Part shown: positions 1-64,000 of the stretch, piece by piece
How the letters are laid out: each line of letters begins with the position of its first letter
How positions within the stretch are numbered: position 1 is the stretch's first letter
Assembly: GCA_013298595.1 (NCBI GenBank)
Contig: JAAFIG010000022.1
Coordinates: forward strand, 1-64,000
Origin: Deinococcales bacterium
GTDB lineage: Bacteria > Deinococcota > Deinococci > Deinococcales > JAAFIG01
Length of the DNA: 64,000 nucleotides
Direction: 5' to 3'
The notes under the pieces: generated by a model
Seen by the model: only the letters and a program-made list of their open reading frames with translations
Databases searched by the model: none
What the model was told of the DNA's origin: nothing
Position numbers and translations under genes: made by a program

Positions 1-550
1 GGTTTTTGAGGAAATCAACGACTTCGTTTAATTCTTCTTTGGCTTCGTCGCAACCAGCTACTTCTTTAAATGTGGTGTTTGGTTTCTCAACTTGTTTCGC
101 TCGAGATTTCCCAAAACTCATCGCGCCACTTGTACCACCACGCATTCCTCGGATGGTGAACCACAAGAACACCCCTAAAATCAGCAGGGGAATCAAGCTC
201 GAGAGAATCGCAAACCAACTAAAACCACCCATTTCACGCACACTGACATCGGGTACACCTTGTGCGACTAAGTAACTTGGTTTTGCCCAATTATCCTCGG
301 TGGTGGTGGTGGTACGGTATTTGGTTGCGACTGGTTTGGTGTCTTTGAGGCTAAACTCGAGTTCAACAACCTGAGCACTTTGTCGTCCGATGGTCACACT
401 GGTGACTTTGCCTGCTCGTACCGCTTGGGCAAATTCAAATAAGGCTTTTTCATTTGAAGCTGTTCCAGATCGCAAGTTGACGCTGACAATCAGCACTAAA
501 GCAATTGCTAATAGCATTGCCATCCAGATATTGATGATTGGACGCTTCAT
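1..550 (-). CDS. ftsH: ATP-dependent zinc metalloprotease FtsH, N-terminal part (runs off window)
   Basis: The minus strand reads open from an ATG at 550 to the window edge, giving about 183 residues of the FtsH N-terminus. FtsH is a membrane-anchored AAA+ protease that degrades misfolded or regulatory membrane and cytosolic proteins. Visible parts are a first transmembrane helix (about residues 9-24), an extracytoplasmic domain (about 25-120), a second helix (about 128-150), then the cytosolic linker and the start of the AAA module with the family-typical TFKEVAGCDEAKEEL stretch leading to VDFLKN. Walker A and the HEXXH zinc site lie beyond the window. A TATGCT hexamer sits 8 nt before the ATG, a possible leaderless -10. 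The C-terminal two thirds are not seen. Confidence 0.93.
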   Translation of the reverse strand, partial: MKRPIINIWMAMLLAIALVLIVSVNLRSGTASNEKALFEFAQAVRAGKVTSVTIGRQSAQVVELEFSLKDTKPVATKYRTTTTTEDNWAKPSYLVAQGVPDVSVREMGGFSWFAILSSLIPLLILGVFLWFTIRGMRGGTSGAMSFGKSRAKQVEKPNTTFKEVAGCDEAKEELNEVVDFLKN

Positions 551-624
551 AGTCAATTAGCATACTGCTACAACTGCCAAACAATGTGTGATGTTTGACT
601 CAAGATCACTTCAGGAAGCATTGC

Positions 625-1908
625 TTATCTTTGATACACACGTTCTCCACCAACCCATGTCTCGAGTACGGTTTCTTCTCGAGCCAAAGTAAATAAGGCG
701 GCTAGGCTGGCTTCTGTGCTTGGGCTGCGAGCTAGTGTCGCCTCGAGCGTACTGCCTTGAAGAGCTTTTAACACAACAAAATCGGCTTGTTTACCAGTTG
801 CAAAACTGCCAACAACATCCCCTAACTCGAGAGCATCTGCGCCTGCTTGGGTGGCTAAGTACAAAAGTTGCGTAGGTGTTAAACGCATTTCTTGGCGAAG
901 CATTTGCATTTGGTACGCCTCGAGTCCTTCTTTAAGGATACTAAAACCTGTACCACCACCAACATCTGACCCAAGGGCAACTCGGACATTGTGCTCGAGA
1001 TGGGTTTTTAATGGAAATAAGCCACTACCAATAAAAGCGTTACTGCTGGCGCAATGTGCCACACTCGAGCCAGCTTTTGCCATACGCCTAAGTTCGGAGA
1101 TGCTAGGGTGAACACTATGGGCAAAAATACTTTGTCTTCGCACCAAGTTATGGCGTTCGTATGCTTCGAGATAATCGGTGGCACCAGCAAGTTTTTTAAC
1201 CACGTCTATTTCGCTGGGGTTTTCGTTGATGTGGGTGTGGAATAACACACCCTTTTTCATCTCGAGCAATGTTTGGCAAACTGCCAGCATGTCATCCGAG
1301 CAAGACAAAGCAAAACGTGGCATGACAGCGTAACGTAAACGCCCTATACCATGCCAACACTCGAGTAAACGCTGCCCCGCAGTCAAGGCAGCTTGGGGTT
1401 CTTGGTGCAATTTAGGGCGTAGTTCACGGTCTGATAACACCATGCCGCTCGAGATTCGCAAACCGCTTTGGTGGGCTTCATCAAAAAAAGCGTGCATAGC
1501 AGCTTCAAAATGTGCCCCAAAGACTAAAGCTGTGGTTGTGCCATTTTGTGCCAGTAAGCGCAAAAAATCCTTGGCTAATTCCCGAGCTAATGTCGCATCC
1601 TCGAGTGATTCTTCAAAAGGTAGCGTTCGGGTTTCTAACCACTCGAGCAGTTGTAAACCCATTGCGCCAATCACCGAAACTTGTGGGAAATGCACATGGC
1701 AATCTATAAACCCAGGCAAAATAAAGGCATTTTTGTACTCGAGTCGGGTTGCGTTAGGGAATTGTGGACTCAGTTGACTGTACAAACCAACTGCTAAAAT
1801 ACCAGTGTCATCAAAGACCAGTGCGCCATCAGTAAATGCCTCGAGTGCCTCTGCAACTTGAAAAGCATGATGTGGTGTATGGAGAACCATTCCCCGAATA
1901 AGCTTCAT
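625..1908 (-). CDS. guaD: Guanine deaminase (amidohydrolase family)
   Basis: Predicted 427-aa cytosolic Zn-dependent amidohydrolase that deaminates guanine to xanthine in purine salvage or catabolism. The metal-binding HxH is at about residues 71-73 in FIDCHVHFPQ. Further expected signatures are PRFALSCS, HTHINEN (third His), the HS motif in IFAHSVH, and LGSDVGGGTGFS carrying the catalytic Asp. Length and motif order match bacterial GuaD better than cytosine deaminase or chlorohydrolases. The hexamer TAGACT (1915-1920, minus) ends exactly 6 nt before the ATG, so the mRNA is probably leaderless. The gene carries about 15 CTCGAG copies, one of the densest runs here. It is monocistronic between ftsH and the divergent livK. 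Confidence 0.88.
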   Translation of the reverse strand: MKLIRGMVLHTPHHAFQVAEALEAFTDGALVFDDTGILAVGLYSQLSPQFPNATRLEYKNAFILPGFIDCHVHFPQVSVIGAMGLQLLEWLETRTLPFEESLEDATLARELAKDFLRLLAQNGTTTALVFGAHFEAAMHAFFDEAHQSGLRISSGMVLSDRELRPKLHQEPQAALTAGQRLLECWHGIGRLRYAVMPRFALSCSDDMLAVCQTLLEMKKGVLFHTHINENPSEIDVVKKLAGATDYLEAYERHNLVRRQSIFAHSVHPSISELRRMAKAGSSVAHCASSNAFIGSGLFPLKTHLEHNVRVALGSDVGGGTGFSILKEGLEAYQMQMLRQEMRLTPTQLLYLATQAGADALELGDVVGSFATGKQADFVVLKALQGSTLEATLARSPSTEASLAALFTLAREETVLETWVGGERVYQR

Positions 1909-1978
1909 ATCTCGAGTCTACCGCACCCAGCAAATGTAGCGTTGCACCGAATTGAGTACAGTTTTTCTGGACAAGAGA

Positions 1979-2007
1979 TTGACAGCAGCCGCTTGCTTCC
2001 GTAGAAT
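1979..2007 (+). promoter_or_regulatory. Sigma70-type promoter for the liv operon
   Basis: A consensus -35 TTGACA (1979-1984) is followed after 17 bp by TAGAAT (2002-2007). It lies about 80 bp before livK, leaving a leader of roughly 75 nt with an AGGAGG-type ribosome binding site at about 2076-2082. This classical architecture contrasts with the leaderless starts of many other genes here. Confidence 0.65.
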
Positions 2008-2087
2008 CCCCAAGAATTACTTAACGGAACAAACGCTTGTCTGGCAAAAATGACACCAAGCCATAACCGTTATTATAGGAGGATGGG

Positions 2088-3257
2088 ATGAAGAAACGTT
2101 ACTTAGGTTTAGCAGTATTGGCAGCACTCGCAATGGGTGCAGAAGCGCAAAACAAAGGCGTTATTAAAATCGCCTCTCAAACACCACTTAGCGGTGGTCA
2201 ATCGAAACTCGGCGTTGCCATCAGCAATGGTGTACGTCAGGCAATTGATGATGAAGGAAAACTCATCACTTCCCTTGGCTACAAACTCGAATATGCTCCA
2301 TTTGACGACCAAGCAAAATCCGAACAAGGTGTCGCTAATGCAAACCGTATGATTAACGACAACGATATTCTCGGTGTTGTTGGTCACTTGAACAGCGGTG
2401 TAGCAATTCCTTCCAGCGAAGTGTATGCTCGTGTTGGCTTAGCGATGGTGTCACCAGCCAATACCAACCCACTTGTTACAGATCGTAAATCCACTGTCAA
2501 TGTTGCCAGCCGTATTTGCGGACGTGACGACGTACAAGGACCAGCAGGCGCTGATTTTATTGTACAAACCCTCAAAGCCAAAAAGATTTACGTCATCAAT
2601 GACAAAACAGCTTACGGCGAAGGTTTAGCTGCTGCGTTTGATGCGCGTGCCAAAGCCCTTGGAGCAACCACCACACCAATTGGTATTGAAGCTTCTGAAC
2701 GTGACTTCGCCAGTGTTCTTAACCGTGCTGCTGCCGAAAAACCAGACGTTGTTTACTACGCAGGTATCTACGACCAAGGTGGTCCTTTGCTCAAGCAAAT
2801 GCGCGCTAAAGGTCTGAAACAACCATTCGTTGGTGGCGACGGTTTAGACGGTTCCGACTTACAAGCCCTTGGTGGACCAGAAAACATGAAAAATGTTTAC
2901 TTCACCACCACCGCAGTACCACTCTCGAGCTTACCAGCCGCAAAGAGCTTTGCAGAGCGTTACAACAAGAAATTTGATGTCACAGCCGAAGGTTACGCAG
3001 CTTATGGTTACGATTCTGCTCGTGTTATCATCCGTGCAATCTCGAGTGCTGCCCGTAAAGGCAAACCAAGCCGTGAAGCAGTAGCTGCTGCTGTTCGTCA
3101 AGTGAAATTCCAAGGTATTACTGGTCCAATTTCGTTCAACAATCGTGGCGATTTGCCAGTTGCCAAATACGTCATTGTTTCAGCTCAAGCAGATTACAAC
3201 GATAACAAAGTCAATAAGATTGTTACTGTTGCTGCACCAACACCAGACCTGAAGTAA
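2088..3257 (+). CDS. livK: Branched-chain amino acid ABC transporter substrate-binding protein
   Basis: A 389-aa secreted binding protein of the LivK/BraC type 1 periplasmic-binding fold. It begins with a signal peptide (MKK start, hydrophobic core to about residue 18, AEA cleavage site near 19-21). The mature part starts with the family-typical IKIASQTPLSGGQS, followed by a receptor-family ligand-binding region. It captures Leu/Ile/Val-like amino acids and delivers them to LivHMGF encoded directly downstream. A strong AGGAGG sequence precedes the ATG. The gene has only two CTCGAG copies in 1.17 kb and a regular codon pattern, as expected for a highly expressed gene. A hairpin terminator follows it. 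Confidence 0.92.
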   Translation: MKKRYLGLAVLAALAMGAEAQNKGVIKIASQTPLSGGQSKLGVAISNGVRQAIDDEGKLITSLGYKLEYAPFDDQAKSEQGVANANRMINDNDILGVVGHLNSGVAIPSSEVYARVGLAMVSPANTNPLVTDRKSTVNVASRICGRDDVQGPAGADFIVQTLKAKKIYVINDKTAYGEGLAAAFDARAKALGATTTPIGIEASERDFASVLNRAAAEKPDVVYYAGIYDQGGPLLKQMRAKGLKQPFVGGDGLDGSDLQALGGPENMKNVYFTTTAVPLSSLPAAKSFAERYNKKFDVTAEGYAAYGYDSARVIIRAISSAARKGKPSREAVAAAVRQVKFQGITGPISFNNRGDLPVAKYVIVSAQADYNDNKVNKIVTVAAPTPDLK

Positions 3258-3275
3258 ATCTAAGTCACTCACAAT

Positions 3276-3299
3276 AAAGGACGGGGAAACCCGTCCTTT
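3276..3299 (+). terminator. Intercistronic terminator/attenuator between livK and livH
   Basis: A 10-bp perfect stem AAAGGACGGG / CCCGTCCTTT closes a GAAA loop, followed by a weak U-containing tail. Its position between the binding protein gene and the permease gene fits partial termination, so that livK is expressed above the membrane components. Confidence 0.75.
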
Positions 3300-3324
3300 C
3301 GTCGTTTTAGAATCCAAGAGGTTA

Positions 3325-4296
3325 ATGATGTCAGCAGAATTATTCTTTGGTTTGTTACCAATTACCGTTGTGGACGGTTTATCAATTGGTTTGATGTACG
3401 CCATGATTGCCTTGGGATACACCATGGTTTATGGTGTGCTCGAGTTTATCAATTTCGCTCATTCAGAAATTTTTATGGTTGGGGCTGTAGTTGGTGTTGA
3501 ATTACTCGTCAATTTATTAGTACCGACAGGTCTACATCCATTATTTCAATTAGTGATTGCTATTGTTGTTGCGGCGGCTGTTGCAGGCGCACTGGCTGTT
3601 GCTATAGAACGCGTGGCGTATCGTCCATTGCGAGTCCGTAATGCTCCTAAATTGGTGCCACTTATTTCTGCTATTGGGATGAGTTTGTTACTGATAGATG
3701 TCATGCGTTTAATTCTCAATCCAGCCAATCCAAATCGTCCATTTCCAACCGCTGGCTCGTACGATTTTTTTAGTCAACAGCTCGACCTTGGTTTTGTTGC
3801 TATTAACTTTAAGACCATCACAGTCTTTGTAGTTGTGATGCTGATGTTAGCAGGGTTGGTATACTTAGTGAATTACACCAATCTTGGACGGGCTATTCGT
3901 GCAGTTGCCCAGGATCAAAGTACCTCGAGTTTAATGGGTATTAACGTATCAAATATCATTGTGCTGACATTCTTTATTGGTGGTGCACTCGGTGGTGTTG
4001 CAGGCGTACTTTACGCTCTCAAATACGGCGTGGCATCACCTGTGATGGGTTTTATTCCTGGCTTAAAAGCCTTCACAGCAGCTGTGCTTGGTGGTATTGG
4101 CAGTATTCCAGGTGCTGTAGTTGGAGGTTTAATTCTAGGTTTACTCGAGACATTAGCTGGTACATACTTACCACTTATGACACAAGATCAAATTGGTACA
4201 GAATATAAAGACATTGTGGCATTTGGTTTGTTAATCGCTATTTTGATTTTTAAACCAGCAGGTTTGTTAGGAAAGGCGGTGGCAGAAAAAGTATGA
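3325..4296 (+). CDS. livH: Branched-chain amino acid ABC transporter permease LivH
   Basis: A 323-aa polytopic inner-membrane permease of the LivH/BraD family. About eight hydrophobic segments are visible, with the family-typical start DGLSIGLMYAMIALGYTMVYGVLEFINFAHSE split by short turns, and the cytoplasmic GALGGVAGVLYALKYG and GGIGSIPGAVVGG segments that contact the ATPases. Two adjacent ATGs (3325, 3328) follow the AAGAGG ribosome binding site; either could be used. The last 4 bp overlap livM (ATGA), indicating translational coupling. It forms the membrane channel with LivM. Confidence 0.93.
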   Translation: MMSAELFFGLLPITVVDGLSIGLMYAMIALGYTMVYGVLEFINFAHSEIFMVGAVVGVELLVNLLVPTGLHPLFQLVIAIVVAAAVAGALAVAIERVAYRPLRVRNAPKLVPLISAIGMSLLLIDVMRLILNPANPNRPFPTAGSYDFFSQQLDLGFVAINFKTITVFVVVMLMLAGLVYLVNYTNLGRAIRAVAQDQSTSSLMGINVSNIIVLTFFIGGALGGVAGVLYALKYGVASPVMGFIPGLKAFTAAVLGGIGSIPGAVVGGLILGLLETLAGTYLPLMTQDQIGTEYKDIVAFGLLIAILIFKPAGLLGKAVAEKV

Positions 4297-5576
4297 AACA
4301 CACAGCTTCCCTTCCTGATCGCAGTATGTTACTGATCGCTTCAACCATTATTAGTGGCATTATTGCTTATGTGATGATCTTACAAAAGAATAATATCGAA
4401 AGTTATTTTGTCACCCCCGTTGTTATGTTCTTTTGCTTTAACTTGTATTTTGCAAGTGCTTGGAATGTTTCTCGAGTAGCTAAAATTGTGGCTTTTGTTG
4501 GTGTGCTATTCATTGGTATTCCAATGATTGGTTTTACTAATTCTTTGTACTTACAAGTTGCAGTGACCATTTGTATTTTCGCAGCAATGTCACTTGGTTT
4601 AAATGTGGTGGTTGGTTTTGCAGGTCTGCTTGACCTTGGTTACGCAGCTTTTTTTGCTGTTGGTGCGTACCTTTGGGCAATTTTTGGTGGTACTCAAGCC
4701 AACGAATTTATTGCAGGAAACCTCTTTCCGCTTAATGGTAATTTAGTATTTATTTTTATTCCAATTGCCTTATTTGTTGCTGCGGGTGTTGGTGCATTGC
4801 TCGGTTTACCTGTACTCAAAGTTAAAGGCGATTACCTTGCTATTATTACCCTAGGACTTGGCGAAGTGATTCGCGTGCTAGCAAATAACCTGAATAAACC
4901 AATTAACATCACCAACGGTTCACAAGGTGTTCGTATCGCCCCAAACCCAGAAACAAGTCCGTTGGCATTTATTACCGTGCCGCTTTCTGAGGCTACAGGC
5001 ATCCCATTTTTTCAAATGCAATTAACCATGTATTACGTATTGGTGTTGTTAGTCGTACTGGCTGTTGTTATTTTCACCAGTCGTTTAGATAACTCGAGAA
5101 TCGGACGGGCTTGGGTGGCTATGCGTGAAGATGAAGTCGCAGCTCAGGCTATGGGCATTCCTTTGGTTCGTACTAAACTTATTGCTTTTGCCACTGGTGC
5201 TAGTTTTGCTGGTGCCATGGGTGTTTTATATGCGGCTGTGATTGGTTTTATCAACCCAAACGATTTCAACTTTGAACGTAGTACACAAATTCTTGCCATG
5301 GTTGTCCTTGGTGGGCTTGGCAGTATTCCGGGTGTCATTTTTGGAGCTGCTATTGTTGTCAGCCTGAATCAATTAGTGTTAGTCGAAATTAGTCGTGTGA
5401 TTGGCTTGTTAAACTTACCGCCTCGTTTTGACCCAACCCAATATCAACAACTTATTTATGGCGTTATCCTCATTTCTATGATGATTGTGCGCCCTAAAGG
5501 GCTGATACCGGCGAAACGCAACCCTGCGAAACTCGAGAATCTCGAGCATGGCGAGTTAGCAAAAGGGGTGAAATAA
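4293..5576 (+). CDS. livM: Branched-chain amino acid ABC transporter permease LivM
   Basis: A 427-aa membrane permease, longer than LivH because of extra N-terminal hydrophobic segments. Signatures include VVGFAGLLDLGYAAFFAVGAY, shown here in part, then LKVKGDYLAIITLGLGE and the EAA-like loop SRIGRAWVAMREDEVAAQAMGI, all characteristic of LivM. It pairs with LivH in the membrane. It overlaps livH by 4 bp at the start and livG by 1 bp (TAATG) at the end, so the genes are tightly coupled. The C-terminal LENLEHGELAKGVK tail carries two nearby CTCGAG sites. Confidence 0.93.
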   Translation: MKHTASLPDRSMLLIASTIISGIIAYVMILQKNNIESYFVTPVVMFFCFNLYFASAWNVSRVAKIVAFVGVLFIGIPMIGFTNSLYLQVAVTICIFAAMSLGLNVVVGFAGLLDLGYAAFFAVGAYLWAIFGGTQANEFIAGNLFPLNGNLVFIFIPIALFVAAGVGALLGLPVLKVKGDYLAIITLGLGEVIRVLANNLNKPINITNGSQGVRIAPNPETSPLAFITVPLSEATGIPFFQMQLTMYYVLVLLVVLAVVIFTSRLDNSRIGRAWVAMREDEVAAQAMGIPLVRTKLIAFATGASFAGAMGVLYAAVIGFINPNDFNFERSTQILAMVVLGGLGSIPGVIFGAAIVVSLNQLVLVEISRVIGLLNLPPRFDPTQYQQLIYGVILISMMIVRPKGLIPAKRNPAKLENLEHGELAKGVK

Positions 5577-6382
5577 TGCTGCTAAATGTTGAAAAAGCTC
5601 GTAAAGTTTTCGGTGGTTTGGTCGCAGTCAACGATGTGACTTTTCAGGTACCTGAAAAAACCATTATCAGTGTGATTGGTCCTAATGGCGCGGGTAAAAC
5701 CACATTTTTTAACATGATCACAGGAATTTACCAACCTACTTCTGGGGTTATTAATTTTGATGGTAAAAGCCTGATTGGTTTACGACCAGACGAAGTTACA
5801 ACCAAAGGAATTGCTCGAACATTTCAAAATATTCGCTTATTTGGTGCAATGACCACCCTCGAGAATGTTCTGGTTGGACGGCATAGCCGAGCTAAAACCA
5901 GTTATTTAGATGCGATTTTGCATAACAGCACTTATAAAGCTGATGAACGAGCTGGGTTGTTGCGGGCTAAAGAATTACTCGAGTTTGTTGGCTTACTCGA
6001 TAAACGCGATGAACTGGCTGCTAATTTGCCTTATGGTGAGCAGCGTCGGCTTGAAATTGCTCGAGCACTTGCCACCAATCCAAAATTGATTTTGCTGGAT
6101 GAACCAACGGCTGGTATGAACCCTCAAGAAACTGAGGCAACCAAGCATTTGATTCGACGTTTACGTGATGACCAAGGAATTACTGTGGTTTTAATCGAAC
6201 ACGACATGCGCGTGGTCATGACCATTTCAGATAATGTGACTGTGCTTGATTATGGCACTAAAATTGCCGAGGGTTTACCCCATGAAGTGCGTAACAACCC
6301 ACAAGTCATCGAAGCGTATCTTGGGCGTGGCGCTGCCGCTGGTGAATTCGGCAAAACCGCTGAAGGAGGCGAAGCTGCATGA
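5576..6382 (+). CDS. livG: Branched-chain amino acid ABC transporter ATP-binding protein LivG
   Basis: A 268-aa ABC ATPase of the LivG subfamily. Walker A GPNGAGKTT is near residues 36-44, the variant signature YGEQRRLEIARAL is typical of LivG, Walker B is LILLDEPTAGMNP, and the switch His is in VVLIEHDM. The C-terminal LPHEVRNNPQVIEAYLG box is diagnostic for LivG. It hydrolyses ATP with LivF on the cytosolic face of LivHM. It overlaps livM by 1 bp and livF by 4 bp. Confidence 0.94.
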   Translation: MLLNVEKARKVFGGLVAVNDVTFQVPEKTIISVIGPNGAGKTTFFNMITGIYQPTSGVINFDGKSLIGLRPDEVTTKGIARTFQNIRLFGAMTTLENVLVGRHSRAKTSYLDAILHNSTYKADERAGLLRAKELLEFVGLLDKRDELAANLPYGEQRRLEIARALATNPKLILLDEPTAGMNPQETEATKHLIRRLRDDQGITVVLIEHDMRVVMTISDNVTVLDYGTKIAEGLPHEVRNNPQVIEAYLGRGAAAGEFGKTAEGGEAA

Positions 6383-7098
6383 GTGAACTAATGCTCGAGA
6401 TTTCGGATTTACACACGTATTATGGGCAAATTCATGCACTCAAGGGGTTGTCTTTTACCGTTGCTAAAGGTGAAATTGTTTGTTTGATTGGTGGTAATGG
6501 TGCTGGTAAAACCACAACCCTACGAACCATTAGTATGCTCAAACCACCTAAGCAAGGTTTTGTGAAGTACAAAGGGCAAAGCCTCAATAGCATTGCACCA
6601 CACGAAATTGTCAAAATGGGTTTAGCCCATGTTCCAGAAGGTCGGCGGATTTTTCCACGTTTAAGTGTTAAAGAAAACCTCGAGTTGGGTGCGTTTATTG
6701 TCAAGGATCGTAAAGTTATTGAACAACGCATGGAACAAGGTTTCGAGATTTTTCCGCGTTTACGTGAACGCCAAAGCCAATTGGGTGGCACCTTATCGGG
6801 TGGTGAACAACAAATGCTGGCATTTGCTCGAGCGCTGATGATAGACCCCGAGTTGATTTTACTAGACGAACCCAGCATGGGTTTAAGCCCATTATTTGTC
6901 GAAACCATTTTTGATAGCGTGGTGGCGCTGAATAAAGCGGGTAAAACCATTTTATTAGTCGAACAAAATGCTTTAATGGCACTTGGTATTTCGCACCGAG
7001 GCTATGTGTTACAAACAGGTGAAATTGTGCTGCAAGGCACAGGAAACGACCTGAAAAACAACGAAGCCGTTCGTAAAAAGTACCTTGGCGAAGATTAA
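6379..7098 (+). CDS. livF: Branched-chain amino acid ABC transporter ATP-binding protein LivF
   Basis: A 239-aa ABC ATPase of the LivF subfamily: Walker A GGNGAGKTT, the LivF-typical HVPEGRRIFPRLSV, signature LSGGEQQMLAFARAL, Walker B LILLDEPSMGLSP and LVEQNA (an EQN in place of the usual H-loop context, normal for LivF). It is the final gene of livKHMGF and is followed within 10 bp by a strong terminator. It overlaps livG by 4 bp. Confidence 0.94.
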   Translation: MSELMLEISDLHTYYGQIHALKGLSFTVAKGEIVCLIGGNGAGKTTTLRTISMLKPPKQGFVKYKGQSLNSIAPHEIVKMGLAHVPEGRRIFPRLSVKENLELGAFIVKDRKVIEQRMEQGFEIFPRLRERQSQLGGTLSGGEQQMLAFARALMIDPELILLDEPSMGLSPLFVETIFDSVVALNKAGKTILLVEQNALMALGISHRGYVLQTGEIVLQGTGNDLKNNEAVRKKYLGED

Positions 7099-7107
7099 CC
7101 TATTCCG

Positions 7108-7134
7108 ATAAGGCAGAGGCAACCTCTGCCTTAT
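7108..7134. terminator. Bidirectional terminator, liv operon versus dsRBD gene
   Basis: A 12-bp perfect stem ATAAGGCAGAGG / CCTCTGCCTTAT has a 3-nt CAA loop and T-rich sequence (TTTATT) on the + side. It lies between convergent genes whose stop codons flank it, so it can serve both strands. Confidence 0.85.
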
Positions 7135-7135
7135 T

Positions 7136-7561
7136 TTATTCCTCGAGTGGTTCTGGCTCGTATCCCAAATCCAGCAGTAAGTCCTGGTACAACGCCACAG
7201 CTTGTTCACGGATGGTCTCGAGATTGGTTTCGGTTTTGGCTGCAATCCGTAAACACTCTGCTAGCAATTCAGGATGGATTTCCCATTGTTCAAATACTTC
7301 CTCGAGTTCATCATCCTCTGGGTTGCTTTCAGGGGTAGCAGAAGTGCCATTTAATGCCAGCAAAGCATTTCTTGAGGCATCATGTTCAGCTTCTTTTTTG
7401 CTAATACCGTACCCTTTGCCAAGTTCTGTGCCATTCCAATTAATTTGGCAAATAAAACCTTGATTAGGACGGTTTGCATCGAGAAGTTCGGTGGCAAAAA
7501 TTAATGCCATATTTTTGGCTTGTGCCAATTCATTTAGTTCAGCTTTAGGAGTGCGGCTCAT
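7136..7561 (-). CDS. Small double-stranded RNA-binding domain protein
   Basis: About 141 residues. Residues 4-73 resemble a double-stranded RNA-binding motif (DRBM), ending in the basic helix GKGYGISKKEAEHDASRNALLAL that normally contacts dsRNA. The C-terminal half is acidic (many Glu/Asp) with no recognised domain. No RNase III catalytic domain is present, so this is a stand-alone dsRBD protein. Two starts are possible: a TTG at 7564, with TAGAAT 5 nt upstream (leaderless style), or the ATG at 7561, preceded by AGGA. Convergent with livF; divergent from the response regulator at 7615. The dsRBD call rests on motif resemblance. Confidence 0.72.
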   Translation of the reverse strand: MSRTPKAELNELAQAKNMALIFATELLDANRPNQGFICQINWNGTELGKGYGISKKEAEHDASRNALLALNGTSATPESNPEDDELEEVFEQWEIHPELLAECLRIAAKTETNLETIREQAVALYQDLLLDLGYEPEPLEE

Positions 7562-7602
7562 CAATTCCTATTCTACGCGTTCAAACGGACTCAGATTCAA
7601 GG

Positions 7603-7608
7603 TACAAT
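7603..7608 (+). promoter_or_regulatory. Leaderless -10 element of the response regulator
   Basis: TACAAT ends 6 nt before the ATG at 7615, placing the expected transcription start on or next to the start codon. No Shine-Dalgarno-like sequence is present. This is one of about fifteen genes here with the same TANNNT-N6-start layout. Confidence 0.55.
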
Positions 7609-7614
7609 AGACAA

Positions 7615-8277
7615 ATGGAAGAACGCTCAATTCAGATACTTTTGGTGGACGACCACCCAATCGTGCGTAAAGGCACCAAAGAAATGCTCGAGCCTTACGC
7701 AGATTTAACTGTTATCGGCGAAGCCGCTGATGGTCGAGAAGCCCTAGCCTTTGTCAATGCTACCCGTCCAGATGTGATCCTGATGGATGTATCCATGCCT
7801 GGTATGAACGGCATCGATGCCACCAAGCAAATTAAACAGCACCACCCAAGCGTAGCAGTTCTGGTCTTAACCAGTTTTGACGATGATGCCTACGTTTTTG
7901 CGTTGCTCGAAGCTGGCGCAGCTGGGTATATTCTCAAAAATGCTCGAGAAGAAGAACTCATTAATGCCATCCGAGCTGTTTACCAAGGCGAAAGCGCCTT
8001 GCACCCAAGCATTGCCAAAAAAGTATTAAATCGCTTCTCAGCGCAACCCACCGAAAGTTTTGATGGTGAAGGTTTATCGCCCCGAGAACTCGAGGTTTTG
8101 CGTGCCGCTGCCAGTGGCAGTACCAACAAGGAAATTGCCAAGGTTCTGGATATTTCACCACGCACTGTACAAGTGCACCTTGCCAATGTGTTTTCTAAAC
8201 TTGGTGTAGGCTCGAGAACCGAAGCGGTATTGTTTGGTATTAAACGCGGTTGGATAGACCCTAGCACTGTTGGGTAA
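7615..8277 (+). CDS. NarL/FixJ-family DNA-binding response regulator (orphan)
   Basis: A 220-aa two-domain response regulator. The receiver domain spans about residues 7-122, with the acidic pair in VDDHPIVRKG, the phosphoacceptor Asp in VILMDVSMPGMNG and the conserved Lys in YILKNA. The C-terminal LuxR-type helix-turn-helix (about 155-215) reads LSPRELEVLRAAASG and then NKEIAKVLDISPRTVQVHLANVFSKLGV. No histidine kinase gene is adjacent, so its partner and target genes are unknown. It probably acts as a transcription factor after phosphorylation. Confidence 0.92.
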   Translation: MEERSIQILLVDDHPIVRKGTKEMLEPYADLTVIGEAADGREALAFVNATRPDVILMDVSMPGMNGIDATKQIKQHHPSVAVLVLTSFDDDAYVFALLEAGAAGYILKNAREEELINAIRAVYQGESALHPSIAKKVLNRFSAQPTESFDGEGLSPRELEVLRAAASGSTNKEIAKVLDISPRTVQVHLANVFSKLGVGSRTEAVLFGIKRGWIDPSTVG

Positions 8278-8317
8278 ATTCTATAAGCAGATTTTTCCTC
8301 GCATAAAGAGGTTATTC

Positions 8318-9163
8318 ATGGATGGCATCACTTTTCAAGCAGCCATTGATTTTGATTTTTCAAAGTTAGCCAGTATTTTTACGGCTGGTTTTCAGGGGTA
8401 TTTTGTCAAAATTGAATTAACAGCTTTGATGCTCGAGCTGATTTGTCGAACCGAATCCAGCGACCTCAGTAGTGGGTTGGTGGCTATTCATCACAATCAA
8501 CCAGTAGGTATTTTAATGTTAGCCAGACGCGGGTGGACGAGTCGAATTCATGCAATGGGTGTGATTCCCGAGTATCGTGGACAAGGTGTTGGACGTTTGT
8601 TGCTTGAACAGTGTATTGCCAGTGCTCGAGAACGTGGTGATAAATTCTTGAAACTCGAAGTGATCGCAGCCAATACACAAGCGCAGCACTTGTACGCAGC
8701 TCGTGGTTTTCAGGTACAGCAAAAACTGGTTGGTTTTCAACGTACTTCTCAGCCAGATTCGTTTCACTCAGCCCATATTTTACAAACCATTGATACCCTT
8801 GAATTCGCTCATATTTTGCGGCTCGAGTGCGATGTGTTGTTGCCGTGGCAATTGCAACCAGAAACCCTTGGTTCCTATGTCGCTCCGACCCATGCACTTG
8901 GTCTTGATAACAAAGCATTTGTTTTACTCAGCCATTCAAATAATCACACCACCAGTACAATTCGGGGTTTGATTGTCCGCAAGGATTTTCGAGGTTTGGG
9001 TTGGGGTACTAAGTTGCTACAAACACTCTTTACCCAGTATCCCAATCGCGCTTGGAATTTCTCGCCTATTTTCCCAGATGGTTTAATGAATGGTTTTTTG
9101 CAACGACACGATTTTACCTTAAATCCGATTGAACAATTTGAAATGTGGCTCGAGTGCACCTAG
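8318..9163 (+). CDS. Tandem GNAT-family N-acetyltransferase
   Basis: About 281 aa. The N-terminal half is a clear GNAT acetyltransferase: the acetyl-CoA binding motif A reads GVIPEYRGQGVGRLLLEQ and is followed by KLEVIAANTQAQHLYAARGF. The C-terminal half contains a second, weaker GNAT-like unit (RGLIVRKDFRGLGWGTKLLQTL). Substrate unknown; such proteins acetylate small amines or protein N-termini. The start is taken at the ATG preceded by AAAGAGG at 7-nt spacing; an upstream in-frame start at 8270 would overlap the regulator gene. Possibly cotranscribed with the response regulator (40 bp gap). Confidence 0.85.
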   Translation: MDGITFQAAIDFDFSKLASIFTAGFQGYFVKIELTALMLELICRTESSDLSSGLVAIHHNQPVGILMLARRGWTSRIHAMGVIPEYRGQGVGRLLLEQCIASARERGDKFLKLEVIAANTQAQHLYAARGFQVQQKLVGFQRTSQPDSFHSAHILQTIDTLEFAHILRLECDVLLPWQLQPETLGSYVAPTHALGLDNKAFVLLSHSNNHTTSTIRGLIVRKDFRGLGWGTKLLQTLFTQYPNRAWNFSPIFPDGLMNGFLQRHDFTLNPIEQFEMWLECT

Positions 9164-9197
9164 TCATCAAAATAAGATGGTGCTGCAAAAAGCTTGA

Positions 9198-9479
9198 TCA
9201 CAACTCGAGTTGCACAGTCACTTCGTCGCCTTCCTCGAGTTTTTCTGCCTTGCGGATATTTGCCCGAATCGGCACGATATAACTGTCATTTTGCGGAAAC
9301 AAAGAAGTTTTCCACTCGGTATTGCCAATTCGTGCAGTTACTGGAATCATTCCCCAGCCGTATGTGACAAATTTTGAGGCTGCTTTTAATTCGTGGCATT
9401 GCTCGGCTGCAACTGTCACAAAATACCACGGCGCAGGACCACGCCAGTACCAAATTTTATTAGTGAACTCGAGTTTCAT
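9198..9479 (-). CDS. DUF1905 family protein
   Basis: 93 aa, compact and lacking a signal peptide. It matches the DUF1905 pattern: a beta-rich small domain beginning KLEFTNKIWYWRGPAPWYFVTV, a central KFVTYGWGMIPVTARIGNT (partly shown) and a terminal EEGDEVTVQLEL. Molecular function is not established for this family, which is often found with or fused to YdeI/OmdA-like proteins. TATACT (minus, 9486-9491) ends 6 nt before the ATG, so it is probably leaderless. Monocistronic. Confidence 0.8.
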   Translation of the reverse strand: MKLEFTNKIWYWRGPAPWYFVTVAAEQCHELKAASKFVTYGWGMIPVTARIGNTEWKTSLFPQNDSYIVPIRANIRKAEKLEEGDEVTVQLEL

Positions 9480-9492
9480 ATGTGCAGTATAT

Positions 9493-9657
9493 CTACCAAA
9501 TTGACTTATTCAGTATGGTGAAGCTCGAGAACCATGAAACACTGTTAAAATTTCGATTACCAAGCTTCTTGGCAAAATATTCACGAAGTTCTTCGGCTGT
9601 TTTACCTTTATTGGCTTCGCTGTCTGCTATACCTCGAGCAATAGATTGCCTGAAAAA
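9493..9657 (-). pseudogene. Possible remnant of a small antitoxin-like gene
   Basis: Between DUF1905 and DUF2805 the minus strand keeps one open stretch of about 54 codons, closed by stops and without a usable start. It reads FRQSIARGIADSEANKGK and then TAEELREYFAKKLGN. The charged helical pattern recalls the C-terminus of small type II antitoxins. No toxin gene lies nearby. It may be a decayed gene or a chance open frame. Confidence 0.22.
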
Positions 9658-9689
9658 CTATTTTTATCACAGCTCGAGCTTAACTGATT

Positions 9690-9935
9690 TTAGAATTTTT
9701 GGTTTTTAGACTTATGCCGAGTCACCGCTTGGTCACGCAACTTCCCCAGTTTAGTGATTCGACCTTCGACCCGTTCACGCCAACGAATATACGTTTTTTT
9801 ATTCTGCACTTGACGCATCAGGGTTTTGACTTCCGCTTCGGACAAACCAAATTGGGCTTGAATCGCTTCAAAAGGCGTGCGATCCTCCCACGCCATCATA
9901 ATAATTCTGTCGGTATCCTCGAGCGAAAATTTCAT
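9690..9935 (-). CDS. DUF2805 / TIGR03643 family protein
   Basis: 81 aa when started at the ATG that gives MKFSLEDTDRIIMMAWEDRT, which is how family members normally begin. The family-typical text continues with PFEAIQAQFGLSEAEVKTLMR and WRERVEGRITKLGKL, suggesting a helix-turn-helix-like fold. Function unknown. An upstream in-frame start would add 28 unlike residues and is rejected. The start codon lies in the loop of a 12-bp inverted repeat (9912-9951), and a TATCCT hexamer lies in the repeat arm 8 nt before the ATG. Confidence 0.8.
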   Translation of the reverse strand: MKFSLEDTDRIIMMAWEDRTPFEAIQAQFGLSEAEVKTLMRQVQNKKTYIRWRERVEGRITKLGKLRDQAVTRHKSKNQKF

Positions 9936-9951
9936 TGCACTCGAGGATACC
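9912..9951. repeat. Inverted repeat around the DUF2805 start codon
   Basis: Perfect 12-bp arms GGTATCCTCGAG (9912-9923) and CTCGAGGATACC (9940-9951) surround a 16-nt loop that contains the start codon. A second hairpin, ACCCGAA / TTCGGGT, follows at 9949-9964. The arms include CTCGAG and a -10-like TATCCT. Confidence 0.7.
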
Positions 9952-10090
9952 CGAAAATTCGGGTGATAAATTGACCCATTGGTCTTGTAACGCAACTCAC
10001 TCGAACCAATAAAACTCACTCGAGTGGGTTTTACTCAGAAAAAGTGGGTTAAGTTCACGTTTTTTTCAAAGTTTTCCGTTAGGCTAATGT

Positions 10091-11599
10091 ATGAAAAGAA
10101 TCTTCACCCTTGCAGTTGTCGGTATTATCCTAGCAAGTAGTGCTGTTTGGGGTGCAACAAAATTCTCGAGTGTGGCTTCAGAAACCCGTAGCAGTGCCCA
10201 TCCGCACCGTTTTACAGGTGTGGTGCAACAAAAATTACCACCATTACTTTCGTATATTCCAAATTATTATGAGCATGTCAAACCAATTCTCGAGCGTAGT
10301 TGTGTTGGTTGTCATAGCGCTGGTAATATTGCGCCTTTTGCGCTCGAGACTGCTGAGCAAGTGCTGCCTTTGGCACGAACAATGCAAAAAGCGGTGCAGG
10401 ATAAGTACATGCCTCCTGTAACAGCTGGTGGGACAACACCTGCTTTGTTGCATGATAAACGCTTAACAGCCAATGAAATTGCGATTATTGCTAATTGGGC
10501 TTGGGCTGGTGCACCGCTGGGTAAAGTTGTTGCAGCAACAAATACCGTCTCGAGCCAAGTGCAACGGCAACCTGATTTGGTTTTAACACCGAAAAGCGAA
10601 TTTTTGCCCGATGCGAGTTTAACCGATGAGTATCGTTGCTTTATTTTTGATCCTAAACTCAGTAAGGCTCGGTTTATGGATGCTTATAATATTGTGCCAA
10701 CCAATAAAAAAGTGGTGCATCATGTGGTGATTTTTCAAATTGGTAAAGACAAAGCCGAAAATGCAGCAAAACTCGAGACCAAAGACAATGATGGACGTTT
10801 GGGTTATCCATGTTTTGGTGGACCTGGCGAAAATCTTGGCAGACCAAACATTATTGGTGCTTGGGCACCAGGTCAGGGTGCCGTTAATTATCCTTCAGGC
10901 ACTGGTACATTAATCGAACCTGGTGATGTACTGGTTTTGCAACTGCATTACAATTTATTGGGTGGTAAAGGCAAAGATCAAAGCAAAGCTGAACTATTTT
11001 TTGCTCCTGAAAACGCCCCTGTCAAACGGATGAACTCGAGTATCGTGATTGCTCCTGTGGAAATTCCTTGTGCTGGTGCGTACCCAAGTGATCCCACCGA
11101 TCCTTGTCATCGTGATGCGGCTTATAGTCGCGCTGCACAACTTGGCAATGGCGAAAATGCCTTATTCAAAAACCCTGTTTTTGTGAATTTTTGTGGCTCG
11201 AGTTTAAATAATTTCACCAGTGGTTCAGATGGCATTGTGGTTAATAAATGCGCTTTCCCATTACGCATGGCACCCGAAGCAAAATTATCCATTTATGGCA
11301 TGTTAGGACATATGCACTTACTTGGGCAAAGTGTCAAACTCGAGTTAATCCGAGGTAATCAAAATCAGACTATTCTGGAAATTCCCAAATGGGATTTTCA
11401 CTGGCAGAGCAGTTACTGGCTTGAAAAACCAATCAACCTCGAGAATGGTGATCAGGTTCGTATTACTTGCCAATTTAATAACACACCAGAAGTACAGCCC
11501 GAAATTGCTGGGGCTAAAGTCAAACCGCGTTACACTGTTTGGGGCGAAGGCACTGTGGACGAGATGTGCTTAGGGATTTTGCAAATCGGGCAACGCTAA
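10091..11599 (+). CDS. Secreted cytochrome c / copper type II monooxygenase-like protein
   Basis: 502 aa. A signal-anchor-like hydrophobic N-terminus (about residues 4-21) is followed by a heme-binding CVGCH (71-75) in a cytochrome c-like segment with a distal Met candidate in KYMPPV. The rest resembles peptidylglycine-type copper ascorbate-dependent monooxygenases: VVHHVVIF (CuH-like His pair), LQLHYN, GHMHLLG (CuM-like HxH) and FHWQSSYW. Likely an exported oxidoreductase; the substrate is unknown. TAGGCT sits 5 nt before the ATG. Several Cys pairs fit an extracytoplasmic location. Monocistronic, followed by a repeat-rich spacer. Confidence 0.75.
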   Translation: MKRIFTLAVVGIILASSAVWGATKFSSVASETRSSAHPHRFTGVVQQKLPPLLSYIPNYYEHVKPILERSCVGCHSAGNIAPFALETAEQVLPLARTMQKAVQDKYMPPVTAGGTTPALLHDKRLTANEIAIIANWAWAGAPLGKVVAATNTVSSQVQRQPDLVLTPKSEFLPDASLTDEYRCFIFDPKLSKARFMDAYNIVPTNKKVVHHVVIFQIGKDKAENAAKLETKDNDGRLGYPCFGGPGENLGRPNIIGAWAPGQGAVNYPSGTGTLIEPGDVLVLQLHYNLLGGKGKDQSKAELFFAPENAPVKRMNSSIVIAPVEIPCAGAYPSDPTDPCHRDAAYSRAAQLGNGENALFKNPVFVNFCGSSLNNFTSGSDGIVVNKCAFPLRMAPEAKLSIYGMLGHMHLLGQSVKLELIRGNQNQTILEIPKWDFHWQSSYWLEKPINLENGDQVRITCQFNNTPEVQPEIAGAKVKPRYTVWGEGTVDEMCLGILQIGQR

Positions 11600-11639
11600 T
11601 CAGACTTCTTACATAAGTACAAAATCATCGAAAATAGTG

Positions 11640-11706
11640 CGAACACAAGGTTCGTACCCTACAAAAATCCACGCATTGAACGTAGGGGTGATGCTTGTCA
11701 TCACCC
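11640..11706. repeat. Double palindromic repeat element (CTTGT-loop family)
   Basis: Two small hairpins flank a pairing segment. CGAAC-ACAAG-GTTCG (11640-11654) is followed by TACCCTAC, and GTAGGG leads into GGGTGATG-CTTGT-CATCACCC (8-bp perfect stem, 11686-11706). ACCCTAC and GTAGGG can pair with each other. Similar hairpins occur near 38.7, 46.06 and 61.9-62.0 kb. Confidence 0.7.
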
Positions 11707-11758
11707 TGTTTTAGGCACCGAAAATTATTTATACATGAGATCTATTTTTTCAGACACA

Positions 11759-11808
11759 CCAATTATGTTTTCAGGTGAGGCTTACATCTCACCTGAAAAC
11801 ATAATTGG
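11759..11808. repeat. Perfect 21-bp inverted repeat, 8-nt loop
   Basis: Arms at 11759-11779 and 11788-11808 are exact reverse complements (starting CCAATTATGTTTTCAGG), with loop GCTTACAT. No T-tract follows, so it is not a typical intrinsic terminator. It sits 12 bp before the -10-like TATACT (11820-11825) of the BTAD gene and could be a large hairpin, an operator or a relic of a small mobile element. Confidence 0.8.
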
Positions 11809-11835
11809 GATAAGACGCGTATACTGGTTGGTACT

Positions 11836-14130
11836 GTGTTAGCACTGCAATTACTGGGTCAAACAAAAATCCATGTTGATTCCGCAGAAATTGCGCTGCG
11901 TGGCAAAATGCTGGCATTTATTGGTTGCTTAGCCCTCGAGGAAAACGGGGTGGCTCGGCATATCATCGCGCAGCGTTTATGGTCTGATAATGCTGGGCAG
12001 AGTTTGCGTCAAGCGATGTATCGTTGTAAGCATATCCCCGAGTTATCTGATTTTCTCGAGGATCAAGAATTGGTGGTGTTGCGCTGTAGCACCGATGTTC
12101 AAACATTAACCAGCCTCGAGCCTATTGCAGCCTTGGCATTGTTGCGTTTGCCTTTGTTGCCTGATTTAGATTCGCATTTTAGTGAAATTGGTTTGGAGTG
12201 GTTGACAATTCAACGTGAAAAATTAGCTCAGCAACGCATGGATTTGTTGTTGCAAGTCGCTGCTGAACTCGAGGGGTCTGATGCTGGTGCTGCCCTCAAA
12301 TACTTGCAGGAATTACAAAGTATTGACCCAAGTAACGAAACCACAACACGGCATTTGATTCGGGTAGCAAGCAATCAGGGCAATCAAACGGCTGCACTGA
12401 ATGCCTTTGAGACTTTGCGAAAAACCCTGCACCAGCAATTTGGTACGGCACCAAGTGCAGCTATGCTCGAGGTGATCGAGCAAATTCGTGGTATCTCAAA
12501 ACCCCAAATTTCTGTGGAGAATCTGCGGTTGCTACGTGCTTTAGCGATTTATGGTCAAGCTTTTCATGCCAAAATTTTTGCAGCCATTCTCGAGACTCCT
12601 GTTTTGGCACTAACCGAGCGTGTGGGTTTGCTGGAGGAGCAAGGGATTTTGGTGGCTGGATGGTTTGCGGATGCAATTTTGCAGCAACGTATTCAAACCG
12701 AAACACCTATCAGTGTGGCACGGTTACTGCATCAGCGTTTTGCCGAATACCTCGAGCCTCAAGAACCAGTTATGGCTGCTAAGCACTGGTTAAAAACCGA
12801 GCAATTTTACCGCGCTGCTCAATTATTTTTACAAAACCCCGATAGTCTCGAGGCTGGTTTTCAAGCCTTATGGGTGGTTGATGATGATGAAACTCGTGGT
12901 TTGGCATTAGCACAGATTGGACGGATCAGTGAGGCGCGTTCGGATTTGGTTTTATTGGCTGCGGTTTGCGACCAGTTAGAGTCATTGGCGCGGCATAGTC
13001 AATCGGATAAAATTATTTACAATTACTTGATTCGTCGTGCTTCGTTATACATGCGTTCTGGGAAACCCATAGAAGCCATTCCTTTACTCGAGGATGCCTT
13101 ACTGGCAAGTGTACGTCTACAAGACCCTGTACTGCGTACTCAGAGTGAAGTCAGCCTTGGTGCAGTGAATTTATCACTTAGGCAATTTGTTACTGCTCGA
13201 GAATACTTTGAAAAAGCCGCTCAAAGCACCGACCTATCAGTACAATTGCGTGCCATAGGTAACTTGGGCACACTCGAAGCAATGCAGGGTCATCTCGAAG
13301 CAGCTTTATTGTATTCCGAAAAAGCCCTTGGAGTGGCTCGAGCCATAGGGCAATTACCTGTCATTGGGTCATTGCTGACAAATATTGCAGCCACTGCAAC
13401 ACAACTGGGTAAACTCGAACGTGCCGAACAAGGTTTTCGTGAATCACTCGAGGTAAGTCAGCGCATCCAAAATATTGACGGGCAGCGGGCAGCGTATCGT
13501 AATCTGGGATTTATTGCTTTGCAACGCGGATATTTAGGGGCAGCTTGGAATACCACCCAAGAAAGCCTCGAGTTAGCCCAAGATGATCTGACGCAGCAGC
13601 AAACCCTGACTTTACTAGCAGATATTGCTTTGCATTGCAAAAATTATGTGGTTGCCGAACAGTATTTAAGTCAAGCCACTGCGCTGACCAGCACACCCAT
13701 ACAACAAAAAGCCCTCGAGTTTTCCAAAGCTATTCTGACCCTAGCCAGCGGTCAGGATAGTGCCGAAACCACAGCATTAACTTGCCTCGAGCAACTTTCG
13801 GGTATACAGCAAATCGCAGCTCGGCTTGAATTGGCACGGTACGCTAAACAGATCAGCACCCTCGAGCAATGCCGTATCGAAGCAGGACAAAACCGTTCGT
13901 ATCAATTGCAAATGCAGTTACTTGAGTTGCGTTTAGCCAAATTGCAAAAACGCCGTTTTGATACCAGCCAATTACTGGTTTTACTCGAGGATGAACCACG
14001 CTTAGATAGCCTTCGGGCTTGGCAATTACTATCAAAAACCAAATCTGATACTTTTGCAGCTCGAGCCAGTACTGCTCTTACCTTACAAGCCGAAGGTTTA
14101 CCAAAGATCCTACGGCAGACACTCCTTTGA
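11836..14130 (+). CDS. BTAD/TPR-domain transcriptional regulator (SARP-like)
   Basis: 764 aa, probably GTG-started. Residues about 1-95 look like a degenerate winged-helix DNA-binding domain (IIAQRLWSDNAGQSLRQAMYR). Residues about 100-230 form a bacterial transcriptional activator domain with REKLAQQRMDLLLQVAAEL, NETTTRHLIRVASNQGNQTAAL and LRKTLHQQFGTAPSA. From about 330 to 690 the sequence is tetratricopeptide-like, with repeated YFEKAAQ, ALLYSEKALGVARAIG and QGFRESLEVSQRI. No NB-ARC ATPase is apparent, so it is a short BTAD-TPR type. TATACT lies 10 nt before the GTG. Target genes unknown. Confidence 0.8.
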   Translation: MLALQLLGQTKIHVDSAEIALRGKMLAFIGCLALEENGVARHIIAQRLWSDNAGQSLRQAMYRCKHIPELSDFLEDQELVVLRCSTDVQTLTSLEPIAALALLRLPLLPDLDSHFSEIGLEWLTIQREKLAQQRMDLLLQVAAELEGSDAGAALKYLQELQSIDPSNETTTRHLIRVASNQGNQTAALNAFETLRKTLHQQFGTAPSAAMLEVIEQIRGISKPQISVENLRLLRALAIYGQAFHAKIFAAILETPVLALTERVGLLEEQGILVAGWFADAILQQRIQTETPISVARLLHQRFAEYLEPQEPVMAAKHWLKTEQFYRAAQLFLQNPDSLEAGFQALWVVDDDETRGLALAQIGRISEARSDLVLLAAVCDQLESLARHSQSDKIIYNYLIRRASLYMRSGKPIEAIPLLEDALLASVRLQDPVLRTQSEVSLGAVNLSLRQFVTAREYFEKAAQSTDLSVQLRAIGNLGTLEAMQGHLEAALLYSEKALGVARAIGQLPVIGSLLTNIAATATQLGKLERAEQGFRESLEVSQRIQNIDGQRAAYRNLGFIALQRGYLGAAWNTTQESLELAQDDLTQQQTLTLLADIALHCKNYVVAEQYLSQATALTSTPIQQKALEFSKAILTLASGQDSAETTALTCLEQLSGIQQIAARLELARYAKQISTLEQCRIEAGQNRSYQLQMQLLELRLAKLQKRRFDTSQLLVLLEDEPRLDSLRAWQLLSKTKSDTFAARASTALTLQAEGLPKILRQTLL

Positions 14131-14164
14131 CGCTGTTTTGACGCACCCTAGTGCACAATAAACC

Positions 14165-14350
14165 ATGGCAGCCGAACCACGCAGCAAACCCACAGATGAA
14201 AGCATCTATGTCCTCCGTGTTTGGTCGGATGGCACTGCTTACCGAGCCTCACTTGAAAATGTACTTTTACAACAAACCAAAGAATTTCAGAACGTTCAAG
14301 AACTCGAGGTTTTTCTCGAGGAGCGTATGGTCAGTAAAAGCGGCTCATAG
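14165..14350 (+). CDS. Small conserved-looking hypothetical protein
   Basis: 61 aa, soluble, no signal peptide, no family recognised. It reads as a short beta-alpha unit (SIYVLRVWSDGTAYRASLEN, then NVQELEVFLEERM), which resembles compact single-domain proteins rather than a chance frame. Support comes from GCACAAT placed 5 nt before the ATG, the same element that precedes the next gene, and from CTCGAG in L-E positions. It may be cotranscribed with the downstream protease. Confidence 0.55.
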   Translation: MAAEPRSKPTDESIYVLRVWSDGTAYRASLENVLLQQTKEFQNVQELEVFLEERMVSKSGS

Positions 14351-14392
14351 CTCCGTCAAGATTTTGTCAGAATTAAAGTGCACAATAGAGCT

Positions 14393-15610
14393 ATGAAAAT
14401 GATTGTTGTTTTATTACTGGTTTTTTGCTCGAGTGCCTTTGCCAGCCCAGCCCAAGATTTACTCAATCAGGCAGCTTATTTTGTGGCAGTTCGTTATAAT
14501 GGTTTCTCCAGTGCCGATACCAGTAATTTGGCACAAAAATACCAACCCGATTTGGATATCGCTTGTAAAGATCAACTCGAGACCTGTCCGTTTAGTGTGG
14601 CTGTGCCAATTGTACAAAAAATGCTGACCGAGCTTGGCGATGGTCATTCGTATTACTTAACACCAAGCCAATACGCCGATCAATTACAACAAGCTCGGGG
14701 CTTGGGTAGCTCGAGTCCGCGTTTGGGTGTGATTACTGCCGATGTCAAAGATGGTTTTGATCGGTTAATTGCCGATGTCTGGGCTGGTTCAGCAGCCGAT
14801 AAAGTTGGTTTAAAACGTGGTGATCGCATTACGGGCATCAATAATCAAAGCTCGAGTATTTTTGCCGAGAATTTCCGTACTGCCATTGGTAAAGAAGTGG
14901 CAACGGGTAAAGATGTGCTCTTGAATATTCGCCGCGCTGGTTTGCCACTCGAGATTCGGGTGCGTGGCAGCAGTGTGCGTTCGCCTTTACCAACCTATAA
15001 AAGTTTGAATGCAAAAACAGGGTATTTGCGTTTACCCATTTTTGATACCAATGGGCAAGTTGCCAGCACAGTCCATACTTTGTTACGACAACAAAAACCA
15101 TTACCTGAACGCCTGATTATTGATGTTCGAGACAACCCAGGTGGGCTTGCCACCGAAATGATTGGCGCAGTTGGTGCTTTTGTTGAAAAAAGCGGTTTTA
15201 TCCTCGAGACCAGAGATGGCAGCAGCCAAACCAGTGTTGAAAAAGGTACTGTTTCTATTTCATCCGTTAAACTCAATATTGTGCCACAACCAATACTCTA
15301 TAAAGGCAAAGTGATTGTACTGATTAACCAGAATTCGTATAGCGGCGCAGAGTACTTTGCACAACTGCTGCAAGACGCAGCTCGAGCCACCATTATTGGC
15401 GAAACCAGTGGAGGACTGGGCAACACCGCCACTATTCCCTTTGAATTACTCGATGGTAGCGCCATTTTTATTACTATCTCGAAAAGTTTGCGTTTAACTG
15501 GCGGTTATTTACCTGCGGCTGTCACCCCAGATATTCTGGTAACCGATAATCTCGAGTTGCAAAGTCAAACAGGTAAAGATACTGTGCTCGAGCAAGCCTT
15601 AAACAGGTAA
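14393..15610 (+). CDS. Secreted S41-family (tail-specific-like) protease
   Basis: About 405 aa starting at an ATG 6 nt after CACAAT. The signal peptide is MKMIVVLLLVFCSSAFA. An N-terminal helical part ends with LGDGHSYYL, whose His matches the His of nisin-resistance-type S41 proteases. A PDZ domain (about 100-180, AADKVGLKRGDRITGI) follows, then the protease core with the nucleophile Ser probably in NQNSYSGAEYF and IGETSGGLGN. The CtpA-type catalytic Lys is not evident. A paralogue lies at 30555-31787 with the same domain order. An upstream GTG (14378) is rejected because it lies inside the promoter. Confidence 0.85.
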   Translation: MKMIVVLLLVFCSSAFASPAQDLLNQAAYFVAVRYNGFSSADTSNLAQKYQPDLDIACKDQLETCPFSVAVPIVQKMLTELGDGHSYYLTPSQYADQLQQARGLGSSSPRLGVITADVKDGFDRLIADVWAGSAADKVGLKRGDRITGINNQSSSIFAENFRTAIGKEVATGKDVLLNIRRAGLPLEIRVRGSSVRSPLPTYKSLNAKTGYLRLPIFDTNGQVASTVHTLLRQQKPLPERLIIDVRDNPGGLATEMIGAVGAFVEKSGFILETRDGSSQTSVEKGTVSISSVKLNIVPQPILYKGKVIVLINQNSYSGAEYFAQLLQDAARATIIGETSGGLGNTATIPFELLDGSAIFITISKSLRLTGGYLPAAVTPDILVTDNLELQSQTGKDTVLEQALNR

Positions 15611-15934
15611 TTGCGGTTGCAATAAATCATCCTCAAGTGCCGCCAGCACTTGTTGCTTGAGGGTCTCGAGCATAAAACCATCTAAGCTCGAGAAATCGTT
15701 GCCTTCGAGTTTACCCAGAGCTTTTTGGTAATTGCGTTGACCACCGTTTAGGTTGTTGTAATGACGACGTTTATGAATAGCTGCCGCCAGTAAAATCAGC
15801 CCTTGGATATATCTGGCACTGGCTGTGTCCCCTTGGGCTTTAGCTGCATTCCACGGAATTTCCCAGACTTCATGGGCTTCCCAATATTCGCCTGCATTAA
15901 AAAGTTTAGCTCCCTCGAGTAATTCTGGACGCAT
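15599..15934 (-). CDS. DUF309 domain protein
   Basis: 111 aa matching DUF309: GAKLFNAGEYWEAHEVWEIPW near the N-terminus and QGLILLAAAIHKRRHYN further on, an all-helical single domain found in Deinococcota, cyanobacteria and Firmicutes. Function unknown. Its ATG overlaps the stop of the upstream gene (TAATG), so it is translationally coupled. Its 3' end overlaps the convergent S41 gene by 12 bp. Confidence 0.85.
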   Translation of the reverse strand: MRPELLEGAKLFNAGEYWEAHEVWEIPWNAAKAQGDTASARYIQGLILLAAAIHKRRHYNNLNGGQRNYQKALGKLEGNDFSSLDGFMLETLKQQVLAALEDDLLQPQLPV

Positions 15935-16389
15935 TAGGCTTTCTTTTTAGCTACTAAAAAAAAGACTTTATCGGTACGGCGTACCACCAGTAACATCAAA
16001 AATTTATTGGTATCAAAATTTTGGTATTCCGAACGTGTCCGAATTTCACCTGTTGGTGCTGGTAGATTGATTCTGCCATTCTCGAAGTAACCCGCAGCAG
16101 CAAAACCATTGGCAAGGTTAGCAATATACGCATCGGCAAGTTTTGTCGCAATACCTTGTGCCAAATAAAGCGTAAACCCTTCGTATTTATTTTTGTCGGC
16201 ACCAAGAATATCAGCAAATTGATTGGTTAATTGCGGATTAATCACTTGAAAAGAACCTGTTGGTAAGCGCACCGAACTATCTAAACTGGCACTGATACTG
16301 GCAACTGTTAATAATTCAGCGGCTGTTTGGGCTACCACTGCTGCACTCGAGAACACCAATATGGCTGCAATCATTCGTAAGATTTTCAT
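15934..16389 (-). CDS. Secreted protein of unknown function
   Basis: 151 aa. A signal peptide (MKILRMIAAILVFSSAAVVAQ) precedes a soluble alpha/beta domain with no recognised motif. Family not recognised. TACACT (minus, 16396-16401) ends 6 nt before the ATG and overlaps a CTCGAG site, suggesting a leaderless transcript covering this gene and the coupled DUF309 gene. Confidence 0.65.
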   Translation of the reverse strand: MKILRMIAAILVFSSAAVVAQTAAELLTVASISASLDSSVRLPTGSFQVINPQLTNQFADILGADKNKYEGFTLYLAQGIATKLADAYIANLANGFAAAGYFENGRINLPAPTGEIRTRSEYQNFDTNKFLMLLVVRRTDKVFFLVAKKKA

Positions 16390-16417
16390 GCCTCGAGTGT
16401 ACGCCTCAAAACGGGTT

Positions 16418-16978
16418 TTAGCTGGTTATTTCTGACACTAATTTTTCAGGAGTCGCGTAACCTTGCACCCTCGAGTCGGCTGCAACTTCTAGGGCTGGCA
16501 CAATCATTTGTGAATGCACCAAAGTCAGTGTTGGCACATCCACAGGTGCACCTTTGGCGGAAAAACCAAAACCTTTAGAAAGCCTTGCCCCAGATACATC
16601 CAGTACAACACTGGCAATCACTGCCACTTCGACAGCCTCGAGTGACGTATTGATACCAAAAACCTGAAAATTTTCGATACGGGCAGCGGCTTTATCCACA
16701 CCCTCGAGTTTCCAGTACGTATTTTTTTTAGTGCGATGCGGCACAATGAGTACATACCCAGCCTCGAGTAACATGCCCCGCAATGGCAGTAACACAGCTT
16801 CCATACCCACTAAAATAGTGGTGTGCCCAAGCAATAAGGGATGCTTGATTAAGTGCTTAGCAGCAGCTCGAGCACCCTTAAAATTAGGATTATGCCCATG
16901 TGGTGGCAATGGATAAGCCGCCGCATTTTGTCGGACAAGTTCAGACCAAATCTGTTCGCGTAATTCACCAGCGGTCAT
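16418..16978 (-). CDS. 5-formyltetrahydrofolate cyclo-ligase-like protein
   Basis: 186 aa resembling the 5-FTHF cyclo-ligase/MTHFSD family, which converts 5-formyl-THF to 5,10-methenyl-THF. It starts LREQIWSELVRQNAAAYP, has VLIVPHRTKKNTYWKL in the middle and ends with a GFGFSAKG substrate-loop-like stretch and VHSQMIV. The classical N-terminal basic ATP loop is not clear, so it could be a non-catalytic relative. TAGGCT lies 6 nt before the ATG. Divergent from holA with a 50-bp shared promoter region. Confidence 0.62.
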   Translation of the reverse strand: MTAGELREQIWSELVRQNAAAYPLPPHGHNPNFKGARAAAKHLIKHPLLLGHTTILVGMEAVLLPLRGMLLEAGYVLIVPHRTKKNTYWKLEGVDKAAARIENFQVFGINTSLEAVEVAVIASVVLDVSGARLSKGFGFSAKGAPVDVPTLTLVHSQMIVPALEVAADSRVQGYATPEKLVSEITS

Positions 16979-17028
16979 GGGTATAGCCTAGCATTTGTAT
17001 CTTTGCAACAAAGCCGTATACTTTGCCT

Positions 17029-17976
17029 GTGACACTGGCTTTGGTTGGCAATGCTTTTTTGATTCACGAGGTAGCCAGAAGCTATCTGGTGCAACAACAA
17101 TTAAATCCTCGAGATGTGCCTTGGCTGGATGATGAAGTTTCGGTTCAAAGTATCGAACCGCATTTACAAGGTGGTTTGTTTGGCGCGGCATCTTTAGTAG
17201 TAGACATTTCTAGCACCAAGGAAGCCAAAGCCATTGCCGAGGCATTGGGGTCTGCACCTGAAGCCATTGCTGTTTTACTGGATGCAGAAAATTGGAACAG
17301 TACCGAAGCGAGTAGCGAAGTGATGCGAAAGAAAAAAGCCCAAGAATCTCGAGTGAAACAATACGAGAAACTAGGGTTTACAGTGCAAAACCATGCCACA
17401 CCAACCAAAGGGGCTTTGATTGCTTGGGTGGCTGAACGTGCTAAGCGCTTAAAACTAGCCGTAGAACGCGATGTACCCAAATTATTAGCCGATACTTTTC
17501 CAGATGATCTTGCCAGTATTGCCAGCGAACTCGAGAAACTGTCTTTACTTGATACCAAACTTGATGCTGCAACAGTGGCAAAAGTGGTTAATGCAGTTCA
17601 ACCCACCACCATGTTTGCAGTGACAGATGCACTGGTCGCCAAAAAGCCACGTGAAGCTTGGGATCACCTCGAGCGATTACTCAACAGCAACGAAGACCCT
17701 TTTAAGTTACTTGGTGCATTGCAAGGGCATTATCAATTGCTGGCTCGAGCCTTTGCTCTTTCGCAACGCGATGGAATAGTGAACAGCAAAGAAGCCGCTA
17801 AGATATTATCAGTACACGAATTTCGTGCTCAAAAAGCCCTCGAAGCCACCAGACGATACAAAGAAAGCACCATTCGCCGCGAAATGCGTTTGTTACTCGA
17901 GGCAGATGCTGGTATGAAAAGCGGACTTGAAGCCAATTTAACCTTGGAGCGTTTGATTCTCGAGTTATGTATTTAA
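17029..17976 (+). CDS. holA: DNA polymerase III delta subunit
   Basis: 315 aa. HolA opens the beta sliding clamp as part of the clamp loader. The N-terminal AAA-like region lacks Walker A, as expected for delta (ALVGNAFLIHEVARSYL). The C-terminal domain carries TMFAVTDALVAKKPREAW, LERLLNSNEDPFKLLGALQ and YKESTIRREMRLLLEAD, typical of delta. The GTG at 17029 is chosen because TATACT (17017-17022) ends 6 nt upstream, with TTTGTA 17 bp further; the in-frame TTG at 17023 would lie within this promoter. Its last 4 bp overlap the convergent DoxX-like gene. Confidence 0.85.
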   Translation: MTLALVGNAFLIHEVARSYLVQQQLNPRDVPWLDDEVSVQSIEPHLQGGLFGAASLVVDISSTKEAKAIAEALGSAPEAIAVLLDAENWNSTEASSEVMRKKKAQESRVKQYEKLGFTVQNHATPTKGALIAWVAERAKRLKLAVERDVPKLLADTFPDDLASIASELEKLSLLDTKLDAATVAKVVNAVQPTTMFAVTDALVAKKPREAWDHLERLLNSNEDPFKLLGALQGHYQLLARAFALSQRDGIVNSKEAAKILSVHEFRAQKALEATRRYKESTIRREMRLLLEADAGMKSGLEANLTLERLILELCI

Positions 17977-19007
17977 ACTGTTTTTTCTTGAATAGGCATT
18001 GGACCTTCGCGCATACCTCGTAACCATAATTCGGTATTTTGCGTAGAGTTTTCCCAGATCAGTAAAACCGCCATTGTGCCATAAATAGGTAGGTGCCCAA
18101 TCAACTCTGTCCAATCAAAAATGGTCAATGTTAAATTGAGTGGAAACCAAGCAATAACGATAATTTCTCGAGTAAAAACATTGGCAACCAAAGCTAAACC
18201 AACCAGTAATTCGACACTACCTGCCAGACGAATAAAAATTTCATCTGGAATGGGGAAACCAAGACCAGCCGTAAAATTTAATGGTTGCTGCCCAAGGAAA
18301 GCTGTGGCAAGGCTTGGATTCCCAAGTTTTTCGCTAAAAGCCGCTGCCATTAAACCCAATCCAACCCCAATCCGTAAAGCACTGACGGCATAGCGCATCA
18401 GGGTAACGCTTGGCTCGAGTTTAGGAAAAATCAGGCGGTCTATGGCAATTGGTCCACGTCCTGCTAGGTAGAAAAACCCAGCAAAGCCAAGCACATGGGC
18501 ATTATCGAGCGCAGCTTCAAGACCAATAAAAGCAATGCTGACAACCCAAAGCCAAGCCAGTACAACTGCGGCGGCTCGAGCAAATCCACCATAAAAAAGT
18601 GCAAGTGCAATACCGGCTTGTAATAATCCAATCAGGTATGCCCATACTCCTGGTAGTTTAAGTTCGGGGGCGAACATATTGCCTTGTACACTGGCAACAA
18701 AAAGCGGCACAGCAAAATGCACAGCTAAGATAATTGGCACCACACCATACAATGCCATACGGCGTTGTGGTTGTGCACCAAACCATTCCAGTGTTGGTAA
18801 AAAACCACGCTTGTTGCGTTGTTTTTGCCAGAAGCCAAGCACTAAAACCAGCAATACCACGGCACCCGCAAAACCCAGTGTGAGTGGTGAAAATACAGCC
18901 TTCCAATCGAAAGGCGGGCGTTCACCTGTGTAAAACCATTTGACATGAGCCTCGGCGGGACTCGAGAGGAGGAGTAATGCGGGTAAGCAGTAAAGCAACC
19001 TAAGCAT
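17973..19007 (-). CDS. DoxX-like polytopic membrane protein
   Basis: 344 aa. A signal peptide-like segment (MLRLLYCLPALLLLSSPAEA) precedes a short exposed part (HVKWFYTGERPPFDWKAVF) and about eight transmembrane helices. The C-terminal portion (residues about 200-330), with RIGVGLGLMAAAFSEK, LAGSVELLVGLALVANVF and the terminal HLPIYG, resembles DoxX-type proteins. Function unknown; possibly respiratory or redox-linked. Start at the ATG with TATTAT 6 nt upstream; a start 10 codons earlier would include the -10 element. Confidence 0.72.
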   Translation of the reverse strand: MLRLLYCLPALLLLSSPAEAHVKWFYTGERPPFDWKAVFSPLTLGFAGAVVLLVLVLGFWQKQRNKRGFLPTLEWFGAQPQRRMALYGVVPIILAVHFAVPLFVASVQGNMFAPELKLPGVWAYLIGLLQAGIALALFYGGFARAAAVVLAWLWVVSIAFIGLEAALDNAHVLGFAGFFYLAGRGPIAIDRLIFPKLEPSVTLMRYAVSALRIGVGLGLMAAAFSEKLGNPSLATAFLGQQPLNFTAGLGFPIPDEIFIRLAGSVELLVGLALVANVFTREIIVIAWFPLNLTLTIFDWTELIGHLPIYGTMAVLLIWENSTQNTELWLRGMREGPMPIQEKTV

Positions 19008-19065
19008 GTGAAAATAATAGCAAGCGACTCGAGGCAAGATGTCCCAGAGCCAAAAAATCTCAACT

Positions 19066-19776
19066 TTACTTATGAATCTCGAGTTCTAATTTGATATTGC
19101 CGCGTCTGGTTTCGCCTTCAATCCGCTTAAACTCAATCCGACCCAAACCCTCAGCCGACAAAGTATCACCAGCCCGCACACCCGTACTCGAGGTAGCAAT
19201 ATTGCCATTAACCCGCACTTTTTTACCTTCAATACCCGCTTGGAAGTACGCCCGCGAAACACCAAAACCTTTAGCCCCCACCACATCCAAACGCAAACTT
19301 GGCACAACCACACTACGGGTTTTTATACCACGCTCGAGCAACTTGCCTTCGGCTGCCACAAAACGCACAGGCAACGTTCGACCTTGCAAAACCAATTCGG
19401 TCATCGCCTCGAGTTGCTTAGCCATTTTTTGCGTCGTCGCCAGCAAAAAATCGTTACGATCAGCTCGGATATCACCCAACACTTCTGCAGGTAATGCCAA
19501 TGCCACCCGCACATCCTCGGCATCCACATCCAAAGAAACATCCGCCTCGAGCCGCAAAACCCGCACAGGATCATCCACATTGGGAATATGCTCTGGATAC
19601 AAGGTATAAATCACACGATTTGCATCCGAAAAACCACCATGCGCCGCAAAACGCACACCATCGGCTGCTAACGCCCGACGATCCAAATCTGTACCTTCAA
19701 GAAAACCTGTGCGAATCACTCGACCACCACGTGCTTGTTGCACCAAGGCACGGGTATCAATCGGGGTGGCACTCAT
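19066..19776 (-). CDS. S4-domain RNA-binding protein, YlmH-like
   Basis: 236 aa. The C-terminal S4 domain (about 155-225) reads SLRLDVVGAKGFGVSRAYFQ, then GKKVRVNGNIATSSTGVRAGDTL (partly shown). The N-terminal part is a YlmH-type domain with RRALAADGVRFAAHGGF and DEDVRVALALPAEVLGDI-like text. YlmH proteins bind structured RNA and ribosomes, with roles in cell division and ribosome rescue in Firmicutes. TAAACT ends 6 nt before the ATG. Monocistronic. Confidence 0.78.
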   Translation of the reverse strand: MSATPIDTRALVQQARGGRVIRTGFLEGTDLDRRALAADGVRFAAHGGFSDANRVIYTLYPEHIPNVDDPVRVLRLEADVSLDVDAEDVRVALALPAEVLGDIRADRNDFLLATTQKMAKQLEAMTELVLQGRTLPVRFVAAEGKLLERGIKTRSVVVPSLRLDVVGAKGFGVSRAYFQAGIEGKKVRVNGNIATSSTGVRAGDTLSAEGLGRIEFKRIEGETRRGNIKLELEIHK

Positions 19777-19822
19777 ACACGGAGTTTAACTCGAGATGAG
19801 CAGGACAAGCAAGAATAAAAAA

Positions 19823-19851
19823 GTATCAAGCTAAAACCACTCACTTGATAC
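19823..19851 (-). terminator. Intrinsic terminator after the PEBP gene
   Basis: An 8-bp stem GTATCAAG / CTTGATAC with a 13-nt loop is followed on the minus strand by TTTTTTATT. It lies 15 bp past the PEBP stop codon. Confidence 0.75.
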
Positions 19852-19866
19852 GCAAAAGATTGTTGA

Positions 19867-20424
19867 TTAACGACCAAAAAACGCAGTGAAACTGGTTTTT
19901 GCAATTGCATTACCATTGATATTAAAACCCACAAAAGCTTGCGAAGCATTGCTTGGCAACTCGAGTTTTTCCGTACCCAAAGCGTACAATGTAAATGTAT
20001 ACCGATGTGGTTTTTCGCCGCTTGGTGGACAAGGTCCACCATAACTGGCAGAGCCAAAACTGGTTGTAGCTTGAACCGCACCAGCAGGTAAGGTTTTACT
20101 GTTCTCCAGTCCCGCATTTTTCTCGAGTTGCGTGGTGCTGGCTGGAATGTTGTAAACAATCCAGTGGGTAAAGCCACCAACGCCGGTTTGAGCATCCGAG
20201 TCATGCAGTATCAGTGCAAAGCTTTTTGTACCAGCAGGTGTGCCGCGCCAAGTTAAAGCAGGTGAAATATTTTTGCCAGTGCAACCAAAACTGTTAAAAA
20301 CGTGCTCGAGTTTGATGGTTGAACCAGCCGCAATATCAGGACTTTGCAATGTAAATACAGTACTTTGAGCAAAAGCGGCAACCGTTAAAGCAAGCATGAC
20401 CATCAGAGCAACAATTTTTTTCAT
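19867..20424 (-). CDS. Secreted YbhB/YbcL-type PEBP (Raf kinase inhibitor-like) protein
   Basis: 185 aa from an ATG preceded by GGAGGTTTT. The signal peptide (MKKIVALMVMLALTVAAFA) is followed by the PEBP ligand pocket: ISPALTWRGTPAGTKSFALI, HDSDAQTGVGGFTHWIVYNI and GPCPPSGEKPHRYTFTLYAL. Bacterial PEBP function is largely unknown; it binds anionic or phosphate-like ligands. It lies 36 bp downstream of the DJ-1-like gene on the same strand with its own ribosome binding site, so they form an operon. Confidence 0.88.
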   Translation of the reverse strand: MKKIVALMVMLALTVAAFAQSTVFTLQSPDIAAGSTIKLEHVFNSFGCTGKNISPALTWRGTPAGTKSFALILHDSDAQTGVGGFTHWIVYNIPASTTQLEKNAGLENSKTLPAGAVQATTSFGSASYGGPCPPSGEKPHRYTFTLYALGTEKLELPSNASQAFVGFNINGNAIAKTSFTAFFGR

Positions 20425-20460
20425 AAAACCTCCAAAGAATTCTTCTAACAACCCCAAGTA

Positions 20461-21123
20461 TTAAGCCTCGAGCATGGCAACAACCGCCTCAGCGACACCT
20501 CGAGCCGAAGCTGGGTTTTGTCCAGTAATTAAGCGCTCAGAAATTTGCACATTGGCTTGGAAATTATCTGTAGCCACATGTTTAGCACCACGCTCCAACA
20601 AGGCTGACTCGAGTAAAAATGGCACAGTATTGGTTAAACCCACCGAGGCTTCTTCGGCATTGGTAAAAGCTGCCACTTGCTTGTTTGCCACCAAGTACTC
20701 GCCATTCTCGAGCCGAATGTTGATCAGCGCGGCTGGTCCATGACAGACAGCAGCCACCACACCACCAGCATCGTAAATCTTGGCTGCTACACTCGAAAGG
20801 GCTGTGTTATTAGGAAAATCCCACATGGTGCCGTGTCCACCAACATAAAAAATGGCAGCGTAATCCTTAGGATTAATCTGCTCGGCAGGTAGACTATTTT
20901 CGAGTTTAATTTTGTTTTGCTCGAGAAATGCGACATGCTCTGGGTTATCGGCTTTGAAACCATCCACGGGTGGTACGCCACCTTTAGGGCTGGCAAAATC
21001 AATTTTGTACCCTTGAGCAGCAAATACTTGAAATGGATGTATCGCTTCGGGCAGGTAATACCCTGTTTTTCGTAAGCCACCAAGGTCATCATGACTGGTC
21101 AGCACCATCAAAATCTTTTTCAT
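20461..21123 (-). CDS. DJ-1/PfpI-family protein (Hsp31-like type 1 glutamine amidotransferase fold)
   Basis: 220 aa. The nucleophile elbow AAVCHGPAAL carries the reactive Cys; the Glu/His partners typical of the Hsp31-like branch lie in LRKTGYYLPEAIHPF and YVGGHGTMWDFP. Members act as glyoxalases, deglycases or stress chaperones. The start is the ATG preceded by AAGGAG; the upstream in-frame extension lies across the ribosome binding site. Divergent from a LysR gene, which probably regulates it, and cotranscribed with the PEBP gene. Confidence 0.88.
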   Translation of the reverse strand: MKKILMVLTSHDDLGGLRKTGYYLPEAIHPFQVFAAQGYKIDFASPKGGVPPVDGFKADNPEHVAFLEQNKIKLENSLPAEQINPKDYAAIFYVGGHGTMWDFPNNTALSSVAAKIYDAGGVVAAVCHGPAALINIRLENGEYLVANKQVAAFTNAEEASVGLTNTVPFLLESALLERGAKHVATDNFQANVQISERLITGQNPASARGVAEAVVAMLEA

Positions 21124-21218
21124 AGAACTCCTTGCACTCATCTCGAGGCACAATCAGATTAGGTGGTTTTTTGCCATAAAACAAATAGTTTAATTGCATA
21201 TCAGCTATAATTTTTATT

Positions 21219-22106
21219 ATGGATAATCTCAATCAACTTCGTACATTTCTAGCTGTGTACCAAAACAATTCGATTTCCAAAGCTGCCGAACAATTACACA
21301 TCACGCAACCTGCGGCTACTAAGCAATTACAACAACTCGAGGCGCGTTTAGCTCGGCAATTATTTGCCAGAGTCGCTCGAGGCGTGCTGCCAACCCCAGC
21401 CGCCCATGAATTAGCCAGACAAGTTGGTGTGCATCTCGAGGCACTAGATAACGTGACCAATGCCATGAAATTAGGCACGAAAAACCTCACTGGAACTGTT
21501 TTTCTTGGTGGACCCGCCGAGTTCATTGGTGAGAAAATCCTGCCGAGTCTCAAAGCCTTACCCGAGCAACAAATTCAAATTCGGGTACAACTCGAGCAAC
21601 CCGAAAATCTGAAAAGCGCGTTACTGGCTGGTACCTTAGACTTAGCCGTTTTTACCGTGCGGCGCAGTGATAGTAAACTTGAGAGTGCAGCCCTGTACCA
21701 AGAAGAACTTGTTTTGGTCGGCAGCCGATTCTGGGCAGAACGCTTACCCAAACAACAGATCAATGCTGCCATGCTCGAGCAAGTGCCATTGCTGGCATAC
21801 GCCGAGGATTTACCAATGCTACGGCGTTACTGGCGCAAAGTTTTTAATACTACACCGAAAGTCAGTGCCGCCCTTGTGATACCTGATTTACACGCCCTCG
21901 AGCATGCCGTAGTTGCAGGGTATGGAATAACCGTTTTACCACGTTACTTGGTTGAAAAAAACCTTTCTACCAGTGCATTAGTCGAGTTAGTGATACCAAA
22001 TCAAGCCCCGACTAATCAATTGTATTTAGGTTGGCGTTCCAACAAATTGCAAGCTCGAGTAATTTTTGTCAGAGATACCCTGCTTCGAGCCTCGAGTATC
22101 TGGTGA
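21219..22106 (+). CDS. LysR-family transcriptional regulator
   Basis: 295 aa. N-terminal winged helix-turn-helix: MDNLNQLRTFLAVYQNNSIS, then KAAEQLHITQPAATKQLQQLEARL. The rest is the two-lobed LysR effector-binding domain. A TATAAT hexamer (21206-21211) ends 7 nt before the ATG with no ribosome binding site, again leaderless. Classic divergent LysR geometry to the DJ-1/PEBP operon (95-bp shared spacer with ATAG...CTAT symmetry), so it likely controls stress or carbonyl detoxification genes. Effector unknown. Confidence 0.9.
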   Translation: MDNLNQLRTFLAVYQNNSISKAAEQLHITQPAATKQLQQLEARLARQLFARVARGVLPTPAAHELARQVGVHLEALDNVTNAMKLGTKNLTGTVFLGGPAEFIGEKILPSLKALPEQQIQIRVQLEQPENLKSALLAGTLDLAVFTVRRSDSKLESAALYQEELVLVGSRFWAERLPKQQINAAMLEQVPLLAYAEDLPMLRRYWRKVFNTTPKVSAALVIPDLHALEHAVVAGYGITVLPRYLVEKNLSTSALVELVIPNQAPTNQLYLGWRSNKLQARVIFVRDTLLRASSIW

Positions 22107-22107
22107 T

Positions 22108-23040
22108 TTAATACCCTCGAGTTCGATCTACCACATGCTCGAGTGGTTGCCCTGAGCGTAAACGCAAAACATTTGTTGCCACCACTTTGGCTGCTGTGAT
22201 TGGATTGGTGGCGGCTGCCACATGCGGCAAGACTGTGATTTGAGGATGATGCCAGAACAGATGATCTGTTGGTAATGGTTCGGTGGTAAAGACATCGAGA
22301 ATCGCATGTTGCAAATGCCCAGAATCAAGAGCTGCAAGCAAATCCGCTTCGATGATATGTGCTCCTCGAGCCAGATTGATGATACTCGAGCCAACAGGTA
22401 AGTAACTCAGTGTTTGTGCATTGAGAATCCCTCGAGTTTCGTCGGTAAGTGGTAATAAATTGACCAGAATTTCGCTTTGCTCGAGCATGGTTTGTAAGCC
22501 ATCCTGACCAGAAAAAGTCTGTATACCCTCGAGATTTGTTGGGCGTGAACTCCACCCGAGTACAACAAAACCCAATTGCTTGAGTTGCACAGCAGCAACC
22601 CGTCCGAGATGCCCTAAACCCAGCACAGCAACTTTTCGTTCAGCAGCGCTGGGTTGCGGTAATTGCTGCCAAACCTTGGCTTGTTGCTGCGCCTGATAAG
22701 CTGGAATTTGCCGATGCAAACTTAGCACATGGGTTAAAACCGTCTCGAGCATGGCTTGGGTGAGAGCAGGGTCTACCAATCGTGCTAAAGGAATGTCTCG
22801 AGGGAGCGTCGCATCGCGCAGTAACGCATCCACTCCTGCCCATAAGGACTGAATCAATTTTAGATTTGGCAGTGTTGCCAGCACACCCGCAGGCGGGTTT
22901 GCCACCAATGCCACATCAATATCAGCTAAATTTGGCAAATCAGGATACACACAAAACTGCTCGGCGGGTAAAGCTTGCTCGAGTAATGGCAACCACATTT
23001 GTACTTCGTTACTGGTAAAATTCGTTAAGAGCAAAATCAC
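22108..23040 (-). CDS. D-isomer specific 2-hydroxyacid dehydrogenase, GhrA-like
   Basis: 310 aa from a GTG at 23040 that immediately follows the recR stop. NAD(P) Rossmann motif VAVLGLGHLGRVAAVQL; catalytic Arg in NLARGAHI, Glu in FTTEPLP and His in LPHVAAAT. The N-terminal LIQSLWAGVDALL is typical of glyoxylate/hydroxypyruvate reductase A. It reduces glyoxylate or hydroxypyruvate. A start further upstream at 23145 would overlap recR by about 90 bp and adds residues unlike the family. CTCGAG is very dense (about 11 in 950 bp). Cotranscribed with recR. Confidence 0.85.
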   Translation of the reverse strand: MILLLTNFTSNEVQMWLPLLEQALPAEQFCVYPDLPNLADIDVALVANPPAGVLATLPNLKLIQSLWAGVDALLRDATLPRDIPLARLVDPALTQAMLETVLTHVLSLHRQIPAYQAQQQAKVWQQLPQPSAAERKVAVLGLGHLGRVAAVQLKQLGFVVLGWSSRPTNLEGIQTFSGQDGLQTMLEQSEILVNLLPLTDETRGILNAQTLSYLPVGSSIINLARGAHIIEADLLAALDSGHLQHAILDVFTTEPLPTDHLFWHHPQITVLPHVAAATNPITAAKVVATNVLRLRSGQPLEHVVDRTRGY

Positions 23041-23053
23041 GTAAACCTCGAGA

Positions 23054-23662
23054 TTAACGAACTTTTTGTCGTCCAGCAATGGCTCGCCCAAGTGTGATCT
23101 CATCGGCATACTCGAGCGAACCGCCCACAGGTAAACCATAGGCAATACGCGTCACATTCGCCCCTAACGGCTCGAGATTGCGCTGCACATGCAAACTGGT
23201 GGCATCACCTTCGACAGTGGTACTGGTGGCTAAAATAATCTCGAGCGCACCTGCTTCAAGTAATTTCTTGGTGCGTTCGACCAAGGATTTAATTTTTAAT
23301 TGATCAGGTCCAACCCCATTCATTGGGCTGAGCACACCATGTAACACATGGTACAAACCATCGAATTCGCCACTGCGCTCAATCGCAATCACATCGCCAG
23401 GTTCTTCAACCACACAAATCGTGGTTTGGTCACGCTTGCTATCCTCGCAAACCGCACACAAATCCTTATCGGTAATGTTAAAACACACAGGACACAATTT
23501 TAACTGCGCCTTCGCCTCGAGTAGCGCTTGTGCCAGCACTTCGACATCTTCCTTCGGGCTGGCAAACAAATGAAAAGCCAATCGCTGAGCACTTTTCGGA
23601 CCAACACCGGGTAATCTCGAGAGTTCACGAATCAATTGAATAAGAGCGTTCGGATATTTCAT
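23054..23662 (-). CDS. recR: Recombination mediator protein RecR
   Basis: 202 aa, full length for RecR. Helix-hairpin-helix LPGVGPKSAQRLAFHL, four-Cys zinc finger CPVCFNITDKDLCAVC and Toprim domain starting ICVVEEPGDVIAIERSGEF. It acts with RecF/RecO to load RecA onto SSB-coated gaps. An AAGGAGA ribosome binding site precedes the ATG, followed downstream by the dehydrogenase gene with a 13-bp gap. No dnaX neighbour is present. Confidence 0.95.
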   Translation of the reverse strand: MKYPNALIQLIRELSRLPGVGPKSAQRLAFHLFASPKEDVEVLAQALLEAKAQLKLCPVCFNITDKDLCAVCEDSKRDQTTICVVEEPGDVIAIERSGEFDGLYHVLHGVLSPMNGVGPDQLKIKSLVERTKKLLEAGALEIILATSTTVEGDATSLHVQRNLEPLGANVTRIAYGLPVGGSLEYADEITLGRAIAGRQKVR

Positions 23663-23716
23663 GCGGTCTCCTTCGTTGGGTGCATACCGCTATTATATCG
23701 TAGACTCGAGCTGAAA

Positions 23717-23989
23717 ATGCGGCGAATCACTTCCCAAGAAATCCCAGCCAATGCCATACTTGTGGACATCCGCGATGACCTCGAACGCAGCGCAGTGCCA
23801 ATAAACTCGAGCTTTCAATCAATCGCCATTGCCTTAATCGAACTCGAGGATGGCAACCCAGTCCTGCCCGATAACACATTGGTCGTGGTGTGCAGCACAG
23901 GACGGCAATCCGAGTACGCTGGAGCCTTACTTGTCGCATTAGGCGCAAATGAAGTGCTGATACTCGAGGGTGGTATCAGGGGCTTATAA
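23717..23989 (+). CDS. Small rhodanese-like domain protein
   Basis: 90 aa, a single rhodanese homology domain. The active-site loop VVVCSTGRQSEYAG has the catalytic Cys at about residue 59; the N-terminal EIPANAILVDIRDDLER is typical. Likely a cytosolic sulfurtransferase or persulfide carrier. The ATG at 23717 is chosen because the domain starts there; a longer frame upstream overlaps recR. TAGACT lies 10 nt upstream. Overlaps the convergent AraC gene by 6 bp. Confidence 0.8.
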   Translation: MRRITSQEIPANAILVDIRDDLERSAVPINSSFQSIAIALIELEDGNPVLPDNTLVVVCSTGRQSEYAGALLVALGANEVLILEGGIRGL

Positions 23990-24805
23990 GTTCTTGGTGG
24001 CATGGTATTGCTGTCCGGGCGTGAAACCATAGACCGCTTTGTACTGACGAATCAGGTGACTTTGGTCATAAAAACCTGTTTCGGTGGCAACCTGAGCAGG
24101 GTGCTGACCACGAATAATTTTGGCTCGAGCCAATTGCACACGGCGCAGGGTTTGGTATTGATGCAAGGATAATCCTATGGCTTGCTTAAAAATTCTGGTT
24201 AAGTAAAAATGAGTCAGTCCGACTTCTTGGGCTATTTCTTGTAAGGTAATGTTTTTGGCTAGGTTTGATTCAATTATTTCTTGGCTGCGTTTGACTGCTT
24301 GGTGTTCTAAGCGCTTGGTGATTTGAACTGGTTTGGTGTTGGTGTGTTGCACAAAAAAAGCAACCAGTGTTTCAAGTAAAAGACTTTGTTGGGTCAGCAA
24401 TGAATTGGGTTGCTCAAAGGCTTTGTGCATTTGCAAAAATTGTTGTGCCAAAACCTTATTTTCGGCGGTAGCAGCATTAAAACGGGGTAATTCACGAAAT
24501 CCCGCGCTGGCTAAGATGCGTTGTACAAAATCACTGGTTGGATAAATGGCACGGTAGACCAATGGGATTGTTGAAGCAGAATATCCAGTGTGAATATCTT
24601 CTGGGTTGACCATCATTAAGTTGCCTGTTGGTGAAATCACTTTCTTGCCCAGATACGTCAGACCTTCAGTACCAGCCTCTACTAAACCTAGCATGTATTC
24701 TTCATGGCTGTGTGGTGCAAAAGCATGATTGGTAAATGAAGCCCGTAGAATATCAAAATCCCCTAGCTGTTGGATTCGCCAAACTTTGGTTTTATCGGCT
24801 TGCAT
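23984..24805 (-). CDS. AraC-family transcriptional regulator
   Basis: 273 aa. An N-terminal cupin-like AraC ligand-binding domain (HAFAPHSHEEYMLGLVEAG) is followed by a C-terminal double helix-turn-helix (about 175-270) with NITLQEIAQEVGLTHFYLTR and HPAQVATETGFYDQSHLIRQY. The YKAVYGFTPGQQ ending is family-typical. Ligand and targets unknown; probably an autoregulator or regulator of the EamA or B3/4 genes nearby. It contains only one CTCGAG in 0.8 kb, low for this window. TAAACT lies 8 nt before the ATG. Confidence 0.92.
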   Translation of the reverse strand: MQADKTKVWRIQQLGDFDILRASFTNHAFAPHSHEEYMLGLVEAGTEGLTYLGKKVISPTGNLMMVNPEDIHTGYSASTIPLVYRAIYPTSDFVQRILASAGFRELPRFNAATAENKVLAQQFLQMHKAFEQPNSLLTQQSLLLETLVAFFVQHTNTKPVQITKRLEHQAVKRSQEIIESNLAKNITLQEIAQEVGLTHFYLTRIFKQAIGLSLHQYQTLRRVQLARAKIIRGQHPAQVATETGFYDQSHLIRQYKAVYGFTPGQQYHATKNL

Positions 24806-24869
24806 CGATGGTCAGTTTAGCGCAAGTTTATCCAATACCAAAGTATTCCAAGCTTGTTAGACTAAGGGC

Positions 24870-25562
24870 GTGTTCCGAATTCTTGTTGACCCCAGTATTT
24901 TGCAGCGTTTTCCACAGTATTCTTTAATTGTGATTTATGCTCGAGGTTTGCAGAACTTGGCAAGTCAACCGTGGAGTACAAGTATTTTGCGGCAAGCCGA
25001 GGAACAACAACGAGTCCTTGTCGAAAAACCTGCTGAGCATCCGCACATTGCAGCGTGGCGCTTAGCATATGCCGATTTTGGTTTGAAACCCAGTAAATTT
25101 CCTTGTTCAGTCGAAGCACTGCTGTCTCGAGTGGTTAAAGATCAGGAATTACCAATCATTAACACCTTAGTTGATTTGTATAACGCTGTCAGTATCAAAC
25201 ATGTGATTCCGATTGGTGGTGAGGATTGGGATCAACTCGAGCATGATTTGATGTTGCGTTTTTCTAATGGTACCGAAAGTTTTGATATCATGAAAAACGG
25301 TGAACCGACGATTGAGCAGCCAAATCTTGGTGAAGTGATTTGGGCGCAGGCGAATAGTGTGACATGCCGAGCTTGGAATTGGCGACAAGGTATCCGCACG
25401 CGCTTAACCGATACTTCGCAAAATGCGTATTTTATTTTGGATCGCTTAGCACCTTATCCACTCGAGCAAATGCAAATTGCCAGTCAGGAATTGATCAGTT
25501 ATTTGCAACGCGTATCGCCAGATTGTCAAATCGAAACCGAGTTTTTTGGAGCCACCACTTGA
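24870..25562 (+). CDS. B3/B4 tRNA-binding-domain protein (PheT-like domain)
   Basis: 230 aa resembling free-standing B3/B4 domains related to the editing domain of phenylalanyl-tRNA synthetase beta: WRLAYADFGLKPSKFPCSVE, LPIINTLVDLYNAVSIKHVI and PIGGEDWDQL. Likely cytosolic, perhaps a trans-editing or amino-acid-binding protein; activity not shown. GTG start with TAGACT exactly 6 nt upstream (leaderless). Followed by the EamA transporter 22 bp downstream, a common pairing in an operon. Confidence 0.8.
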   Translation: MFRILVDPSILQRFPQYSLIVIYARGLQNLASQPWSTSILRQAEEQQRVLVEKPAEHPHIAAWRLAYADFGLKPSKFPCSVEALLSRVVKDQELPIINTLVDLYNAVSIKHVIPIGGEDWDQLEHDLMLRFSNGTESFDIMKNGEPTIEQPNLGEVIWAQANSVTCRAWNWRQGIRTRLTDTSQNAYFILDRLAPYPLEQMQIASQELISYLQRVSPDCQIETEFFGATT

Positions 25563-25584
25563 ACACCAATACTCGAGGTGAGCC

Positions 25585-26427
25585 ATGAGTGCTGATGTTC
25601 TAGCAGCTTTGTGGGGTTTAGCGGCAGCTTTTGCGTGGGGTTCGGGCGATTTTGCGGGTGGGCTTGCCACACGGCGTTCAGGTGAATTAACAGTCATGCG
25701 GGTCTCGAGTGTGATTGGACTGGTTTTCTTGGTGGCTTTGGCATTGATACGCGGTTCGCCTTTACCAAGCGTGCGTGATGCCTTGCTTGGGGTTGCAGGT
25801 GGAGCGTTTGGGGTGATTGGTTTAATTACTTTGTACCGTGCTTTAGCCACTGGGCAAATGAGTCTGGTTGCGCCGATCACAGCCGTGGTGGCAAATACTG
25901 TGGCTGTCACCGTCAGTGCATTGACCGAAGGCGTACCGGGAATGCTGAAATGGGTTGGGTTTATTTTGGCTGCTTTTGGTGTTTGGTTACTCAGTCGCCC
26001 CGAAGGTACAGTTCGACTCTCGAGTTCAGCACTGGTTTTATCGCTCATAGCTGGTGTAACTTTTGGTGGGATTTTTTCGGTAACAGCCCAATTTTCAAAA
26101 GCTGATGTGAGTTGGAGTATTGTGGCACTGCGGTTCACCACAGTCATATTGATTTTTGCCATTATCGCTTTTCGGCGCGGTGTTCCAGCCTTACCAAAAG
26201 CTTTGCTACCGTATGTCGCTGTGGCAGGTATTTGCGATAGCCTAGGCAATGTTTTCTTTGCATTGGCAGGGCAAGCAGGAAGGCTTGATGTCAGTGCAGT
26301 CTCGAGTTCGTTATACCCTGCTTTTACACTTTTTCTAGCAGTGATTGTTTTGCGTGAACGCTTGCAAGGGTGGCAATTGTTTGGCGCAGCTTTGTGTTTA
26401 ATCAGTATTGGTTTGATTGTTGTTTAG
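25585..26427 (+). CDS. EamA/DMT-family transporter
   Basis: 280 aa, ten predicted transmembrane segments in two EamA repeats. Repeat 1 starts ALWGLAAAFAWGSGDFAGG and ends SVALRF-like text; repeat 2 begins GVTFGGIFSVTAQFSKAD and ends LGAAL-type helices. A GAGGTGAGCC ribosome binding site precedes the ATG. Drug/metabolite exporters of this family move amino acids or metabolites; the substrate is unknown. Likely cotranscribed with the B3/4 protein. Confidence 0.88.
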   Translation: MSADVLAALWGLAAAFAWGSGDFAGGLATRRSGELTVMRVSSVIGLVFLVALALIRGSPLPSVRDALLGVAGGAFGVIGLITLYRALATGQMSLVAPITAVVANTVAVTVSALTEGVPGMLKWVGFILAAFGVWLLSRPEGTVRLSSSALVLSLIAGVTFGGIFSVTAQFSKADVSWSIVALRFTTVILIFAIIAFRRGVPALPKALLPYVAVAGICDSLGNVFFALAGQAGRLDVSAVSSSLYPAFTLFLAVIVLRERLQGWQLFGAALCLISIGLIVV

Positions 26428-26457
26428 TTTTTAAAAATAGGCTCGAGTTTTCTGACA

Positions 26458-26721
26458 TCAATGTTTTGCTACTGGGTAATTGATCCAATCGTGTTGGCAG
26501 TTTGGTAATGGGTCTGGAATGGTTGTCCAGTCGGTTGGTAAAACGGCGTATTCTGTCAGACAGATGTCTTGTAAGTCTTCGAGGTTTTCGTACCAATGAT
26601 CTGCATAACAAGCACTATCCTCGAGACGATCATAGAAAAATAAGTAGCAACCACCATCTGATTTGTAGACCATCAATCGTTTGATTTTCGCATTGTTTTT
26701 GACTGTGGCAATTTGTCGCAT
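26458..26721 (-). CDS. Hypothetical small cytosolic protein
   Basis: 87 aa, acidic, rich in Tyr, Trp and Cys: LMVYKSDGGCYLFFYDR, DHWYENLEDLQDICLTEY and DPLPNCQHDWINYPV. Family not identified. The composition is that of a real folded protein, and TAAAGT ends exactly 6 nt before the ATG, matching the local leaderless pattern. Function unknown. Confidence 0.6.
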   Translation of the reverse strand: MRQIATVKNNAKIKRLMVYKSDGGCYLFFYDRLEDSACYADHWYENLEDLQDICLTEYAVLPTDWTTIPDPLPNCQHDWINYPVAKH

Positions 26722-26800
26722 TTATCTACTTTAGCAGCTCTATTACTCAAGAAAACCGACTGGTGTTGAGTTTTTCTGTTCGCAACCAATGTCACAAGTA

Positions 26801-26829
26801 TTGACAAATTGTTGTATATATGCAACAAT
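26801..26829 (+). promoter_or_regulatory. Promoter with overlapping operator for the XRE operon
   Basis: A perfect -35 TTGACA (26801-26806) and -10-like AACAAT (26824-26829) are separated by 17 bp. An inverted repeat ATTGTTG / CAACAAT (26809-26815 and 26823-26829) covers the spacer and the -10, ideal for autorepression by the XRE protein. The ATG follows 7 nt after the -10. Confidence 0.6.
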
Positions 26830-26836
26830 AAATTTT

Positions 26837-27103
26837 ATGAAGGCAACAAAAGATAGTCCCTCTGCAATAGCCATTCATAATCGCTTACCTGTCCTACGAG
26901 CCGAACGCAACCTGTCACGCCAAGAACTCGCCGATGCTGTCGGCATCAACTTTCAAACCATTGGCTATCTCGAGCGCGGAGATTACAACCCAAGTTTAGA
27001 GTTGGCTTTTAAGTTATCAGAATTTTTTGGCTTACCCATCGAAGCGATTTTCTCGAGAACACCGTTTAAGCCCTTGTCAGAAACACTCTATAACAAAGGA
27101 TGA
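26837..27103 (+). CDS. XRE-family helix-turn-helix regulator
   Basis: 88 aa, starting MKATKDSPSAIAIHNRLPVL. A single HTH_3 domain: RAERNLSRQELADAVGINFQ, TIGYLERGDYNPSLELAFKL and SEFFGLPIEAIF. This short class is usually paired with small membrane proteins, as here. A longer frame starting at 26789 would include the promoter and is rejected. The downstream gene overlaps by 4 bp (ATGA), so the regulator and the two membrane proteins form one operon. Confidence 0.88.
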   Translation: MKATKDSPSAIAIHNRLPVLRAERNLSRQELADAVGINFQTIGYLERGDYNPSLELAFKLSEFFGLPIEAIFSRTPFKPLSETLYNKG

Positions 27104-27570
27104 CCATGACAACTATGAAACAAGAACCGCTCAATTTTAAGCTCACTCGAGTCACACCGAAATGGGCATTTAAGCAGCAAGCTCGACGAATTTTAGTGCT
27201 GACACTGGCAGCTTCACCAATTGCACTAGGCATTCTCCCAATCATCGTACCACAAACATTTGTTTACTTTTTTGCACCATTGTTACTGATTCCAATCCTA
27301 TGCTTTGTGTGGTTAATCGGAGCAACTTACGCTCGAGCCGACAGCCCAGACGAATACTTGGATGAACGAGAAATCGTTGTTCGTAACGAGGTTTATCTCG
27401 ATTCTTTTCGGATTATCGGTGCAATTATCGCTTTGGGTTTTATTGTCTTTACGATCTTCCCAGATACCCGTATAGATGCTAAAACAGTTTTTTATTTGCT
27501 CTTTCCAATCAGTATGTTCTTACCAACCTGCGTACTGGCATGGAAGCAACCCGACCCACTCGAGGAATAA
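27100..27570 (+). CDS. Small four-helix membrane protein, XRE operon member 1
   Basis: 156 aa. Two hydrophobic pairs (about 32-50, 54-72, 104-122, 130-148) flank a cytosolic segment DEYLDEREIVVRNEVYLDSF, reminiscent of DUF2178-type proteins that follow short XRE regulators. Ends WKQPDPLEE, like its neighbour (WLEPDALED); the two are paralogues. Function unknown; possibly the regulated target or partner of the XRE protein. AAAGGA precedes the start. Confidence 0.65.
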   Translation: MTMTTMKQEPLNFKLTRVTPKWAFKQQARRILVLTLAASPIALGILPIIVPQTFVYFFAPLLLIPILCFVWLIGATYARADSPDEYLDEREIVVRNEVYLDSFRIIGAIIALGFIVFTIFPDTRIDAKTVFYLLFPISMFLPTCVLAWKQPDPLEE

Positions 27571-27571
27571 C

Positions 27572-28054
27572 ATGACACAGCCTGTAAAAAATCCGTTTCC
27601 AACGCCAATCCGTCCACTTCGTAGCCGTCAAAACCGACGTATTCTCGTCGTGCTGAGCAATTTCTTTCTGGTTGTTGCAATTGGCTTAGCATTCTCGAGT
27701 TTAGGTCTATGGGCATTGGTTGCTTTTATCATCAGTGCTATTCTTGGCATCGTACTTCAATTTGCTACCCGTAACTTATCCAATTCCGTGAACCTCATCA
27801 CTGATGAACGCGAACGTTACCTACGCGATCATGCACACCGCATTGCTTATTGGGCTTTCTCGGGAATCGTTGGCGCTATCGTTGGATTTGCATTTTCCTA
27901 CATCACCAGACGCAACCCAGATGAAGCCATATTATTTGTCCGTGACATGATGCGCCTCGAGACACAAGTGATATTACTGGCATTCTTTGCGATTTTTCTG
28001 GGCTTACCAACCACGATTATTGCTTGGCTCGAGCCAGATGCGTTAGAAGACTAA
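27572..28054 (+). CDS. Small four-helix membrane protein, XRE operon member 2
   Basis: 160 aa. Same layout as the previous gene: basic N-terminus, two hydrophobic helices (about 26-60), cytosolic LITDERERYLRDHAHRIAYW, two more helices, and the terminal AWLEPDALED. The ATG follows GAGGAATAAC just after the upstream stop. A third, degraded copy of its C-terminus is found at 29685-29738. Function unknown. Confidence 0.65.
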   Translation: MTQPVKNPFPTPIRPLRSRQNRRILVVLSNFFLVVAIGLAFSSLGLWALVAFIISAILGIVLQFATRNLSNSVNLITDERERYLRDHAHRIAYWAFSGIVGAIVGFAFSYITRRNPDEAILFVRDMMRLETQVILLAFFAIFLGLPTTIIAWLEPDALED

Positions 28055-28155
28055 AACTTCACATTGCGACCAATTGTTGATTTAAAACGTACTAGAACCT
28101 CGAGGTGTACTCGAGATTGGTTAAGTGTTTTCAAAGGAGTTGTATGAAAAAAGTT
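28052..28155 (+). repeat. Duplicated promoter/leader block, copy 1
   Basis: About 104 bp from the stop codon of the membrane protein through the ribosome binding site and first codons of the S33 hydrolase. It is about 85% identical by eye to 29736-29840, including AAACTTCACATTGC, CGTACTAGAACCTCG, GTGTACTCGAGATTGG and CAAAGGAGTTGTATG. Confidence 0.85.
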
Positions 28156-29556
28156 ATTGGGTTGGTTATTGGAGCGGCTTTGATAATATGTATGCCAAAT
28201 GCTGCGGGGCAAATGAATTCGGCTTTTGAAAAAGTGGCTTGCCCAGCAGAAATAGTGGCTACCATGTGCGGCTTTGTCAGTGTGCCAGAAAACCGAGCAA
28301 AACCCGAAAAGAAAATTAAGCTTTTTGTGACCGTCTCTAAAGCCAAATCTGAAAAGCAAGAACCCCTATTTTTCTTATCTGGTGGACCTGGTGAGTTTGG
28401 CGCTCAGTACGCTGCTCTTGCACCCATTTTCCCCTCTCGAGATCTGGTTGCGTTCGATCAACGCGGTATTGGTCAATCATTACCTGCACTGAATTGTGTT
28501 GATGAAACAAACAGCAGTGACCTTGATACTTCAGACGCTTTGAAGTTATACACTGCGTGTGGTGAACGTTGGAAAAGCCAAGGCATTGATTTAACTGCTT
28601 ATAACGCGACTGAAAGCGCAGCCGATGTCAACGATATTCGTCTGGCACTGGGTTATGAGAAAATCAGTTTATACGGCATTTCTTATGGTACTCGGTTAGC
28701 CCAAGAAGTGATGCGAACCTTTAGTCCAGTTTTAAAAAGCGTTGTTATTGATAGTGTTATTCCACCACAAATTGATCGCAGTGCCGACACAATGTATAGC
28801 ATTGATGAATCACTCAAAAAAGTATTTGCAACCTGCAAAGCCCAAACGAACTGCAACACCAAATACCCTAATCTCGAGGTGACGTACCAAGATTTATACA
28901 ACAGTTTGAATATTAAGCCTTTAGAAGTGGTGTTGGGTAAGCAAAAATTTCAATTAAATGGCGATGCCATGCAAGGCTTTATTTTTACAAGTTTATACAG
29001 CGCAGATGGCATTGCTGAATTACCACAAATTATCAGTAACCTCAAAGCAGGTAAAAGTACAGCTTTACAAGGTTCATTTATTGAACAATTTGTGGACAGC
29101 GTTAATTCAAGTATCTCGTTCGGTGCTTTTATAACGCACGAATGCCGAGGCGAAATTGCTTTCTCGAGCATCGAAAAACTCAGAATTACGTATGCGGCTT
29201 TGCCACAATGGGCAAATTTCTTTAGAAACGCCGTTGGCATGGCAAGTGAAAATATTTTTGGTTTATGCCAGAACTTGGGTTTAACTGTTCCTAGTGGACT
29301 CGAGAATACAGCTGTAACCAGCAATGTACGAACTTTACTGATAGCTGGTGAATTTGATCCTGTCACACCTGTGCGTTACTTATCGGTTGCACAAGCTGGC
29401 TTAAAAAATAGTGTTAGTATCGAAATGAAAGGTTCAGCGCATGCTGCTTCTTTAGCAAATTTGTGTGGTGTACAAATTATGTTAGCTTTCTTCACGAATC
29501 CTGATGCAACACCCGATTCGACTTGTGCTAGTCAGGGTCGTATTGCTTTCAAGTAA
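28144..29556 (+). CDS. Secreted alpha/beta hydrolase, S33 tripeptidyl aminopeptidase-like
   Basis: 470 aa. Signal peptide MKKVIGLVIGAALIICMPNA. Oxyanion segment LFFLSGGPGEFGAQY, nucleophile elbow GISYGTRLA (Ser), acid in AGEFDPVTPV and His in KGSAHAASL, in the order of the S33 proline iminopeptidase/TAP family with a C-terminal TAP-like domain. Probably a secreted peptidase or esterase. Starts at the ATG after AAAGGAGTTGT; an in-frame start at 28105 would translate the leader. The leader is shared with the gene at 29829, suggesting coregulation. Confidence 0.85.
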   Translation: MKKVIGLVIGAALIICMPNAAGQMNSAFEKVACPAEIVATMCGFVSVPENRAKPEKKIKLFVTVSKAKSEKQEPLFFLSGGPGEFGAQYAALAPIFPSRDLVAFDQRGIGQSLPALNCVDETNSSDLDTSDALKLYTACGERWKSQGIDLTAYNATESAADVNDIRLALGYEKISLYGISYGTRLAQEVMRTFSPVLKSVVIDSVIPPQIDRSADTMYSIDESLKKVFATCKAQTNCNTKYPNLEVTYQDLYNSLNIKPLEVVLGKQKFQLNGDAMQGFIFTSLYSADGIAELPQIISNLKAGKSTALQGSFIEQFVDSVNSSISFGAFITHECRGEIAFSSIEKLRITYAALPQWANFFRNAVGMASENIFGLCQNLGLTVPSGLENTAVTSNVRTLLIAGEFDPVTPVRYLSVAQAGLKNSVSIEMKGSAHAASLANLCGVQIMLAFFTNPDATPDSTCASQGRIAFK

Positions 29557-29684
29557 GATTATCCGTGACACATTCTTAGCTTTGATTTTCACCTGCTACT
29601 CGAGCCAACCCGAATGAACCTGATTTATATTTCATAGGCATGGTGCGGCTCGAAATGCGAGTTTGATTACTTTCGGAGTTCACT

Positions 29685-29738
29685 ATGGTTCTAGGTGAAA
29701 CAAGCTCTATTATGACTTTGCTCGAGCTGGAAGATTAA
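29685..29738 (+). pseudogene. Remnant of a third XRE-operon-type membrane protein C-terminus
   Basis: The frame reads MVLGETSSIMTLLELED and stops. It aligns with the end of the intact membrane protein (FLGLPTTIIAWLEPDALED), and the following leader is also duplicated. The preceding sequence back to the S33 hydrolase stop contains stops in this frame. Interpreted as the left part of a duplicated segment that decayed. Confidence 0.45.
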
Positions 29739-29840
29739 AACTTCACATTGCAACCAATGACTGGTTTGTATCGTACTAGAACCTCGGGGTGTACTCGAGA
29801 TTGGCAAAGTGTTTTTCAAAGGAGTTGTATGAAAAAAGTT
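29736..29840 (+). repeat. Duplicated promoter/leader block, copy 2
   Basis: Second copy of the block at 28052-28155, running from the TAA of the membrane-protein remnant to the first codons (MKKV) of the secreted protein at 29829. In this copy one CTCGAG of the pair has become CTCGGG. Confidence 0.85.
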
Positions 29841-30548
29841 TTATTAACAGGTTTTGCAGCAATCGCTCTCGGTTTGACTGGTTCAGTAGCTCAGGACGGC
29901 GCAATAGCCTTATTTGATAAAGTTAAAATATTGCATGGCGGCGCAGCACTCGAGGGTTTAACAACCTACCGTGACAATGGCACACTTTCGTTGTTTGATG
30001 AAAAAGGACAAGTTGTAGCGATTGTTGGCTATAAGCAATTACTGGATTTTAGTAATCAACGCATTCGTATCGAAATTTTGCAAGATAAAAATTTGCTACA
30101 AGTTCAGCAAGCAACACCAACCGAAGCATGGTCTTGGTCGCAACAAAGTGGTGTAGTGCGTTTACCACCAGCCCAATCAAAAGTGTTACGCGATTCGTTG
30201 TTTCAAGAATTGTATGGATTTCGGGCAAAAGCTGCTGATATCAAAGACTTAAAAGTGGTGAAAACTGTCAAGATAGGAACTGTTGAAGGGACACAACTCG
30301 GTTTTTCCTTGAATGGTGCGATCAATAATCCTGTTGTGGCAGCTGATGGTACTTTGTTAGCTTCAATCAGTGGATCAGGTGATGCAGAAACAACCAATGT
30401 CTACGCGGATTTCCGTGATGTCAAAGGTGTGCGTTTTCCTTGGAAAATGGCTTTACAAGTGGCTGGTAAAGCCGCTGCCGAATCAAAAGCCGAAGTTGTA
30501 GAACCCAATGTGGTTTTTAGCGAAACCGATTTTGCACGTCCTAAGTGA
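29829..30548 (+). CDS. Secreted protein, LolA/outer-membrane lipoprotein carrier-like fold suspected
   Basis: 239 aa. Signal peptide MKKVLLTGFAAIALGLTGSVAQ, then a beta-rich domain (FDKVKILHGGAALEGLTTY, LDFSNQRIRIEILQ, YADFRDVKGVRFPWKM). The pattern of strands with a GV.FPW segment resembles LolA/LolB-type or DUF4292-type lipid-binding proteins; this is only a weak resemblance. Preceded by the duplicated leader and followed after 6 bp by the S41 protease, probably in one operon. Confidence 0.6.
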   Translation: MKKVLLTGFAAIALGLTGSVAQDGAIALFDKVKILHGGAALEGLTTYRDNGTLSLFDEKGQVVAIVGYKQLLDFSNQRIRIEILQDKNLLQVQQATPTEAWSWSQQSGVVRLPPAQSKVLRDSLFQELYGFRAKAADIKDLKVVKTVKIGTVEGTQLGFSLNGAINNPVVAADGTLLASISGSGDAETTNVYADFRDVKGVRFPWKMALQVAGKAAAESKAEVVEPNVVFSETDFARPK

Positions 30549-30554
30549 GTATCT

Positions 30555-31787
30555 ATGAAAAAAATCTTGATTACCGCATTTACTTTGTTGTTTGGCTCGA
30601 GTGTTTTAGCCAGTCCTGCCCAAGATATTTTTGATGAAGTTTCCTATTACTTGGTGATCAATTACGGTGGGGCTTCCAGTGCTGATGTACGCGGCTTACC
30701 TGATAAGTACCAAGCACAACTCGAGGCTACTTGTGTTGGCATGGCAAATACTTGCCCAGCCGAAAAAGCCTACCCTGTTATTTATGCCATGCTGCAAGAA
30801 TTAAATGATGAACACACAGGTTTTTATCCTAAATTAGCCACACAAATTCAGCAATTAATTTCTGGTAACTCGAGTCAAACCAGTGTTGGTATTGGTTTAG
30901 CCATTCTCGAGAATCGGGTTTTTGTAAAAACCGTGGCAAATAATTCGGCTGCCGAGCAAGTAGGTATCAAACGAGGCGACCAGATAACACATCTAAACTT
31001 TGCGGTTGTGCGCGAAAAAACGTTTAATCAGGCTTGGACTGCTATCAATAAGCAAGGTGGTTTTATTACGCTTACACGTCAAGGACAAGTTTATCGTGTT
31101 CAATTGCAACCCAGTAAACTCGAGGGCGAATTACCTTCTTTGCAAATCCGACCCGATGGCATTGCCATTATTCGTATCCCAGATTTCTTTGGTCGAGGTC
31201 AAGGCACCATTGCTAATCAAGTCCATGCTTTGCTGGCACAAGCCAAAAACCCTAAAGGTCTGATTCTCGAGTTGCGCGATAACCCAGGTGGTTTTGTCTC
31301 CGATTGCACAGGTATTGCTGGGGCGTTCCTCGAGAATGCCAGCAATCGTTTTGTGGCTCGCACCGCTTTTGGGAATGCCGAGTATTTGTACCGCGATGCC
31401 AAGCTTTTTTTGCGTCGTGGCAATGTCGAAAGTACTGTTTTTAATGTGGCAACACCAAGCCAATACACTGGTAAAGTCGCGGTGTTACAAAACGCAGGCA
31501 GCGCGTCGTGTTCCGAATTTCTTGCCAGCAACTTACAAGAAGCCAAACGTGCCAAAATCTTTGGCGAACTGAGCGCAGGTGTTTCTAATACATCCACAGG
31601 CTTTATTTTCTTATCTGAACAAAGTGTTTTACAAGTCAGTTTGAACACTCGAGTGGATAAAAATAATCAACGGTACGCCTCGAAAGTCACCCCAGACCAA
31701 ATAGTTGCTGATAACCTCGAGCAAATCAACAGCACAGGTTTAGATGCTGTCTTGGAAAGCGCTGTGGCGTACTTAAACACACCATAA
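30555..31787 (+). CDS. Secreted S41-family protease, paralogue
   Basis: 410 aa. Signal peptide MKKILITAFTLLFGSSVLA followed by SPAQDIFDEVSYYLVINYGG, clearly paralogous to the protease at 14393. His in LNDEHTGFYP, PDZ (about 100-180, AAEQVGIKRGDQITHL), core LILELRDNPGGFVSD, nucleophile Ser in AGSASCSEFL, then FGELSAGVSNTSTG. The CtpA-type Lys is absent, as in the other copy, suggesting a Ser-His arrangement. Ends before a strong terminator. Confidence 0.85.
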   Translation: MKKILITAFTLLFGSSVLASPAQDIFDEVSYYLVINYGGASSADVRGLPDKYQAQLEATCVGMANTCPAEKAYPVIYAMLQELNDEHTGFYPKLATQIQQLISGNSSQTSVGIGLAILENRVFVKTVANNSAAEQVGIKRGDQITHLNFAVVREKTFNQAWTAINKQGGFITLTRQGQVYRVQLQPSKLEGELPSLQIRPDGIAIIRIPDFFGRGQGTIANQVHALLAQAKNPKGLILELRDNPGGFVSDCTGIAGAFLENASNRFVARTAFGNAEYLYRDAKLFLRRGNVESTVFNVATPSQYTGKVAVLQNAGSASCSEFLASNLQEAKRAKIFGELSAGVSNTSTGFIFLSEQSVLQVSLNTRVDKNNQRYASKVTPDQIVADNLEQINSTGLDAVLESAVAYLNTP

Positions 31788-31800
31788 AGTCGTACCGAGT

Positions 31801-31828
31801 AAAAGACGCAGCCTAGGCTGCGTCTTTT
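31801..31828. terminator. Strong bidirectional terminator
   Basis: 13-bp perfect stem AAAAGACGCAGCC / GGCTGCGTCTTTT with a 2-nt apex (TA), followed by TT; A-rich on the other side. Lies between the convergent S41 protease and MogA-like genes. Confidence 0.9.
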
Positions 31829-32266
31829 TTATCCAATACTCGAGATCGCCAGCGGTAAAACTGGCACAATTGCTTCAAGCGCAACTCGAGTGTCTTGGGC
31901 TGGCAAATTAATAACCAGCGTTTTGCCTTTCCAACCCACAATGCCTCGCCATAATGCAGCTCGTCGTGATTTTTGTACACCCGCTAAACGCATTAACTCG
32001 GCAAGTCCGGGCAATTCGCGTTCAATAATTTCTCGAGTGATTTCTGGGACGCGTTCTTTGATGCCAATAAAACTACCACCAATCGTAATCACCAATGGTA
32101 AATTCTTGGTTTCTACCAGCATTCGCAGCACCCGACGAATATTCGGATTATCGTCGGTTACATTCTCGAGAATGGCTTCTTTGTACGCATTGCTGGGGAG
32201 CAATTCATGAACTGCCGCTAAGCCTTCGGCTTGATTTTCGATGCACAACACTGCGTATTCGATCAT
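31829..32266 (-). CDS. MogA/MoaB-like molybdenum cofactor domain protein
   Basis: 145 aa. The fold of molybdopterin-binding MogA/MoaB is suggested by TIGGSFIGIKERVPEITREI (variant of the GGTG...D.TPEA motif), ELPGLAELMR, SRRAALWRGIVGWKGKTLVI and NLPA. It would adenylylate molybdopterin or be a related scaffold. The usual Asp of the motif is replaced by Glu (KERVPE). Probably leaderless (TATTCT, 6 nt spacer). No other Moco genes are adjacent. Confidence 0.72.
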   Translation of the reverse strand: MIEYAVLCIENQAEGLAAVHELLPSNAYKEAILENVTDDNPNIRRVLRMLVETKNLPLVITIGGSFIGIKERVPEITREIIERELPGLAELMRLAGVQKSRRAALWRGIVGWKGKTLVINLPAQDTRVALEAIVPVLPLAISSIG

Positions 32267-32328
32267 ACATACAGAATACTGCTTTTTGTACTCGAGAGGC
32301 GAACCCCTGAATGTGGGAGGGAGTTACG

Positions 32329-32376
32329 GAGGAAGGATAAAGCTTTTGGTTTTTTGCTTTCTTCCTTCCTCTTTTT
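32329..32376 (+). terminator. Hairpin with T-tract downstream of rtcB
   Basis: GAGGAAGG (32329-32336) pairs with CCTTCCTC (32364-32371), with an inner AAAGC / GCTTT stem, and TTTTT follows on the + side. No + gene ends here, so it may terminate antisense transcripts or fold in the rtcB 3' region. Confidence 0.4.
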
Positions 32377-32397
32377 ACGTTCCTCAATTTGTTCTCG

Positions 32398-34068
32398 TCA
32401 GTCTTCACTCGTTCCATCGTCTGCCATTTTGACAATTCTTGGGTCAAATCGTGCTACCACTTTGACCAAATCGGTTTGGGCGTTCATGACTGAATCAATG
32501 TTTTTATAAGCCAGTGGATTCTCGTCAATACCCGCCGATAAGAGGGTTACACCTGCTGCCTCGAGTTGCGGTTTAATCATTTTCCAATTGAATTGCTCTT
32601 TGGCTTTGGTGCGGCTCATGGCTCGTCCCGCACCGTGGCTGGCACTATGTAAGCTGTTGGCGTTGCCCAGTCCTCGAACCACAAAACCTGGGGTTGCCAT
32701 GCTGCCCGGAATCATGCCAAGGACTCCGTTGCCAGCTGGCGTTGCACCTTTGCGGTGCACGTAGACATCCTTGGGTGTGCCGTCTATGTTGTGTTGCTCG
32801 AGCCATGCAAAGTTATGATGGTTTTCTAAACCAAATAGCACACTGGCGCCAATGGCTTTGATCACTTTTTTGTGAATCAGTGCATGGTTAGCACTGGCAT
32901 ACTCGCCCATTAAGTTCATGGCTGCCCAGTACTCGAGTCCTGCTTCTGAGGTCATATCGAGCCAAGAAAGGTGCTTGAGTTCCTTAGGTAATTCTGGGTG
33001 TAAACCCATGGCAAGGTTCGAGTAATGGTTTGCCACTTTCGCACCAGCGCCTCGTGAACCACTGTGCGATAACAAAGCTAGGTACTCGCCTGCTTCGAGT
33101 CCAAGGTCTGGTTTCTCGAGGGTGATAACGCCAAATTCAACAAAGTGATTACCACTGCCTGAGGTGCCAAGTTGCTCTCGAGCTTTACTGAACACTTCTC
33201 GAGTGACTCGGGTGACATTCCAGTCCATATCGAGTACAGCATGCTCGAGTGGGCGTTGCCAAGTTGCTCCTGCACCGAATTTGGTTTCGGATTCGATGGC
33301 TCGTTTTAATTCCTCGAGGTTACGGGTAAAGGCTTTAGAAACAGGGATATCCAGAATGGATAATTTCATTCGGCAAGCAATATCCACACCAACAGCATAC
33401 GGAATAATCGCACCTTCGGTGGCGAGTACCCCACCAATTGGTAAACCATAACCAAGGTGAGCATCGGGCATCAGTGCGCCACGAACAGCCACAGGTAAAC
33501 GCGCCGCATGACGCATTTGCTCGAGTGCCCCATTTTCGATTCCTTCGCCCCAAACTTGGTATGGCACTGGTTCATCTCGAGCCACAATCGGTTTTGGTTT
33601 GGTGAGTTCTGGAATTAAATCTGCAAAATGCCCGCTGTAATCGAGCGGATTAGCCATCAGCACTTTTAGATCGCGCAGCATTTCGCGCTTATCAGGGTGC
33701 GATTTTAAGAGTTGCGCGGTTAAAGCAAGGGCGCTTTGTGGAATGCCAAGGGCTAATAATTCTTTTGCTTTCATGATTGGTTTTTCCTTGTGTTGTGTTC
33801 GGATTGGTTCAGCGGCAATTGCTCCTGGAGTTGCTCCTGCTTCGCCTGAATGGGTTAAGTCATCAAACTTTGTGCGTCTATCCCAACGTATACCGCGATC
33901 ATCACGAATGTACTGTACTCGATGCCACGGAATTTCGCTTTGTCCAAAAGATTCAAGACTGGTTTCTTGTAAACCATCGAATCTTGAGTCGAAACCAACG
34001 CTGAAATCCGAGATTTCAAAACGTGGATCATGACTGATTTGTTTGTAAATGCTTTTTGCGGGGGTCAT
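32398..34068 (-). CDS. rtcB: MJ1316 (DUF504) domain fused to RtcB RNA ligase
   Basis: 556 aa. Residues about 1-78 form an MJ1316/DUF504 RNA cyclic-group end recognition domain (SIYKQISHDPRFEISDFSV, IPWHRVQYIRDDRGIRWDR). After a Gly/Ala/Pro linker the RtcB ligase follows, with VGVDIACRM (Mn-binding Asp/Cys), GSGNHFVEFG, LLSHSGSRG, LENHHNFAW and the guanylated His in SASHGAGRAMSR. RtcB joins 2',3'-cyclic phosphate ends to 5'-OH in RNA. The start is the ATG after AAGAGG. An internal ATG at 33774 with AAGGA upstream could also yield RtcB alone (458 aa). Confidence 0.9.
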   Translation of the reverse strand: MTPAKSIYKQISHDPRFEISDFSVGFDSRFDGLQETSLESFGQSEIPWHRVQYIRDDRGIRWDRRTKFDDLTHSGEAGATPGAIAAEPIRTQHKEKPIMKAKELLALGIPQSALALTAQLLKSHPDKREMLRDLKVLMANPLDYSGHFADLIPELTKPKPIVARDEPVPYQVWGEGIENGALEQMRHAARLPVAVRGALMPDAHLGYGLPIGGVLATEGAIIPYAVGVDIACRMKLSILDIPVSKAFTRNLEELKRAIESETKFGAGATWQRPLEHAVLDMDWNVTRVTREVFSKAREQLGTSGSGNHFVEFGVITLEKPDLGLEAGEYLALLSHSGSRGAGAKVANHYSNLAMGLHPELPKELKHLSWLDMTSEAGLEYWAAMNLMGEYASANHALIHKKVIKAIGASVLFGLENHHNFAWLEQHNIDGTPKDVYVHRKGATPAGNGVLGMIPGSMATPGFVVRGLGNANSLHSASHGAGRAMSRTKAKEQFNWKMIKPQLEAAGVTLLSAGIDENPLAYKNIDSVMNAQTDLVKVVARFDPRIVKMADDGTSED

Positions 34069-34150
34069 AAAAAATCCTCTTGCCACTATTGTGCAATAAA
34101 GATTTTTTGAATGCGCCTTTGTAATAGCGTAAGCAAGATGAGCTACTGGC

Positions 34151-34789
34151 TTAGAACTTCTCGAGTAATTTATGTTTGTACGCTAGATGAATAGCTTCGG
34201 CTCGGCTTTTGGCACCGAGTTTCGAGAAAATATTGTTGGCATGGAATTTCACGGTGGGCAACGCCACTTTAATTTCATCGGCGATGTCTTGGTTACTTTT
34301 ACCAACGCTCATCAGGTGCAGCACTTCGCGTTCTCGAGCGGTTAAGTCCTCGCCAATATTGGCATTTTGCACAGCTTGGATCAGGGCTTCAGTAGCTTCT
34401 GGGGCAAGGGTACGGCGACGCATGGCAGCGTTGCGAATTGCCTCGAGAATTTCGTTTGCCCCCGAGGTTTTTAATAAGTAACCGATGGCTCCTGCTTGCA
34501 TGGCATTTTGTACCAAATCAGGGTCGTAGAAACTGGTCAGCATAATAATTTGAACATGCCGATTATTGGCACGAATGGCAGCTGCGGCAGTGGCACCATC
34601 CATCGTTGGCATTTTCAAATCCATTAAAATCACATCAGGCTCGAGGGTTTCGGTTTGTTCGATTGCCTGTTGTCCGTTAATCGCTTCGCCAACCCATTCG
34701 ATACCATTAGCGGTGCGTAACATGGTGCTTAGCCCTGCCCGTACCATCGGGTGGTCATCGACAATTAAAACACGAATTGGGTTATTCAT
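34151..34789 (-). CDS. NarL/FixJ-family response regulator (orphan)
   Basis: 212 aa. Receiver about 5-120 (VDDHPMVRAG, phosphoacceptor Asp in VILMDLKMPTMDG, Lys in YLLKTSG) and C-terminal LuxR-type HTH (LTAREREVLHLMSVGKSNQD, then IADEIKVALPTVKFHANNIF). No kinase nearby. Second NarL-type orphan in the window. A terminator-like hairpin lies in its upstream region, so its expression may be attenuated. Confidence 0.92.
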   Translation of the reverse strand: MNNPIRVLIVDDHPMVRAGLSTMLRTANGIEWVGEAINGQQAIEQTETLEPDVILMDLKMPTMDGATAAAAIRANNRHVQIIMLTSFYDPDLVQNAMQAGAIGYLLKTSGANEILEAIRNAAMRRRTLAPEATEALIQAVQNANIGEDLTAREREVLHLMSVGKSNQDIADEIKVALPTVKFHANNIFSKLGAKSRAEAIHLAYKHKLLEKF

Positions 34790-34812
34790 CGCTGCCTCGA
34801 GACATAAATAAA

Positions 34813-34905
34813 GGGGGGTTCATCGCTCCCTCCCATGTCTCCCACACAGAGCAACGAACCTCCCAACTTTTGCGATTGCCAACAGCAATCGTGGGTATAG
34901 AATAC
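34813..34905 (-). ncRNA. Candidate structured leader or small RNA upstream of the NarL gene
   Basis: On the minus strand a 7-bp hairpin CGATTGC / GCAATCG (34885-34891 with 34873-34879) is followed by a 16-position stem between 34849-34864 and 34813-34828 (two mismatches, one G-U). That stem ends in CCCCCC and TTTATTTAT, the shape of an intrinsic terminator, 24 nt before the regulator ATG. TATTCT near 34900-34905 could be a -10. Either attenuator or independent small RNA; no known RNA family recognised. Confidence 0.4.
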
Positions 34906-34962
34906 GAATCAGGCGTTGTTCTAAAAACCATCATGCGAATAGCATACTCCCTAAACCTTCGG

Positions 34963-35616
34963 TTAGGCGTGTTTTAAAGCCTCTCGCTTGGTTAAGGCTG
35001 ATAACTCAGGATGCTCGAGAATAAATTGTTTCACTGCTTCAGCGTTGGTGTATGCATATTCGCGTAATGCCCAGCCAATAGATTTACGAATAAAAAATTC
35101 TGGCTCGAGTGCATTGGCTAGAATGAACCGAAATAAACGTGGCTGATTGGTTTTTTCTTTGTAGGCTAATTGATGCTGAATTGCCATGCGGCGCAACCAA
35201 AAATTAGGATGCACCGACCAAAGCTCGAGCCGAGCCTCCGCTGTTGGGTCACGTAAAGCAATACTGCCAGCCGCACCGTCAAGCGAATCTATGGTATCCC
35301 ACCAACTTTTTTGCAACACACATGCCTCGAGTAAATCCAGATGCGAAACATCCAAGGTTTTACTGCGCCACAAAATATAATCACACGCTGCGTACTGATA
35401 CTCGCGTTCGGGTAATGCCCAGAGTTGCCTTACCAATTCAGTCTCAAGGGGGGTCTTCAGTAAACCTAATTCAAGCAAAGCTGCTTTAACAGCTTTGACT
35501 CGAGTTGGGCTTGGCACGCCCAGAAAAGGAAATTGGTTTCGCATATAAGCACGCATTGCAACAGCTTTTTCGGCGTTGCGTAAAGGCTCGAGGTGGTTGC
35601 GGATGGTTTCAATCAT
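34963..35616 (-). CDS. AlkD-like DNA alkylation repair glycosylase
   Basis: 217 aa from the ATG giving MIETIRNHLEPLRNAEKAV. All-helical HEAT-like AlkD family: MRNQFPFLGVPSPTRVKAVK, YQYAACDYI, KSWWDTIDSLDGAAGSIALR (partly shown) and EFFIRKSIGWALREYAYTN. It excises alkylated (3-methyl-, 7-methyl-) purines. A longer frame upstream overlaps ruvB and is rejected. It starts 7 bp after the ruvB stop, so both are cotranscribed as a DNA repair pair. Confidence 0.88.
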   Translation of the reverse strand: MIETIRNHLEPLRNAEKAVAMRAYMRNQFPFLGVPSPTRVKAVKAALLELGLLKTPLETELVRQLWALPEREYQYAACDYILWRSKTLDVSHLDLLEACVLQKSWWDTIDSLDGAAGSIALRDPTAEARLELWSVHPNFWLRRMAIQHQLAYKEKTNQPRLFRFILANALEPEFFIRKSIGWALREYAYTNAEAVKQFILEHPELSALTKREALKHA

Positions 35617-35623
35617 AAGGGTG

Positions 35624-36601
35624 CTACTCAAGCAACATATCTTGTGGAATGGCGTAACCAAGGTGGTCGTATGCCAGTGGGGTGAGCATTCTGCCCCTCG
35701 AGGTTCGTTTCATAAATCCGAGTTGGATTAAATACGGTTCGTATAAATCTTCGATGGTCAGGGCATCTTCGGAAATAGCCGTGGCGAGGGTGTCCAAGCC
35801 AACAGGTCCACCTGCAAATTTGGTAATCATGGTCTCGAGCAGGTTTTTGTCACGATCGGTTAAACCAACAGTGTCTAAACCAAGTTGGTCAAGGGCAGCG
35901 TGGGTTCTGGCAGAATCTATGCGGAATTCTCCTGCAACTTGGGCGTAATCTCGAATGCGGTTGAGTAGGTTCTTGGCAATTCGCATTGTGCCTCGAGAAC
36001 GTGCTCCGATTTCCAGAGCAGCTTCAGGGGATATTTCTAAGCCTTGCAGTACAGCTTCTTTCTCGAGATTCTGGGCTAGTTCGGTTGGGCTGTAGTATTC
36101 CAAATGCTCGATGATGCCAAAACGGCTTCGCATTGGTTGGGTTATTAAGCCTGGGCGAGTGGTGGCACCAATTAAGGTAAACCGTGGAATCGGTAATTGA
36201 ATGCTGCGGGCAGCGGGTCCTTGCCCAATGACAATATCTAACCGAAAATCTTCCATAGCTGGGTAGAGGTGTTCTTCGGCAACCCTGCCTAAACGATGAA
36301 TTTCGTCTATGAAAAGCACATCGCCTTCCTCGAGTGAATTGGTTAAAATCGCTGCTAAGTCACCTGGTTTTTCGATGGCGGGTCCGGAAGTTGGACGAAT
36401 ACCTACGCCCATTTCATAAGCAATAATATGGGCTAAAGTGGTTTTACCAAGCCCAGGGGGTCCAAAAACCAGCACATGATCAAGTGCTTGGTTGCGTCCT
36501 TTAGCGGCTTGAATGTAAACCTCGAGTTTGCGTTTAAGTTTGTCCTGTCCGACATAATCGGCAAGGCGTTTCGGGCGATTTGCACCAGCTGGTTGAGTCA
36601 T
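35624..36601 (-). CDS. ruvB: Holliday junction branch migration helicase RuvB
   Basis: 325 aa. AAA+ motor for Holliday junction migration with RuvA. N-terminal [20 protein letters not shown], Walker [10 protein letters not shown], Walker [11 protein letters not shown], sensor [11 protein letters not shown], arginine finger region [12 protein letters not shown], and C-terminal winged helix [32 protein letters not shown] precedes the ATG. ruvA and ruvC are not adjacent. Upstream shows a TATACT about 45 bp before the start. Confidence 0.96.
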
Positions 36602-36694
36602 GGGGTTTCCTAAAGGGGTGAGTGATTGGTAACTTGTTGTGGGTAGTATACGACGTTAGCCTATTTTATTCGGTTTTTAACGTAATTACCAGTT

Positions 36695-36763
36695 CTCGAG
36701 TAACTAATCTTCATCTTCTCGAGTAATCAATCTTCATCCTCTCGAGTAACCAATCTTCATCTC
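36695..36763 (+). repeat. Three 23-bp tandem repeats upstream of the DUF4097 gene
   Basis: Units start at 36695, 36718 and 36741 and read CTCGAGTAAC/T, then C/T-AATCTTCATC plus two bases. A partial fourth unit (TTCGCGTAAAAT) supplies the -10 TAAAAT at 36770-36775. The units are spaced about two helical turns apart. Confidence 0.85.
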
Positions 36764-36781
36764 TTCGCGTAAAATACAAGT

Positions 36782-37810
36782 ATGAAACCAGATGAGTCCC
36801 CACAAACTCGAGTATCAAATTGGTTAGATGAAATCAATCAACAAGCTTCGTGGTTGCCTTTAGGGGCTTTTTTGATTGTCTTATTATTCACTCCGCTAGG
36901 GCGTTTATGGTGGTTGTGGTTACTGGTTGTTGCTTTAGTATTTTTACTGCGACGCATGACATTACCAATAGCGGCAGTATGGGCAGCTGTGGCAATTGCT
37001 GGTGGTTTATTTACTGCTGGTGGTTGGAATGGACGCACCCTTAGCCCAACCCTGCGCGACGACCCCGAAGATCAACAAAGTATTGATTGGACAGGTATTC
37101 AGCGGCTCGAGATTAAGAATTTTAATGGTGATATCAAAATTTTGGCACAACAAGGCAATGGTGGTTTGCGATTAGACCGTAAAGGTGATGCCAGTGTCAG
37201 TTTAGAACGTGCCGATACAACCCTACGGATTACCGCTCGTAAACCATTTTTTAGTTTCTCGAGTGGCGTGAATATGGTTTTAACAATTCCCGAGAGTTTA
37301 TTGGTGAGCATTCAAAATAGTAATGGCATGGTGCACAGTTCGGGGTTGATTCGGGATTTAACAATCAATAACAGCAATGGACGCATCGAAATTCAAGATT
37401 CTGGCAAAAGCCAAGTGAAACTCGAGAGTAGCAATGGCGAAATTCAATTACAACGCGTTTCAGGCGAAATCAAAGCCAAAACTAGCAATGCTAAAATTCG
37501 TTTGTTACAAGCCAGCAATCTGCAATTCAACCTCGAGACCAGTAATGGCAGCATTCAACTTGAACAACTGAATCTGGAAAACAATACAACCTCTAAAGTC
37601 CAAACCAGCAATGGCAGCATCCAACTCGAGAATATCCAAGCACCCAGTGGTTTACTGATTCGTGGCAATACCAACAATGCGCGAGTCGATGTGAACTTAC
37701 CCGGTTTTGAATTGCGGCTCGAGGATCAGAGTTTTGAAGCCAAAAAAGAGGGATTTGGACAAGCTATCCTTGAATTACAAACCAGCAACGACCGAATTAT
37801 TGTGCGTTGA
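36782..37810 (+). CDS. Membrane-anchored DUF4097 beta-helix protein
   Basis: 342 aa. Two or three N-terminal transmembrane helices (about 22-85: WLPLGAFLIVLLFTPLGRLW, and so on), then an extended DUF4097-type beta-strand repeat region (IKNFNGDIKIL, NSNGRIEIQ, SSNGEIQLQRVSGEIK, TSNGSIQLEQLN) forming a putative right-handed beta-helix. Function unknown, possibly an envelope-stress or adhesin-like sensor. TAAAAT ends 6 nt before the ATG, and a tandem-repeat array lies just upstream. The serine/threonine kinase follows on the same strand. Confidence 0.82.
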   Translation: MKPDESPQTRVSNWLDEINQQASWLPLGAFLIVLLFTPLGRLWWLWLLVVALVFLLRRMTLPIAAVWAAVAIAGGLFTAGGWNGRTLSPTLRDDPEDQQSIDWTGIQRLEIKNFNGDIKILAQQGNGGLRLDRKGDASVSLERADTTLRITARKPFFSFSSGVNMVLTIPESLLVSIQNSNGMVHSSGLIRDLTINNSNGRIEIQDSGKSQVKLESSNGEIQLQRVSGEIKAKTSNAKIRLLQASNLQFNLETSNGSIQLEQLNLENNTTSKVQTSNGSIQLENIQAPSGLLIRGNTNNARVDVNLPGFELRLEDQSFEAKKEGFGQAILELQTSNDRIIVR

Positions 37811-37847
37811 TTGCTTTTCAACCTTGGCTATCTGGTATTCTACAGCT

Positions 37848-38657
37848 GTGCCAATCCCAGGAACGATTCTGCTCGAGAAGTATCGTATTGTGCGACCAAT
37901 TGCACGCGGTACTTCGAGTGTGGTCTATTTGGCTTTTGATATGTTTGGCGCACCTTTTGCTGTGAAATTATTCCCTCCCGAAATGGCTTCTCGAGCCGAC
38001 CGCGAGTATTTAGTGGGTAGTCGGTTGCAACACAAAAATGCGAATCCTGTACTCGAACGAATTGTGGTCGAAGGGCAGCCTGGGGTGCTGATGCCATTTG
38101 CGCCTGGTTTGCGTTTCTCGGAATATGTTGGACAGCACGGCTTAAAACAATTTATGGATGTCTTTGTGCAAGCCCTCGAGGGTTTAGCCCATATGCACCA
38201 ACGTGGCATGGTGCATCGGGATTTTAAACCAGAGAATCTGGTGGTTTCCCCCGGCGATGCCCCTGGTGGTCTCGAGGTAAAACTGATTGATTATGATTTA
38301 TCGGGTCCGACTCAGGAATTATTTAAGGATCGAGTCACTGCTGGAACAATTGCTTATATCTCGCCTGAGGCAATTCTGGGTGTGCCATTAACCCAAAGTG
38401 CCGATTTATATAGCGCTGGTATTATGTTGTACTGGGGTATTACTGGACAGCATCCATTTGATGGCGAACCCCAAGAAGTGCTGCAAGCACATTTGCACAC
38501 TGTGCCACCTGAACCCTCGAGTGTGCGCGAGGGACATGTTTCGCATGTGCTTGACCGCGTAGCATTGCGGTTATTGCGGAAAAATCCTGCTGAGCGTTAC
38601 CCCGATGCTCTCTCGGTTTTAACCGAATTATTAAAGCTGACCACCATTGCTGAATAA
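37848..38657 (+). CDS. Serine/threonine protein kinase
   Basis: 269 aa, kinase domain only. Glycine loop PIARGTSSVVYLAFD, ATP-binding Lys in FAVKLFP, catalytic loop MVHRDFKPENLVV, metal motif LIDYDLSG (DYD in place of DFG), and APE-type AYISPEAIL. No transmembrane helix or sensor domain, so cytosolic. The GTG at 37848 is chosen because TATTCT ends 6 nt before it and the kinase fold starts there; a longer frame from 37707 overlaps the DUF4097 gene. It may phosphorylate envelope proteins such as its neighbour. Confidence 0.88.
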   Translation: MPIPGTILLEKYRIVRPIARGTSSVVYLAFDMFGAPFAVKLFPPEMASRADREYLVGSRLQHKNANPVLERIVVEGQPGVLMPFAPGLRFSEYVGQHGLKQFMDVFVQALEGLAHMHQRGMVHRDFKPENLVVSPGDAPGGLEVKLIDYDLSGPTQELFKDRVTAGTIAYISPEAILGVPLTQSADLYSAGIMLYWGITGQHPFDGEPQEVLQAHLHTVPPEPSSVREGHVSHVLDRVALRLLRKNPAERYPDALSVLTELLKLTTIAE

Positions 38658-38690
38658 CCTTGGAAGCACTTCAGATGGTAAGCCAGTACG

Positions 38691-38718
38691 AAGTGTAGGC
38701 AATGACTTGTCGCCTACG
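38691..38718. repeat. Palindromic repeat (CTTGT-loop family, degenerate)
   Basis: GTAGGC (38695-38700) pairs with GCCTAC (38712-38717) around AATGACTTGTC. The flanks resemble the GTAGG...CCTAC ends of the other family copies. Confidence 0.5.
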
Positions 38719-38741
38719 ATAAGAACAAGCGAGGAAAGAGC

Positions 38742-39638
38742 ATGTTTTTTCAAAAACCCGCACAACTCAGCGGCGCACTCAGCGGTGCTATTAGCTATTG
38801 TCGCAATGTCACTTCACATCATAGTAAAACCTTTTATTTTGGCAGTTGTTTCTTTCCGATGCAGCAACGCCAAGCTGTTTGGGCTGTGTACGCAGCTTGC
38901 CGCCTCGGTGATGACACCGTAGACGAATTACAAGGGCAGGCTGCCAGAAATGCCCTCGAGTTGTGGCGTGAACGGGTACAAAATGCCATTGCTGGCTCGC
39001 CAGACACCGACCCCATGGCGCAAGCCTTAGCTTGGGCTGCCAAACAGTACCCAATTCAATTTGACCCGTTTGCCGAACTCTACCTTGGTCTTGAAATGGA
39101 TTTGGTTCAGCATCGTTATCAGACGCTCGAGGAATTGTTGTTGTACTGCCGCCGAGTGGCTGGTGTGGTTGGTTGGATGATTACACCAATTGCTGGGTTT
39201 GATGGTGGCGAAGCAACCCTCGAGCGTGCCTTAAAACTGGGTATGGCAATGCAGATCACCAATATTCTGCGCGATGTTGGCGAAGATTTAGATCGTGGCA
39301 GAATTTATTTACCTGCCGATTTAATGCAGAAATATGGTGTTACAGAACGTGATTTACTCGAGCGCCGCGTCACCCCAGCCTACATTGCATTGATGCGCGA
39401 ATTAGATCGTATTGCCCGAGATTTATACCGCGAAGGCTGGAAAGGTTTACCACATTTACACGGCACAGCGCGTATTGCTGTGGCTGTGGCAGCTCGGGCT
39501 TACGAAGCCATTTTGGGTGCATTAGAACTCAATGGTTTTGATAATTTTAATAAACGCGCCAGTATTTCGGGGCAGAAAAAACTTGCCATGATTCCAGGGG
39601 TTTTCCTCGAGTTACGACGCACGACACATTTGCATTGA
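38742..39638 (+). CDS. crtB: Phytoene/squalene synthase
   Basis: 298 aa. Head-to-head prenyl synthase: first Asp-rich motif LGDDTVDE (about 55-62), second DVGEDLDRGRIYLP, and YCRNVTSHHSKTFYFGS at the N-terminus. It condenses two geranylgeranyl diphosphates to phytoene, the first carotenoid step; squalene formation is the alternative. GAGGAAAGAGC precedes the ATG. No other carotenoid gene is in the window. Pigmentation fits a Deinococcota-like host. Confidence 0.88.
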   Translation: MFFQKPAQLSGALSGAISYCRNVTSHHSKTFYFGSCFFPMQQRQAVWAVYAACRLGDDTVDELQGQAARNALELWRERVQNAIAGSPDTDPMAQALAWAAKQYPIQFDPFAELYLGLEMDLVQHRYQTLEELLLYCRRVAGVVGWMITPIAGFDGGEATLERALKLGMAMQITNILRDVGEDLDRGRIYLPADLMQKYGVTERDLLERRVTPAYIALMRELDRIARDLYREGWKGLPHLHGTARIAVAVAARAYEAILGALELNGFDNFNKRASISGQKKLAMIPGVFLELRRTTHLH

Positions 39639-39828
39639 ATTTGTTTTGCCAAATACCGCAAGGCAGACACAAATTTCACTGAATTGTCATGATTGTCCCG
39701 TAAACACTTGCTAAGCTGTACTGGAAAGTCTGCATAACCTGACCATACTTGGGTTGGGTGTTTTGCAGAACATTATTTTGTATGCTGGTGTGACAAAGTT
39801 GTACTCGAGTCCTATCGGGAGAAAAAAC

Positions 39829-41679
39829 GTGAATCAGACCATTCAACCAAAGCCTGTAATCAAAACCACCAATAAGAATACTCGTGTCTGGATGCCATTG
39901 GTTGGCATTGCTGCTCTTGGTACCGCTTGGGGTGGTTTTGAGTTGTATCACGCTGATCGTATTTTGCCAGGAGTCAGTGCCGCTGGTATTAACATTGGTG
40001 GGCAAACCAGCAGTGAAGCCAAAGCAACCCTGCAAGCCGCTAAACTAGCAGCCCCTGTGATTGCTGTTCAAGCAGGCGACCAGACCTTACGTGTTCAGGG
40101 TCCAGAACTTGGTTGGCGTGTTGATTATGACGGTATGGTTGCCGGTGCAATGCAAATTGGACGCAGCAGCGATGCCTTGGGCAACATTGCTAAACGCTTT
40201 AGTGGCGATAAAAACGTTGTCTTAGCCGCTAAAGTGGATCCAAAAACCTTTCGTAACCGCCTCTCGAGTTTAGCTGAACCATTTGCCATTGCCCCAAAAG
40301 ATGCGGCTTTGGTGTTTACCGACAATAAATATGTGATTCGTCAGGACAAAGATGGACAAGGTGTGGATTTTGAAAATGCCGTCAAAGCTTTTAGTGCCAA
40401 TCCATTACTGACCAACCTCGAGTTGAACATTTCTGATATTCCAGCCCAAATTCAAGCTGAATCCTTGCAAACATTGGCAAATCAAGCCAACAGTATTTTG
40501 CGTCCATTAAAATTGACTTACCCAACACCTAGCGCTGCTCAGGCACTAGCAAAAACACTCAGTAGTGCCCAAGTCGCCAATTTATTCTTTGTTGAACGCC
40601 AAGGTTTACGCATAGACGAAAAAGCCATTGCTGATACCTTGCGAGGTGTCTCGAGTGCCTTTGATCAAGAAGCTGCTGATGCGCGTTATTACCGTCAGGG
40701 TGGTCAGTTGTTACGCCGTCCTTCCAAAGACGGCTATGCTTTAAATTTAGGCGAAGCTAAGAAATTATTAGCCACAGCCATTCTCGAGCCAAACACCCCA
40801 GAAGTACAATTACCTGTGGTTGTGACCACACCAGCAGTCACTACAAAATCCTTACCTGATCCAAAAACCTTAGCTTTGCTTTCCTCGAGCACCACACGGT
40901 ATTACGGCTCAAGCCGTGAACGAGTACTGAATGCTGCGATTGCTGCTAACAAATTAGATGGCTACGTTGTACCTGCTGGTGATACTTTTAGTTTTAACGA
41001 AGCCGTTGGCGAAATTTCTCGAGCCACAGGTTTCGTTGAAGGTCTGATTATTTCTGGTGGTCGAACAGCCAAAGGTGTCGGCGGTGGTGTTTGCCAAGCC
41101 AGTACCACAGCTTTTTCGGCACTGTACCGCGCTGGTTTACCAATTGTAGAACGCAACCAACACAGTTATAAAGTGCGTTGGTATGACGATGTCATGGGAT
41201 TAGATGCCGCTGTATACTACCCAAGCCTCGATTTAAAAATGCAGAACAACACCCCAGGACCACTCGTTGTGCGTGCCAGTACCAGTGGCGCAAGTATGAC
41301 AATCCAACTGTACGGCGTTTCTGATGGACGCAAAGTGGGTGTTTCTCGAGCCAGAATCTTGCGCCGCACCCCACACCCACCGACCAGAACTATTTTTAAC
41401 TCGAGCTTACCACCAGGTGTCAGTAAACAAGTGGATTATGCTGTAGATGGTTACAATGTCAATGTGGTACGTAGCATCAACGGACAAGCCGAAAGCCTTT
41501 ATACAGCTTATCGTCCGTGGCAAGCCGTCTACGAAGTCGGACCAAGTTTCCGCCCAAGAGTTCGCCCAGCCGCCTCGAGACTCCGTACCAACAGCAACCG
41601 AAGCACAGTCAGACCCGCAATAACAGCTCCTGCTGCGAAACCAACCGCCGCGCCTGCTCCAAAACCACTGAACCGCTAA
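39829..41679 (+). CDS. VanW-domain membrane-anchored cell wall protein
   Basis: 616 aa. A single N-terminal transmembrane segment (about 23-40: VWMPLVGIAALGTAWGG) is followed by a peptidoglycan-binding-like region in two parts (SAAGINIGGQTSSEAKATLQ; RQGLRIDEKAIADTL) and the VanW domain (about 350-510: SRERVLNAAIAANKLDGYVV, PAGDTFSFNEAVGEIS, GGGVCQASTTAFSALYRAGL, VERNQHSYKVRWYDD). The tail is Ala/Pro/Thr-rich and basic. VanW function is unknown but envelope-linked. GTG start after GGGAGAAAAAAC; a longer frame from 39754 is rejected. Confidence 0.85.
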   Translation: MNQTIQPKPVIKTTNKNTRVWMPLVGIAALGTAWGGFELYHADRILPGVSAAGINIGGQTSSEAKATLQAAKLAAPVIAVQAGDQTLRVQGPELGWRVDYDGMVAGAMQIGRSSDALGNIAKRFSGDKNVVLAAKVDPKTFRNRLSSLAEPFAIAPKDAALVFTDNKYVIRQDKDGQGVDFENAVKAFSANPLLTNLELNISDIPAQIQAESLQTLANQANSILRPLKLTYPTPSAAQALAKTLSSAQVANLFFVERQGLRIDEKAIADTLRGVSSAFDQEAADARYYRQGGQLLRRPSKDGYALNLGEAKKLLATAILEPNTPEVQLPVVVTTPAVTTKSLPDPKTLALLSSSTTRYYGSSRERVLNAAIAANKLDGYVVPAGDTFSFNEAVGEISRATGFVEGLIISGGRTAKGVGGGVCQASTTAFSALYRAGLPIVERNQHSYKVRWYDDVMGLDAAVYYPSLDLKMQNNTPGPLVVRASTSGASMTIQLYGVSDGRKVGVSRARILRRTPHPPTRTIFNSSLPPGVSKQVDYAVDGYNVNVVRSINGQAESLYTAYRPWQAVYEVGPSFRPRVRPAASRLRTNSNRSTVRPAITAPAAKPTAAPAPKPLNR

Positions 41680-41690
41680 AATATTTACAA

Positions 41691-41721
41691 AAAAAACGAA
41701 CCCCGCTGGGGTTCGTTTTTT
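41691..41721. terminator. Bidirectional terminator
   Basis: A 14-bp perfect stem AAAAAACGAACCCC / GGGGTTCGTTTTTT with a GCT loop provides T-tracts on both strands between the convergent VanW gene and ABC operon. Confidence 0.92.
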
Positions 41722-41731
41722 ACTGAAAAGA

Positions 41732-42829
41732 TTATTTGTACATACTGGCTTTTTTCTTGGTTGCCAATTCCCAAACGCTATAATCCACAGCACCTTTATC
41801 TGGAGCTTTCTTCAACACACCAAGGTCTACCAGCATATCAGTGTTGGCTTTATACACAGCTGGATCTAGGAAACCAGCAAAGCCTTTCAGGGTTGGACCG
41901 CTGTAATACAACTTAGCAATTTCTTTCATTTGCCATGTTTGGTGATCTCGAGCATCTATTGAGCCGCTGCCATTGCAGGTCTTACCGCATTTTGGCAAGA
42001 CAATATCAACTGCACCACCTTGGTTTTGCACCGACCAATTCCAGCCTTTGATGCTGGCTCTGAGCAAACGCGCAGCCACATCTTTGCCGCTCATGCCAGA
42101 ACCTTTGAAGTTCTTATCGGCAAGCACTTTTTCGGGAGCAAACATCAAATCCTCGAGTAAGTTCACACCCATATCTGGCAGTGGCATGACATTGAGTTTA
42201 TTGAGTGGGAAACCAAGCCCAACAATTTGATTGACTTCGTTGTAGGTCATGGCAGAAACAGCGTCCACTTTGTCCGGGAAAACCAGTGCGGGATCGAAAT
42301 TAAACGAAATTGCAGTGATATCAGGGCTGGCAACACTCGAGTCTAAGCTGGTGGTCATACCCGCTTTTTTAGCAAGGGCAATAATTGGTAATTCGTTACC
42401 AAAAGGCCATACGCCAACTTTTTTACCTTTTAAGTCGGCAACGGTTTTAATGCCGCTACTGGCAAGCGTTACTAGGGTAAAACCAGATTTTTGGAACATC
42501 TGACCAATGTGCACCACTTTCTGCCCTTTTTCACGATTGATTAAAAAATCGGTAATCCAAGTGGTACCAAAATCGGCTGCACCAGACAACACAGCATTGA
42601 CAGGTGGGGCATCACCAGCAGGAATCAAGGTGACTTCCAGACCTTCGTCTTTATAGTACCCTCGAGCTTGGGCAGCGAAATACCCAGCGAATTGTGCTTG
42701 TGGAAACCATTTTAATTGCAGTTTCACTTGCACAGGTTTTTTCATCTGCGCTTGGGCATTGCCAATCATGGCAGCGCCTGCCAGACCAGCGGTGAGAAGA
42801 GCGGCACTTGCTAACACGGCTTTCTTCAT
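41732..42829 (-). CDS. NMT1/THI5-type ABC transporter substrate-binding protein
   Basis: 365 aa. Signal peptide with AQA cleavage site, then the NMT1/THI5 fold: VKLQLKWFPQAQFAGYFAAQ, RGYYKDEGLEVTLIPAG, LKGKKVGVWPFGNELP. Homologues bind pyrimidine (HMP/FAMP) thiamine precursors, riboflavin, sulfonates or nitrate; the KWFPQAQFAGYF text is closest to ThiY-like proteins. It has four Cys near the C-terminus (KCGKTCNGSG). Last gene of the operon, with an AGGAGG ribosome binding site. Confidence 0.82.
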   Translation of the reverse strand: MKKAVLASAALLTAGLAGAAMIGNAQAQMKKPVQVKLQLKWFPQAQFAGYFAAQARGYYKDEGLEVTLIPAGDAPPVNAVLSGAADFGTTWITDFLINREKGQKVVHIGQMFQKSGFTLVTLASSGIKTVADLKGKKVGVWPFGNELPIIALAKKAGMTTSLDSSVASPDITAISFNFDPALVFPDKVDAVSAMTYNEVNQIVGLGFPLNKLNVMPLPDMGVNLLEDLMFAPEKVLADKNFKGSGMSGKDVAARLLRASIKGWNWSVQNQGGAVDIVLPKCGKTCNGSGSIDARDHQTWQMKEIAKLYYSGPTLKGFAGFLDPAVYKANTDMLVDLGVLKKAPDKGAVDYSVWELATKKKASMYK

Positions 42830-42847
42830 ACATCCTCCTATTAAGCG

Positions 42848-43873
42848 TTAATCCTCGGCGCGGAACGAACTGTGCCAACCGGTGACTCGACGCTCAAGTA
42901 ATGCCAGTAGATTATAAACGGTAATTCCTAAAAAACTAGCAACCACAATCGCAGCCCAAACAGCATCCAAGCTAACCGTGCCAATTTCGACCACAATCCG
43001 AAAACCTAAACCCGAACCATTGGCACCAAAAAACTCGGCAACAATTGCCGAAATTAACCCCAGCACCGCTCCTGTTTTTAAGCCCGTAAAAATAAACGGC
43101 ATGGCATTTGGTAAACGTAAACTCTGAAAAGTCCGACGCGAATCGGCTGCGTAAGAACGCATTAAATCCACTTGCAGCGGATTGACCTCGGTTAACCCTC
43201 GAGCCGTATTTAGCAGCATTGGGAAAAACACGGTAATCGCTACAATCACCGCTTTGGATTGCCAATCCACCCCCATCGCCCGAATCACCACAGGTGCCAG
43301 CGCCACAATCGGCACACTCGAGAACAAAGTCGCATACGGCATTAAGCCTCGCTCGAGAAACGGGTATCGCTGCGTGGCAATTGCCATCAGCACACCAAGT
43401 GAACCGCCAGCCACAAACCCAACAATCGTCTCGAGTAACGTTGTGCTGGTGTCACGCCAAAGCACATCTCGAGCTTCCCAGAGGCGTTGCACCACCAGAC
43501 TTGGTGGCGGAATTTGCGCCAGTGGCACTGCGTAGCCACGCACCAACCCTTCAACAGCAATCAGCACCACCACGGCTAACAAACCTGCAGGCAGCAACGC
43601 CACCAATTGCCGTTGTAACCAATCGGCATTATCCTTGGCTTTCGGACGAGCTAAAAACCGCACCACAGCACTTGAAGCCAAAGCCACACCCAGTAAACCC
43701 AGCAACAACCACGCATACAACCAAATTAAATCCGATGACTGCCACGCCTCGGTCAAAGCGAACCGATCAGCAATTAATTTCAACGAAAAAAACGCAGAGC
43801 CAAGCACACAAACCACTGCTAAAACAATTAAATTCGTCTCGAGGAAACTGGGTTTTAACGCACGCGTCGCCAC
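42848..43873 (-). CDS. ABC transporter permease (nitrate/sulfonate/HMP type)
   Basis: 341 aa. About seven or eight hydrophobic segments. EAA loop of the SsuC/ThiX class: VDLMRSYAADSRRTFQSLRL, then PNAMPFIFTGLKTGAVLG and VEFFGANGSGLG-like text. N-terminal extension with two extra transmembrane helices relative to standard 260-aa permeases. Overlaps the upstream permease by 19 bp. Together they form a heterodimeric channel. Confidence 0.88.
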   Translation of the reverse strand: MATRALKPSFLETNLIVLAVVCVLGSAFFSLKLIADRFALTEAWQSSDLIWLYAWLLLGLLGVALASSAVVRFLARPKAKDNADWLQRQLVALLPAGLLAVVVLIAVEGLVRGYAVPLAQIPPPSLVVQRLWEARDVLWRDTSTTLLETIVGFVAGGSLGVLMAIATQRYPFLERGLMPYATLFSSVPIVALAPVVIRAMGVDWQSKAVIVAITVFFPMLLNTARGLTEVNPLQVDLMRSYAADSRRTFQSLRLPNAMPFIFTGLKTGAVLGLISAIVAEFFGANGSGLGFRIVVEIGTVSLDAVWAAIVVASFLGITVYNLLALLERRVTGWHSSFRAED

Positions 43874-44709
43874 GGAGTCACCAACCTTTCCACCACACCA
43901 ACCAACGCCACCAACGCAATCCCCAACGCCGCACTACCAAACATCACCAACCATAAACTCCGCGAATCCGAAGCCCTCGAGTTCTCCGACAATAACCGCC
44001 CCAAACCAGCATCGGTAATCGTACTCGACTCCGAAACAATCGCCCCAATCAGCGCCGCTGTCATCGCAATTTTAAACGCCGTAAACAAAAACGGCACACT
44101 GGCAGGAAACCGCAACTTGGCAAACATCTGCACCGAACTGGCGTTATACGTCCGCATCAAATCCACCTGCAACAAATCCGGACTTTTCAAACCCTTCGCC
44201 ACCCCAACCGCAATCGGAAAAAACGCAATATAGGCACTAATCAACACCTTCGGCAACAACCCCTGCACACCATTAGAACCAAGCACCACCGCCAACATCG
44301 GCGCAATCGCAATCACAGGCACCGTCTGTGAAGCCACCAACCAAGGCAACACCGCCCGCTCAAACGCCCTCGAGACAGTCAACAACACCGCCAAACCAAG
44401 CCCAACCACACCCGCTAACAACAAACCCAACACCGTTGCTAACGCCGTAAAAAAACCATGAAACGGAATCGAATTCGGATCAGTTAACGGAAAAAAAGCC
44501 TTAGGAAAATCCTCGAGCAACTGATTCGGCGCAGGAATCACAGGAGAACGCAAATTAAAGGCACAAGACAACGCCGAACCACACGGCAACTCCGCCCCGC
44601 GATCCAACAAACGCTGCGCCGACTGCGCATTCAAAAACACCATCAGCGGAAACGAAAGAACAACAACAACAAGAGCCACTGTTAACATAGGAATAAACGA
44701 TTTATTCAT
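43855..44709 (-). CDS. ABC transporter permease (nitrate/sulfonate/HMP type), partner
   Basis: 284 aa from the ATG giving MNKSFIPMLTVALVVVVLSF. Six or so transmembrane helices and the EAA loop LLQVDLMRTYNASSVQMFAK followed by RFPASVPFLFTAFKIAMTAA. Paralogous to the downstream permease. An in-frame start 14 codons earlier would run toward the palindromic cassette and is rejected. A GAAGG sequence precedes the ATG. Its natural upstream neighbour, the ATPase, is separated from it by the DUF559 cassette. Confidence 0.88.
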   Translation of the reverse strand: MNKSFIPMLTVALVVVVLSFPLMVFLNAQSAQRLLDRGAELPCGSALSCAFNLRSPVIPAPNQLLEDFPKAFFPLTDPNSIPFHGFFTALATVLGLLLAGVVGLGLAVLLTVSRAFERAVLPWLVASQTVPVIAIAPMLAVVLGSNGVQGLLPKVLISAYIAFFPIAVGVAKGLKSPDLLQVDLMRTYNASSVQMFAKLRFPASVPFLFTAFKIAMTAALIGAIVSESSTITDAGLGRLLSENSRASDSRSLWLVMFGSAALGIALVALVGVVERLVTPWRRVR

Positions 44710-44750
44710 GCGTGTACCTTCGAGGGAAATGTGGAAAAGATGTCGCTGCA

Positions 44751-44827
44751 AACCCTCTCCCCCAACCCCTCCCCCGCGCAGCGCGGGGGAGGGGCGTTCA
44801 AGCGAAGCGCGAACCGGGGAGAGGGTT
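44751..44827. repeat. GC-rich nested palindrome cassette end
   Basis: Outer arms AACCCTCTCCCC (44751-44762) and GGGGAGAGGGTT (44816-44827) are perfect over 12 bp. Inside, CCCCTCCCCCGCGC (44766-44779) and GCGCGGGGGAGGGG (44781-44794) form a 14-bp perfect arm pair around one A, followed by GTTC...GAAC. GC content is far above the surroundings. Translated in frame it gives a typical PLPQPLPRAARGRG pseudo-peptide. Confidence 0.9.
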
Positions 44828-44849
44828 GCCCGTCACGTATACTGAATTC

Positions 44850-45206
44850 GTGCCTAAGGCGTATCTGACAAGATTGGCTCGAGAGAATCGGCGAGCACAA
44901 ACGCCTGCTGAGGCGATTTTGTGGGAAGCTTTGCGGCGCAAAAATTTTGCTGCTATCAAGTTCAAACGTCAGAAACCCATTGGGCGTTACATCGCAGATT
45001 TTTGTGCGCCTAGTGCAAAATTGATTATTGAATTGGATGGCAGTGTGCACGATTCCACGGATGCTCGAGCTTATGATGCTGTGCGAACCAGTTTTCTCGA
45101 GGCGGCTGGGTATCGTGTGCTGCGTTTTGGTAATCAGGTTGTACTCGAGGATTTGGCTTCTGTGCTCGGGGTGATTGCTGGGGTTGTTCATACTTCTTCC
45201 TCGTAG
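44850..45206 (+). CDS. DUF559 (Vsr-like endonuclease fold) protein
   Basis: 118 aa. DUF559 signatures: NRRAQTPAEAILWEALRRKN, GRYIADFCAPSAKLIIELDG and RTSFLEAAGYRVLRFGN. It is related to very-short-patch repair endonucleases; the conserved acidic residues of the fold (DF, ELDG) are present. Biological role unknown. The GTG at 44850 is chosen because TATACT ends exactly 6 nt before it; the upstream frame is only the palindromic repeat. It lies opposite and inside the ABC importer operon, overlapping the ATPase 3' end by 19 bp. Confidence 0.88.
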   Translation: MPKAYLTRLARENRRAQTPAEAILWEALRRKNFAAIKFKRQKPIGRYIADFCAPSAKLIIELDGSVHDSTDARAYDAVRTSFLEAAGYRVLRFGNQVVLEDLASVLGVIAGVVHTSSS

Positions 45207-46003
45207 CCATGTCCGTGGCGGAGGCTTTCGCGGACTTCGGTAGCGATTTCAAAGAATCTTGGGGTTTCTCTGGTGTCGAAGTTGCGTGGTTGTGGTAAGT
45301 CTACGTTGATGATTTTTTCGATTTTTCCAGGGCGTGGTGTCATCACTACAATGCGAGTGGATAAAAACACAGCTTCGGGGATGCTGTGCGTAACAAAGAT
45401 AATGGTTTTGCCTGTTTCGCGCCATAAGCGTAATAACTCGAGGTTGAGGTTTTCTCGAGTGATTTCGTCGAGAGCACCAAATGGTTCGTCCATGAAAATC
45501 AGTTGTGGGTCAAACGCCAAGGCTCGAGCAATACTGGCGCGTTGTTGCATACCACCTGATAATTGCCACGGGTAATTACGAGCAAATTTTTCGAGTCCAA
45601 CGAGTTTTAACATTTTTTCGGCTCGAGTGATGCGTTCTTCTTTGCTAAATCCCATGATCTCGAGGGGCAGCATGACGTTTTGTTGTACGGTACGCCAGTC
45701 GAATAGCGCTGGGGCTTGGAAAACATAGCCGTAAGCTCGAGATTCTCTGGCTTGTTGCGGGGTTTTCCCACCAATCAGCAAAGACCCTTTGCTTGGTTGG
45801 ATTAAATCGGCAAGTAAGCGTAACAGCGTGGTTTTGCCACAACCCGAAGGTCCGATCAGACTGATAAATTCGCCTGTGCCAATTTCGAGATTAGCGTCTT
45901 TTAAAGCGATGGTCTCGAGGGCTTGTCCGCGTGAATCCTTGGTTTTGTAGATCATGCTGACATCTTGAACAGATACCAACAGAGATGATGTTTGAAGTGC
46001 CAT
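45188..46003 (-). CDS. ABC transporter ATP-binding protein (nitrate/sulfonate/HMP type)
   Basis: 271 aa. Walker A GPSGCGKTT, signature LSGGMQQRASIARAL, Walker B LIFMDEPFGALD, H-loop FVTHSIPEA; the VMTPRPGKIEKIINVDLP tail is typical of SsuB/TauB/ThiZ. Start at the ATG with TATGTT 5 nt upstream; a start 9 codons earlier is less likely. First gene of the operon, now separated from its permeases by the cassette at 44751-45206, with the last 19 bp overlapping the DUF559 gene. Confidence 0.9.
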   Translation of the reverse strand: MALQTSSLLVSVQDVSMIYKTKDSRGQALETIALKDANLEIGTGEFISLIGPSGCGKTTLLRLLADLIQPSKGSLLIGGKTPQQARESRAYGYVFQAPALFDWRTVQQNVMLPLEIMGFSKEERITRAEKMLKLVGLEKFARNYPWQLSGGMQQRASIARALAFDPQLIFMDEPFGALDEITRENLNLELLRLWRETGKTIIFVTHSIPEAVFLSTRIVVMTPRPGKIEKIINVDLPQPRNFDTRETPRFFEIATEVRESLRHGHGYEEEV

Positions 46004-46057
46004 GCAAGAACATACCAAGTTTTGACGCACTACGGCAAAGGGGTGGCAGAAAGCAAT

Positions 46058-46084
46058 CGTAAGGGCGAACCTTGTGTTCGCCCT
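46058..46084. repeat. Palindromic repeat (CTTGT loop)
   Basis: A 9-bp perfect stem AGGGCGAAC / GTTCGCCCT encloses the loop CTTGT (46062-46084), preceded by CGTA. It lies between the ABC ATPase promoter region and the haloperoxidase-like gene and belongs to the dispersed family. Confidence 0.7.
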
Positions 46085-46123
46085 CTTGACAAAAAACGTT
46101 TTAGGATTTTCTCGAGAAAGTAA

Positions 46124-47434
46124 TTATCTAAACTTTAACGCATTAATTTTCGCTGCGATACAACGTCCCTGCTCGAGTCCTCGAGTGACTGCAGTTCGGT
46201 AATGAATACCGCCGTAAAGTCTCGAGATACCGGCTTCTTCAGCAGCCGCGTTGAACGATACAAATTTGCGAGCTGCCAGTCCGTTATTGCTGCCTGTGGT
46301 GTCGGTAAAGGCATAATTTTCGCCTAGCATGGCGGTAAGAACACCTGCTGCAGCTCCGCTTTGGGTGCTGTGTCCACTTGGGTATTCTGGGAATGGTGGC
46401 ACGGGCAAAATGGCTTCCCATGCTGGGTCTATGTGCCGCCTGATATAAGTGATTGGGCGTAACAAATTGTATTGGTATTTGGTTTGCCAGCAACCAATAA
46501 ACGCATCGTTGACGGCTAAGCCAACTCGGGTTTGGCTTTCGACAAATTGCTCGAGTTGCCAATTTTTTTCTAAAGCTAAATTGAGCACAATGTTAATCCA
46601 ATGTCCGGGTGGGGTGACTGTCAGCATTGGGTCGTCCGACCAGAAACGAGCAATTTGTTTTTGTTCTGGACTGATATTTTTAACGGTTTCGTAAACCTCG
46701 AGTGCTTCTTTGTAAAAAGCGGATGCTTTGTCGCTCGAGTAGACCAATGGAGCAGGTAAAGCGCATCCGTTACTGGTTTTCATGACCAACGGACGATTCT
46801 GCCCCCAATTTGGCAGCAATGGTGTTTGTTGCATGCCTAGGGCAGCAGTAGGAATCCAATCTTGTGGGTTGCTGGCTTTAGGGTAGGTGAGTGGAAAGCC
46901 CAAATTCGAGATGCTGGCTCCGCCATCAGTTGCGGCAAACGCCAGTATTTCGGTTGCCACTTTGCGCCCATACATAAGACTTCGTTCGAGTATATCGGCT
47001 TTAATCTGACTCGAGAGTTCAGTACTTAATTTGTTGTTGAGACTAATAAAAACCCGTTGACCTGTTGGTCCTGTGTTGCCATACAGCTTTTCGATAGCAC
47101 TCGAGAAAGCGCCATGTAACACAGCAGCAGTGCTATATTGCAGTTTTGCATCTACTTGGCTGACAGCTTGAAAACCATTGAGTTGCCCTGCCATTGAACG
47201 CAGTGTTTTACGTTGTGAAGCAACCGTTTCTTGGGCAATCAAACCAATATAAGCAAAGGTTCGAGCTGCCACTGGCGGCGAGTACGTGGCTGTGTGCCGC
47301 GTTAAATTCAGCATTAAGTTGTACCACTGAGTTGCAACTTGCATCTCGAGTGATCTTGTGGTTTGTGCGCCACCCACACTGAATAGCGCAGCACTCGAGA
47401 CGAAAATAATCAGTAACACGCCATAACGTTTCAT
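46124..47434 (-). CDS. Vanadium-dependent haloperoxidase-like PAP2 protein, secreted
   Basis: 436 aa. Signal peptide MKRYGVLLIIFVSSAALFSV, then an all-helical PAP2/vanadium haloperoxidase fold. Vanadate-binding motifs: KYQYNLLRPITYIRRHID, PPFPEYPSGHSTQSGAA and SRLYGGIHYRTAVTRG. It could be a haloperoxidase or an acid phosphatase; the family annotation alone does not decide. Separated from the XylF paralogue by 9 bp, so probably cotranscribed with it. Confidence 0.85.
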   Translation of the reverse strand: MKRYGVLLIIFVSSAALFSVGGAQTTRSLEMQVATQWYNLMLNLTRHTATYSPPVAARTFAYIGLIAQETVASQRKTLRSMAGQLNGFQAVSQVDAKLQYSTAAVLHGAFSSAIEKLYGNTGPTGQRVFISLNNKLSTELSSQIKADILERSLMYGRKVATEILAFAATDGGASISNLGFPLTYPKASNPQDWIPTAALGMQQTPLLPNWGQNRPLVMKTSNGCALPAPLVYSSDKASAFYKEALEVYETVKNISPEQKQIARFWSDDPMLTVTPPGHWINIVLNLALEKNWQLEQFVESQTRVGLAVNDAFIGCWQTKYQYNLLRPITYIRRHIDPAWEAILPVPPFPEYPSGHSTQSGAAAGVLTAMLGENYAFTDTTGSNNGLAARKFVSFNAAAEEAGISRLYGGIHYRTAVTRGLEQGRCIAAKINALKFR

Positions 47435-47443
47435 TTGGTTTCC

Positions 47444-48496
47444 TTATTGGCAAATTGGAACAATTTTACGATCCACACCTTCGCATAAAACTTCTTTAGA
47501 AATCCATTTGGCATCTATTACCACTTTTAAATTGCTACGTGTGATCGGTACTGGTTTAATAAAAATAGAATTCATTCGCACTTTTTTGGGTCCTTTACTA
47601 AAAATAGCACGACCTGCAATTTTATCCATTGTCACACCTTTAGCCAATTGCAATGCCACCTGAGCTGCTTTTGTACCAAGGGTACGCGCATCTTTCCAAA
47701 CTGAAACAGTTTGCGTCCCTCGAGCCACTCGGTTCAGCGCAGCTAAGTCACCATCTTGTCCTGAAACTGCAACTCTACCAGCTAATTTCACAGCAGCTAA
47801 TGCAGCAACAGCACCACCTGCCATACCATCGTTGCTGGCAACGACAGCATCTACTTTGTTTGCATTACGAGTCAGAAATTGCTCCATGATGCGTTGAGCA
47901 TTTTCGGGTTTCCAACTTTCAGTAAATTGCTCACCTACAACTTTGATATCACCACGTTTAATAGCAGGATTTAACACCTCGAGTTGACCATTATGTAAAA
48001 ACACACTATTGGGATCGCCTGGATCACCTTTAATGAACACATAATTGCCCTTAGGTTTTACCTTGAAAACTTCTCGAGCTTGCATCCTACCAACTTCGAC
48101 ATTATCAAAAGTCATATAAAAAACACTGGGTTCTTCGATTAAACGATCATACGCAATCACAGGTATTTTGGCTTTTTTAGCTTTAGCAATAGCTGGTAAA
48201 ATGGCATCTTTATCCATTGCTAAAATAATTATGGCTTTTACCCCTCGAGAAATTAAATTATCAATATCATTTAATTGTTTTTCACTCGAGGCTTGTGCAT
48301 CAGTGCTTGTCATGTCAGCATTACCAAAAGCAAACACTTGTCCCATTGCAGATTCATCGGTACGCCAACGTTCTTCTTGGAAATTACTCCAACTGACCCC
48401 AATAATTATTTTACTTTGTTGTGCTTGCCCAATGACTAAGCTCGAGCAGGTCGCAAGTACTGTGATGCCAAGAATCGTTTTCCAGTACTTCATCAT
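47444..48496 (-). CDS. XylF-like sugar ABC substrate-binding protein, second copy
   Basis: 350 aa from the ATG after AAAGGAGTGAA. Signal peptide [20 protein letters not shown]. Ligand-binding domain of the XylF group: [76 protein letters not shown]. It is strongly similar throughout to the XylF at 50737 and is probably a diverged duplicate binding a related pentose. A terminator separates it from xylG, so it may have its own promoter. A frame starting at 48628 is rejected. Confidence 0.85.
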
Positions 48497-48599
48497 TTCA
48501 CTCCTTTTGACATCTGCCAATACATCAGAACTTTGTGTGCTGATACATATCGCCATAAAAAACTTGCGATAATTTCGATAACCCAAGTATGGCAAAAAA

Positions 48600-48647
48600 A
48601 TTGTCAATGCAGTGTAAAAATCAGACATTTACCATTGCACTGACAAT
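48600..48647 (-). terminator. Intrinsic terminator after xylG
   Basis: On the minus strand ATTGTCAGTGCA pairs with TGCATTGACAAT (one mismatch), with an inner GTAAA / TTTAC stem, followed by a run of seven T (48594-48600). It lies about 10 bp after the xylG stop and ends the xylFHG transcript. Confidence 0.75.
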
Positions 48648-48657
48648 AGTTATACTT

Positions 48658-49410
48658 TTATGTTGCATTGGGGACATTAGGCATGACACCACCGATAATC
48701 ATGCCAAGCACTTGGTCATGGTTGACATCTTTGGTGTTGACTGTACCAACCACTTTGCCGTTCTTCATGACGGTACAACGGTCAGCTAAGTCAAAAACAT
48801 CGTGTAAATCGTGACTAATTAAAAAAATGCCTACACCTTCAGCTTTGAGGGCAGCTATTAATTCAGATACTTTAGCAGTTTCTTCTGGTCCTAAGGCGGC
48901 TGTAGGTTCATCCATAATCAGCACTTTGGCTTTGAAATACACTGCCCTTGCAATTGCCACGGTTTGTCGTTGACCACCGCTCATATTTTGCACAGGTACG
49001 CGTAAACTCGGGATTTTGACTCGTAATCTGTCTAGTACTTTACGAGCTTCGATTTCCATTTCGTCTTCGGATAAAACAATGCCATTGACTTTTTCGCGCC
49101 CAAGAAAAACATTTGCCACAGCATCCAAATTATCTGCTAAAGCCAGTGTTTGATAAATGGTTTCGACACCGTGGCGCTGAGAATCCTGAGGGCTACGAAT
49201 TTCGACTTCTTGTCCAGCAATTTTAATGCTGCCAGAATCGGCTTGGTACGCTCCAGAAAGCACTTTGATCAGTGTGCTTTTGCCAGCACCATTATGCCCA
49301 AGTAAACCCACCACTTCGCCTGGTCGTAGATTCACCGAAACATCATCCAGTGCTTGGTTACCACCGAAACGCAAGGAAATATTGTTCATTTCGATAATTG
49401 GAGTAGTCAT
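48658..49410 (-). CDS. xylG: Half-size sugar ABC transporter ATP-binding protein (xylose type)
   Basis: 250 aa, one ATPase module, whereas classical XylG has two in about 500 aa. Walker [13 protein letters not shown], signature [14 protein letters not shown], Walker [13 protein letters not shown], and [19 protein letters not shown] with the H-loop; the text is typical of Xyl/Rbs-type ATPases. It presumably works as a homodimer. It has no CTCGAG at all in 753 bp, unlike its neighbours. Its ATG overlaps the xylH stop by 1 bp (TAATG). Confidence 0.88.
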
Positions 49411-50648
49411 TAACGACCTCCTTTACGACGATTACTAATCGAATTCCACAGCACAGCCAGCAGCAACACAATGCCTAAATAAATTTTTTGTTGCTCGGTT
49501 CGTACACCCACCAAACCAAGTCCGTTCTCGAGGCTACTCATCAGTAGTGCTCCAAGGGCAGCGCCAAGAATTGTGCCACTACCGCCCGATAGAACTGTCC
49601 CACCAATTACTGCTCCTGCAATAACTGTCAGCTCGAGATCACGTCCTAAGGTTGGTGTGGCGCTGTTTAAACGTGCGGCTTGCACTGCGCCTGCAATAGC
49701 AGTTAAAAACCCCATCAGCATGAAAATGTAAACCATCATGCGTTTAACGTTAATACCAGCGAGGTTTGCCGCTTCTGGGTTACCACCAATAGCAAAAATG
49801 TAACGCCCAAAGCGTGTGGCTCGAGTCATCCAATTTAAGTAACCAAGTACAGCCAGTGCAATTAAGGTTGGTACGGGCATACCACTGGCAACAGCTGGAA
49901 TGTTGTCCACACCTGTTCCAGGGACGTTGTAACTGTTCATGACGATCACAAATGCCAGAATCAGCACTGTGGTCACACCAAGTACTAAAGCTTCTGCCCA
50001 AACGGGTCGAACTGAAAATTCGTTTCGTTGCCGTCTGACCCGTCCAGTGAGGGTTTGCCAAACAACAAAAGCAATAATTGCCAGCCCAATAATCCATGTC
50101 CAAGTGGCACCAATTGAACCGTTAATACCACCACCCAGAATTTGAAAGGTTTCGTCGAGTGGTCCAATGGTAAAACTCGAGACACTAAATGTGCCGTTGC
50201 GAAATACCAGCATTCCTGCCAATGTGACCACAAAGGCGGGTACGCCCCAAAACGCAGATAAGTACCCGTTAAAAGCACCAATCAGTACGCCAACAGCAAT
50301 ACCAATCAGCACTGCTAGAATCCAGTTTAAGCCTGCACCTATTGGTGGTGGGGCTTGTAACAACGCCATAATCATGGCAGTAAAACCCAGCACACTACCA
50401 ACACCAAGGTCTATTTGTCTGGCAACAATCACCAGCACCATACCACCAACCATGATGCCAACCACTGCGGTTTGTGCGGTTAAAGTCCAAAGGTTACGTG
50501 GTGATAAAAAAATGCCACCACTCCAAATTTGAAAACCAATCCAAACGACCACCAAAGCCAACAGCAACGTTAAGAGTTGATTATCTACTCCTAAGGCTGC
50601 CAGTAACGAGCGTCGCTCGGGTGGGCGATTTTTTTCTGCGTTCTGCAT
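49410..50648 (-). CDS. xylH: Sugar ABC transporter permease (xylose type)
   Basis: 412 aa. Ten or so hydrophobic segments of the BPD_transp_2 family: [20 protein letters not shown] at the start, [20 protein letters not shown] with the cytosolic loop, and [20 protein letters not shown]. It forms the sugar channel with XylG and XylF. It follows xylF after an 88-bp spacer containing a strong hairpin. Carries about five CTCGAG sites. Confidence 0.9.
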
Positions 50649-50693
50649 AAAAACCTCGAGGGAAACTTGCTATGAGTTGTTTCAATTAAAACA

Positions 50694-50723
50694 GGCGGAT
50701 ACGCTACTCTCAGCGTATCCGCC
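50694..50723 (-). terminator. Intercistronic hairpin between xylF and xylH
   Basis: A 12-bp perfect stem GGCGGATACGCT / AGCGTATCCGCC with a 6-nt loop is followed on the minus strand by TGTTTTAATTG. It probably protects or terminates the xylF transcript so that binding protein exceeds permease. Confidence 0.8.
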
Positions 50724-50736
50724 CGCAGCTTTTAGC

Positions 50737-51795
50737 TTACTTGCAAACTGGTACGAGGACTTTATTAACGCCTTTGCACAAAACGTCTTTTTTGATCCAA
50801 CCAGCGTCAAGAACCAAATTGAGGTTCTTACGGGTAATGCCGACTGGTGCAAGAAGTGTCGAGTTCATAGCGACTTTCTTTGGACCATCTTTAAAGATTT
50901 TGGTGCCTTTGATGGCGCTGAGGGCTGTACCTTTAGCCAGTTGCAATGCAATATCGCCTGCGGCTTTACCTAAAGCGCGTGAATCTTTCCAGACCGAAAC
51001 GGTTTGGGTTCCAAGGGCAACACGGTTAAGTGCGCCAAGGTCGCCATCTTGACCTGAAACAGCAACTTTACCAGCCAATTTAACAGCAGCTAATGCAGCA
51101 ATCGCGCCACCTGCCATACCATCGTTGCTGCTCATGACTGCATCAACTTTGTTGTTGATACGGGTCAGAATTTGTTCCATGTTGCGTTGTGCATTTTCTG
51201 GCTTCCAGCCTTCGGTAGCTTGTTCGCCAACAACTTTGATTTTGCCACTCTTGATGCTTGGCTCGAGGATTTCGCGTTGACCACCGTAAACAAAGCCTGC
51301 ATTGGCATCGCCTGGGTCACCACGAATGAATACGAAATCGCCTTTTGGTTTGACCTTGAGTACTTCTCGAGCCATAATACGTCCAACTTCGACGTTATCG
51401 AATGTCAAGTAGTAAGCGTAGTTATCTTCAACCAAACGGTCGTAAGCAAGGACTGGGATTTTTGCGGCTTTGGCAGCAGCGATAGCTGGTCCGATTGCGT
51501 CTTTGTCTTGGGCAAGCAAAATAATGGCTTTTGCACCTTTGGAAATCAGAGTGTTGACATCGTTAATTTGCTTTTCAGCGCTGGATTGAGCGTCGGTGCT
51601 GGCATATTCTGCGCCAGCAGCTTCGAGAGCGCCTTTAATGGCAGCTTCGTCTGTCTTCCAGCGTTCTTCTTGAAAGTTTGACCAGCTTACGCCAACCACA
51701 ACTTTATCCATTGTTTGAGCTGTTGCGCCGAGGTACACACCACCAAGTAAACCGAGTGACAGTGCGCCGATTGCTCCTAGTTGCCATTTTTTCAT
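50737..51795 (-). CDS. xylF: D-xylose-type ABC transporter substrate-binding protein
   Basis: 352 aa. Signal peptide [20 protein letters not shown], then the XylF-type ligand-binding fold: [66 protein letters not shown]-like [14 protein letters not shown] and [15 protein letters not shown]. It binds xylose or a related pentose extracellularly. An AGGAGG ribosome binding site precedes the ATG. First gene of the xylFHG operon, divergent from the ROK regulator. Confidence 0.9.
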
Positions 51796-51959
51796 ACAAC
51801 CTCCTCAGGTTGAAAAACACTTCCTTCGATAACGATAAAGCCGTGACCTCGAAACTCGAGGAAAACACAGAAGCTGTTGCAGGAAGCCCTGAGAGTATAC
51901 CCGATTTAGGGTAGCCTTTGGATTAGTTCCGTTGCAGCTTGGTGTTTTGAATTCATTCG

Positions 51960-51972
51960 TTTGTCGAACAAA
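51960..51972. promoter_or_regulatory. Candidate ROK (XylR) operator
   Basis: TTTGT-CGA-ACAAA is a 13-bp perfect palindrome 165 bp upstream of xylF. TTTGT/ACAAA half-sites resemble those of XylR/NagC-type ROK repressors. The distance from the likely xylF -10 is about 60 bp. Confidence 0.4.
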
Positions 51973-52191
51973 ACAAAGGTAACTCAAGGATTAAAGCCTT
52001 GTCAAGTCAGTTAAAAAATAAAAGCGGTTACAGCATATAACTCGAGTCTAAAAAGCTAAACTTTTATTGGGATATTAGATTTCAAGTTGCAATAAATTAT
52101 TTTCTGTACGAATTTTTCATTTTTTTATAGTATTGGTGGCGTACCCACCCCGCAGTGTACTACCAGAAAATCTGTGACCGCTCTTTAGGGC

Positions 52192-52220
52192 TTGCTCAAA
52201 ACTTCATCATCAGGTATATT
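52192..52220 (+). promoter_or_regulatory. Promoter of the ROK gene
   Basis: TTGCTC (52192-52197), a 17-bp spacer, and TATATT (52215-52220), leaving a leader of about 60 nt with CAGGAG before the ATG. Confidence 0.55.
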
Positions 52221-52286
52221 TAATTCAATCAACGAATCAAATAATCACCGATTCCTCAGTAGCTCGAGGGTGAAAACAGGAGCATC

Positions 52287-53480
52287 ATGCGTGGTATCGC
52301 TGGCGAAAAAACATTACTGAAACGTCTCAACCGCGCAGCCACACTGCGTTTAGTCTGGCAAGAACCAGGAATTTCCCGCAGCGCCCTCGCTGAACGCATA
52401 GGTATTACAAAAAGTACTGTTTCGCAAAGCGTTGCTGAACTCGAAGCCGAAGGTTGGCTCGAGAGTGGTAACAACGACCTCAGCACCGCCCCCGGCAGAC
52501 CTTCCATTCCTTTAAAACTCAACCATCAAAACTTTGCTTTAATAGGTGCAGAAATCCGCGTGAAAGATATCAACGTTGTTGCAGTAGACGCATATGGCAC
52601 AGTCTTAGCCCAAGTGCAACAGCATGGCGATTACCGCAATGTCTCACAGGCTTTGGATCATCTCGAGCAAAGTATTCGCAGTATTCTTGTACACCCTCAT
52701 CTCGAGCAACGCCGAGTGCTTGGCGTTGGTATTGGCGCTCCAGGACCTGTGGATACTGCTCAAGGCTTAGTGCTACACGCTCCAAATTTAGGTTGGAAAC
52801 GAATTGCGCTGCACACCATGATTCTCGAGCGATTACCTGATTTACCAAATTTACATGTGGATAACGATGCTAATTTTGCTGTGTTTGCCGAATACATGTT
52901 TGGACAGTACAAACAAAGCGCCGATTTAATGTACTTGTATATCGAAACAGGTATTGGTGGTGGTTTGATCCTTGGGCATCAATTACACCGAGGCAGACGT
53001 GGTTTTGCAGGTGAAATCGGACATATGACGATTTTACCCAATGGTTCACGTTGCTCTTGTGGCAACCAAGGTTGCGCCGAGACACTGTTCAGCACTTGGG
53101 CATTACTCGAGAGTTACCAAAAAGAAACCAATCAAACCATCAATATCGAAACATTCCTCGAGAAACTACGTGCCCAAGACCCAGTTGTGAAACGCATTGT
53201 GCATAAAGCAGGTATGTACCTTGGTATTTTTCTTGGCAGCTTAGCCAACGTCTTTGATCCAAAACTGATGATTATTGGTGGTTCTTTCGCGCAATTAGGT
53301 AACAACATCCTCGAGCCAGCCGAAAAAGAAATTCATAAACGCCTCTTTGGTGATGAATTCCGTAGTATTGCCCTCGAGACCTGTGTTTTTGGCACCAATG
53401 CCAGTGCTATAGGGGCAGCCGGTTTTGTCTGGCACGACATTTTACAAAATACCGAAGAGTTACCAGCGTTGAAACACTAA
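52287..53480 (+). CDS. ROK-family transcriptional repressor (XylR/NagC type)
   Basis: 397 aa. N-terminal winged helix (about 10-65: ISRSALAERIGITKSTVSQS, VAELEAEGWL), then the sugar-kinase-like ROK domain: GVGIGAPGPVD, VDNDANFAVFAEYMFG, IETGIGGGLILGHQLHRG and the zinc motif CSCGNQGCAETL. Divergent from xylFHG, so the probable job is xylose-responsive repression of that operon and itself. CTCGAG is frequent (about 8). Confidence 0.92.
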   Translation: MRGIAGEKTLLKRLNRAATLRLVWQEPGISRSALAERIGITKSTVSQSVAELEAEGWLESGNNDLSTAPGRPSIPLKLNHQNFALIGAEIRVKDINVVAVDAYGTVLAQVQQHGDYRNVSQALDHLEQSIRSILVHPHLEQRRVLGVGIGAPGPVDTAQGLVLHAPNLGWKRIALHTMILERLPDLPNLHVDNDANFAVFAEYMFGQYKQSADLMYLYIETGIGGGLILGHQLHRGRRGFAGEIGHMTILPNGSRCSCGNQGCAETLFSTWALLESYQKETNQTINIETFLEKLRAQDPVVKRIVHKAGMYLGIFLGSLANVFDPKLMIIGGSFAQLGNNILEPAEKEIHKRLFGDEFRSIALETCVFGTNASAIGAAGFVWHDILQNTEELPALKH

Positions 53481-53628
53481 ACAGCAAGGTCAAAGCTTAG
53501 AAACATTTGATATTTTTGTTGTCCAACCGCTTTGCGTCCCTAGGTTATGCCTCTATATCTTGTATGAAAACCTTGATAAACCCTATTTCTGGTGGATTTG
53601 CTGAATCTGGAGTAGACTAAGCGCAATT

Positions 53629-54480
53629 GTGCGACGTGCCTTAGTGTTCACCGAATTAAACCGCAGTGCATTTTTAGTGCTGAGCAGGCACGGTAATTCA
53701 TTACCCCTCGAGACCTTAACCAATCATATTGGTTTGGAATCTCCATTAGCTGCCGCTTGGCTCGAGCCTCGACTAGATGGTCGTTTTGCTGTGACTGATG
53801 GCATGGTTGGCTTGCGAGCTTGGCAGCGGAGCTTTCCACCTCAGGGGGAAATTATTGTGGCTTTAGACTTAGAAGCCACCAACGGCGACCCTATACGCGA
53901 AGATATTATCGAAATTGGCGCAGTGCGTTTAGATGCCAACGGCATTCAAGAATTTCAATCCTTTGTGCCTTCAAACCGTCCAATCAATCCATTTGTGCAA
54001 CGTATGACAGGTATTAACGCTGCTATGATCGAAGGCGCACCCCCTATTGCTGAGACCTTAACCAAACTCGAGGCTTTTCTTGAAGGAGCAACTTTGGTGG
54101 TGCACAATGCTGGGTTTGATGCTGCATTGTTGTCTCGAGAATTTGGTAAGCTAGGGCGCACGTTGGTCAATCCGATTGTTGATACGGTGAATCTCGCCCA
54201 AGCGGTACTTCCGGGAAGGCGTAAGCGCGGACTCGAGACCTTATCGAGGTTATACGACGAACCACAACAATCTCACCATCGCGCATTGGATGATGCTCGG
54301 GTTACACTAGCAGTCGCAAAACATTTATACTTTTCACTTGCGGGTTCCCGCGAGTTAACTTTGAAAGAACTCCACGATGACCTTACCCAAATTACTCTCT
54401 CCCAAAGTCACCCCAAACCCCCTTCCTCAGCCCAACATGGGCGGCAGCAGCGCCGTCGGAGGTCTCGTCGTGAGCGCTAA
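53629..54480 (+). CDS. DEDDh 3'-5' exonuclease (DnaQ-like)
   Basis: 283 aa, GTG start. About 75 N-terminal residues of unknown type precede the exonuclease domain: IIVALDLEATNGDPIREDII (first Asp/Glu), FVQRMTGINAAMIEGAPPI, VVHNAGFDAALLSREF (second Asp) and QSHHRALDDARVTLAVAKHL (His and last Asp). The C-terminus is highly basic (QHGRQQRRRRSRRER). It could be a proofreading epsilon-like or a repair exonuclease. It overlaps the next gene by about 11 bp, indicating coupling. Confidence 0.88.
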   Translation: MRRALVFTELNRSAFLVLSRHGNSLPLETLTNHIGLESPLAAAWLEPRLDGRFAVTDGMVGLRAWQRSFPPQGEIIVALDLEATNGDPIREDIIEIGAVRLDANGIQEFQSFVPSNRPINPFVQRMTGINAAMIEGAPPIAETLTKLEAFLEGATLVVHNAGFDAALLSREFGKLGRTLVNPIVDTVNLAQAVLPGRRKRGLETLSRLYDEPQQSHHRALDDARVTLAVAKHLYFSLAGSRELTLKELHDDLTQITLSQSHPKPPSSAQHGRQQRRRRSRRER

Positions 54481-55702
54481 ACAAATGCGGTACACCTTAA
54501 CTCGTCTTTGCTTAGATACTGGCAGCATTGCAATTCTCAAATACCTCGAGCCATTTATCCCCACAGAAAGCACGTTAAGTGCTGCTCTTGATGGCGGACG
54601 TGAACTCAATTTAGATATTCGCAATGGGCGTGTCTATGGTTTTACAGATTTCTTTGCTCAACAAAAAGTTTCCGTTAACGATGCCCTGATGATTACACCA
54701 CTCGAGTCAAATCGTTGGCAACTCGAAATTGCCCAAAAAGCTCGGGCTATCCCAGCGGCAACTCTACCTGTTGTAGCGGCGGCAGCAATGGAAAGTATCA
54801 TCGAAGATGAAAGCACCCATATCCGCGTGGTTCGCAAGCAGCCCGCTACAGTATCGCCATACCCCAATGGTATTTTGTACCCTGGAAGCGAAAAAACCGA
54901 AAATAAAATCGAAGCGCCCACGCAAATCAGCAAACCTGAACCAGCTCCACAGCCAACAGCATTAAGTAAAATCAGCAGTCCAAAAACCATTTCACCACTC
55001 GAGCCTTTGCTGCGTTCATTTAGTAACCTTGGCTATTTGGTTTCGCCACTCGAAACGGGTTTGCAACTCGAGGTGCGTTTACCGCGTGGCACTCATAAAA
55101 TAGCTGTGGCACTAGAAGGTTTTAGCGATATCAGCGCAGTGCTTAAAGCAGGGCGTTTACAGGGTGCCAAGTACTTAGCTGTAGCAGCCAGCGCCGACCG
55201 AATGAATTTTGTGGACACCGCCACTGCCTTTGGTAACATTGCCCGTGTCGAACTTGAAGCTTTATCCACCCTCGAGAAACTACAAGAACACTTTGCATTA
55301 ACGCCACTGGAATTAGAAGGCTACTGGAACGCTGGTGGGATTCGTCAAGAATCGCTCGAGAGTATTCAACACAGCATCAATCAACGCCTCGAGACCCGTG
55401 GTGAATTTAGTTTTGTGATGTTGGCATTGCGTCACTTTAGTGCCCCTTGTCTAATTACCCCAGAAGATATTGTGGCAAAACTCCCAGGCAGTGGCATTGG
55501 TACCAGCAATGTTTTACAAGTACTCGAGACATTATCCAAAGCCCCTTTTATGATGGTTACCCCACTTGGCATGGGTGAGTACCACTTAAAAATGAATTTG
55601 GAACGCGGACTCGAGGAACTGAGTTCTTATGTTTCAAGTGTCAAAATGCGAATTGGTGCAACTGCACCTGTTAAAGCTGACAATACCCTGATACGTGCAT
55701 AG
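54470..55702 (+). CDS. Hypothetical protein coupled to the DEDDh exonuclease
   Basis: 410 aa from the GTG at 54470, which has GGAGG 7 nt upstream and lies in the 3' end of the exonuclease gene. Family not recognised. An N-terminal region (about 1-85: LDGGRELNLDIRNGRVYGFT and DALMITPLESNRWQLEI) looks like a beta-barrel nucleic-acid-binding type; a Pro/Ser-rich linker (about 110-180) follows; then an alpha/beta part (GAKYLAVAASADRMNFVDTA) and a C-terminal winged-helix-like segment (ITPEDIVAKLPGSGIGTSNV). Coupling suggests a role in DNA metabolism. An earlier ATG (54377) is also possible. Confidence 0.65.
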   Translation: MSAKQMRYTLTRLCLDTGSIAILKYLEPFIPTESTLSAALDGGRELNLDIRNGRVYGFTDFFAQQKVSVNDALMITPLESNRWQLEIAQKARAIPAATLPVVAAAAMESIIEDESTHIRVVRKQPATVSPYPNGILYPGSEKTENKIEAPTQISKPEPAPQPTALSKISSPKTISPLEPLLRSFSNLGYLVSPLETGLQLEVRLPRGTHKIAVALEGFSDISAVLKAGRLQGAKYLAVAASADRMNFVDTATAFGNIARVELEALSTLEKLQEHFALTPLELEGYWNAGGIRQESLESIQHSINQRLETRGEFSFVMLALRHFSAPCLITPEDIVAKLPGSGIGTSNVLQVLETLSKAPFMMVTPLGMGEYHLKMNLERGLEELSSYVSSVKMRIGATAPVKADNTLIRA

Positions 55703-55729
55703 TAAGAGATTCCAAGTTTAGCGGGTTTT

Positions 55730-58700
55730 TTATGACCGATCCGAAGAACGGCGCTTAGGTGGTGGCGGTAACTCGAGTTCTTCGCCAAGTAAATAGGGTT
55801 TACCCGCTGCTTTAGCGTTATACATACGATTATCGGCAAGAGATTGCAACTGATCTAAGTTGCTGGCTTCGTTTGGGTATGAAGCCAAACCAATATTTAA
55901 CAAAATTTTGATATCACCATCAAATTCCATTTGTTCAATAGCACCCACAATGTACATCAGCAACTCAAGGGCTGCTTGTTCGGGCGGGATAATCAAAGCA
56001 AATTCATCACCACCTGTTCGGTAAGCTTTATGACTGGCACGACCAAGTTGATTGGGTCCACTGGCAAGCACTTTTGCCACTCGAGCCAGAACAACATCGC
56101 CAGCCGCATGTCCGAATTGATCGTTGACTAACTTAAAACCTGTTAAATCTATGGCTGCTAAACCAAAGTTTTGATATTGCTCAAGGCTGCGTTGCAAATC
56201 TTCATCAAAAGCTCGACGGTTACGTAAATTGGTTAGTGGGTCAAACCGCGCAGCTCGTTCGGCTTGGAATCGTAAGAATTCCATCTCGCTGGCTTTACGC
56301 TCGAGTTGTTCGTGTAGTAAAACATTTTCTAAAGCTGTGCTGATTGGATTACTCAGGCTGACAATCATGGCTAAATCTGATTTGGTTAATGGTTGCTCGA
56401 GTGTAGATTCAATATTTAATGTACCTAAAACCCCAACTGAACCTTTTAACGGCACAGCAATCAACGAAACCAAGTCGGGCGAAGCCACAATAAAATCGGG
56501 ATCTTTTCTGCCATCAGTAATCAGTTCGGGTGTACCTGAACGGGCAACTCGACCAATCACACCATTGGCTAATGGCACTTCAAAATACGGTGTGGGAATA
56601 CCAAGTTGCCCTTGTAAACGCAAGGTTTGCCCCTCAAGTAAATACAAACTACTATGCTGAAAACCAAGGGCATCTTCTAAAACATGAAGCACTGCTCGCA
56701 CTAAGTCTGGTAAGCTCCGCAAACGCGCAACTTCTTGACTGATACGCGTTCGCACCCGTTCATCACGCAAACTAGCCCGTTCTCGGACATATAATCGTGC
56801 ATTCTCGAGGGCGATACTGGCAAGGGCAGCAAAGCGTTCTAAAGTTTCTAAATCGTAAGAATCAAACCGTGCAACAATAGCGGTGTCGGCGAGGGTTAAA
56901 GCACCAATCACATTTTTACCTTGGCGTAAAGGCACACTGGCGACACTGCGCCACGGCGAAACAATATCGGCTGCTCGCAATTCCCAAATCTGATAATCTT
57001 CGATCAGAAGCAGTTCACCAAGTTCTGCCACCTGTCCAGACACACCTGTACCCAAAGCAAAACGCGTTTCAGGAAAGTCTCCGATACCCGCAGCTAAAAC
57101 AATTTCTTGATGCTCGATTAAAAACACACCACCAGCATTAGCACCCAGCAACGCCGAGGCGCGTTCCAAAATACTCGAGAGTAAAGCTTCGGGTTCTAAA
57201 TTCTTACTAACCTCTAAAGACACTTGGTATAACGCCTCGAGTTGCCTGGCTCGAGCTAACGCTTTACCTTCTGCGTGACGAGCATCGTCGAGCAACTGAG
57301 CGCGTTCCAAAGCAATACTGGCACTGGCAGCAAATCGCTCGAGGGTATCTAAATCGCTATCCGCAAAACGGTATGTATTTTGGGTATCGGCAATCACTAA
57401 AGCCCCTGTGATTTCTTTGCCACGCTTTAACGGTACCGATAACACAGATTGCCAAACACTTGCACCACGACGACCCGCTTGAGTCCAATTTTGATAATCA
57501 TCAATTCGTAATGCCTGACCTGTCAAAGCTGTGACACCACTGGCACCATATCCTAAAGGCATAATAGGACTGGCACTAGCCCCAATTGTGGCAGCTAAAT
57601 GCAATTCCTCGAGTTCAGATTGCAACAAATACAACCGCCCAGCATGTGCTCCAAAAAGCATCACTGCTCGCTCGAGAATACTCTCTAAAAGCATATCTAA
57701 TTCGATGTAATGCCCAAGTTCTAAATTAATTTCATGTAAAGCTTCCATCAGTGCAGTGCGTTCCTGAGCACTCTGCTCGGCAACTCGCAAGGAATCAAAC
57801 AACCGCGTGGTCTCGAGAGCAGCACTGGTTGCTGCGGCAAAACGTTCTAAAGCTTCAAGATCATTAGCATCAAACCGATTGGTGGCTCGAGTATCAGCAA
57901 TGGTTAAAGCACCAATCACTTGATCTCCACGCCATAACGGTGCGCTCATAGCAGCTTGCCATGAGACAATTTCGTTATCACGAATATCTTGCCCATCCCA
58001 GTTTTTGTAATCCTGCACCACTCGAGCTTGTTGTTGCACAATCACTTTGCCCGATAAACCTTCACCTAAAGTACCAGAAACACTCGGACTTTCCCCATGC
58101 ACTGCAACCCGTTCAAACAAATTGCCACTGACCAGATAGACCGCGCCAGCATCGGCAGAAAACAAGGCTGTGACTCGATCAACCACTTGTTGCAACATTG
58201 CACTTGGTTCAAACTGCCCAGCCAATGCCAAACTGGTCTGGTACAACGCCTCGAGCAAACGTGTCTGACGCTGATTATGCAAACTGGTCTGCTCGGCTTT
58301 TTCCAGTAAGGCAGCATTCTCGAGGGTCACATTGGCAACTGCTGCAAAACGCTCGAGACCCACTAAATCTTCGGGTTGAAAACACATTGGATTTGTGGTG
58401 TGTGCCAATGTTAAAGCACCAATCACTTTGCCGTCCAAATGCAATGGCACAGATAAGGCAGCTTGCCAAAGTGGTGAAATTTCGTTAGCGGGTTTTCCAT
58501 CCCACGCTTGATACTGATTCATTAATAACGGTAAACCCGCAGCAATAACCCGCCCCGATAAACCATGATCTAAAGTAATGATTTGTTGAACATTGGGGTC
58601 AGTCAAATCGGTCGAAGCTCGAATTGTTCCATCAGCTTGCAACATATACACCGAACCAGCATTGGCTCCAAGTAAATTCGCTGCTCGTTCCAACAAAGAA

Positions 58701-60340
58701 CGCAACAACTGCTGACTAGGAACATGCCGAGTCACAGCTAAACTTGCCTGATGTAGTGCCTGCAATTGATTGGCTTGCACTCGAGCACGTTGTTCAGCTT
58801 GGCGTGCCGCATCGAGTAACAAAACATTTTCTAAAGATAAACTAGCAATAGCCGCAAACCGCTCGAGCACAGCGACATCTGCAACTGTAAAACGCTCTGG
58901 GAAACGCGTATCAACAATGGTTAAAGCACCTAGTACATGCTGTTGCCAACGAAGTGGCACACTTATTACTGCTCGCCAATCCACACCTGGGTCGTTGCCA
59001 TTATAAAAATCAGAGAATTCATGGTTGCCAAGTAAAATTGGCTCGCCATTTTGCGCCACCCGACCCGAAACCCCGTACCCCAATGGTGCTCGAGGTACAA
59101 GTTCATCGCCATAATCGGCAAGTAAGCGAATTTCATCAGCTTCACGCAAGTAAATACCACCAACGTTCGCGCTAAACAAAGCCACCACCCGTTGCAATAA
59201 ATCGTGCGCTACAGCCTGCACATCTTGTGTATTACCCACTTCGACTTGGGTTTTATACAAAGCCTCGAGCAAACCAGCCCGATGCTCGGCTTCAGAACGT
59301 GCCGCTCGAGCTTCAACATACAACCGAGCATTCTCGAGTAAACCCGCAACAATCGGAGCTATTTGTAAAACAAAATCAACATCTTCGTTATCAAACTCTA
59401 AGCCATGATGACGCTCAAAAAACACCACACCAATTCGGATATCGCCATGTAACAAAGGCACAGCAATCAAACCCTGCAAACCAGCATCCACATATCCAGA
59501 GATAGCCAAAGGATGTTCAGGATAGTAATTGAGTAACAATGGGGTGCTATGCAAAGTTGCTTGCAATAACACCTCATGACCAGAATGCAGCAAACCCACA
59601 GTTACATCATCAGCATCCACAACCAACTCGAGTCGCTTAGAACCGTCACGCAACAAAACCAAACCACCAACAGCTTCAAGCATCACCCCAGAACGCCGAA
59701 TTAACTCATGCAAAGCTGCAAACGGCTCGAGCGAAGCAATAATCTCAGAAAAATGCTTTTGCAATTGCTCACGGCGCACTAAACGAGATTCTGATATACG
59801 CTGTTGTTGCTCCTGAGCTGCGCGTAAACTCGCATTTTCTAGGGCTACACTTGAAAACGCTGCAAACCGCTCGAGCAACAACAACTGCTCTGATTGGTAC
59901 GCCGCAACTTGTTCATCCCAAATCGCCATCAAAACCCCAAAAACACGTCCGCCACGACGCAAGGGGGTCGCAATCATCGAACGTTGCAAACCAGCATACC
60001 GAGCACTCCGCAACGCCGACGCTTGATAATCATCAATCAATACCGACTCGCCATGCCCAAAAACCCAACCGCAGACCCCTTCATCAGGCGCAAATCGCTG
60101 TCCCACTCGAGTAATTAACTGCCCAACGCCATGACGCATCTCGAGGCTACCGTCGGGCAAACCAACATACACGGCCGCCGAAGTGCCACCACAAAAACGC
60201 AGCACCCCCTCAAGCAACCGCACAAATAGCTCTGCATCATTTTCCTGAGCACCAAGTGTCAATGTCAATTGATGCAGCAACTCAAGCGCCTCGAGGCTCG
60301 AGTTATTTTGCCACCGCACCACCGAAGACGACACAGACAT
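55730..60340 (-). CDS. Diguanylate cyclase with eight tandem GAF domains
   Basis: 1536 aa, no transmembrane helix, so cytosolic. Eight GAF domains repeat with a period of about 170 residues (roughly 20-175, 200-345, 360-520, 540-695, 710-865, 885-1040, 1060-1215, 1225-1370), each ending in text like IGALTIADT...RF...DL..LERFAA..S.ALENA. The C-terminal GGDEF domain (about 1385-1525) has FDPLTNLRNRRAFDEDL, DLTGFKLVNDQFGHAAGDVV and an intact RTGGDEFAL, so it should make c-di-GMP; no RxxD inhibitory site is obvious. A very large sensory array; ligands unknown. Confidence 0.93.
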   Translation of the reverse strand: MSVSSSVVRWQNNSSLEALELLHQLTLTLGAQENDAELFVRLLEGVLRFCGGTSAAVYVGLPDGSLEMRHGVGQLITRVGQRFAPDEGVCGWVFGHGESVLIDDYQASALRSARYAGLQRSMIATPLRRGGRVFGVLMAIWDEQVAAYQSEQLLLLERFAAFSSVALENASLRAAQEQQQRISESRLVRREQLQKHFSEIIASLEPFAALHELIRRSGVMLEAVGGLVLLRDGSKRLELVVDADDVTVGLLHSGHEVLLQATLHSTPLLLNYYPEHPLAISGYVDAGLQGLIAVPLLHGDIRIGVVFFERHHGLEFDNEDVDFVLQIAPIVAGLLENARLYVEARAARSEAEHRAGLLEALYKTQVEVGNTQDVQAVAHDLLQRVVALFSANVGGIYLREADEIRLLADYGDELVPRAPLGYGVSGRVAQNGEPILLGNHEFSDFYNGNDPGVDWRAVISVPLRWQQHVLGALTIVDTRFPERFTVADVAVLERFAAIASLSLENVLLLDAARQAEQRARVQANQLQALHQASLAVTRHVPSQQLLRSLLERAANLLGANAGSVYMLQADGTIRASTDLTDPNVQQIITLDHGLSGRVIAAGLPLLMNQYQAWDGKPANEISPLWQAALSVPLHLDGKVIGALTLAHTTNPMCFQPEDLVGLERFAAVANVTLENAALLEKAEQTSLHNQRQTRLLEALYQTSLALAGQFEPSAMLQQVVDRVTALFSADAGAVYLVSGNLFERVAVHGESPSVSGTLGEGLSGKVIVQQQARVVQDYKNWDGQDIRDNEIVSWQAAMSAPLWRGDQVIGALTIADTRATNRFDANDLEALERFAAATSAALETTRLFDSLRVAEQSAQERTALMEALHEINLELGHYIELDMLLESILERAVMLFGAHAGRLYLLQSELEELHLAATIGASASPIMPLGYGASGVTALTGQALRIDDYQNWTQAGRRGASVWQSVLSVPLKRGKEITGALVIADTQNTYRFADSDLDTLERFAASASIALERAQLLDDARHAEGKALARARQLEALYQVSLEVSKNLEPEALLSSILERASALLGANAGGVFLIEHQEIVLAAGIGDFPETRFALGTGVSGQVAELGELLLIEDYQIWELRAADIVSPWRSVASVPLRQGKNVIGALTLADTAIVARFDSYDLETLERFAALASIALENARLYVRERASLRDERVRTRISQEVARLRSLPDLVRAVLHVLEDALGFQHSSLYLLEGQTLRLQGQLGIPTPYFEVPLANGVIGRVARSGTPELITDGRKDPDFIVASPDLVSLIAVPLKGSVGVLGTLNIESTLEQPLTKSDLAMIVSLSNPISTALENVLLHEQLERKASEMEFLRFQAERAARFDPLTNLRNRRAFDEDLQRSLEQYQNFGLAAIDLTGFKLVNDQFGHAAGDVVLARVAKVLASGPNQLGRASHKAYRTGGDEFALIIPPEQAALELLMYIVGAIEQMEFDGDIKILLNIGLASYPNEASNLDQLQSLADNRMYNAKAAGKPYLLGEELELPPPPKRRSSDRS

Positions 60341-60407
60341 GAACAGTTATCATGTTATCAAACTCTGACCTGTTCTAAGCAAAAAAACGCACACATCCAA
60401 AAAACCA

Positions 60408-60788
60408 TCAATAACGCTTCAAATAAGCAGGACTAGCCACTTGTAATTTTGCAACAGCCACCTCAGACAAGACAGTGAGTGTACCCACTGGTACAATTCC
60501 CAAACGAATCTGACTGGCTAATTGCGAATTCAAATCCAACACCACAGCATCCAAACTGGCTCGAGAATCCCAATTTGGCACAGCCACCCCAAGCAAAACC
60601 GCTAAATGTTCAGCCTCGAGTTGTAACAAACCCTCCTCGAGTGGTGCTCGCCCCAGCATCGAAAGAGCATTCATTGCCACCAACAAACGAAATTTCAACC
60701 GAGCATCTGCCACCACAGGCATGATTTCAGACTCGAGAAATTCTCGCACCGCAACAGCGAGTTCGGCATTATCAGGACGAGGCTGCAT
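60408..60788 (-). CDS. DUF6285 domain protein
   Basis: 126 aa. Matches DUF6285: PDNAELAVAVREFLESEIMP, RLKFRLLVAMNALSMLGRA and LGVAVPNWDSR. The family commonly sits next to acyl-CoA-type phosphotransferase genes, as here (54 bp downstream of the APH gene, same strand). Function unknown. TAAACT ends 6 nt before the ATG, suggesting independent leaderless expression. Confidence 0.78.
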   Translation of the reverse strand: MQPRPDNAELAVAVREFLESEIMPVVADARLKFRLLVAMNALSMLGRAPLEEGLLQLEAEHLAVLLGVAVPNWDSRASLDAVVLDLNSQLASQIRLGIVPVGTLTVLSEVAVAKLQVASPAYLKRY

Positions 60789-60842
60789 GGAAGTAGTTTA
60801 ACGTAAAGGCAGAGGAAAAAGGAAAAACAAAGTAGCTCGAGA

Positions 60843-61832
60843 TTAGAATTCTTTTTGCAATAAATGCAGTAACTCGAATTCCATCTCGGCACTTAAACGC
60901 CCCAGCACAGCCAATTCCACACTACGCTCGAGCTTATCGAGGTGGCGTTTAGCTTGGGTTAACGCCGCCACAGCCCATTTAACATTGCCTAGTACCTCCC
61001 AAAAATGCAGGGTCTCGAGGGTGATATTTTGTTTTGTTAACAAATTGTAATGCGCTAAGTACGGCTCGAGGTTAGCAACACCACCAAGATGCAAATGATC
61101 GTTACCAAAACGCCACGCCCGAATTAACGTCCAGGCTAAATCCTCGGCAGGATCGCCAATATGGGCGAACTCCCAATCCAGCACCGCCACCAAATCGGTT
61201 TCAGAAATCATCAGATTGCCAATGCGAAAATCCCCATGCACCAAGACCTTGCCATGCGACGGTGGCAAATGCGTTTTCAACCAATGCAACGCCAATTCAA
61301 TGGTTGGATGCGGCTCAACAACAGAATCTAATTCCGCGTACAAACGCAAAATACTATGCTCCGCTCCAGACAAATCACTGCGCGGCAAAAAACCAAGTAT
61401 TCCCAAATCCACCGCATGAATCCGTGCCAATTGCTCTGCCATTCGCAACGGCAAGACTTCTCGAGCCACCGCAAACTCAGGCTTAGATACCACCCGCCGC
61501 CCCACCGCCTCACCACGAACTCGAGCCGACACAAACGCCTCACGCCCCAACGAATCCGCCACATACAACACAGGCTCAGGCACCAACACCCCCGCTGCAA
61601 ACACCGACTCGAGAACCCGAAATTCCTGCTCAAGACTGAGTTGCTCGAGATTCATCGCCCCACCACCCGCCCGACGCACAATCAACTCACGCAGCACCCC
61701 AGCTTGCTCGAGATTCAAAAACCAAGCTTCTTTACTGGCACCACCCGCCAACAAATGCAAATCCAAGACTTTGCTATTTGGGAACAAAGACTCGAGCAAC
61801 GCCGACAAAGCGGAATGGGTATCGGAAGGCAT
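60843..61832 (-). CDS. APH-family phosphotransferase (ACAD10/11-like)
   Basis: 329 aa. Aminoglycoside phosphotransferase/choline kinase-like fold: LAGGASKEAWFLNL (nucleotide loop), LVHGDFRIGNLM (catalytic Asp) and VAVLDWEFAHIGDPAEDLAW (metal Asp). In bacteria such proteins with DUF6285 partners act in acyl-CoA or hydroxy-acid metabolism; the substrate is unknown, and antibiotic resistance is not implied. The start is the ATG with TAAACT 5 nt upstream; a frame extending to 62249 runs through repeats and is rejected. Confidence 0.87.
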   Translation of the reverse strand: MPSDTHSALSALLESLFPNSKVLDLHLLAGGASKEAWFLNLEQAGVLRELIVRRAGGGAMNLEQLSLEQEFRVLESVFAAGVLVPEPVLYVADSLGREAFVSARVRGEAVGRRVVSKPEFAVAREVLPLRMAEQLARIHAVDLGILGFLPRSDLSGAEHSILRLYAELDSVVEPHPTIELALHWLKTHLPPSHGKVLVHGDFRIGNLMISETDLVAVLDWEFAHIGDPAEDLAWTLIRAWRFGNDHLHLGGVANLEPYLAHYNLLTKQNITLETLHFWEVLGNVKWAVAALTQAKRHLDKLERSVELAVLGRLSAEMEFELLHLLQKEF

Positions 61833-61904
61833 ACAACAGTTTAGGGGAAAAGCAAAGGAAGGATGAAGAGGATGTGAAAGAGCTTGCATGTTTTGAGTCA
61901 AGAG

Positions 61905-62030
61905 GCGACACCGTGTCGCACCAAAAACAGTATTGGCAAAACCGTACATCTCCCTTGTTACAAAAATGCTGTGACAGTTCTTCGAGAAACCATGATTAGC
62001 ACAGCAAAGCGAGGCATGCCTCGCCGCTAC
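61905..62030. repeat. Two palindromic repeats upstream of the APH gene
   Basis: GCGACAC-C-GTGTCGC (61905-61919) and the 16-bp perfect palindrome GCGAGGCATGCCTCGC (62009-62024), the latter followed by CGCTACGG. The flanks match the CGTAGGGG.../...CCCCTACG ends of the dispersed palindrome family. Confidence 0.65.
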
Positions 62031-62050
62031 GGTTAGCAACAAGCTTCTAG

Positions 62051-62917
62051 CTATTTCAATCTCGAGATGGGGTCGGTTAATGCTCCGAGGACATCCATGA
62101 CAACTTTTGGTCTGCCTAATGGGTAAAGGTGCACACCAGATACGCTGGCTTGGCGTAAATCTTGGACGATTTGTTTTGCCCACTCGAGACCAGCTTTTTT
62201 GCCGTTCTGCTCGAGGTCTTGTAGTAGTGCGGATGGTACGGTTGTCCATTTGGCAACACGCACTGCCATCTCGAGATTACGAATCGGTAGAACTCCGAAT
62301 AATACAGGAATACTGGGTTGCACAATGTCGAGGAATCGGTGCACTGTGTCGATGTCAAAGACTGGTTGGGTTTGGGCAAAATGCGCTCCAGCAGCAACTT
62401 TTGCTGCGAATCTTTCGCGCTCGAGTATCAAATCGGCTGCGCCTGGATTGGCAGCCACGGCAATACTAAAATTGGTTGGCTCGAGGTCACGCCCTGCTTT
62501 GGATTGACCATTATTTAAGCTGCGAACAATGCTGGCAAGTCCAACCGCATCCACTTCAAAAACGCCTTTGGTATCAGGGTGGTCGCCTCGTTCGGGTGGG
62601 TCGCCACGCAAACACAAAATGTTTTGCACCCCAAGCGCGGCAGCGCCTAATAATTCGGATTGCAAACCCAGAATGTTACGGTCACGGCAAGTAAAATGGG
62701 CAATCACCTCGAGTCCTGTGCGTTCTTGCACAAGTTTGGCTGCGACCAACGGACTCATTCGCAAATTGGCTTGTGGACTATCGGAAATATTGACTGCATC
62801 CACATACCCACGCACCGCTAAGGCTTCCTCGAGGGTTTTGGTGGGGTCGCTGCCTCGAGGTGGGTCGAGTTCGGCTGTGACCACAAACACCTTACCAAGT
62901 TTATCGATTAGTTTCAT
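62051..62917 (-). CDS. metF: 5,10-Methylenetetrahydrofolate reductase
   Basis: 288 aa. MetF TIM barrel with FAD: VVTAELDPPRGSDPTKTLEE, NISDSPQANLRMSPLVAAKL, HFTCRDRNILGLQSELLGA, LCLRGDPPERGDHP and HFAQTQPVFDIDTVHRFLD. It reduces methylene-THF to 5-methyl-THF, the methyl donor for methionine synthesis. Its ATG overlaps the stop of metY by 4 bp (ATGA), so the two form a coupled methionine operon. Confidence 0.92.
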   Translation of the reverse strand: MKLIDKLGKVFVVTAELDPPRGSDPTKTLEEALAVRGYVDAVNISDSPQANLRMSPLVAAKLVQERTGLEVIAHFTCRDRNILGLQSELLGAAALGVQNILCLRGDPPERGDHPDTKGVFEVDAVGLASIVRSLNNGQSKAGRDLEPTNFSIAVAANPGAADLILERERFAAKVAAGAHFAQTQPVFDIDTVHRFLDIVQPSIPVLFGVLPIRNLEMAVRVAKWTTVPSALLQDLEQNGKKAGLEWAKQIVQDLRQASVSGVHLYPLGRPKVVMDVLGALTDPISRLK

Positions 62918-64000
62918 TGGCTCACCAACGCACTTTGCAGTGCAGCCTCGAGGGCTTGACCAAAATCGGTTTGTAAATCTTGTACATCCTCGAGTCCTAC
63001 CGAAACCCGAATGGTTTCAGGAGCAACCCCTGCGGCGCGTTTACCCGCTTCGGGCAAACGCCCATGTGTGGTCGTCCACGGATGCACCACCATTGTACGC
63101 GTATCGCCGAGGTTAGCTGCATGACGCACCAATCGTAAACTGCTGATAAAAGCGCTAGCACCAGCTTGTCCACCTTTGACACCAAAGGTTAAAACGGCTG
63201 GATGATGGCGCAAATATTTTTTGGCTAAATCATGATGCTCGTGACTGGCTCGGCTCGAGTGATTGACCCAAACCACCCCAGGATGCGTCTCGAGCCACGC
63301 AGCTAAATCGGCAGCATTGCTGCATTCTTTTTGTAAACGCACCGCCACGGTTTCTAAACCAAGATTGATTTGCCAAGCACTGGCAGGTGCCAGTGTCATA
63401 CCCATTTGGTGCAAACCAATGAACCGTGCTCGAGTGATAAATGCCATTTCGCCAAGCCGAGCATTCCAACTTGTACCACTGGCATCAGGTTCGGAAAGTG
63501 TTGCACTGCTCGAGATAAATCCTTTACGAGCCAATACCGCACCACCCAGCACCGAACCATGCCCAGCTGCCCATTTGGTCAGGCTATGCACCACCACATC
63601 GGCACCAAGCTCGAGCGGACGACACAAATACCCAACTGCACCCCAAGTGTTATCGACTACCAACGCAATACCAGCGGTTTTACAAACCGCACTGATGGCA
63701 GCAAAATCCGGAATATCCCCAGCTGGATTACCAATTGTCTCGAGTAAAACAAGACGGGTATTGGTTTGAATCGCGGTTTGAATTTGCGTGGCATCGTTCG
63801 GTACCACACTCGAGGTGATACCAAAATTGGGTAGCACATTTCGTAACAAACCAAGGCTACCACCAAACAAACTACTGGTTGCCACAATATGATCGCCAGC
63901 TTTACACAAATTAATCAAAGCCAGCAAAGTCGCTGCTTGCCCAGTTGCCGTGACAACACAGCCCGCAGCGTTCTCGAGCGCTGTTAAACGCACCTCGAGT
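62914..64000 (-). CDS. metY: O-acetylhomoserine/O-acetylserine sulfhydrylase, partial (N-terminus beyond window)
   Basis: About 361 residues of a Cys/Met metabolism PLP enzyme; roughly the first 70 residues lie past the window edge. TGQAATLLALINLCKAGDHI and TSSLFGG (PLP phosphate site), DNTWGAVGYL, PLP Lys in HSLTKWAAGHG, and NLGDTRTMVVHPWTTTH with the MetY-type large insertion. It makes homocysteine from O-acetylhomoserine and sulfide, feeding the MetF branch. The visible start-like GTG at 63993 is internal, because the frame runs open to the window edge. Confidence 0.92.
   Translation of the reverse strand, partial: LEVRLTALENAAGCVVTATGQAATLLALINLCKAGDHIVATSSLFGGSLGLLRNVLPNFGITSSVVPNDATQIQTAIQTNTRLVLLETIGNPAGDIPDFAAISAVCKTAGIALVVDNTWGAVGYLCRPLELGADVVVHSLTKWAAGHGSVLGGAVLARKGFISSSATLSEPDASGTSWNARLGEMAFITRARFIGLHQMGMTLAPASAWQINLGLETVAVRLQKECSNAADLAAWLETHPGVVWVNHSSRASHEHHDLAKKYLRHHPAVLTFGVKGGQAGASAFISSLRLVRHAANLGDTRTMVVHPWTTTHGRLPEAGKRAAGVAPETIRVSVGLEDVQDLQTDFGQALEAALQSALVSQ

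Follow-up and report, generated by a model that had tools for sequence, protein, structure and literature searches.

A dense, HIP-like CTCGAG word across the genomes of uncultured Deinococcales families

Introduction

Why should one palindromic hexanucleotide, CTCGAG, recur about every 170 bases along a stretch of Deinococcales DNA, in genes and spacers alike, and what maintains it there? The function of HIP words, the nearest parallel, has been open for decades and has been debated within one phylum. A preliminary description of the sequence likened CTCGAG to the cyanobacterial word HIP1 and offered as possible roles the target of an orphan methyltransferase with XhoI-like specificity, a mark for DNA uptake or repair, and chromosome organization. 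The present study shows that CTCGAG is a HIP-class word on which a strong and uniform pressure acts at the level of the DNA, copy by copy and on the whole hexamer.

Results

The window, meaning the whole stretch analyzed (positions 1..64000, corresponding to contig C15:1-64000 of genome G000, which comprises 4.58 Mb in 68 contigs and is placed in the Deinococcales), contains 393 exact copies of CTCGAG in 64,000 nucleotides where 7–13 are expected (6.8 ± 2.5 by dinucleotide shuffles, with a largest value of 14, and 13 by base composition). This bears out the massive over-representation first estimated at 400 or more copies against about 16. Neighboring copies lie on average 163 bp apart, and the largest gap is 1,086 bp (48441–49527). 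Local counts made by eye had been correct to within one. The guanine deaminase gene on the reverse strand (625..1908; NCBIfam TIGR02967, above cut-off) carries 14 copies, about 15 having been described, and the region 57000..58000, within a reverse-strand gene for a 1,536-aa GAF/GGDEF protein (55730–60340), carries the 8 described. The dense cluster in a 2-hydroxyacid dehydrogenase-like gene (22108..23050, reverse strand; Pfam PF02826), given as 11, holds 10 whole copies and one across its edge. Five further copies lie in the intergenic spacer 60341..60842, delimited from the open reading frame list, and the word is therefore not tied to coding. The two copies at 5532..5546 form one of only six pairs in the window at 16 bp or less, and such pairs are depleted genome-wide.

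The view that the DNA word, present in all three frames, on both strands and in spacers, is what is enriched also holds. Coding copies in the window divide into 219 read as CTC GAG, 74 as nCT CGA Gnn, and 64 as nnC TCG AGn, and the density is 6.07 per kb in coding and 6.76 per kb in noncoding DNA. Outside the word CTC accounts for 7.5% of Leu codons and GAG for 19% of those for Glu, so both are otherwise uncommon, as described. Genome-wide, G000 has 27,159 copies of CTCGAG, or one per 169 bp over 4.58 Mb, against 15 of the reversed word GAGCTC. Other statistics draw on samples of G000 (about 494 kb) and of a second genome, G003 (408 kb). The Markov comparison proposed in the preliminary description, carried out at second order with the word masked, gave 2,838 copies found against 38 expected in the 494 kb of G000, a 74-fold excess; the excess in G003 is 53-fold, and the next palindrome in the test of these two genomes stands at less than 2-fold. 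One short palindrome is thus far above Markov expectation, in coding and noncoding DNA and in any frame. As a separate observation, GGCC is nearly missing from the samples of G000 and G003 (L334–L373; observed/expected 0.01 and 0.03), CCGG is reduced (0.14 and 0.32), and a large number of six-base palindromes are close to absent, a pattern shared with organisms that have many restriction systems; GAGCTC is itself down to its 15 copies per 4.58 Mb in G000.

A codon model, in which the codon usage of each genome, with the codons of the word left out, is applied to the positions where the peptide permits the word, shows that the pressure is not one of codon usage. In G000 the fractions of permitted positions filled in frames 0, 1, and 2 are.66,.64, and.37, against.017,.043, and.017 by the model, and the pattern is much the same in G003, G002, WN_Deinococcales_2, and G012. 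Spacers contain 6.1 copies per kb (277 found, 5.9 expected). Relative to its alternatives, the word has odds increased by a factor of roughly 30 to 110, in each of the three coding frames and in spacers, and this like shift within and outside genes argues for a DNA-level pressure of uniform strength. The pressure has filled 37–66% of permitted coding positions and has altered protein sequences: the Leu-Glu dipeptide stands at 2.25 times expectation in G000 and at 2.1–2.5 in the other well-sampled carriers of the dense word and in G008, against 1.0–1.2 in genomes without the word and about 1.5 in the mild Meiothermus group, while Glu-Leu in G000 is at 1.0. A DNA word is therefore able to bend a whole proteome, here by a 2.3-fold Leu-Glu excess, a point of importance for phylogenetic work and for protein models whose training data include such genomes.

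The word extends well beyond one assembly or contig. A scan of species genomes for three close CTCGAG copies in an A+T-rich context returned several contigs from each of five "Deinococcales bacterium" records, at 5–9 copies per kb. In a survey of 111 genomes from the phylum, each of the four members of family f1 has 26,000–28,000 copies, and genus g11 of family f2 has 6.2–7.7 copies per kb, so that the three f1 genomes other than G000 and two of g11 together span 6–7.7 per kb; G008 has 3.6 per kb, genus g13 1.4–3 per kb, and G004 0.3 per kb. Thermus has about 0.8 per kb, with the reversed control just as common. G006 may correspond to Marinithermus hydrothermalis and G025 to Meiothermus ruber, in which case f5 would be Thermaceae, g7 Thermus, and g13 Meiothermus. 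The f1 and g11 genomes exceed the codon model 10- to 50-fold (for G016, from 5 kb), G008 5-fold, and G059 and G025 of the Meiothermus group 3- to 4-fold; the ratio is 1.3 in G019 and 0.5 in G004 and Thermus. The trait is thus clade-wide in uncultured Deinococcales families, mild in Meiothermus, and absent from Thermus. Because f1 and f2 are sister clades in an RpoB tree, it was either ancestral to both and then lost in G004, or gained twice. This grading, from absent in Thermus through mild in cultured Meiothermus to extreme in uncultured families, allows tests of cause and function.

Several observations accompany the survey. The word is at 0.5-fold codon expectation in the sister-family genome G004 (L084, L415–L417), as if restricted or lost. 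Four further Deinococcales genomes, G068 (g13), G061 (g23), G104 (g29), and G110 (g9), have 1.6–3.1 copies per kb with GAGCTC 6- to 47-fold fewer, a gradation from which the rise of the word could be dated. Natrialbaceae contigs (L100, L105, L123, L130, L135, L140, L147, L152, L158, and L207), a sample selected by the dense-word scan, have 4.7 copies per kb and Leu-Glu at 1.7-fold over expectation; their excess is mostly Leu-Glu codon usage, yet frames 1 and 2 are 5- to 11-fold over the codon model, and there may be a mild HIP in this family. Viral carriers were sought in two dense-word scans of viral contigs, and among the matches listed, mostly G+C-rich contigs and one A+T-richer (L255, 2.3 per kb), none was at carrier level.

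Comparison of orthologs indicates that individual copies persist. Between G000 and G003 or G002, identity at 4-fold codons is 0.37–0.40, close to saturation. Nonetheless, in a comparison of aligned sites of the kind that the preliminary description had proposed, Leu-Glu positions filled in G000 are still filled in G003 in 89% of cases, against 63% where G000 is unfilled (91 shared positions, a small sample, at a 4-fold codon identity of 0.39), and the corresponding contrast in frame 2, also from a small sample, is.85 versus.24. Copies of the word are thus maintained between orthologs near synonymous saturation. Acquired DNA, another comparison that had been suggested, differs from the rest: an island of MBOAT/AlgX-like genes for exopolysaccharide (alginate-)acetylation (L339; G000:C12:1-20000), which was probably acquired more recently, has 2.9 copies per kb, half the usual density, and single transporter-like genes have 0–1 copy. 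The lower number in recently acquired DNA suggests that the word accumulates with residence time.

Copies of the word also interfere with one another over a short range. When fill states were shuffled among same-frame permitted positions inside each gene (genome-wide shuffles were also run), three independent genome sets gave ratios to the within-gene shuffles of 0.36, 0.30, and 0.55 for filled pairs at 6–14 bp (z = −8.0, −10.0, and −4.5) and of 0.70, 0.75, and 0.81 for those at 15–29 bp; past 60–90 bp the ratio is 1.0. Copies therefore exclude each other at distances under about 30 bp, and those more than about 60–90 bp apart are independent, a physical handle in that any explanation must act at about 15–30 bp. 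Close pairs do exist in spacers, chiefly in terminator-like stems. Avoidance of hairpins was considered as the cause of the exclusion and rejected: generic G+C-matched inverted hexamers are at 0.97 and 0.75 at 9–14 bp, with no loss past about 20 bp. Next to the word, a purine is preferred at −1 and G is avoided at −3. These preferences are symmetric and recur in every frame, in spacers, and in two genomes, the −1 base being A-rich in G000 and G-rich in G003. Beyond −4 the flanks are close to background composition, unlike those of a dispersed repeat of the REP or MITE kind.

Discussion

The reading that we favor, at a probability of roughly 0.4, is that CTCGAG copies are docking sites of a predicted abundant, dimeric DNA-binding protein. 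Each copy would dock a putative symmetric, probably homodimeric, sequence-specific protein, in the simplest case one that belongs to the nucleoid and serves to coat or fold the chromosome. The gain from any one occupied copy would be slight and independent of the others, with little to be had from a second copy inside the footprint of the protein. The graded, symmetric readout of the flanks is as expected of a dimeric DNA-binding protein, although an enzyme could give the same. If the shift in odds reflects selection, the scaled coefficient would be about 3.5–4.7 per site, such that single sites matter little and yet all 27,000 are maintained. Among the roles initially listed, chromosome organization fits best. 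A tentative extension is a chromosome-wide, sequence-specific code for packaging or marking, in which a word every 170 bp would be read by a putative abundant protein with a footprint of about 15–30 bp and its upkeep would rewrite Leu-Glu content. On the other side, the 2- to 3-fold excess of words one transition away from CTCGAG exceeds the prediction of a simple two-state equilibrium, which counts against docking sites, and no nucleoid protein known to us requires hexamer sites in numbers near 27,000 per chromosome. Moreover, selection and a mutational or conversion bias of the same odds would give the same equilibrium frequencies, which cannot separate the two.

The alternative that survives best, although we consider it rather unlikely, is an origin linked to methylation, in which an orphan methyltransferase modifies CTCGAG and mismatch repair directed by methylation, or protection of the modified site from mutation, creates and preserves the word. 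Such an origin was proposed by Elhai for the cyanobacterial HIPs, every one of which is matched by a methyltransferase (PMC4390886). Methyltransferases of several families are numerous in the carriers, and flank preferences and short-range exclusion would be expected from a methyltransferase too. Among PF00145, PF01555, PF07669, and PF02086, however, the distribution is patchy, and no ortholog group is common to G000–G003 and G012, in genomes 91–94% complete; the orphan XhoI-like methyltransferase initially envisaged thus finds no support within these four families, and an unseen or lineage-specific methyltransferase, for instance of the type I HsdM, MT-A70, or an unknown family, may act on CTCGAG. 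One candidate, a 376-aa C5-cytosine methyltransferase with no obvious restriction partner (L056:4899-6035; G000:C15:67964, 4 kb past the window), was rejected in that its orthologs (59–74% identical) occur in G001 and G012 only and not in G002 or G003. Elsewhere in G000 (contig C34, L015:1399-3242), a PF01555 methyltransferase gene is followed by one for a NotI-like endonuclease, an apparent type II restriction-modification pair.

The enzymes associated with XhoI fare no better as an explanation. The endonuclease itself (PF04555) was found in none of the carriers, and XhoI restriction-modification was rejected as the source of the word on that ground; its genes are confined to G018, G042, and G048, apart from a broken copy in Truepera. 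Restriction lowers the count of its own word, and, as this leads one to expect, the three XhoI-bearing genomes have 0.7–1.0 CTCGAG per kb against 1.7–2.0 in congeners without XhoI. The putative partner methyltransferases of XhoI in G018 (PF01555 class) and Truepera (Eco57I class), whose genes adjoin those of XhoI, belong to two unrelated families, and neither was found in f1 or g11 when used as a probe, except in G002, where one protein is 27% identical. Relatives of the Truepera enzyme (51–52% identical) do occur in the mild-excess Meiothermus genomes G025, G037, and G015, in favor of a link with methylation, but G059 and G057 of the same group are enriched without it, and presence of the enzyme and enrichment therefore do not track. 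Most Thermus and g16 genomes likewise carry 62–66% identical relatives of the G018 enzyme and are not enriched. The preference of G003 for G at −1 would make a GC dinucleotide, as the published GmeC model requires; there is nevertheless no GC in CTCGAG, and G000 favors A at −1, so that this model is not transferable. It also saturates near 1 copy per kb, against the 6 per kb found, with no spacing effect past 90 bp.

We regard as unlikely a functionless mutational or conversion drive, in which CTCGAG is written, or shielded from mutation, by some activity of repair or recombination. The similar shift of odds in all frames and spacers, independent of gene function, and the bending of protein sequence are in its favor. 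An active converter of near-misses should, however, deplete words one change away, and these are not depleted: in coding DNA and spacers of two genomes, the transition one-offs TTCGAG, CCCGAG, and CTTGAG are enriched 1.5- to 3-fold and transversion one-offs are mostly at about 1 or lower, which points to decay of maintained sites rather than to active conversion. Nor is short-range exclusion between copies expected of a process without an occupant. Decay of methylcytosine, considered as the source of the one-offs, was rejected, since T-to-C one-offs are as frequent as C-to-T, with no C-to-T excess and no sign of 5-methylcytosine decay combined with very-short-patch-type repair.

A word for uptake or self-recognition, propagated by molecular drive where transformation is biased toward it, in the manner of USS and DUS, is more doubtful still. 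The lower density in acquired DNA and the paired copies in terminator-like hairpins speak for it. Both an uptake signal and a repair mark, two of the roles first suggested, imply a saturating effect across distances from hundreds of bases to kilobases, so that a second copy within that distance should be disfavored; the independence of copies past 60–90 bp speaks against any function with saturation on such a scale, including mismatch-repair strand marking and fragment uptake. Finally, ordinary codon usage, composition, or an assembly artifact has practically no chance of accounting for the word: although part of the excess in G+C-rich genomes, the Marinithermus-like G006 and Natrialbaceae, is Leu-Glu codon usage (2.5- to 2.7-fold over the codon model), the carriers exceed their own codon models 10- to 50-fold, in all frames and spacers and in six independent genomes, and the masked Markov model and codon-model test refute it.

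Docking sites for a predicted dimeric protein remain our preferred reading. USS and DUS of Pasteurellaceae and Neisseriaceae are longer, asymmetric words present at about 1 copy per kb. CTCGAG resembles them in its thousands of copies, in the pairing of copies in terminator-like hairpins, and in its lower density in acquired DNA, the last two being features reported for USS (PMC7811141). It differs from an asymmetric uptake word of 9–12 bp in being a palindromic 6-mer with weak, symmetric flank preferences, at about 6 per kb rather than about 1, and with no spacing effect on the scale of fragments. With XhoI/PaeR7I-type restriction-modification it shares the hexamer itself, the XhoI endonuclease being missing from carriers.

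The closest likeness is to the cyanobacterial HIPs, which comprise HIP1 (GCGATCGC) and the alternates GGCGCC, rCCGGy, and GCsGC (Elhai 2015, PMC4390886). Like them, CTCGAG is a short, G+C-containing palindrome that is grossly over-represented genome-wide and has close lineages without it. It is not HIP1 proper, of which G000, a member of the Deinococcales and not a cyanobacterium, has 4 copies and no enrichment; separately, in some Trueperaceae-like genomes GCGATCGC outnumbers its reversed control 20- to 40-fold (about 770 copies in G020 and G056, and 396 in G026). The literature searched, with most subscription journals outside reach, held no report of CTCGAG as a HIP. The two cases differ in phylum and in word. 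CTCGAG lacks a GC dinucleotide, and with it the G adjoining a methylated C on which GmeC-directed repair would depend, and no shared methyltransferase was found in the four families tested. Distortion of Leu-Glu content and exclusion within 30 bp are seen for CTCGAG and, subscription literature apart, neither was found for HIPs in PMC4390886. As the preliminary description had held, HIP1 is the less dense, at 300–2,700 copies per Mb (PMC4390886) against 5,900 for CTCGAG, more than twice the top count reported. CTCGAG is therefore a real, extreme, and clade-wide HIP-like word outside the cyanobacteria, and it provides in the Deinococcota an independent and denser case of this class.

Follow-up and report, generated by a model that had tools for sequence, protein, structure and literature searches.

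An MJ1316-RtcB fusion as a candidate RNA-repair ligase with its own RNA-end-binding module

An MJ1316 domain is joined directly to the RNA ligase RtcB in a single gene on the minus strand of the window, the whole 64,000-nucleotide stretch analysed here, which comes from a 4.58 Mb genome in 68 contigs. We propose, with a probability of about 0.6, that this gene encodes an RNA-repair ligase with its own RNA-end-binding module, made in a long and a short form, and that the fusion was formed once in the ancestor of the family. What appears to be new is the direct junction; both domains are already known. RtcB opens 2',3'-cyclic phosphates and joins 3'-phosphate to 5'-OH RNA ends, and MJ1316 already counts as an RNA-repair domain, having been described in archaea and eukaryotes (LENG9-type proteins). 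A direct MJ1316-RtcB fusion was not met in the literature searched, the survey by Burroughs and Aravind (2016) lying outside that search. The features of the locus, in the order of transcription, are as follows.

34075..34080, minus strand: AGAGGA Shine-Dalgarno-like motif preceding the first ATG (34066-34068), duplex energy -5.8
32398..34068, minus strand: MJ1316-RtcB fusion gene, 556 aa, stop codon 32398-32400; Pfam matches to MJ1316 and RtcB; full-length intact orthologues in three other genomes
33859..34068, minus strand: MJ1316 domain of the short IPWHR type, residues 1-70 (Pfam match 1-64)
33775..33858, minus strand: linker, residues 71-98; dN close to dS, length variable among orthologues and in frame in each
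33785..33788, minus strand: AGGA Shine-Dalgarno-like motif, 10 nt before the internal ATG
33772..33774, minus strand: internal ATG (Met99), predicted second start; invariant in the four fusions, and the Met at which unfused RtcBs of the subfamily begin
33574..33774, minus strand: helical N-terminal region of the RtcB subfamily, residues 99-165, modelled as helices and outside the Pfam RtcB core match
32401..33573, minus strand: RtcB catalytic core, residues 166-556 (PF01139, 6.5e-86; alignments to PDB RtcBs; Foldseek)

The fused frame and its domains

Read on the minus strand from 34068 to 32398, the gene is one stop-free open frame of 556 aa, with its ATG at 34068 and its stop ending at 32398; a GTG upstream, at 34086, is a less likely alternative start. 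The preliminary description had placed an MJ1316 domain and a complete RtcB in this one frame, and both were recovered by Pfam: PF04457 (MJ1316) matched residues 1-64 with 46.2 bits against a cut-off of 26.3, and PF01139 (RtcB) matched with 289.6 bits against a cut-off of 27. The MJ1316 part alone scored 50.3 bits in a whole-genome scan. Both domains were above their cut-offs in each of the four fused orthologues (46-54 bits for PF04457), and a motif similar to AGAGGA precedes the first start in every one of them. The IP[WF]HR and W-D-R motifs of MJ1316 are conserved in an alignment of 28 members.

The same description had claimed all expected metal and guanylylation residues, and in an alignment to Pyrococcus RtcB, from which the positions were read, D229, C232, H308, H335, H418 and H478 pair with D95, C98, H203, H234, H329 and H404, six identities out of six. 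By this alignment, the metal and guanylylation residues of the fused RtcB are complete. The AlphaFold model of the ligase part is mostly above 90 in confidence and was placed by Foldseek with solved RtcB structures (E 4e-30), so that at the level of the model its RtcB fold is confirmed. Helices were modelled at residues 101-155 (pLDDT mostly 80-91 in the model of the fusion). The helical N-terminal region of approximately 65 residues (33574-33774) was also seen in unfused relatives of this RtcB subfamily and is not covered by the Pfam core. The MJ1316 part had a mean pLDDT of ~50 alone and ~30 within the fusion, with only the window's own copy as alignment input, and a sequence search found no MJ1316 relative in the PDB.

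Selection on the parts of the gene was estimated from the comparison with a genome of the same genus. The MJ1316 domain gave dN 0.26/dS 1.41 (~0.18), the RtcB core dN 0.09/dS 1.30 (~0.07) and the linker dN 1.04/dS 0.88 (~1). Judged from these values, purifying selection acts on the MJ1316 part, and the linker is neutral in its amino-acid sequence yet keeps the frame; its earlier characterization as translated spacer agrees with the missing amino-acid constraint. In the four orthologues the linker, counted from WDRx to the Met, is 33, 31, 32 and 17 residues long, with whole-codon changes and no stops, and this pattern is what a translated flexible linker shows.

An unconstrained linker would also be expected had two genes been joined by chance read-through or by an assembly error. 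No stop or frameshift was found between the two parts in the window, however, and the intact frame in three other genomes (67-80% identity) excludes an error of a single assembly. The frame is kept in four genomes from three genera and in four neighbourhoods, and as its length changes are in-frame only and stop-free, an assembly join is ruled out. Short of a translational quirk common to all of them, the orthologues have already refuted this reading, and we consider it extremely improbable.

Distribution and age of the fusion

The window's genome belongs to an uncultured family (f1) represented by four sampled genomes in three genera, within a sample of 111 genomes of the phylum that contains Thermus. 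All four f1 genomes carry the full-length fusion, and the three copies from outside the window are 80, 68 and 67% identical to that of the window. MJ1316 occurs once per f1 genome and nowhere else among the 111; searching genome contigs with the MJ1316 part alone gave no confirmed match. The four genes sit in four different neighbourhoods with no flanking gene in common, indicating that the fusion gene was kept whole through rearrangement. No synteny was found around the fusion in the four f1 genomes, so no operon partner is available as a guide.

In the RtcB tree the fused copies formed one clade (support 100/99), beside RtcBs of Phycisphaerales (Planctomycetota) and not with those of another family of the same phylum (f2); a few branches are long, and the placement beyond the fusion clade is tentative. 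The f2 RtcB begins at the position of the fusion's internal Met99. A second RtcB is present in the window's genome, and the RtcB of one genus of the phylum is nearly identical to Thermus thermophilus TTHA1785, from which the phylum is taken to be Deinococcota. The simplest reading of these data is a single fusion event in the f1 ancestor: the family would first have taken up an RtcB with relatives in Planctomycetota, and the fusion would have occurred once, in the family ancestor, afterwards. The preliminary description had called the fusion recent, which does not hold, as it predates at least three genera and synonymous change is saturated or near-saturated. That it arose from neighbouring genes, as also suggested there, is plausible in that MJ1316 and RtcB are neighbours elsewhere; the window's MJ1316, however, is of the short IPWHR type and not of the type in the sampled rtc operons.

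Matches at two further loci seemed to carry N-terminal extensions; these were rejected, since the tblastn alignments had read across stop codons or into a non-homologous frame. At eight loci on IMG/VR contigs classed as viral, this RtcB subfamily has close relatives (48-56% identity) that lack MJ1316.

A separate observation concerns the palindrome CTCGAG, by far the commonest hexamer in the window (positions 1-64000), with 393 copies (6.1 per kb) against 13 expected from base composition and 0-24 copies of each one-base variant. Its density was 6.6-7.9 per kb in the three other f1 genomes, 4.6 in f2, 1.3-2.5 elsewhere in the phylum and 0.3 in other bacteria, and half of the sites in the fusion gene are common to the genome of the same genus. 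CTCGAG looks like a highly iterated palindrome of the HIP1 type, denser by these counts than reported for cyanobacterial HIP1 (300-2700 per million; PMC4390886). No description of an iterated CTCGAG palindrome in this phylum was found in the literature searched.

The internal start

A possible ligase-only product had been suggested from an internal ATG with AAGGA at 33774. Both are present in the window and conserved in the three relatives, which lends the suggestion support: AGGA lies 7-10 nt upstream of the internal Met in all four fused genes; it occurs in three codon phases, and the residues that it encodes differ. In ~125 kb of family sequence used as background, AGGA stood 5-11 nt before 15 of 571 internal ATGs (2.6%), rising to 5-8% for broader sets of motifs, and among the other in-frame ATGs of the fused genes it was found before none of 63. 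The nominal probability of the observed conservation ranges from ~6e-4 down to 5e-7 depending on the motif set; these figures overstate the case, as the four genomes are related and do not amount to four independent observations and AGGA was picked after inspection, although the broader sets agree.

One alternative explanation is that only the full-length protein is made, and that AGGA stands before Met99 by chance or as a relic from a time when rtcB was a separate gene. The shared ancestry of the four genomes is compatible with this, as are the modest duplex energies of the internal motif (-4.2 to -7.4, where -4 is reached by 22% of internal ATGs). On the other hand, a relic would be expected to have eroded by now, given the neutral divergence of the linker and its near-saturated synonymous change, the varying codon phase and encoded residues speak against it, and only 3 of 20 unfused RtcB relatives carry the motif before their start, most being without it. 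We regard a single product as unlikely, and because of the expected decay of a relic we consider that a second, ligase-only product is probably made from Met99. The conserved motif that closes the linker would act as a second ribosome-binding site and start this form, and the cell would contain a mix of MJ1316-RtcB and RtcB.

MJ1316 partners and comparison with known systems

To place the fusion among other occurrences of the domain, PF04457 was sampled in genomes of Verrucomicrobiota (288), Planctomycetota (294), Chloroflexota (301), Myxococcota (282) and Acidobacteriota (297). No MJ1316-RtcB fusion was found in these ~1,460 genomes; likewise, no nearby or fused MJ1316 was found at 80 bacterial and 80 viral RtcB loci, and no MJ1316 in viral contigs and phage records. 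Several other associations with RNA repair genes were detected. In Pelagicoccus mobilis (locus L143, 5111-7828) a standalone MJ1316 gene lies between rtcA and rtcB, less than 30 bp from rtcB; a Ro60-like gene and a divergently oriented rtcR are close by, and the RtcB is 55% identical to that of the window. Two Myxococcota have the gene order rtcR (divergent), rtcB, MJ1316, rtcA, and in a third (genome G1318; L151, 3-1796) MJ1316 and RtcA occupy one 598-codon frame, whose MJ1316 scores 21.2 bits, under the Pfam cut-off, with the family motifs present. The contig of this third genome also carries a second RtcA-like stretch ~5 kb from the MJ1316-RtcA frame. The shorter IPWHR-type MJ1316, to which the window's domain belongs by alignment, forms the N-terminus of MJ1316-EEP-2H proteins in Planctomycetota, Myxococcota, Acidobacteriota and Nonomuraea, where the gene adjoins an RNA ligase-kinase gene. 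Three long frames around distant MJ1316 matches were not counted as fusions, having no other domain match or appearing over-extended. In one genome of the Verrucomicrobiota sample the MJ1316 matches are divided between two frames, and an internal TGA is present; this may be a copy in decay. Taken together, the associations with repair genes indicate that MJ1316 became linked to enzymes of RNA 3'-end repair on several independent occasions.

The chemistry of nearly all the partners found concerns RNA 3'-phosphates, cyclic phosphates or RNA ends. According to a statement in PMC6514570 that cites Burroughs and Aravind (2016), MJ1316 is predicted to bind RNA 2',3'-cyclic phosphate ends, and the rtc operon contexts found here are consistent with this. 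End recognition is thus a prediction of the literature, and one possible alternative is that MJ1316 serves more generally in RNA binding, scaffolding or regulation, for instance by replacing Archease-like activation or by binding the bodies of tRNA or rRNA. Its occurrence in MJ1316-EEP-2H and poly(A)-polymerase-like proteins would suit such a role; the partners found (RtcA, RtcB, a 2H phosphoesterase and an RNA ligase) argue against it, and we find it rather doubtful.

Under our preferred reading, in which the fusion is a repair ligase with an end-binding module, the intact active site of the fused RtcB would ligate RNA ends carrying a 2',3'-cyclic phosphate or 3'-phosphate to 5'-OH ends. MJ1316, held on its flexible, unconstrained linker, would bind the broken 3' end (2',3'-cyclic phosphate or 3'-phosphate), and the tether would raise the local substrate concentration for RtcB or select its substrate. 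No RtcA (PF01137) was found in the window's genome, and it is absent in f1; its absence from the genome is consistent with a ligase that takes its substrates straight from RNases generating a cyclic phosphate, and not from RtcA. A broader scenario, which we hold only tentatively and at less than even odds, is that the two conserved starts yield RtcB both bearing and lacking the tethered domain for RNA-end recognition, thereby directing a fixed share of the ligase to RNA with cyclic-phosphate ends, and that MJ1316 is a general, overlooked third component of RtcA/RtcB repair. If true, this would represent a built-in dosage of targeted versus untargeted repair ligase. The end-recognition role of MJ1316 rests on context. 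Its natural, conserved fusion to the one ligase that uses that very end, taken with the independent operon links to RtcA and RtcB, opens the prediction to a direct test in a bacterial enzyme and may account for the way in which RtcB locates rare damaged RNA.

Four known systems may be compared with the fusion. The RtcB2-PrfH families (PRK09588/TIGR03073) were among the closest NCBIfam matches of the window's ligase part; membership in these equivalogs was rejected, the scores lying below the cut-offs (179.7 against 407 and 144.1 against 271.8 bits). Scanning seven neighbouring proteins revealed no release factor, and by its profile scores the window's RtcB is of a different subfamily. With the RtcB-Archease systems of Pyrococcus and human the fusion has the RtcB fold and active site in common, whereas Archease is an unrelated activator. 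RtcR-regulated RNA repair operons are described as rtcBA and rsr-yrlBA-rtcBA (PMC7790460); the RtcB ligase chemistry is common to these and the window, and in the Pelagicoccus and Myxococcota versions MJ1316 is an extra gene. They differ in that rtcA, rtcR and Ro60 are absent from the window, and that MJ1316 is separate there and fused here. Finally, the MJ1316-EEP-2H(-poly(A) polymerase) proteins, such as that of Nonomuraea, are RNA-repair enzymes that likewise begin with an MJ1316 of the short IPWHR type, but their partner consists of EEP and 2H phosphoesterase domains, whereas in the window it is RtcB.
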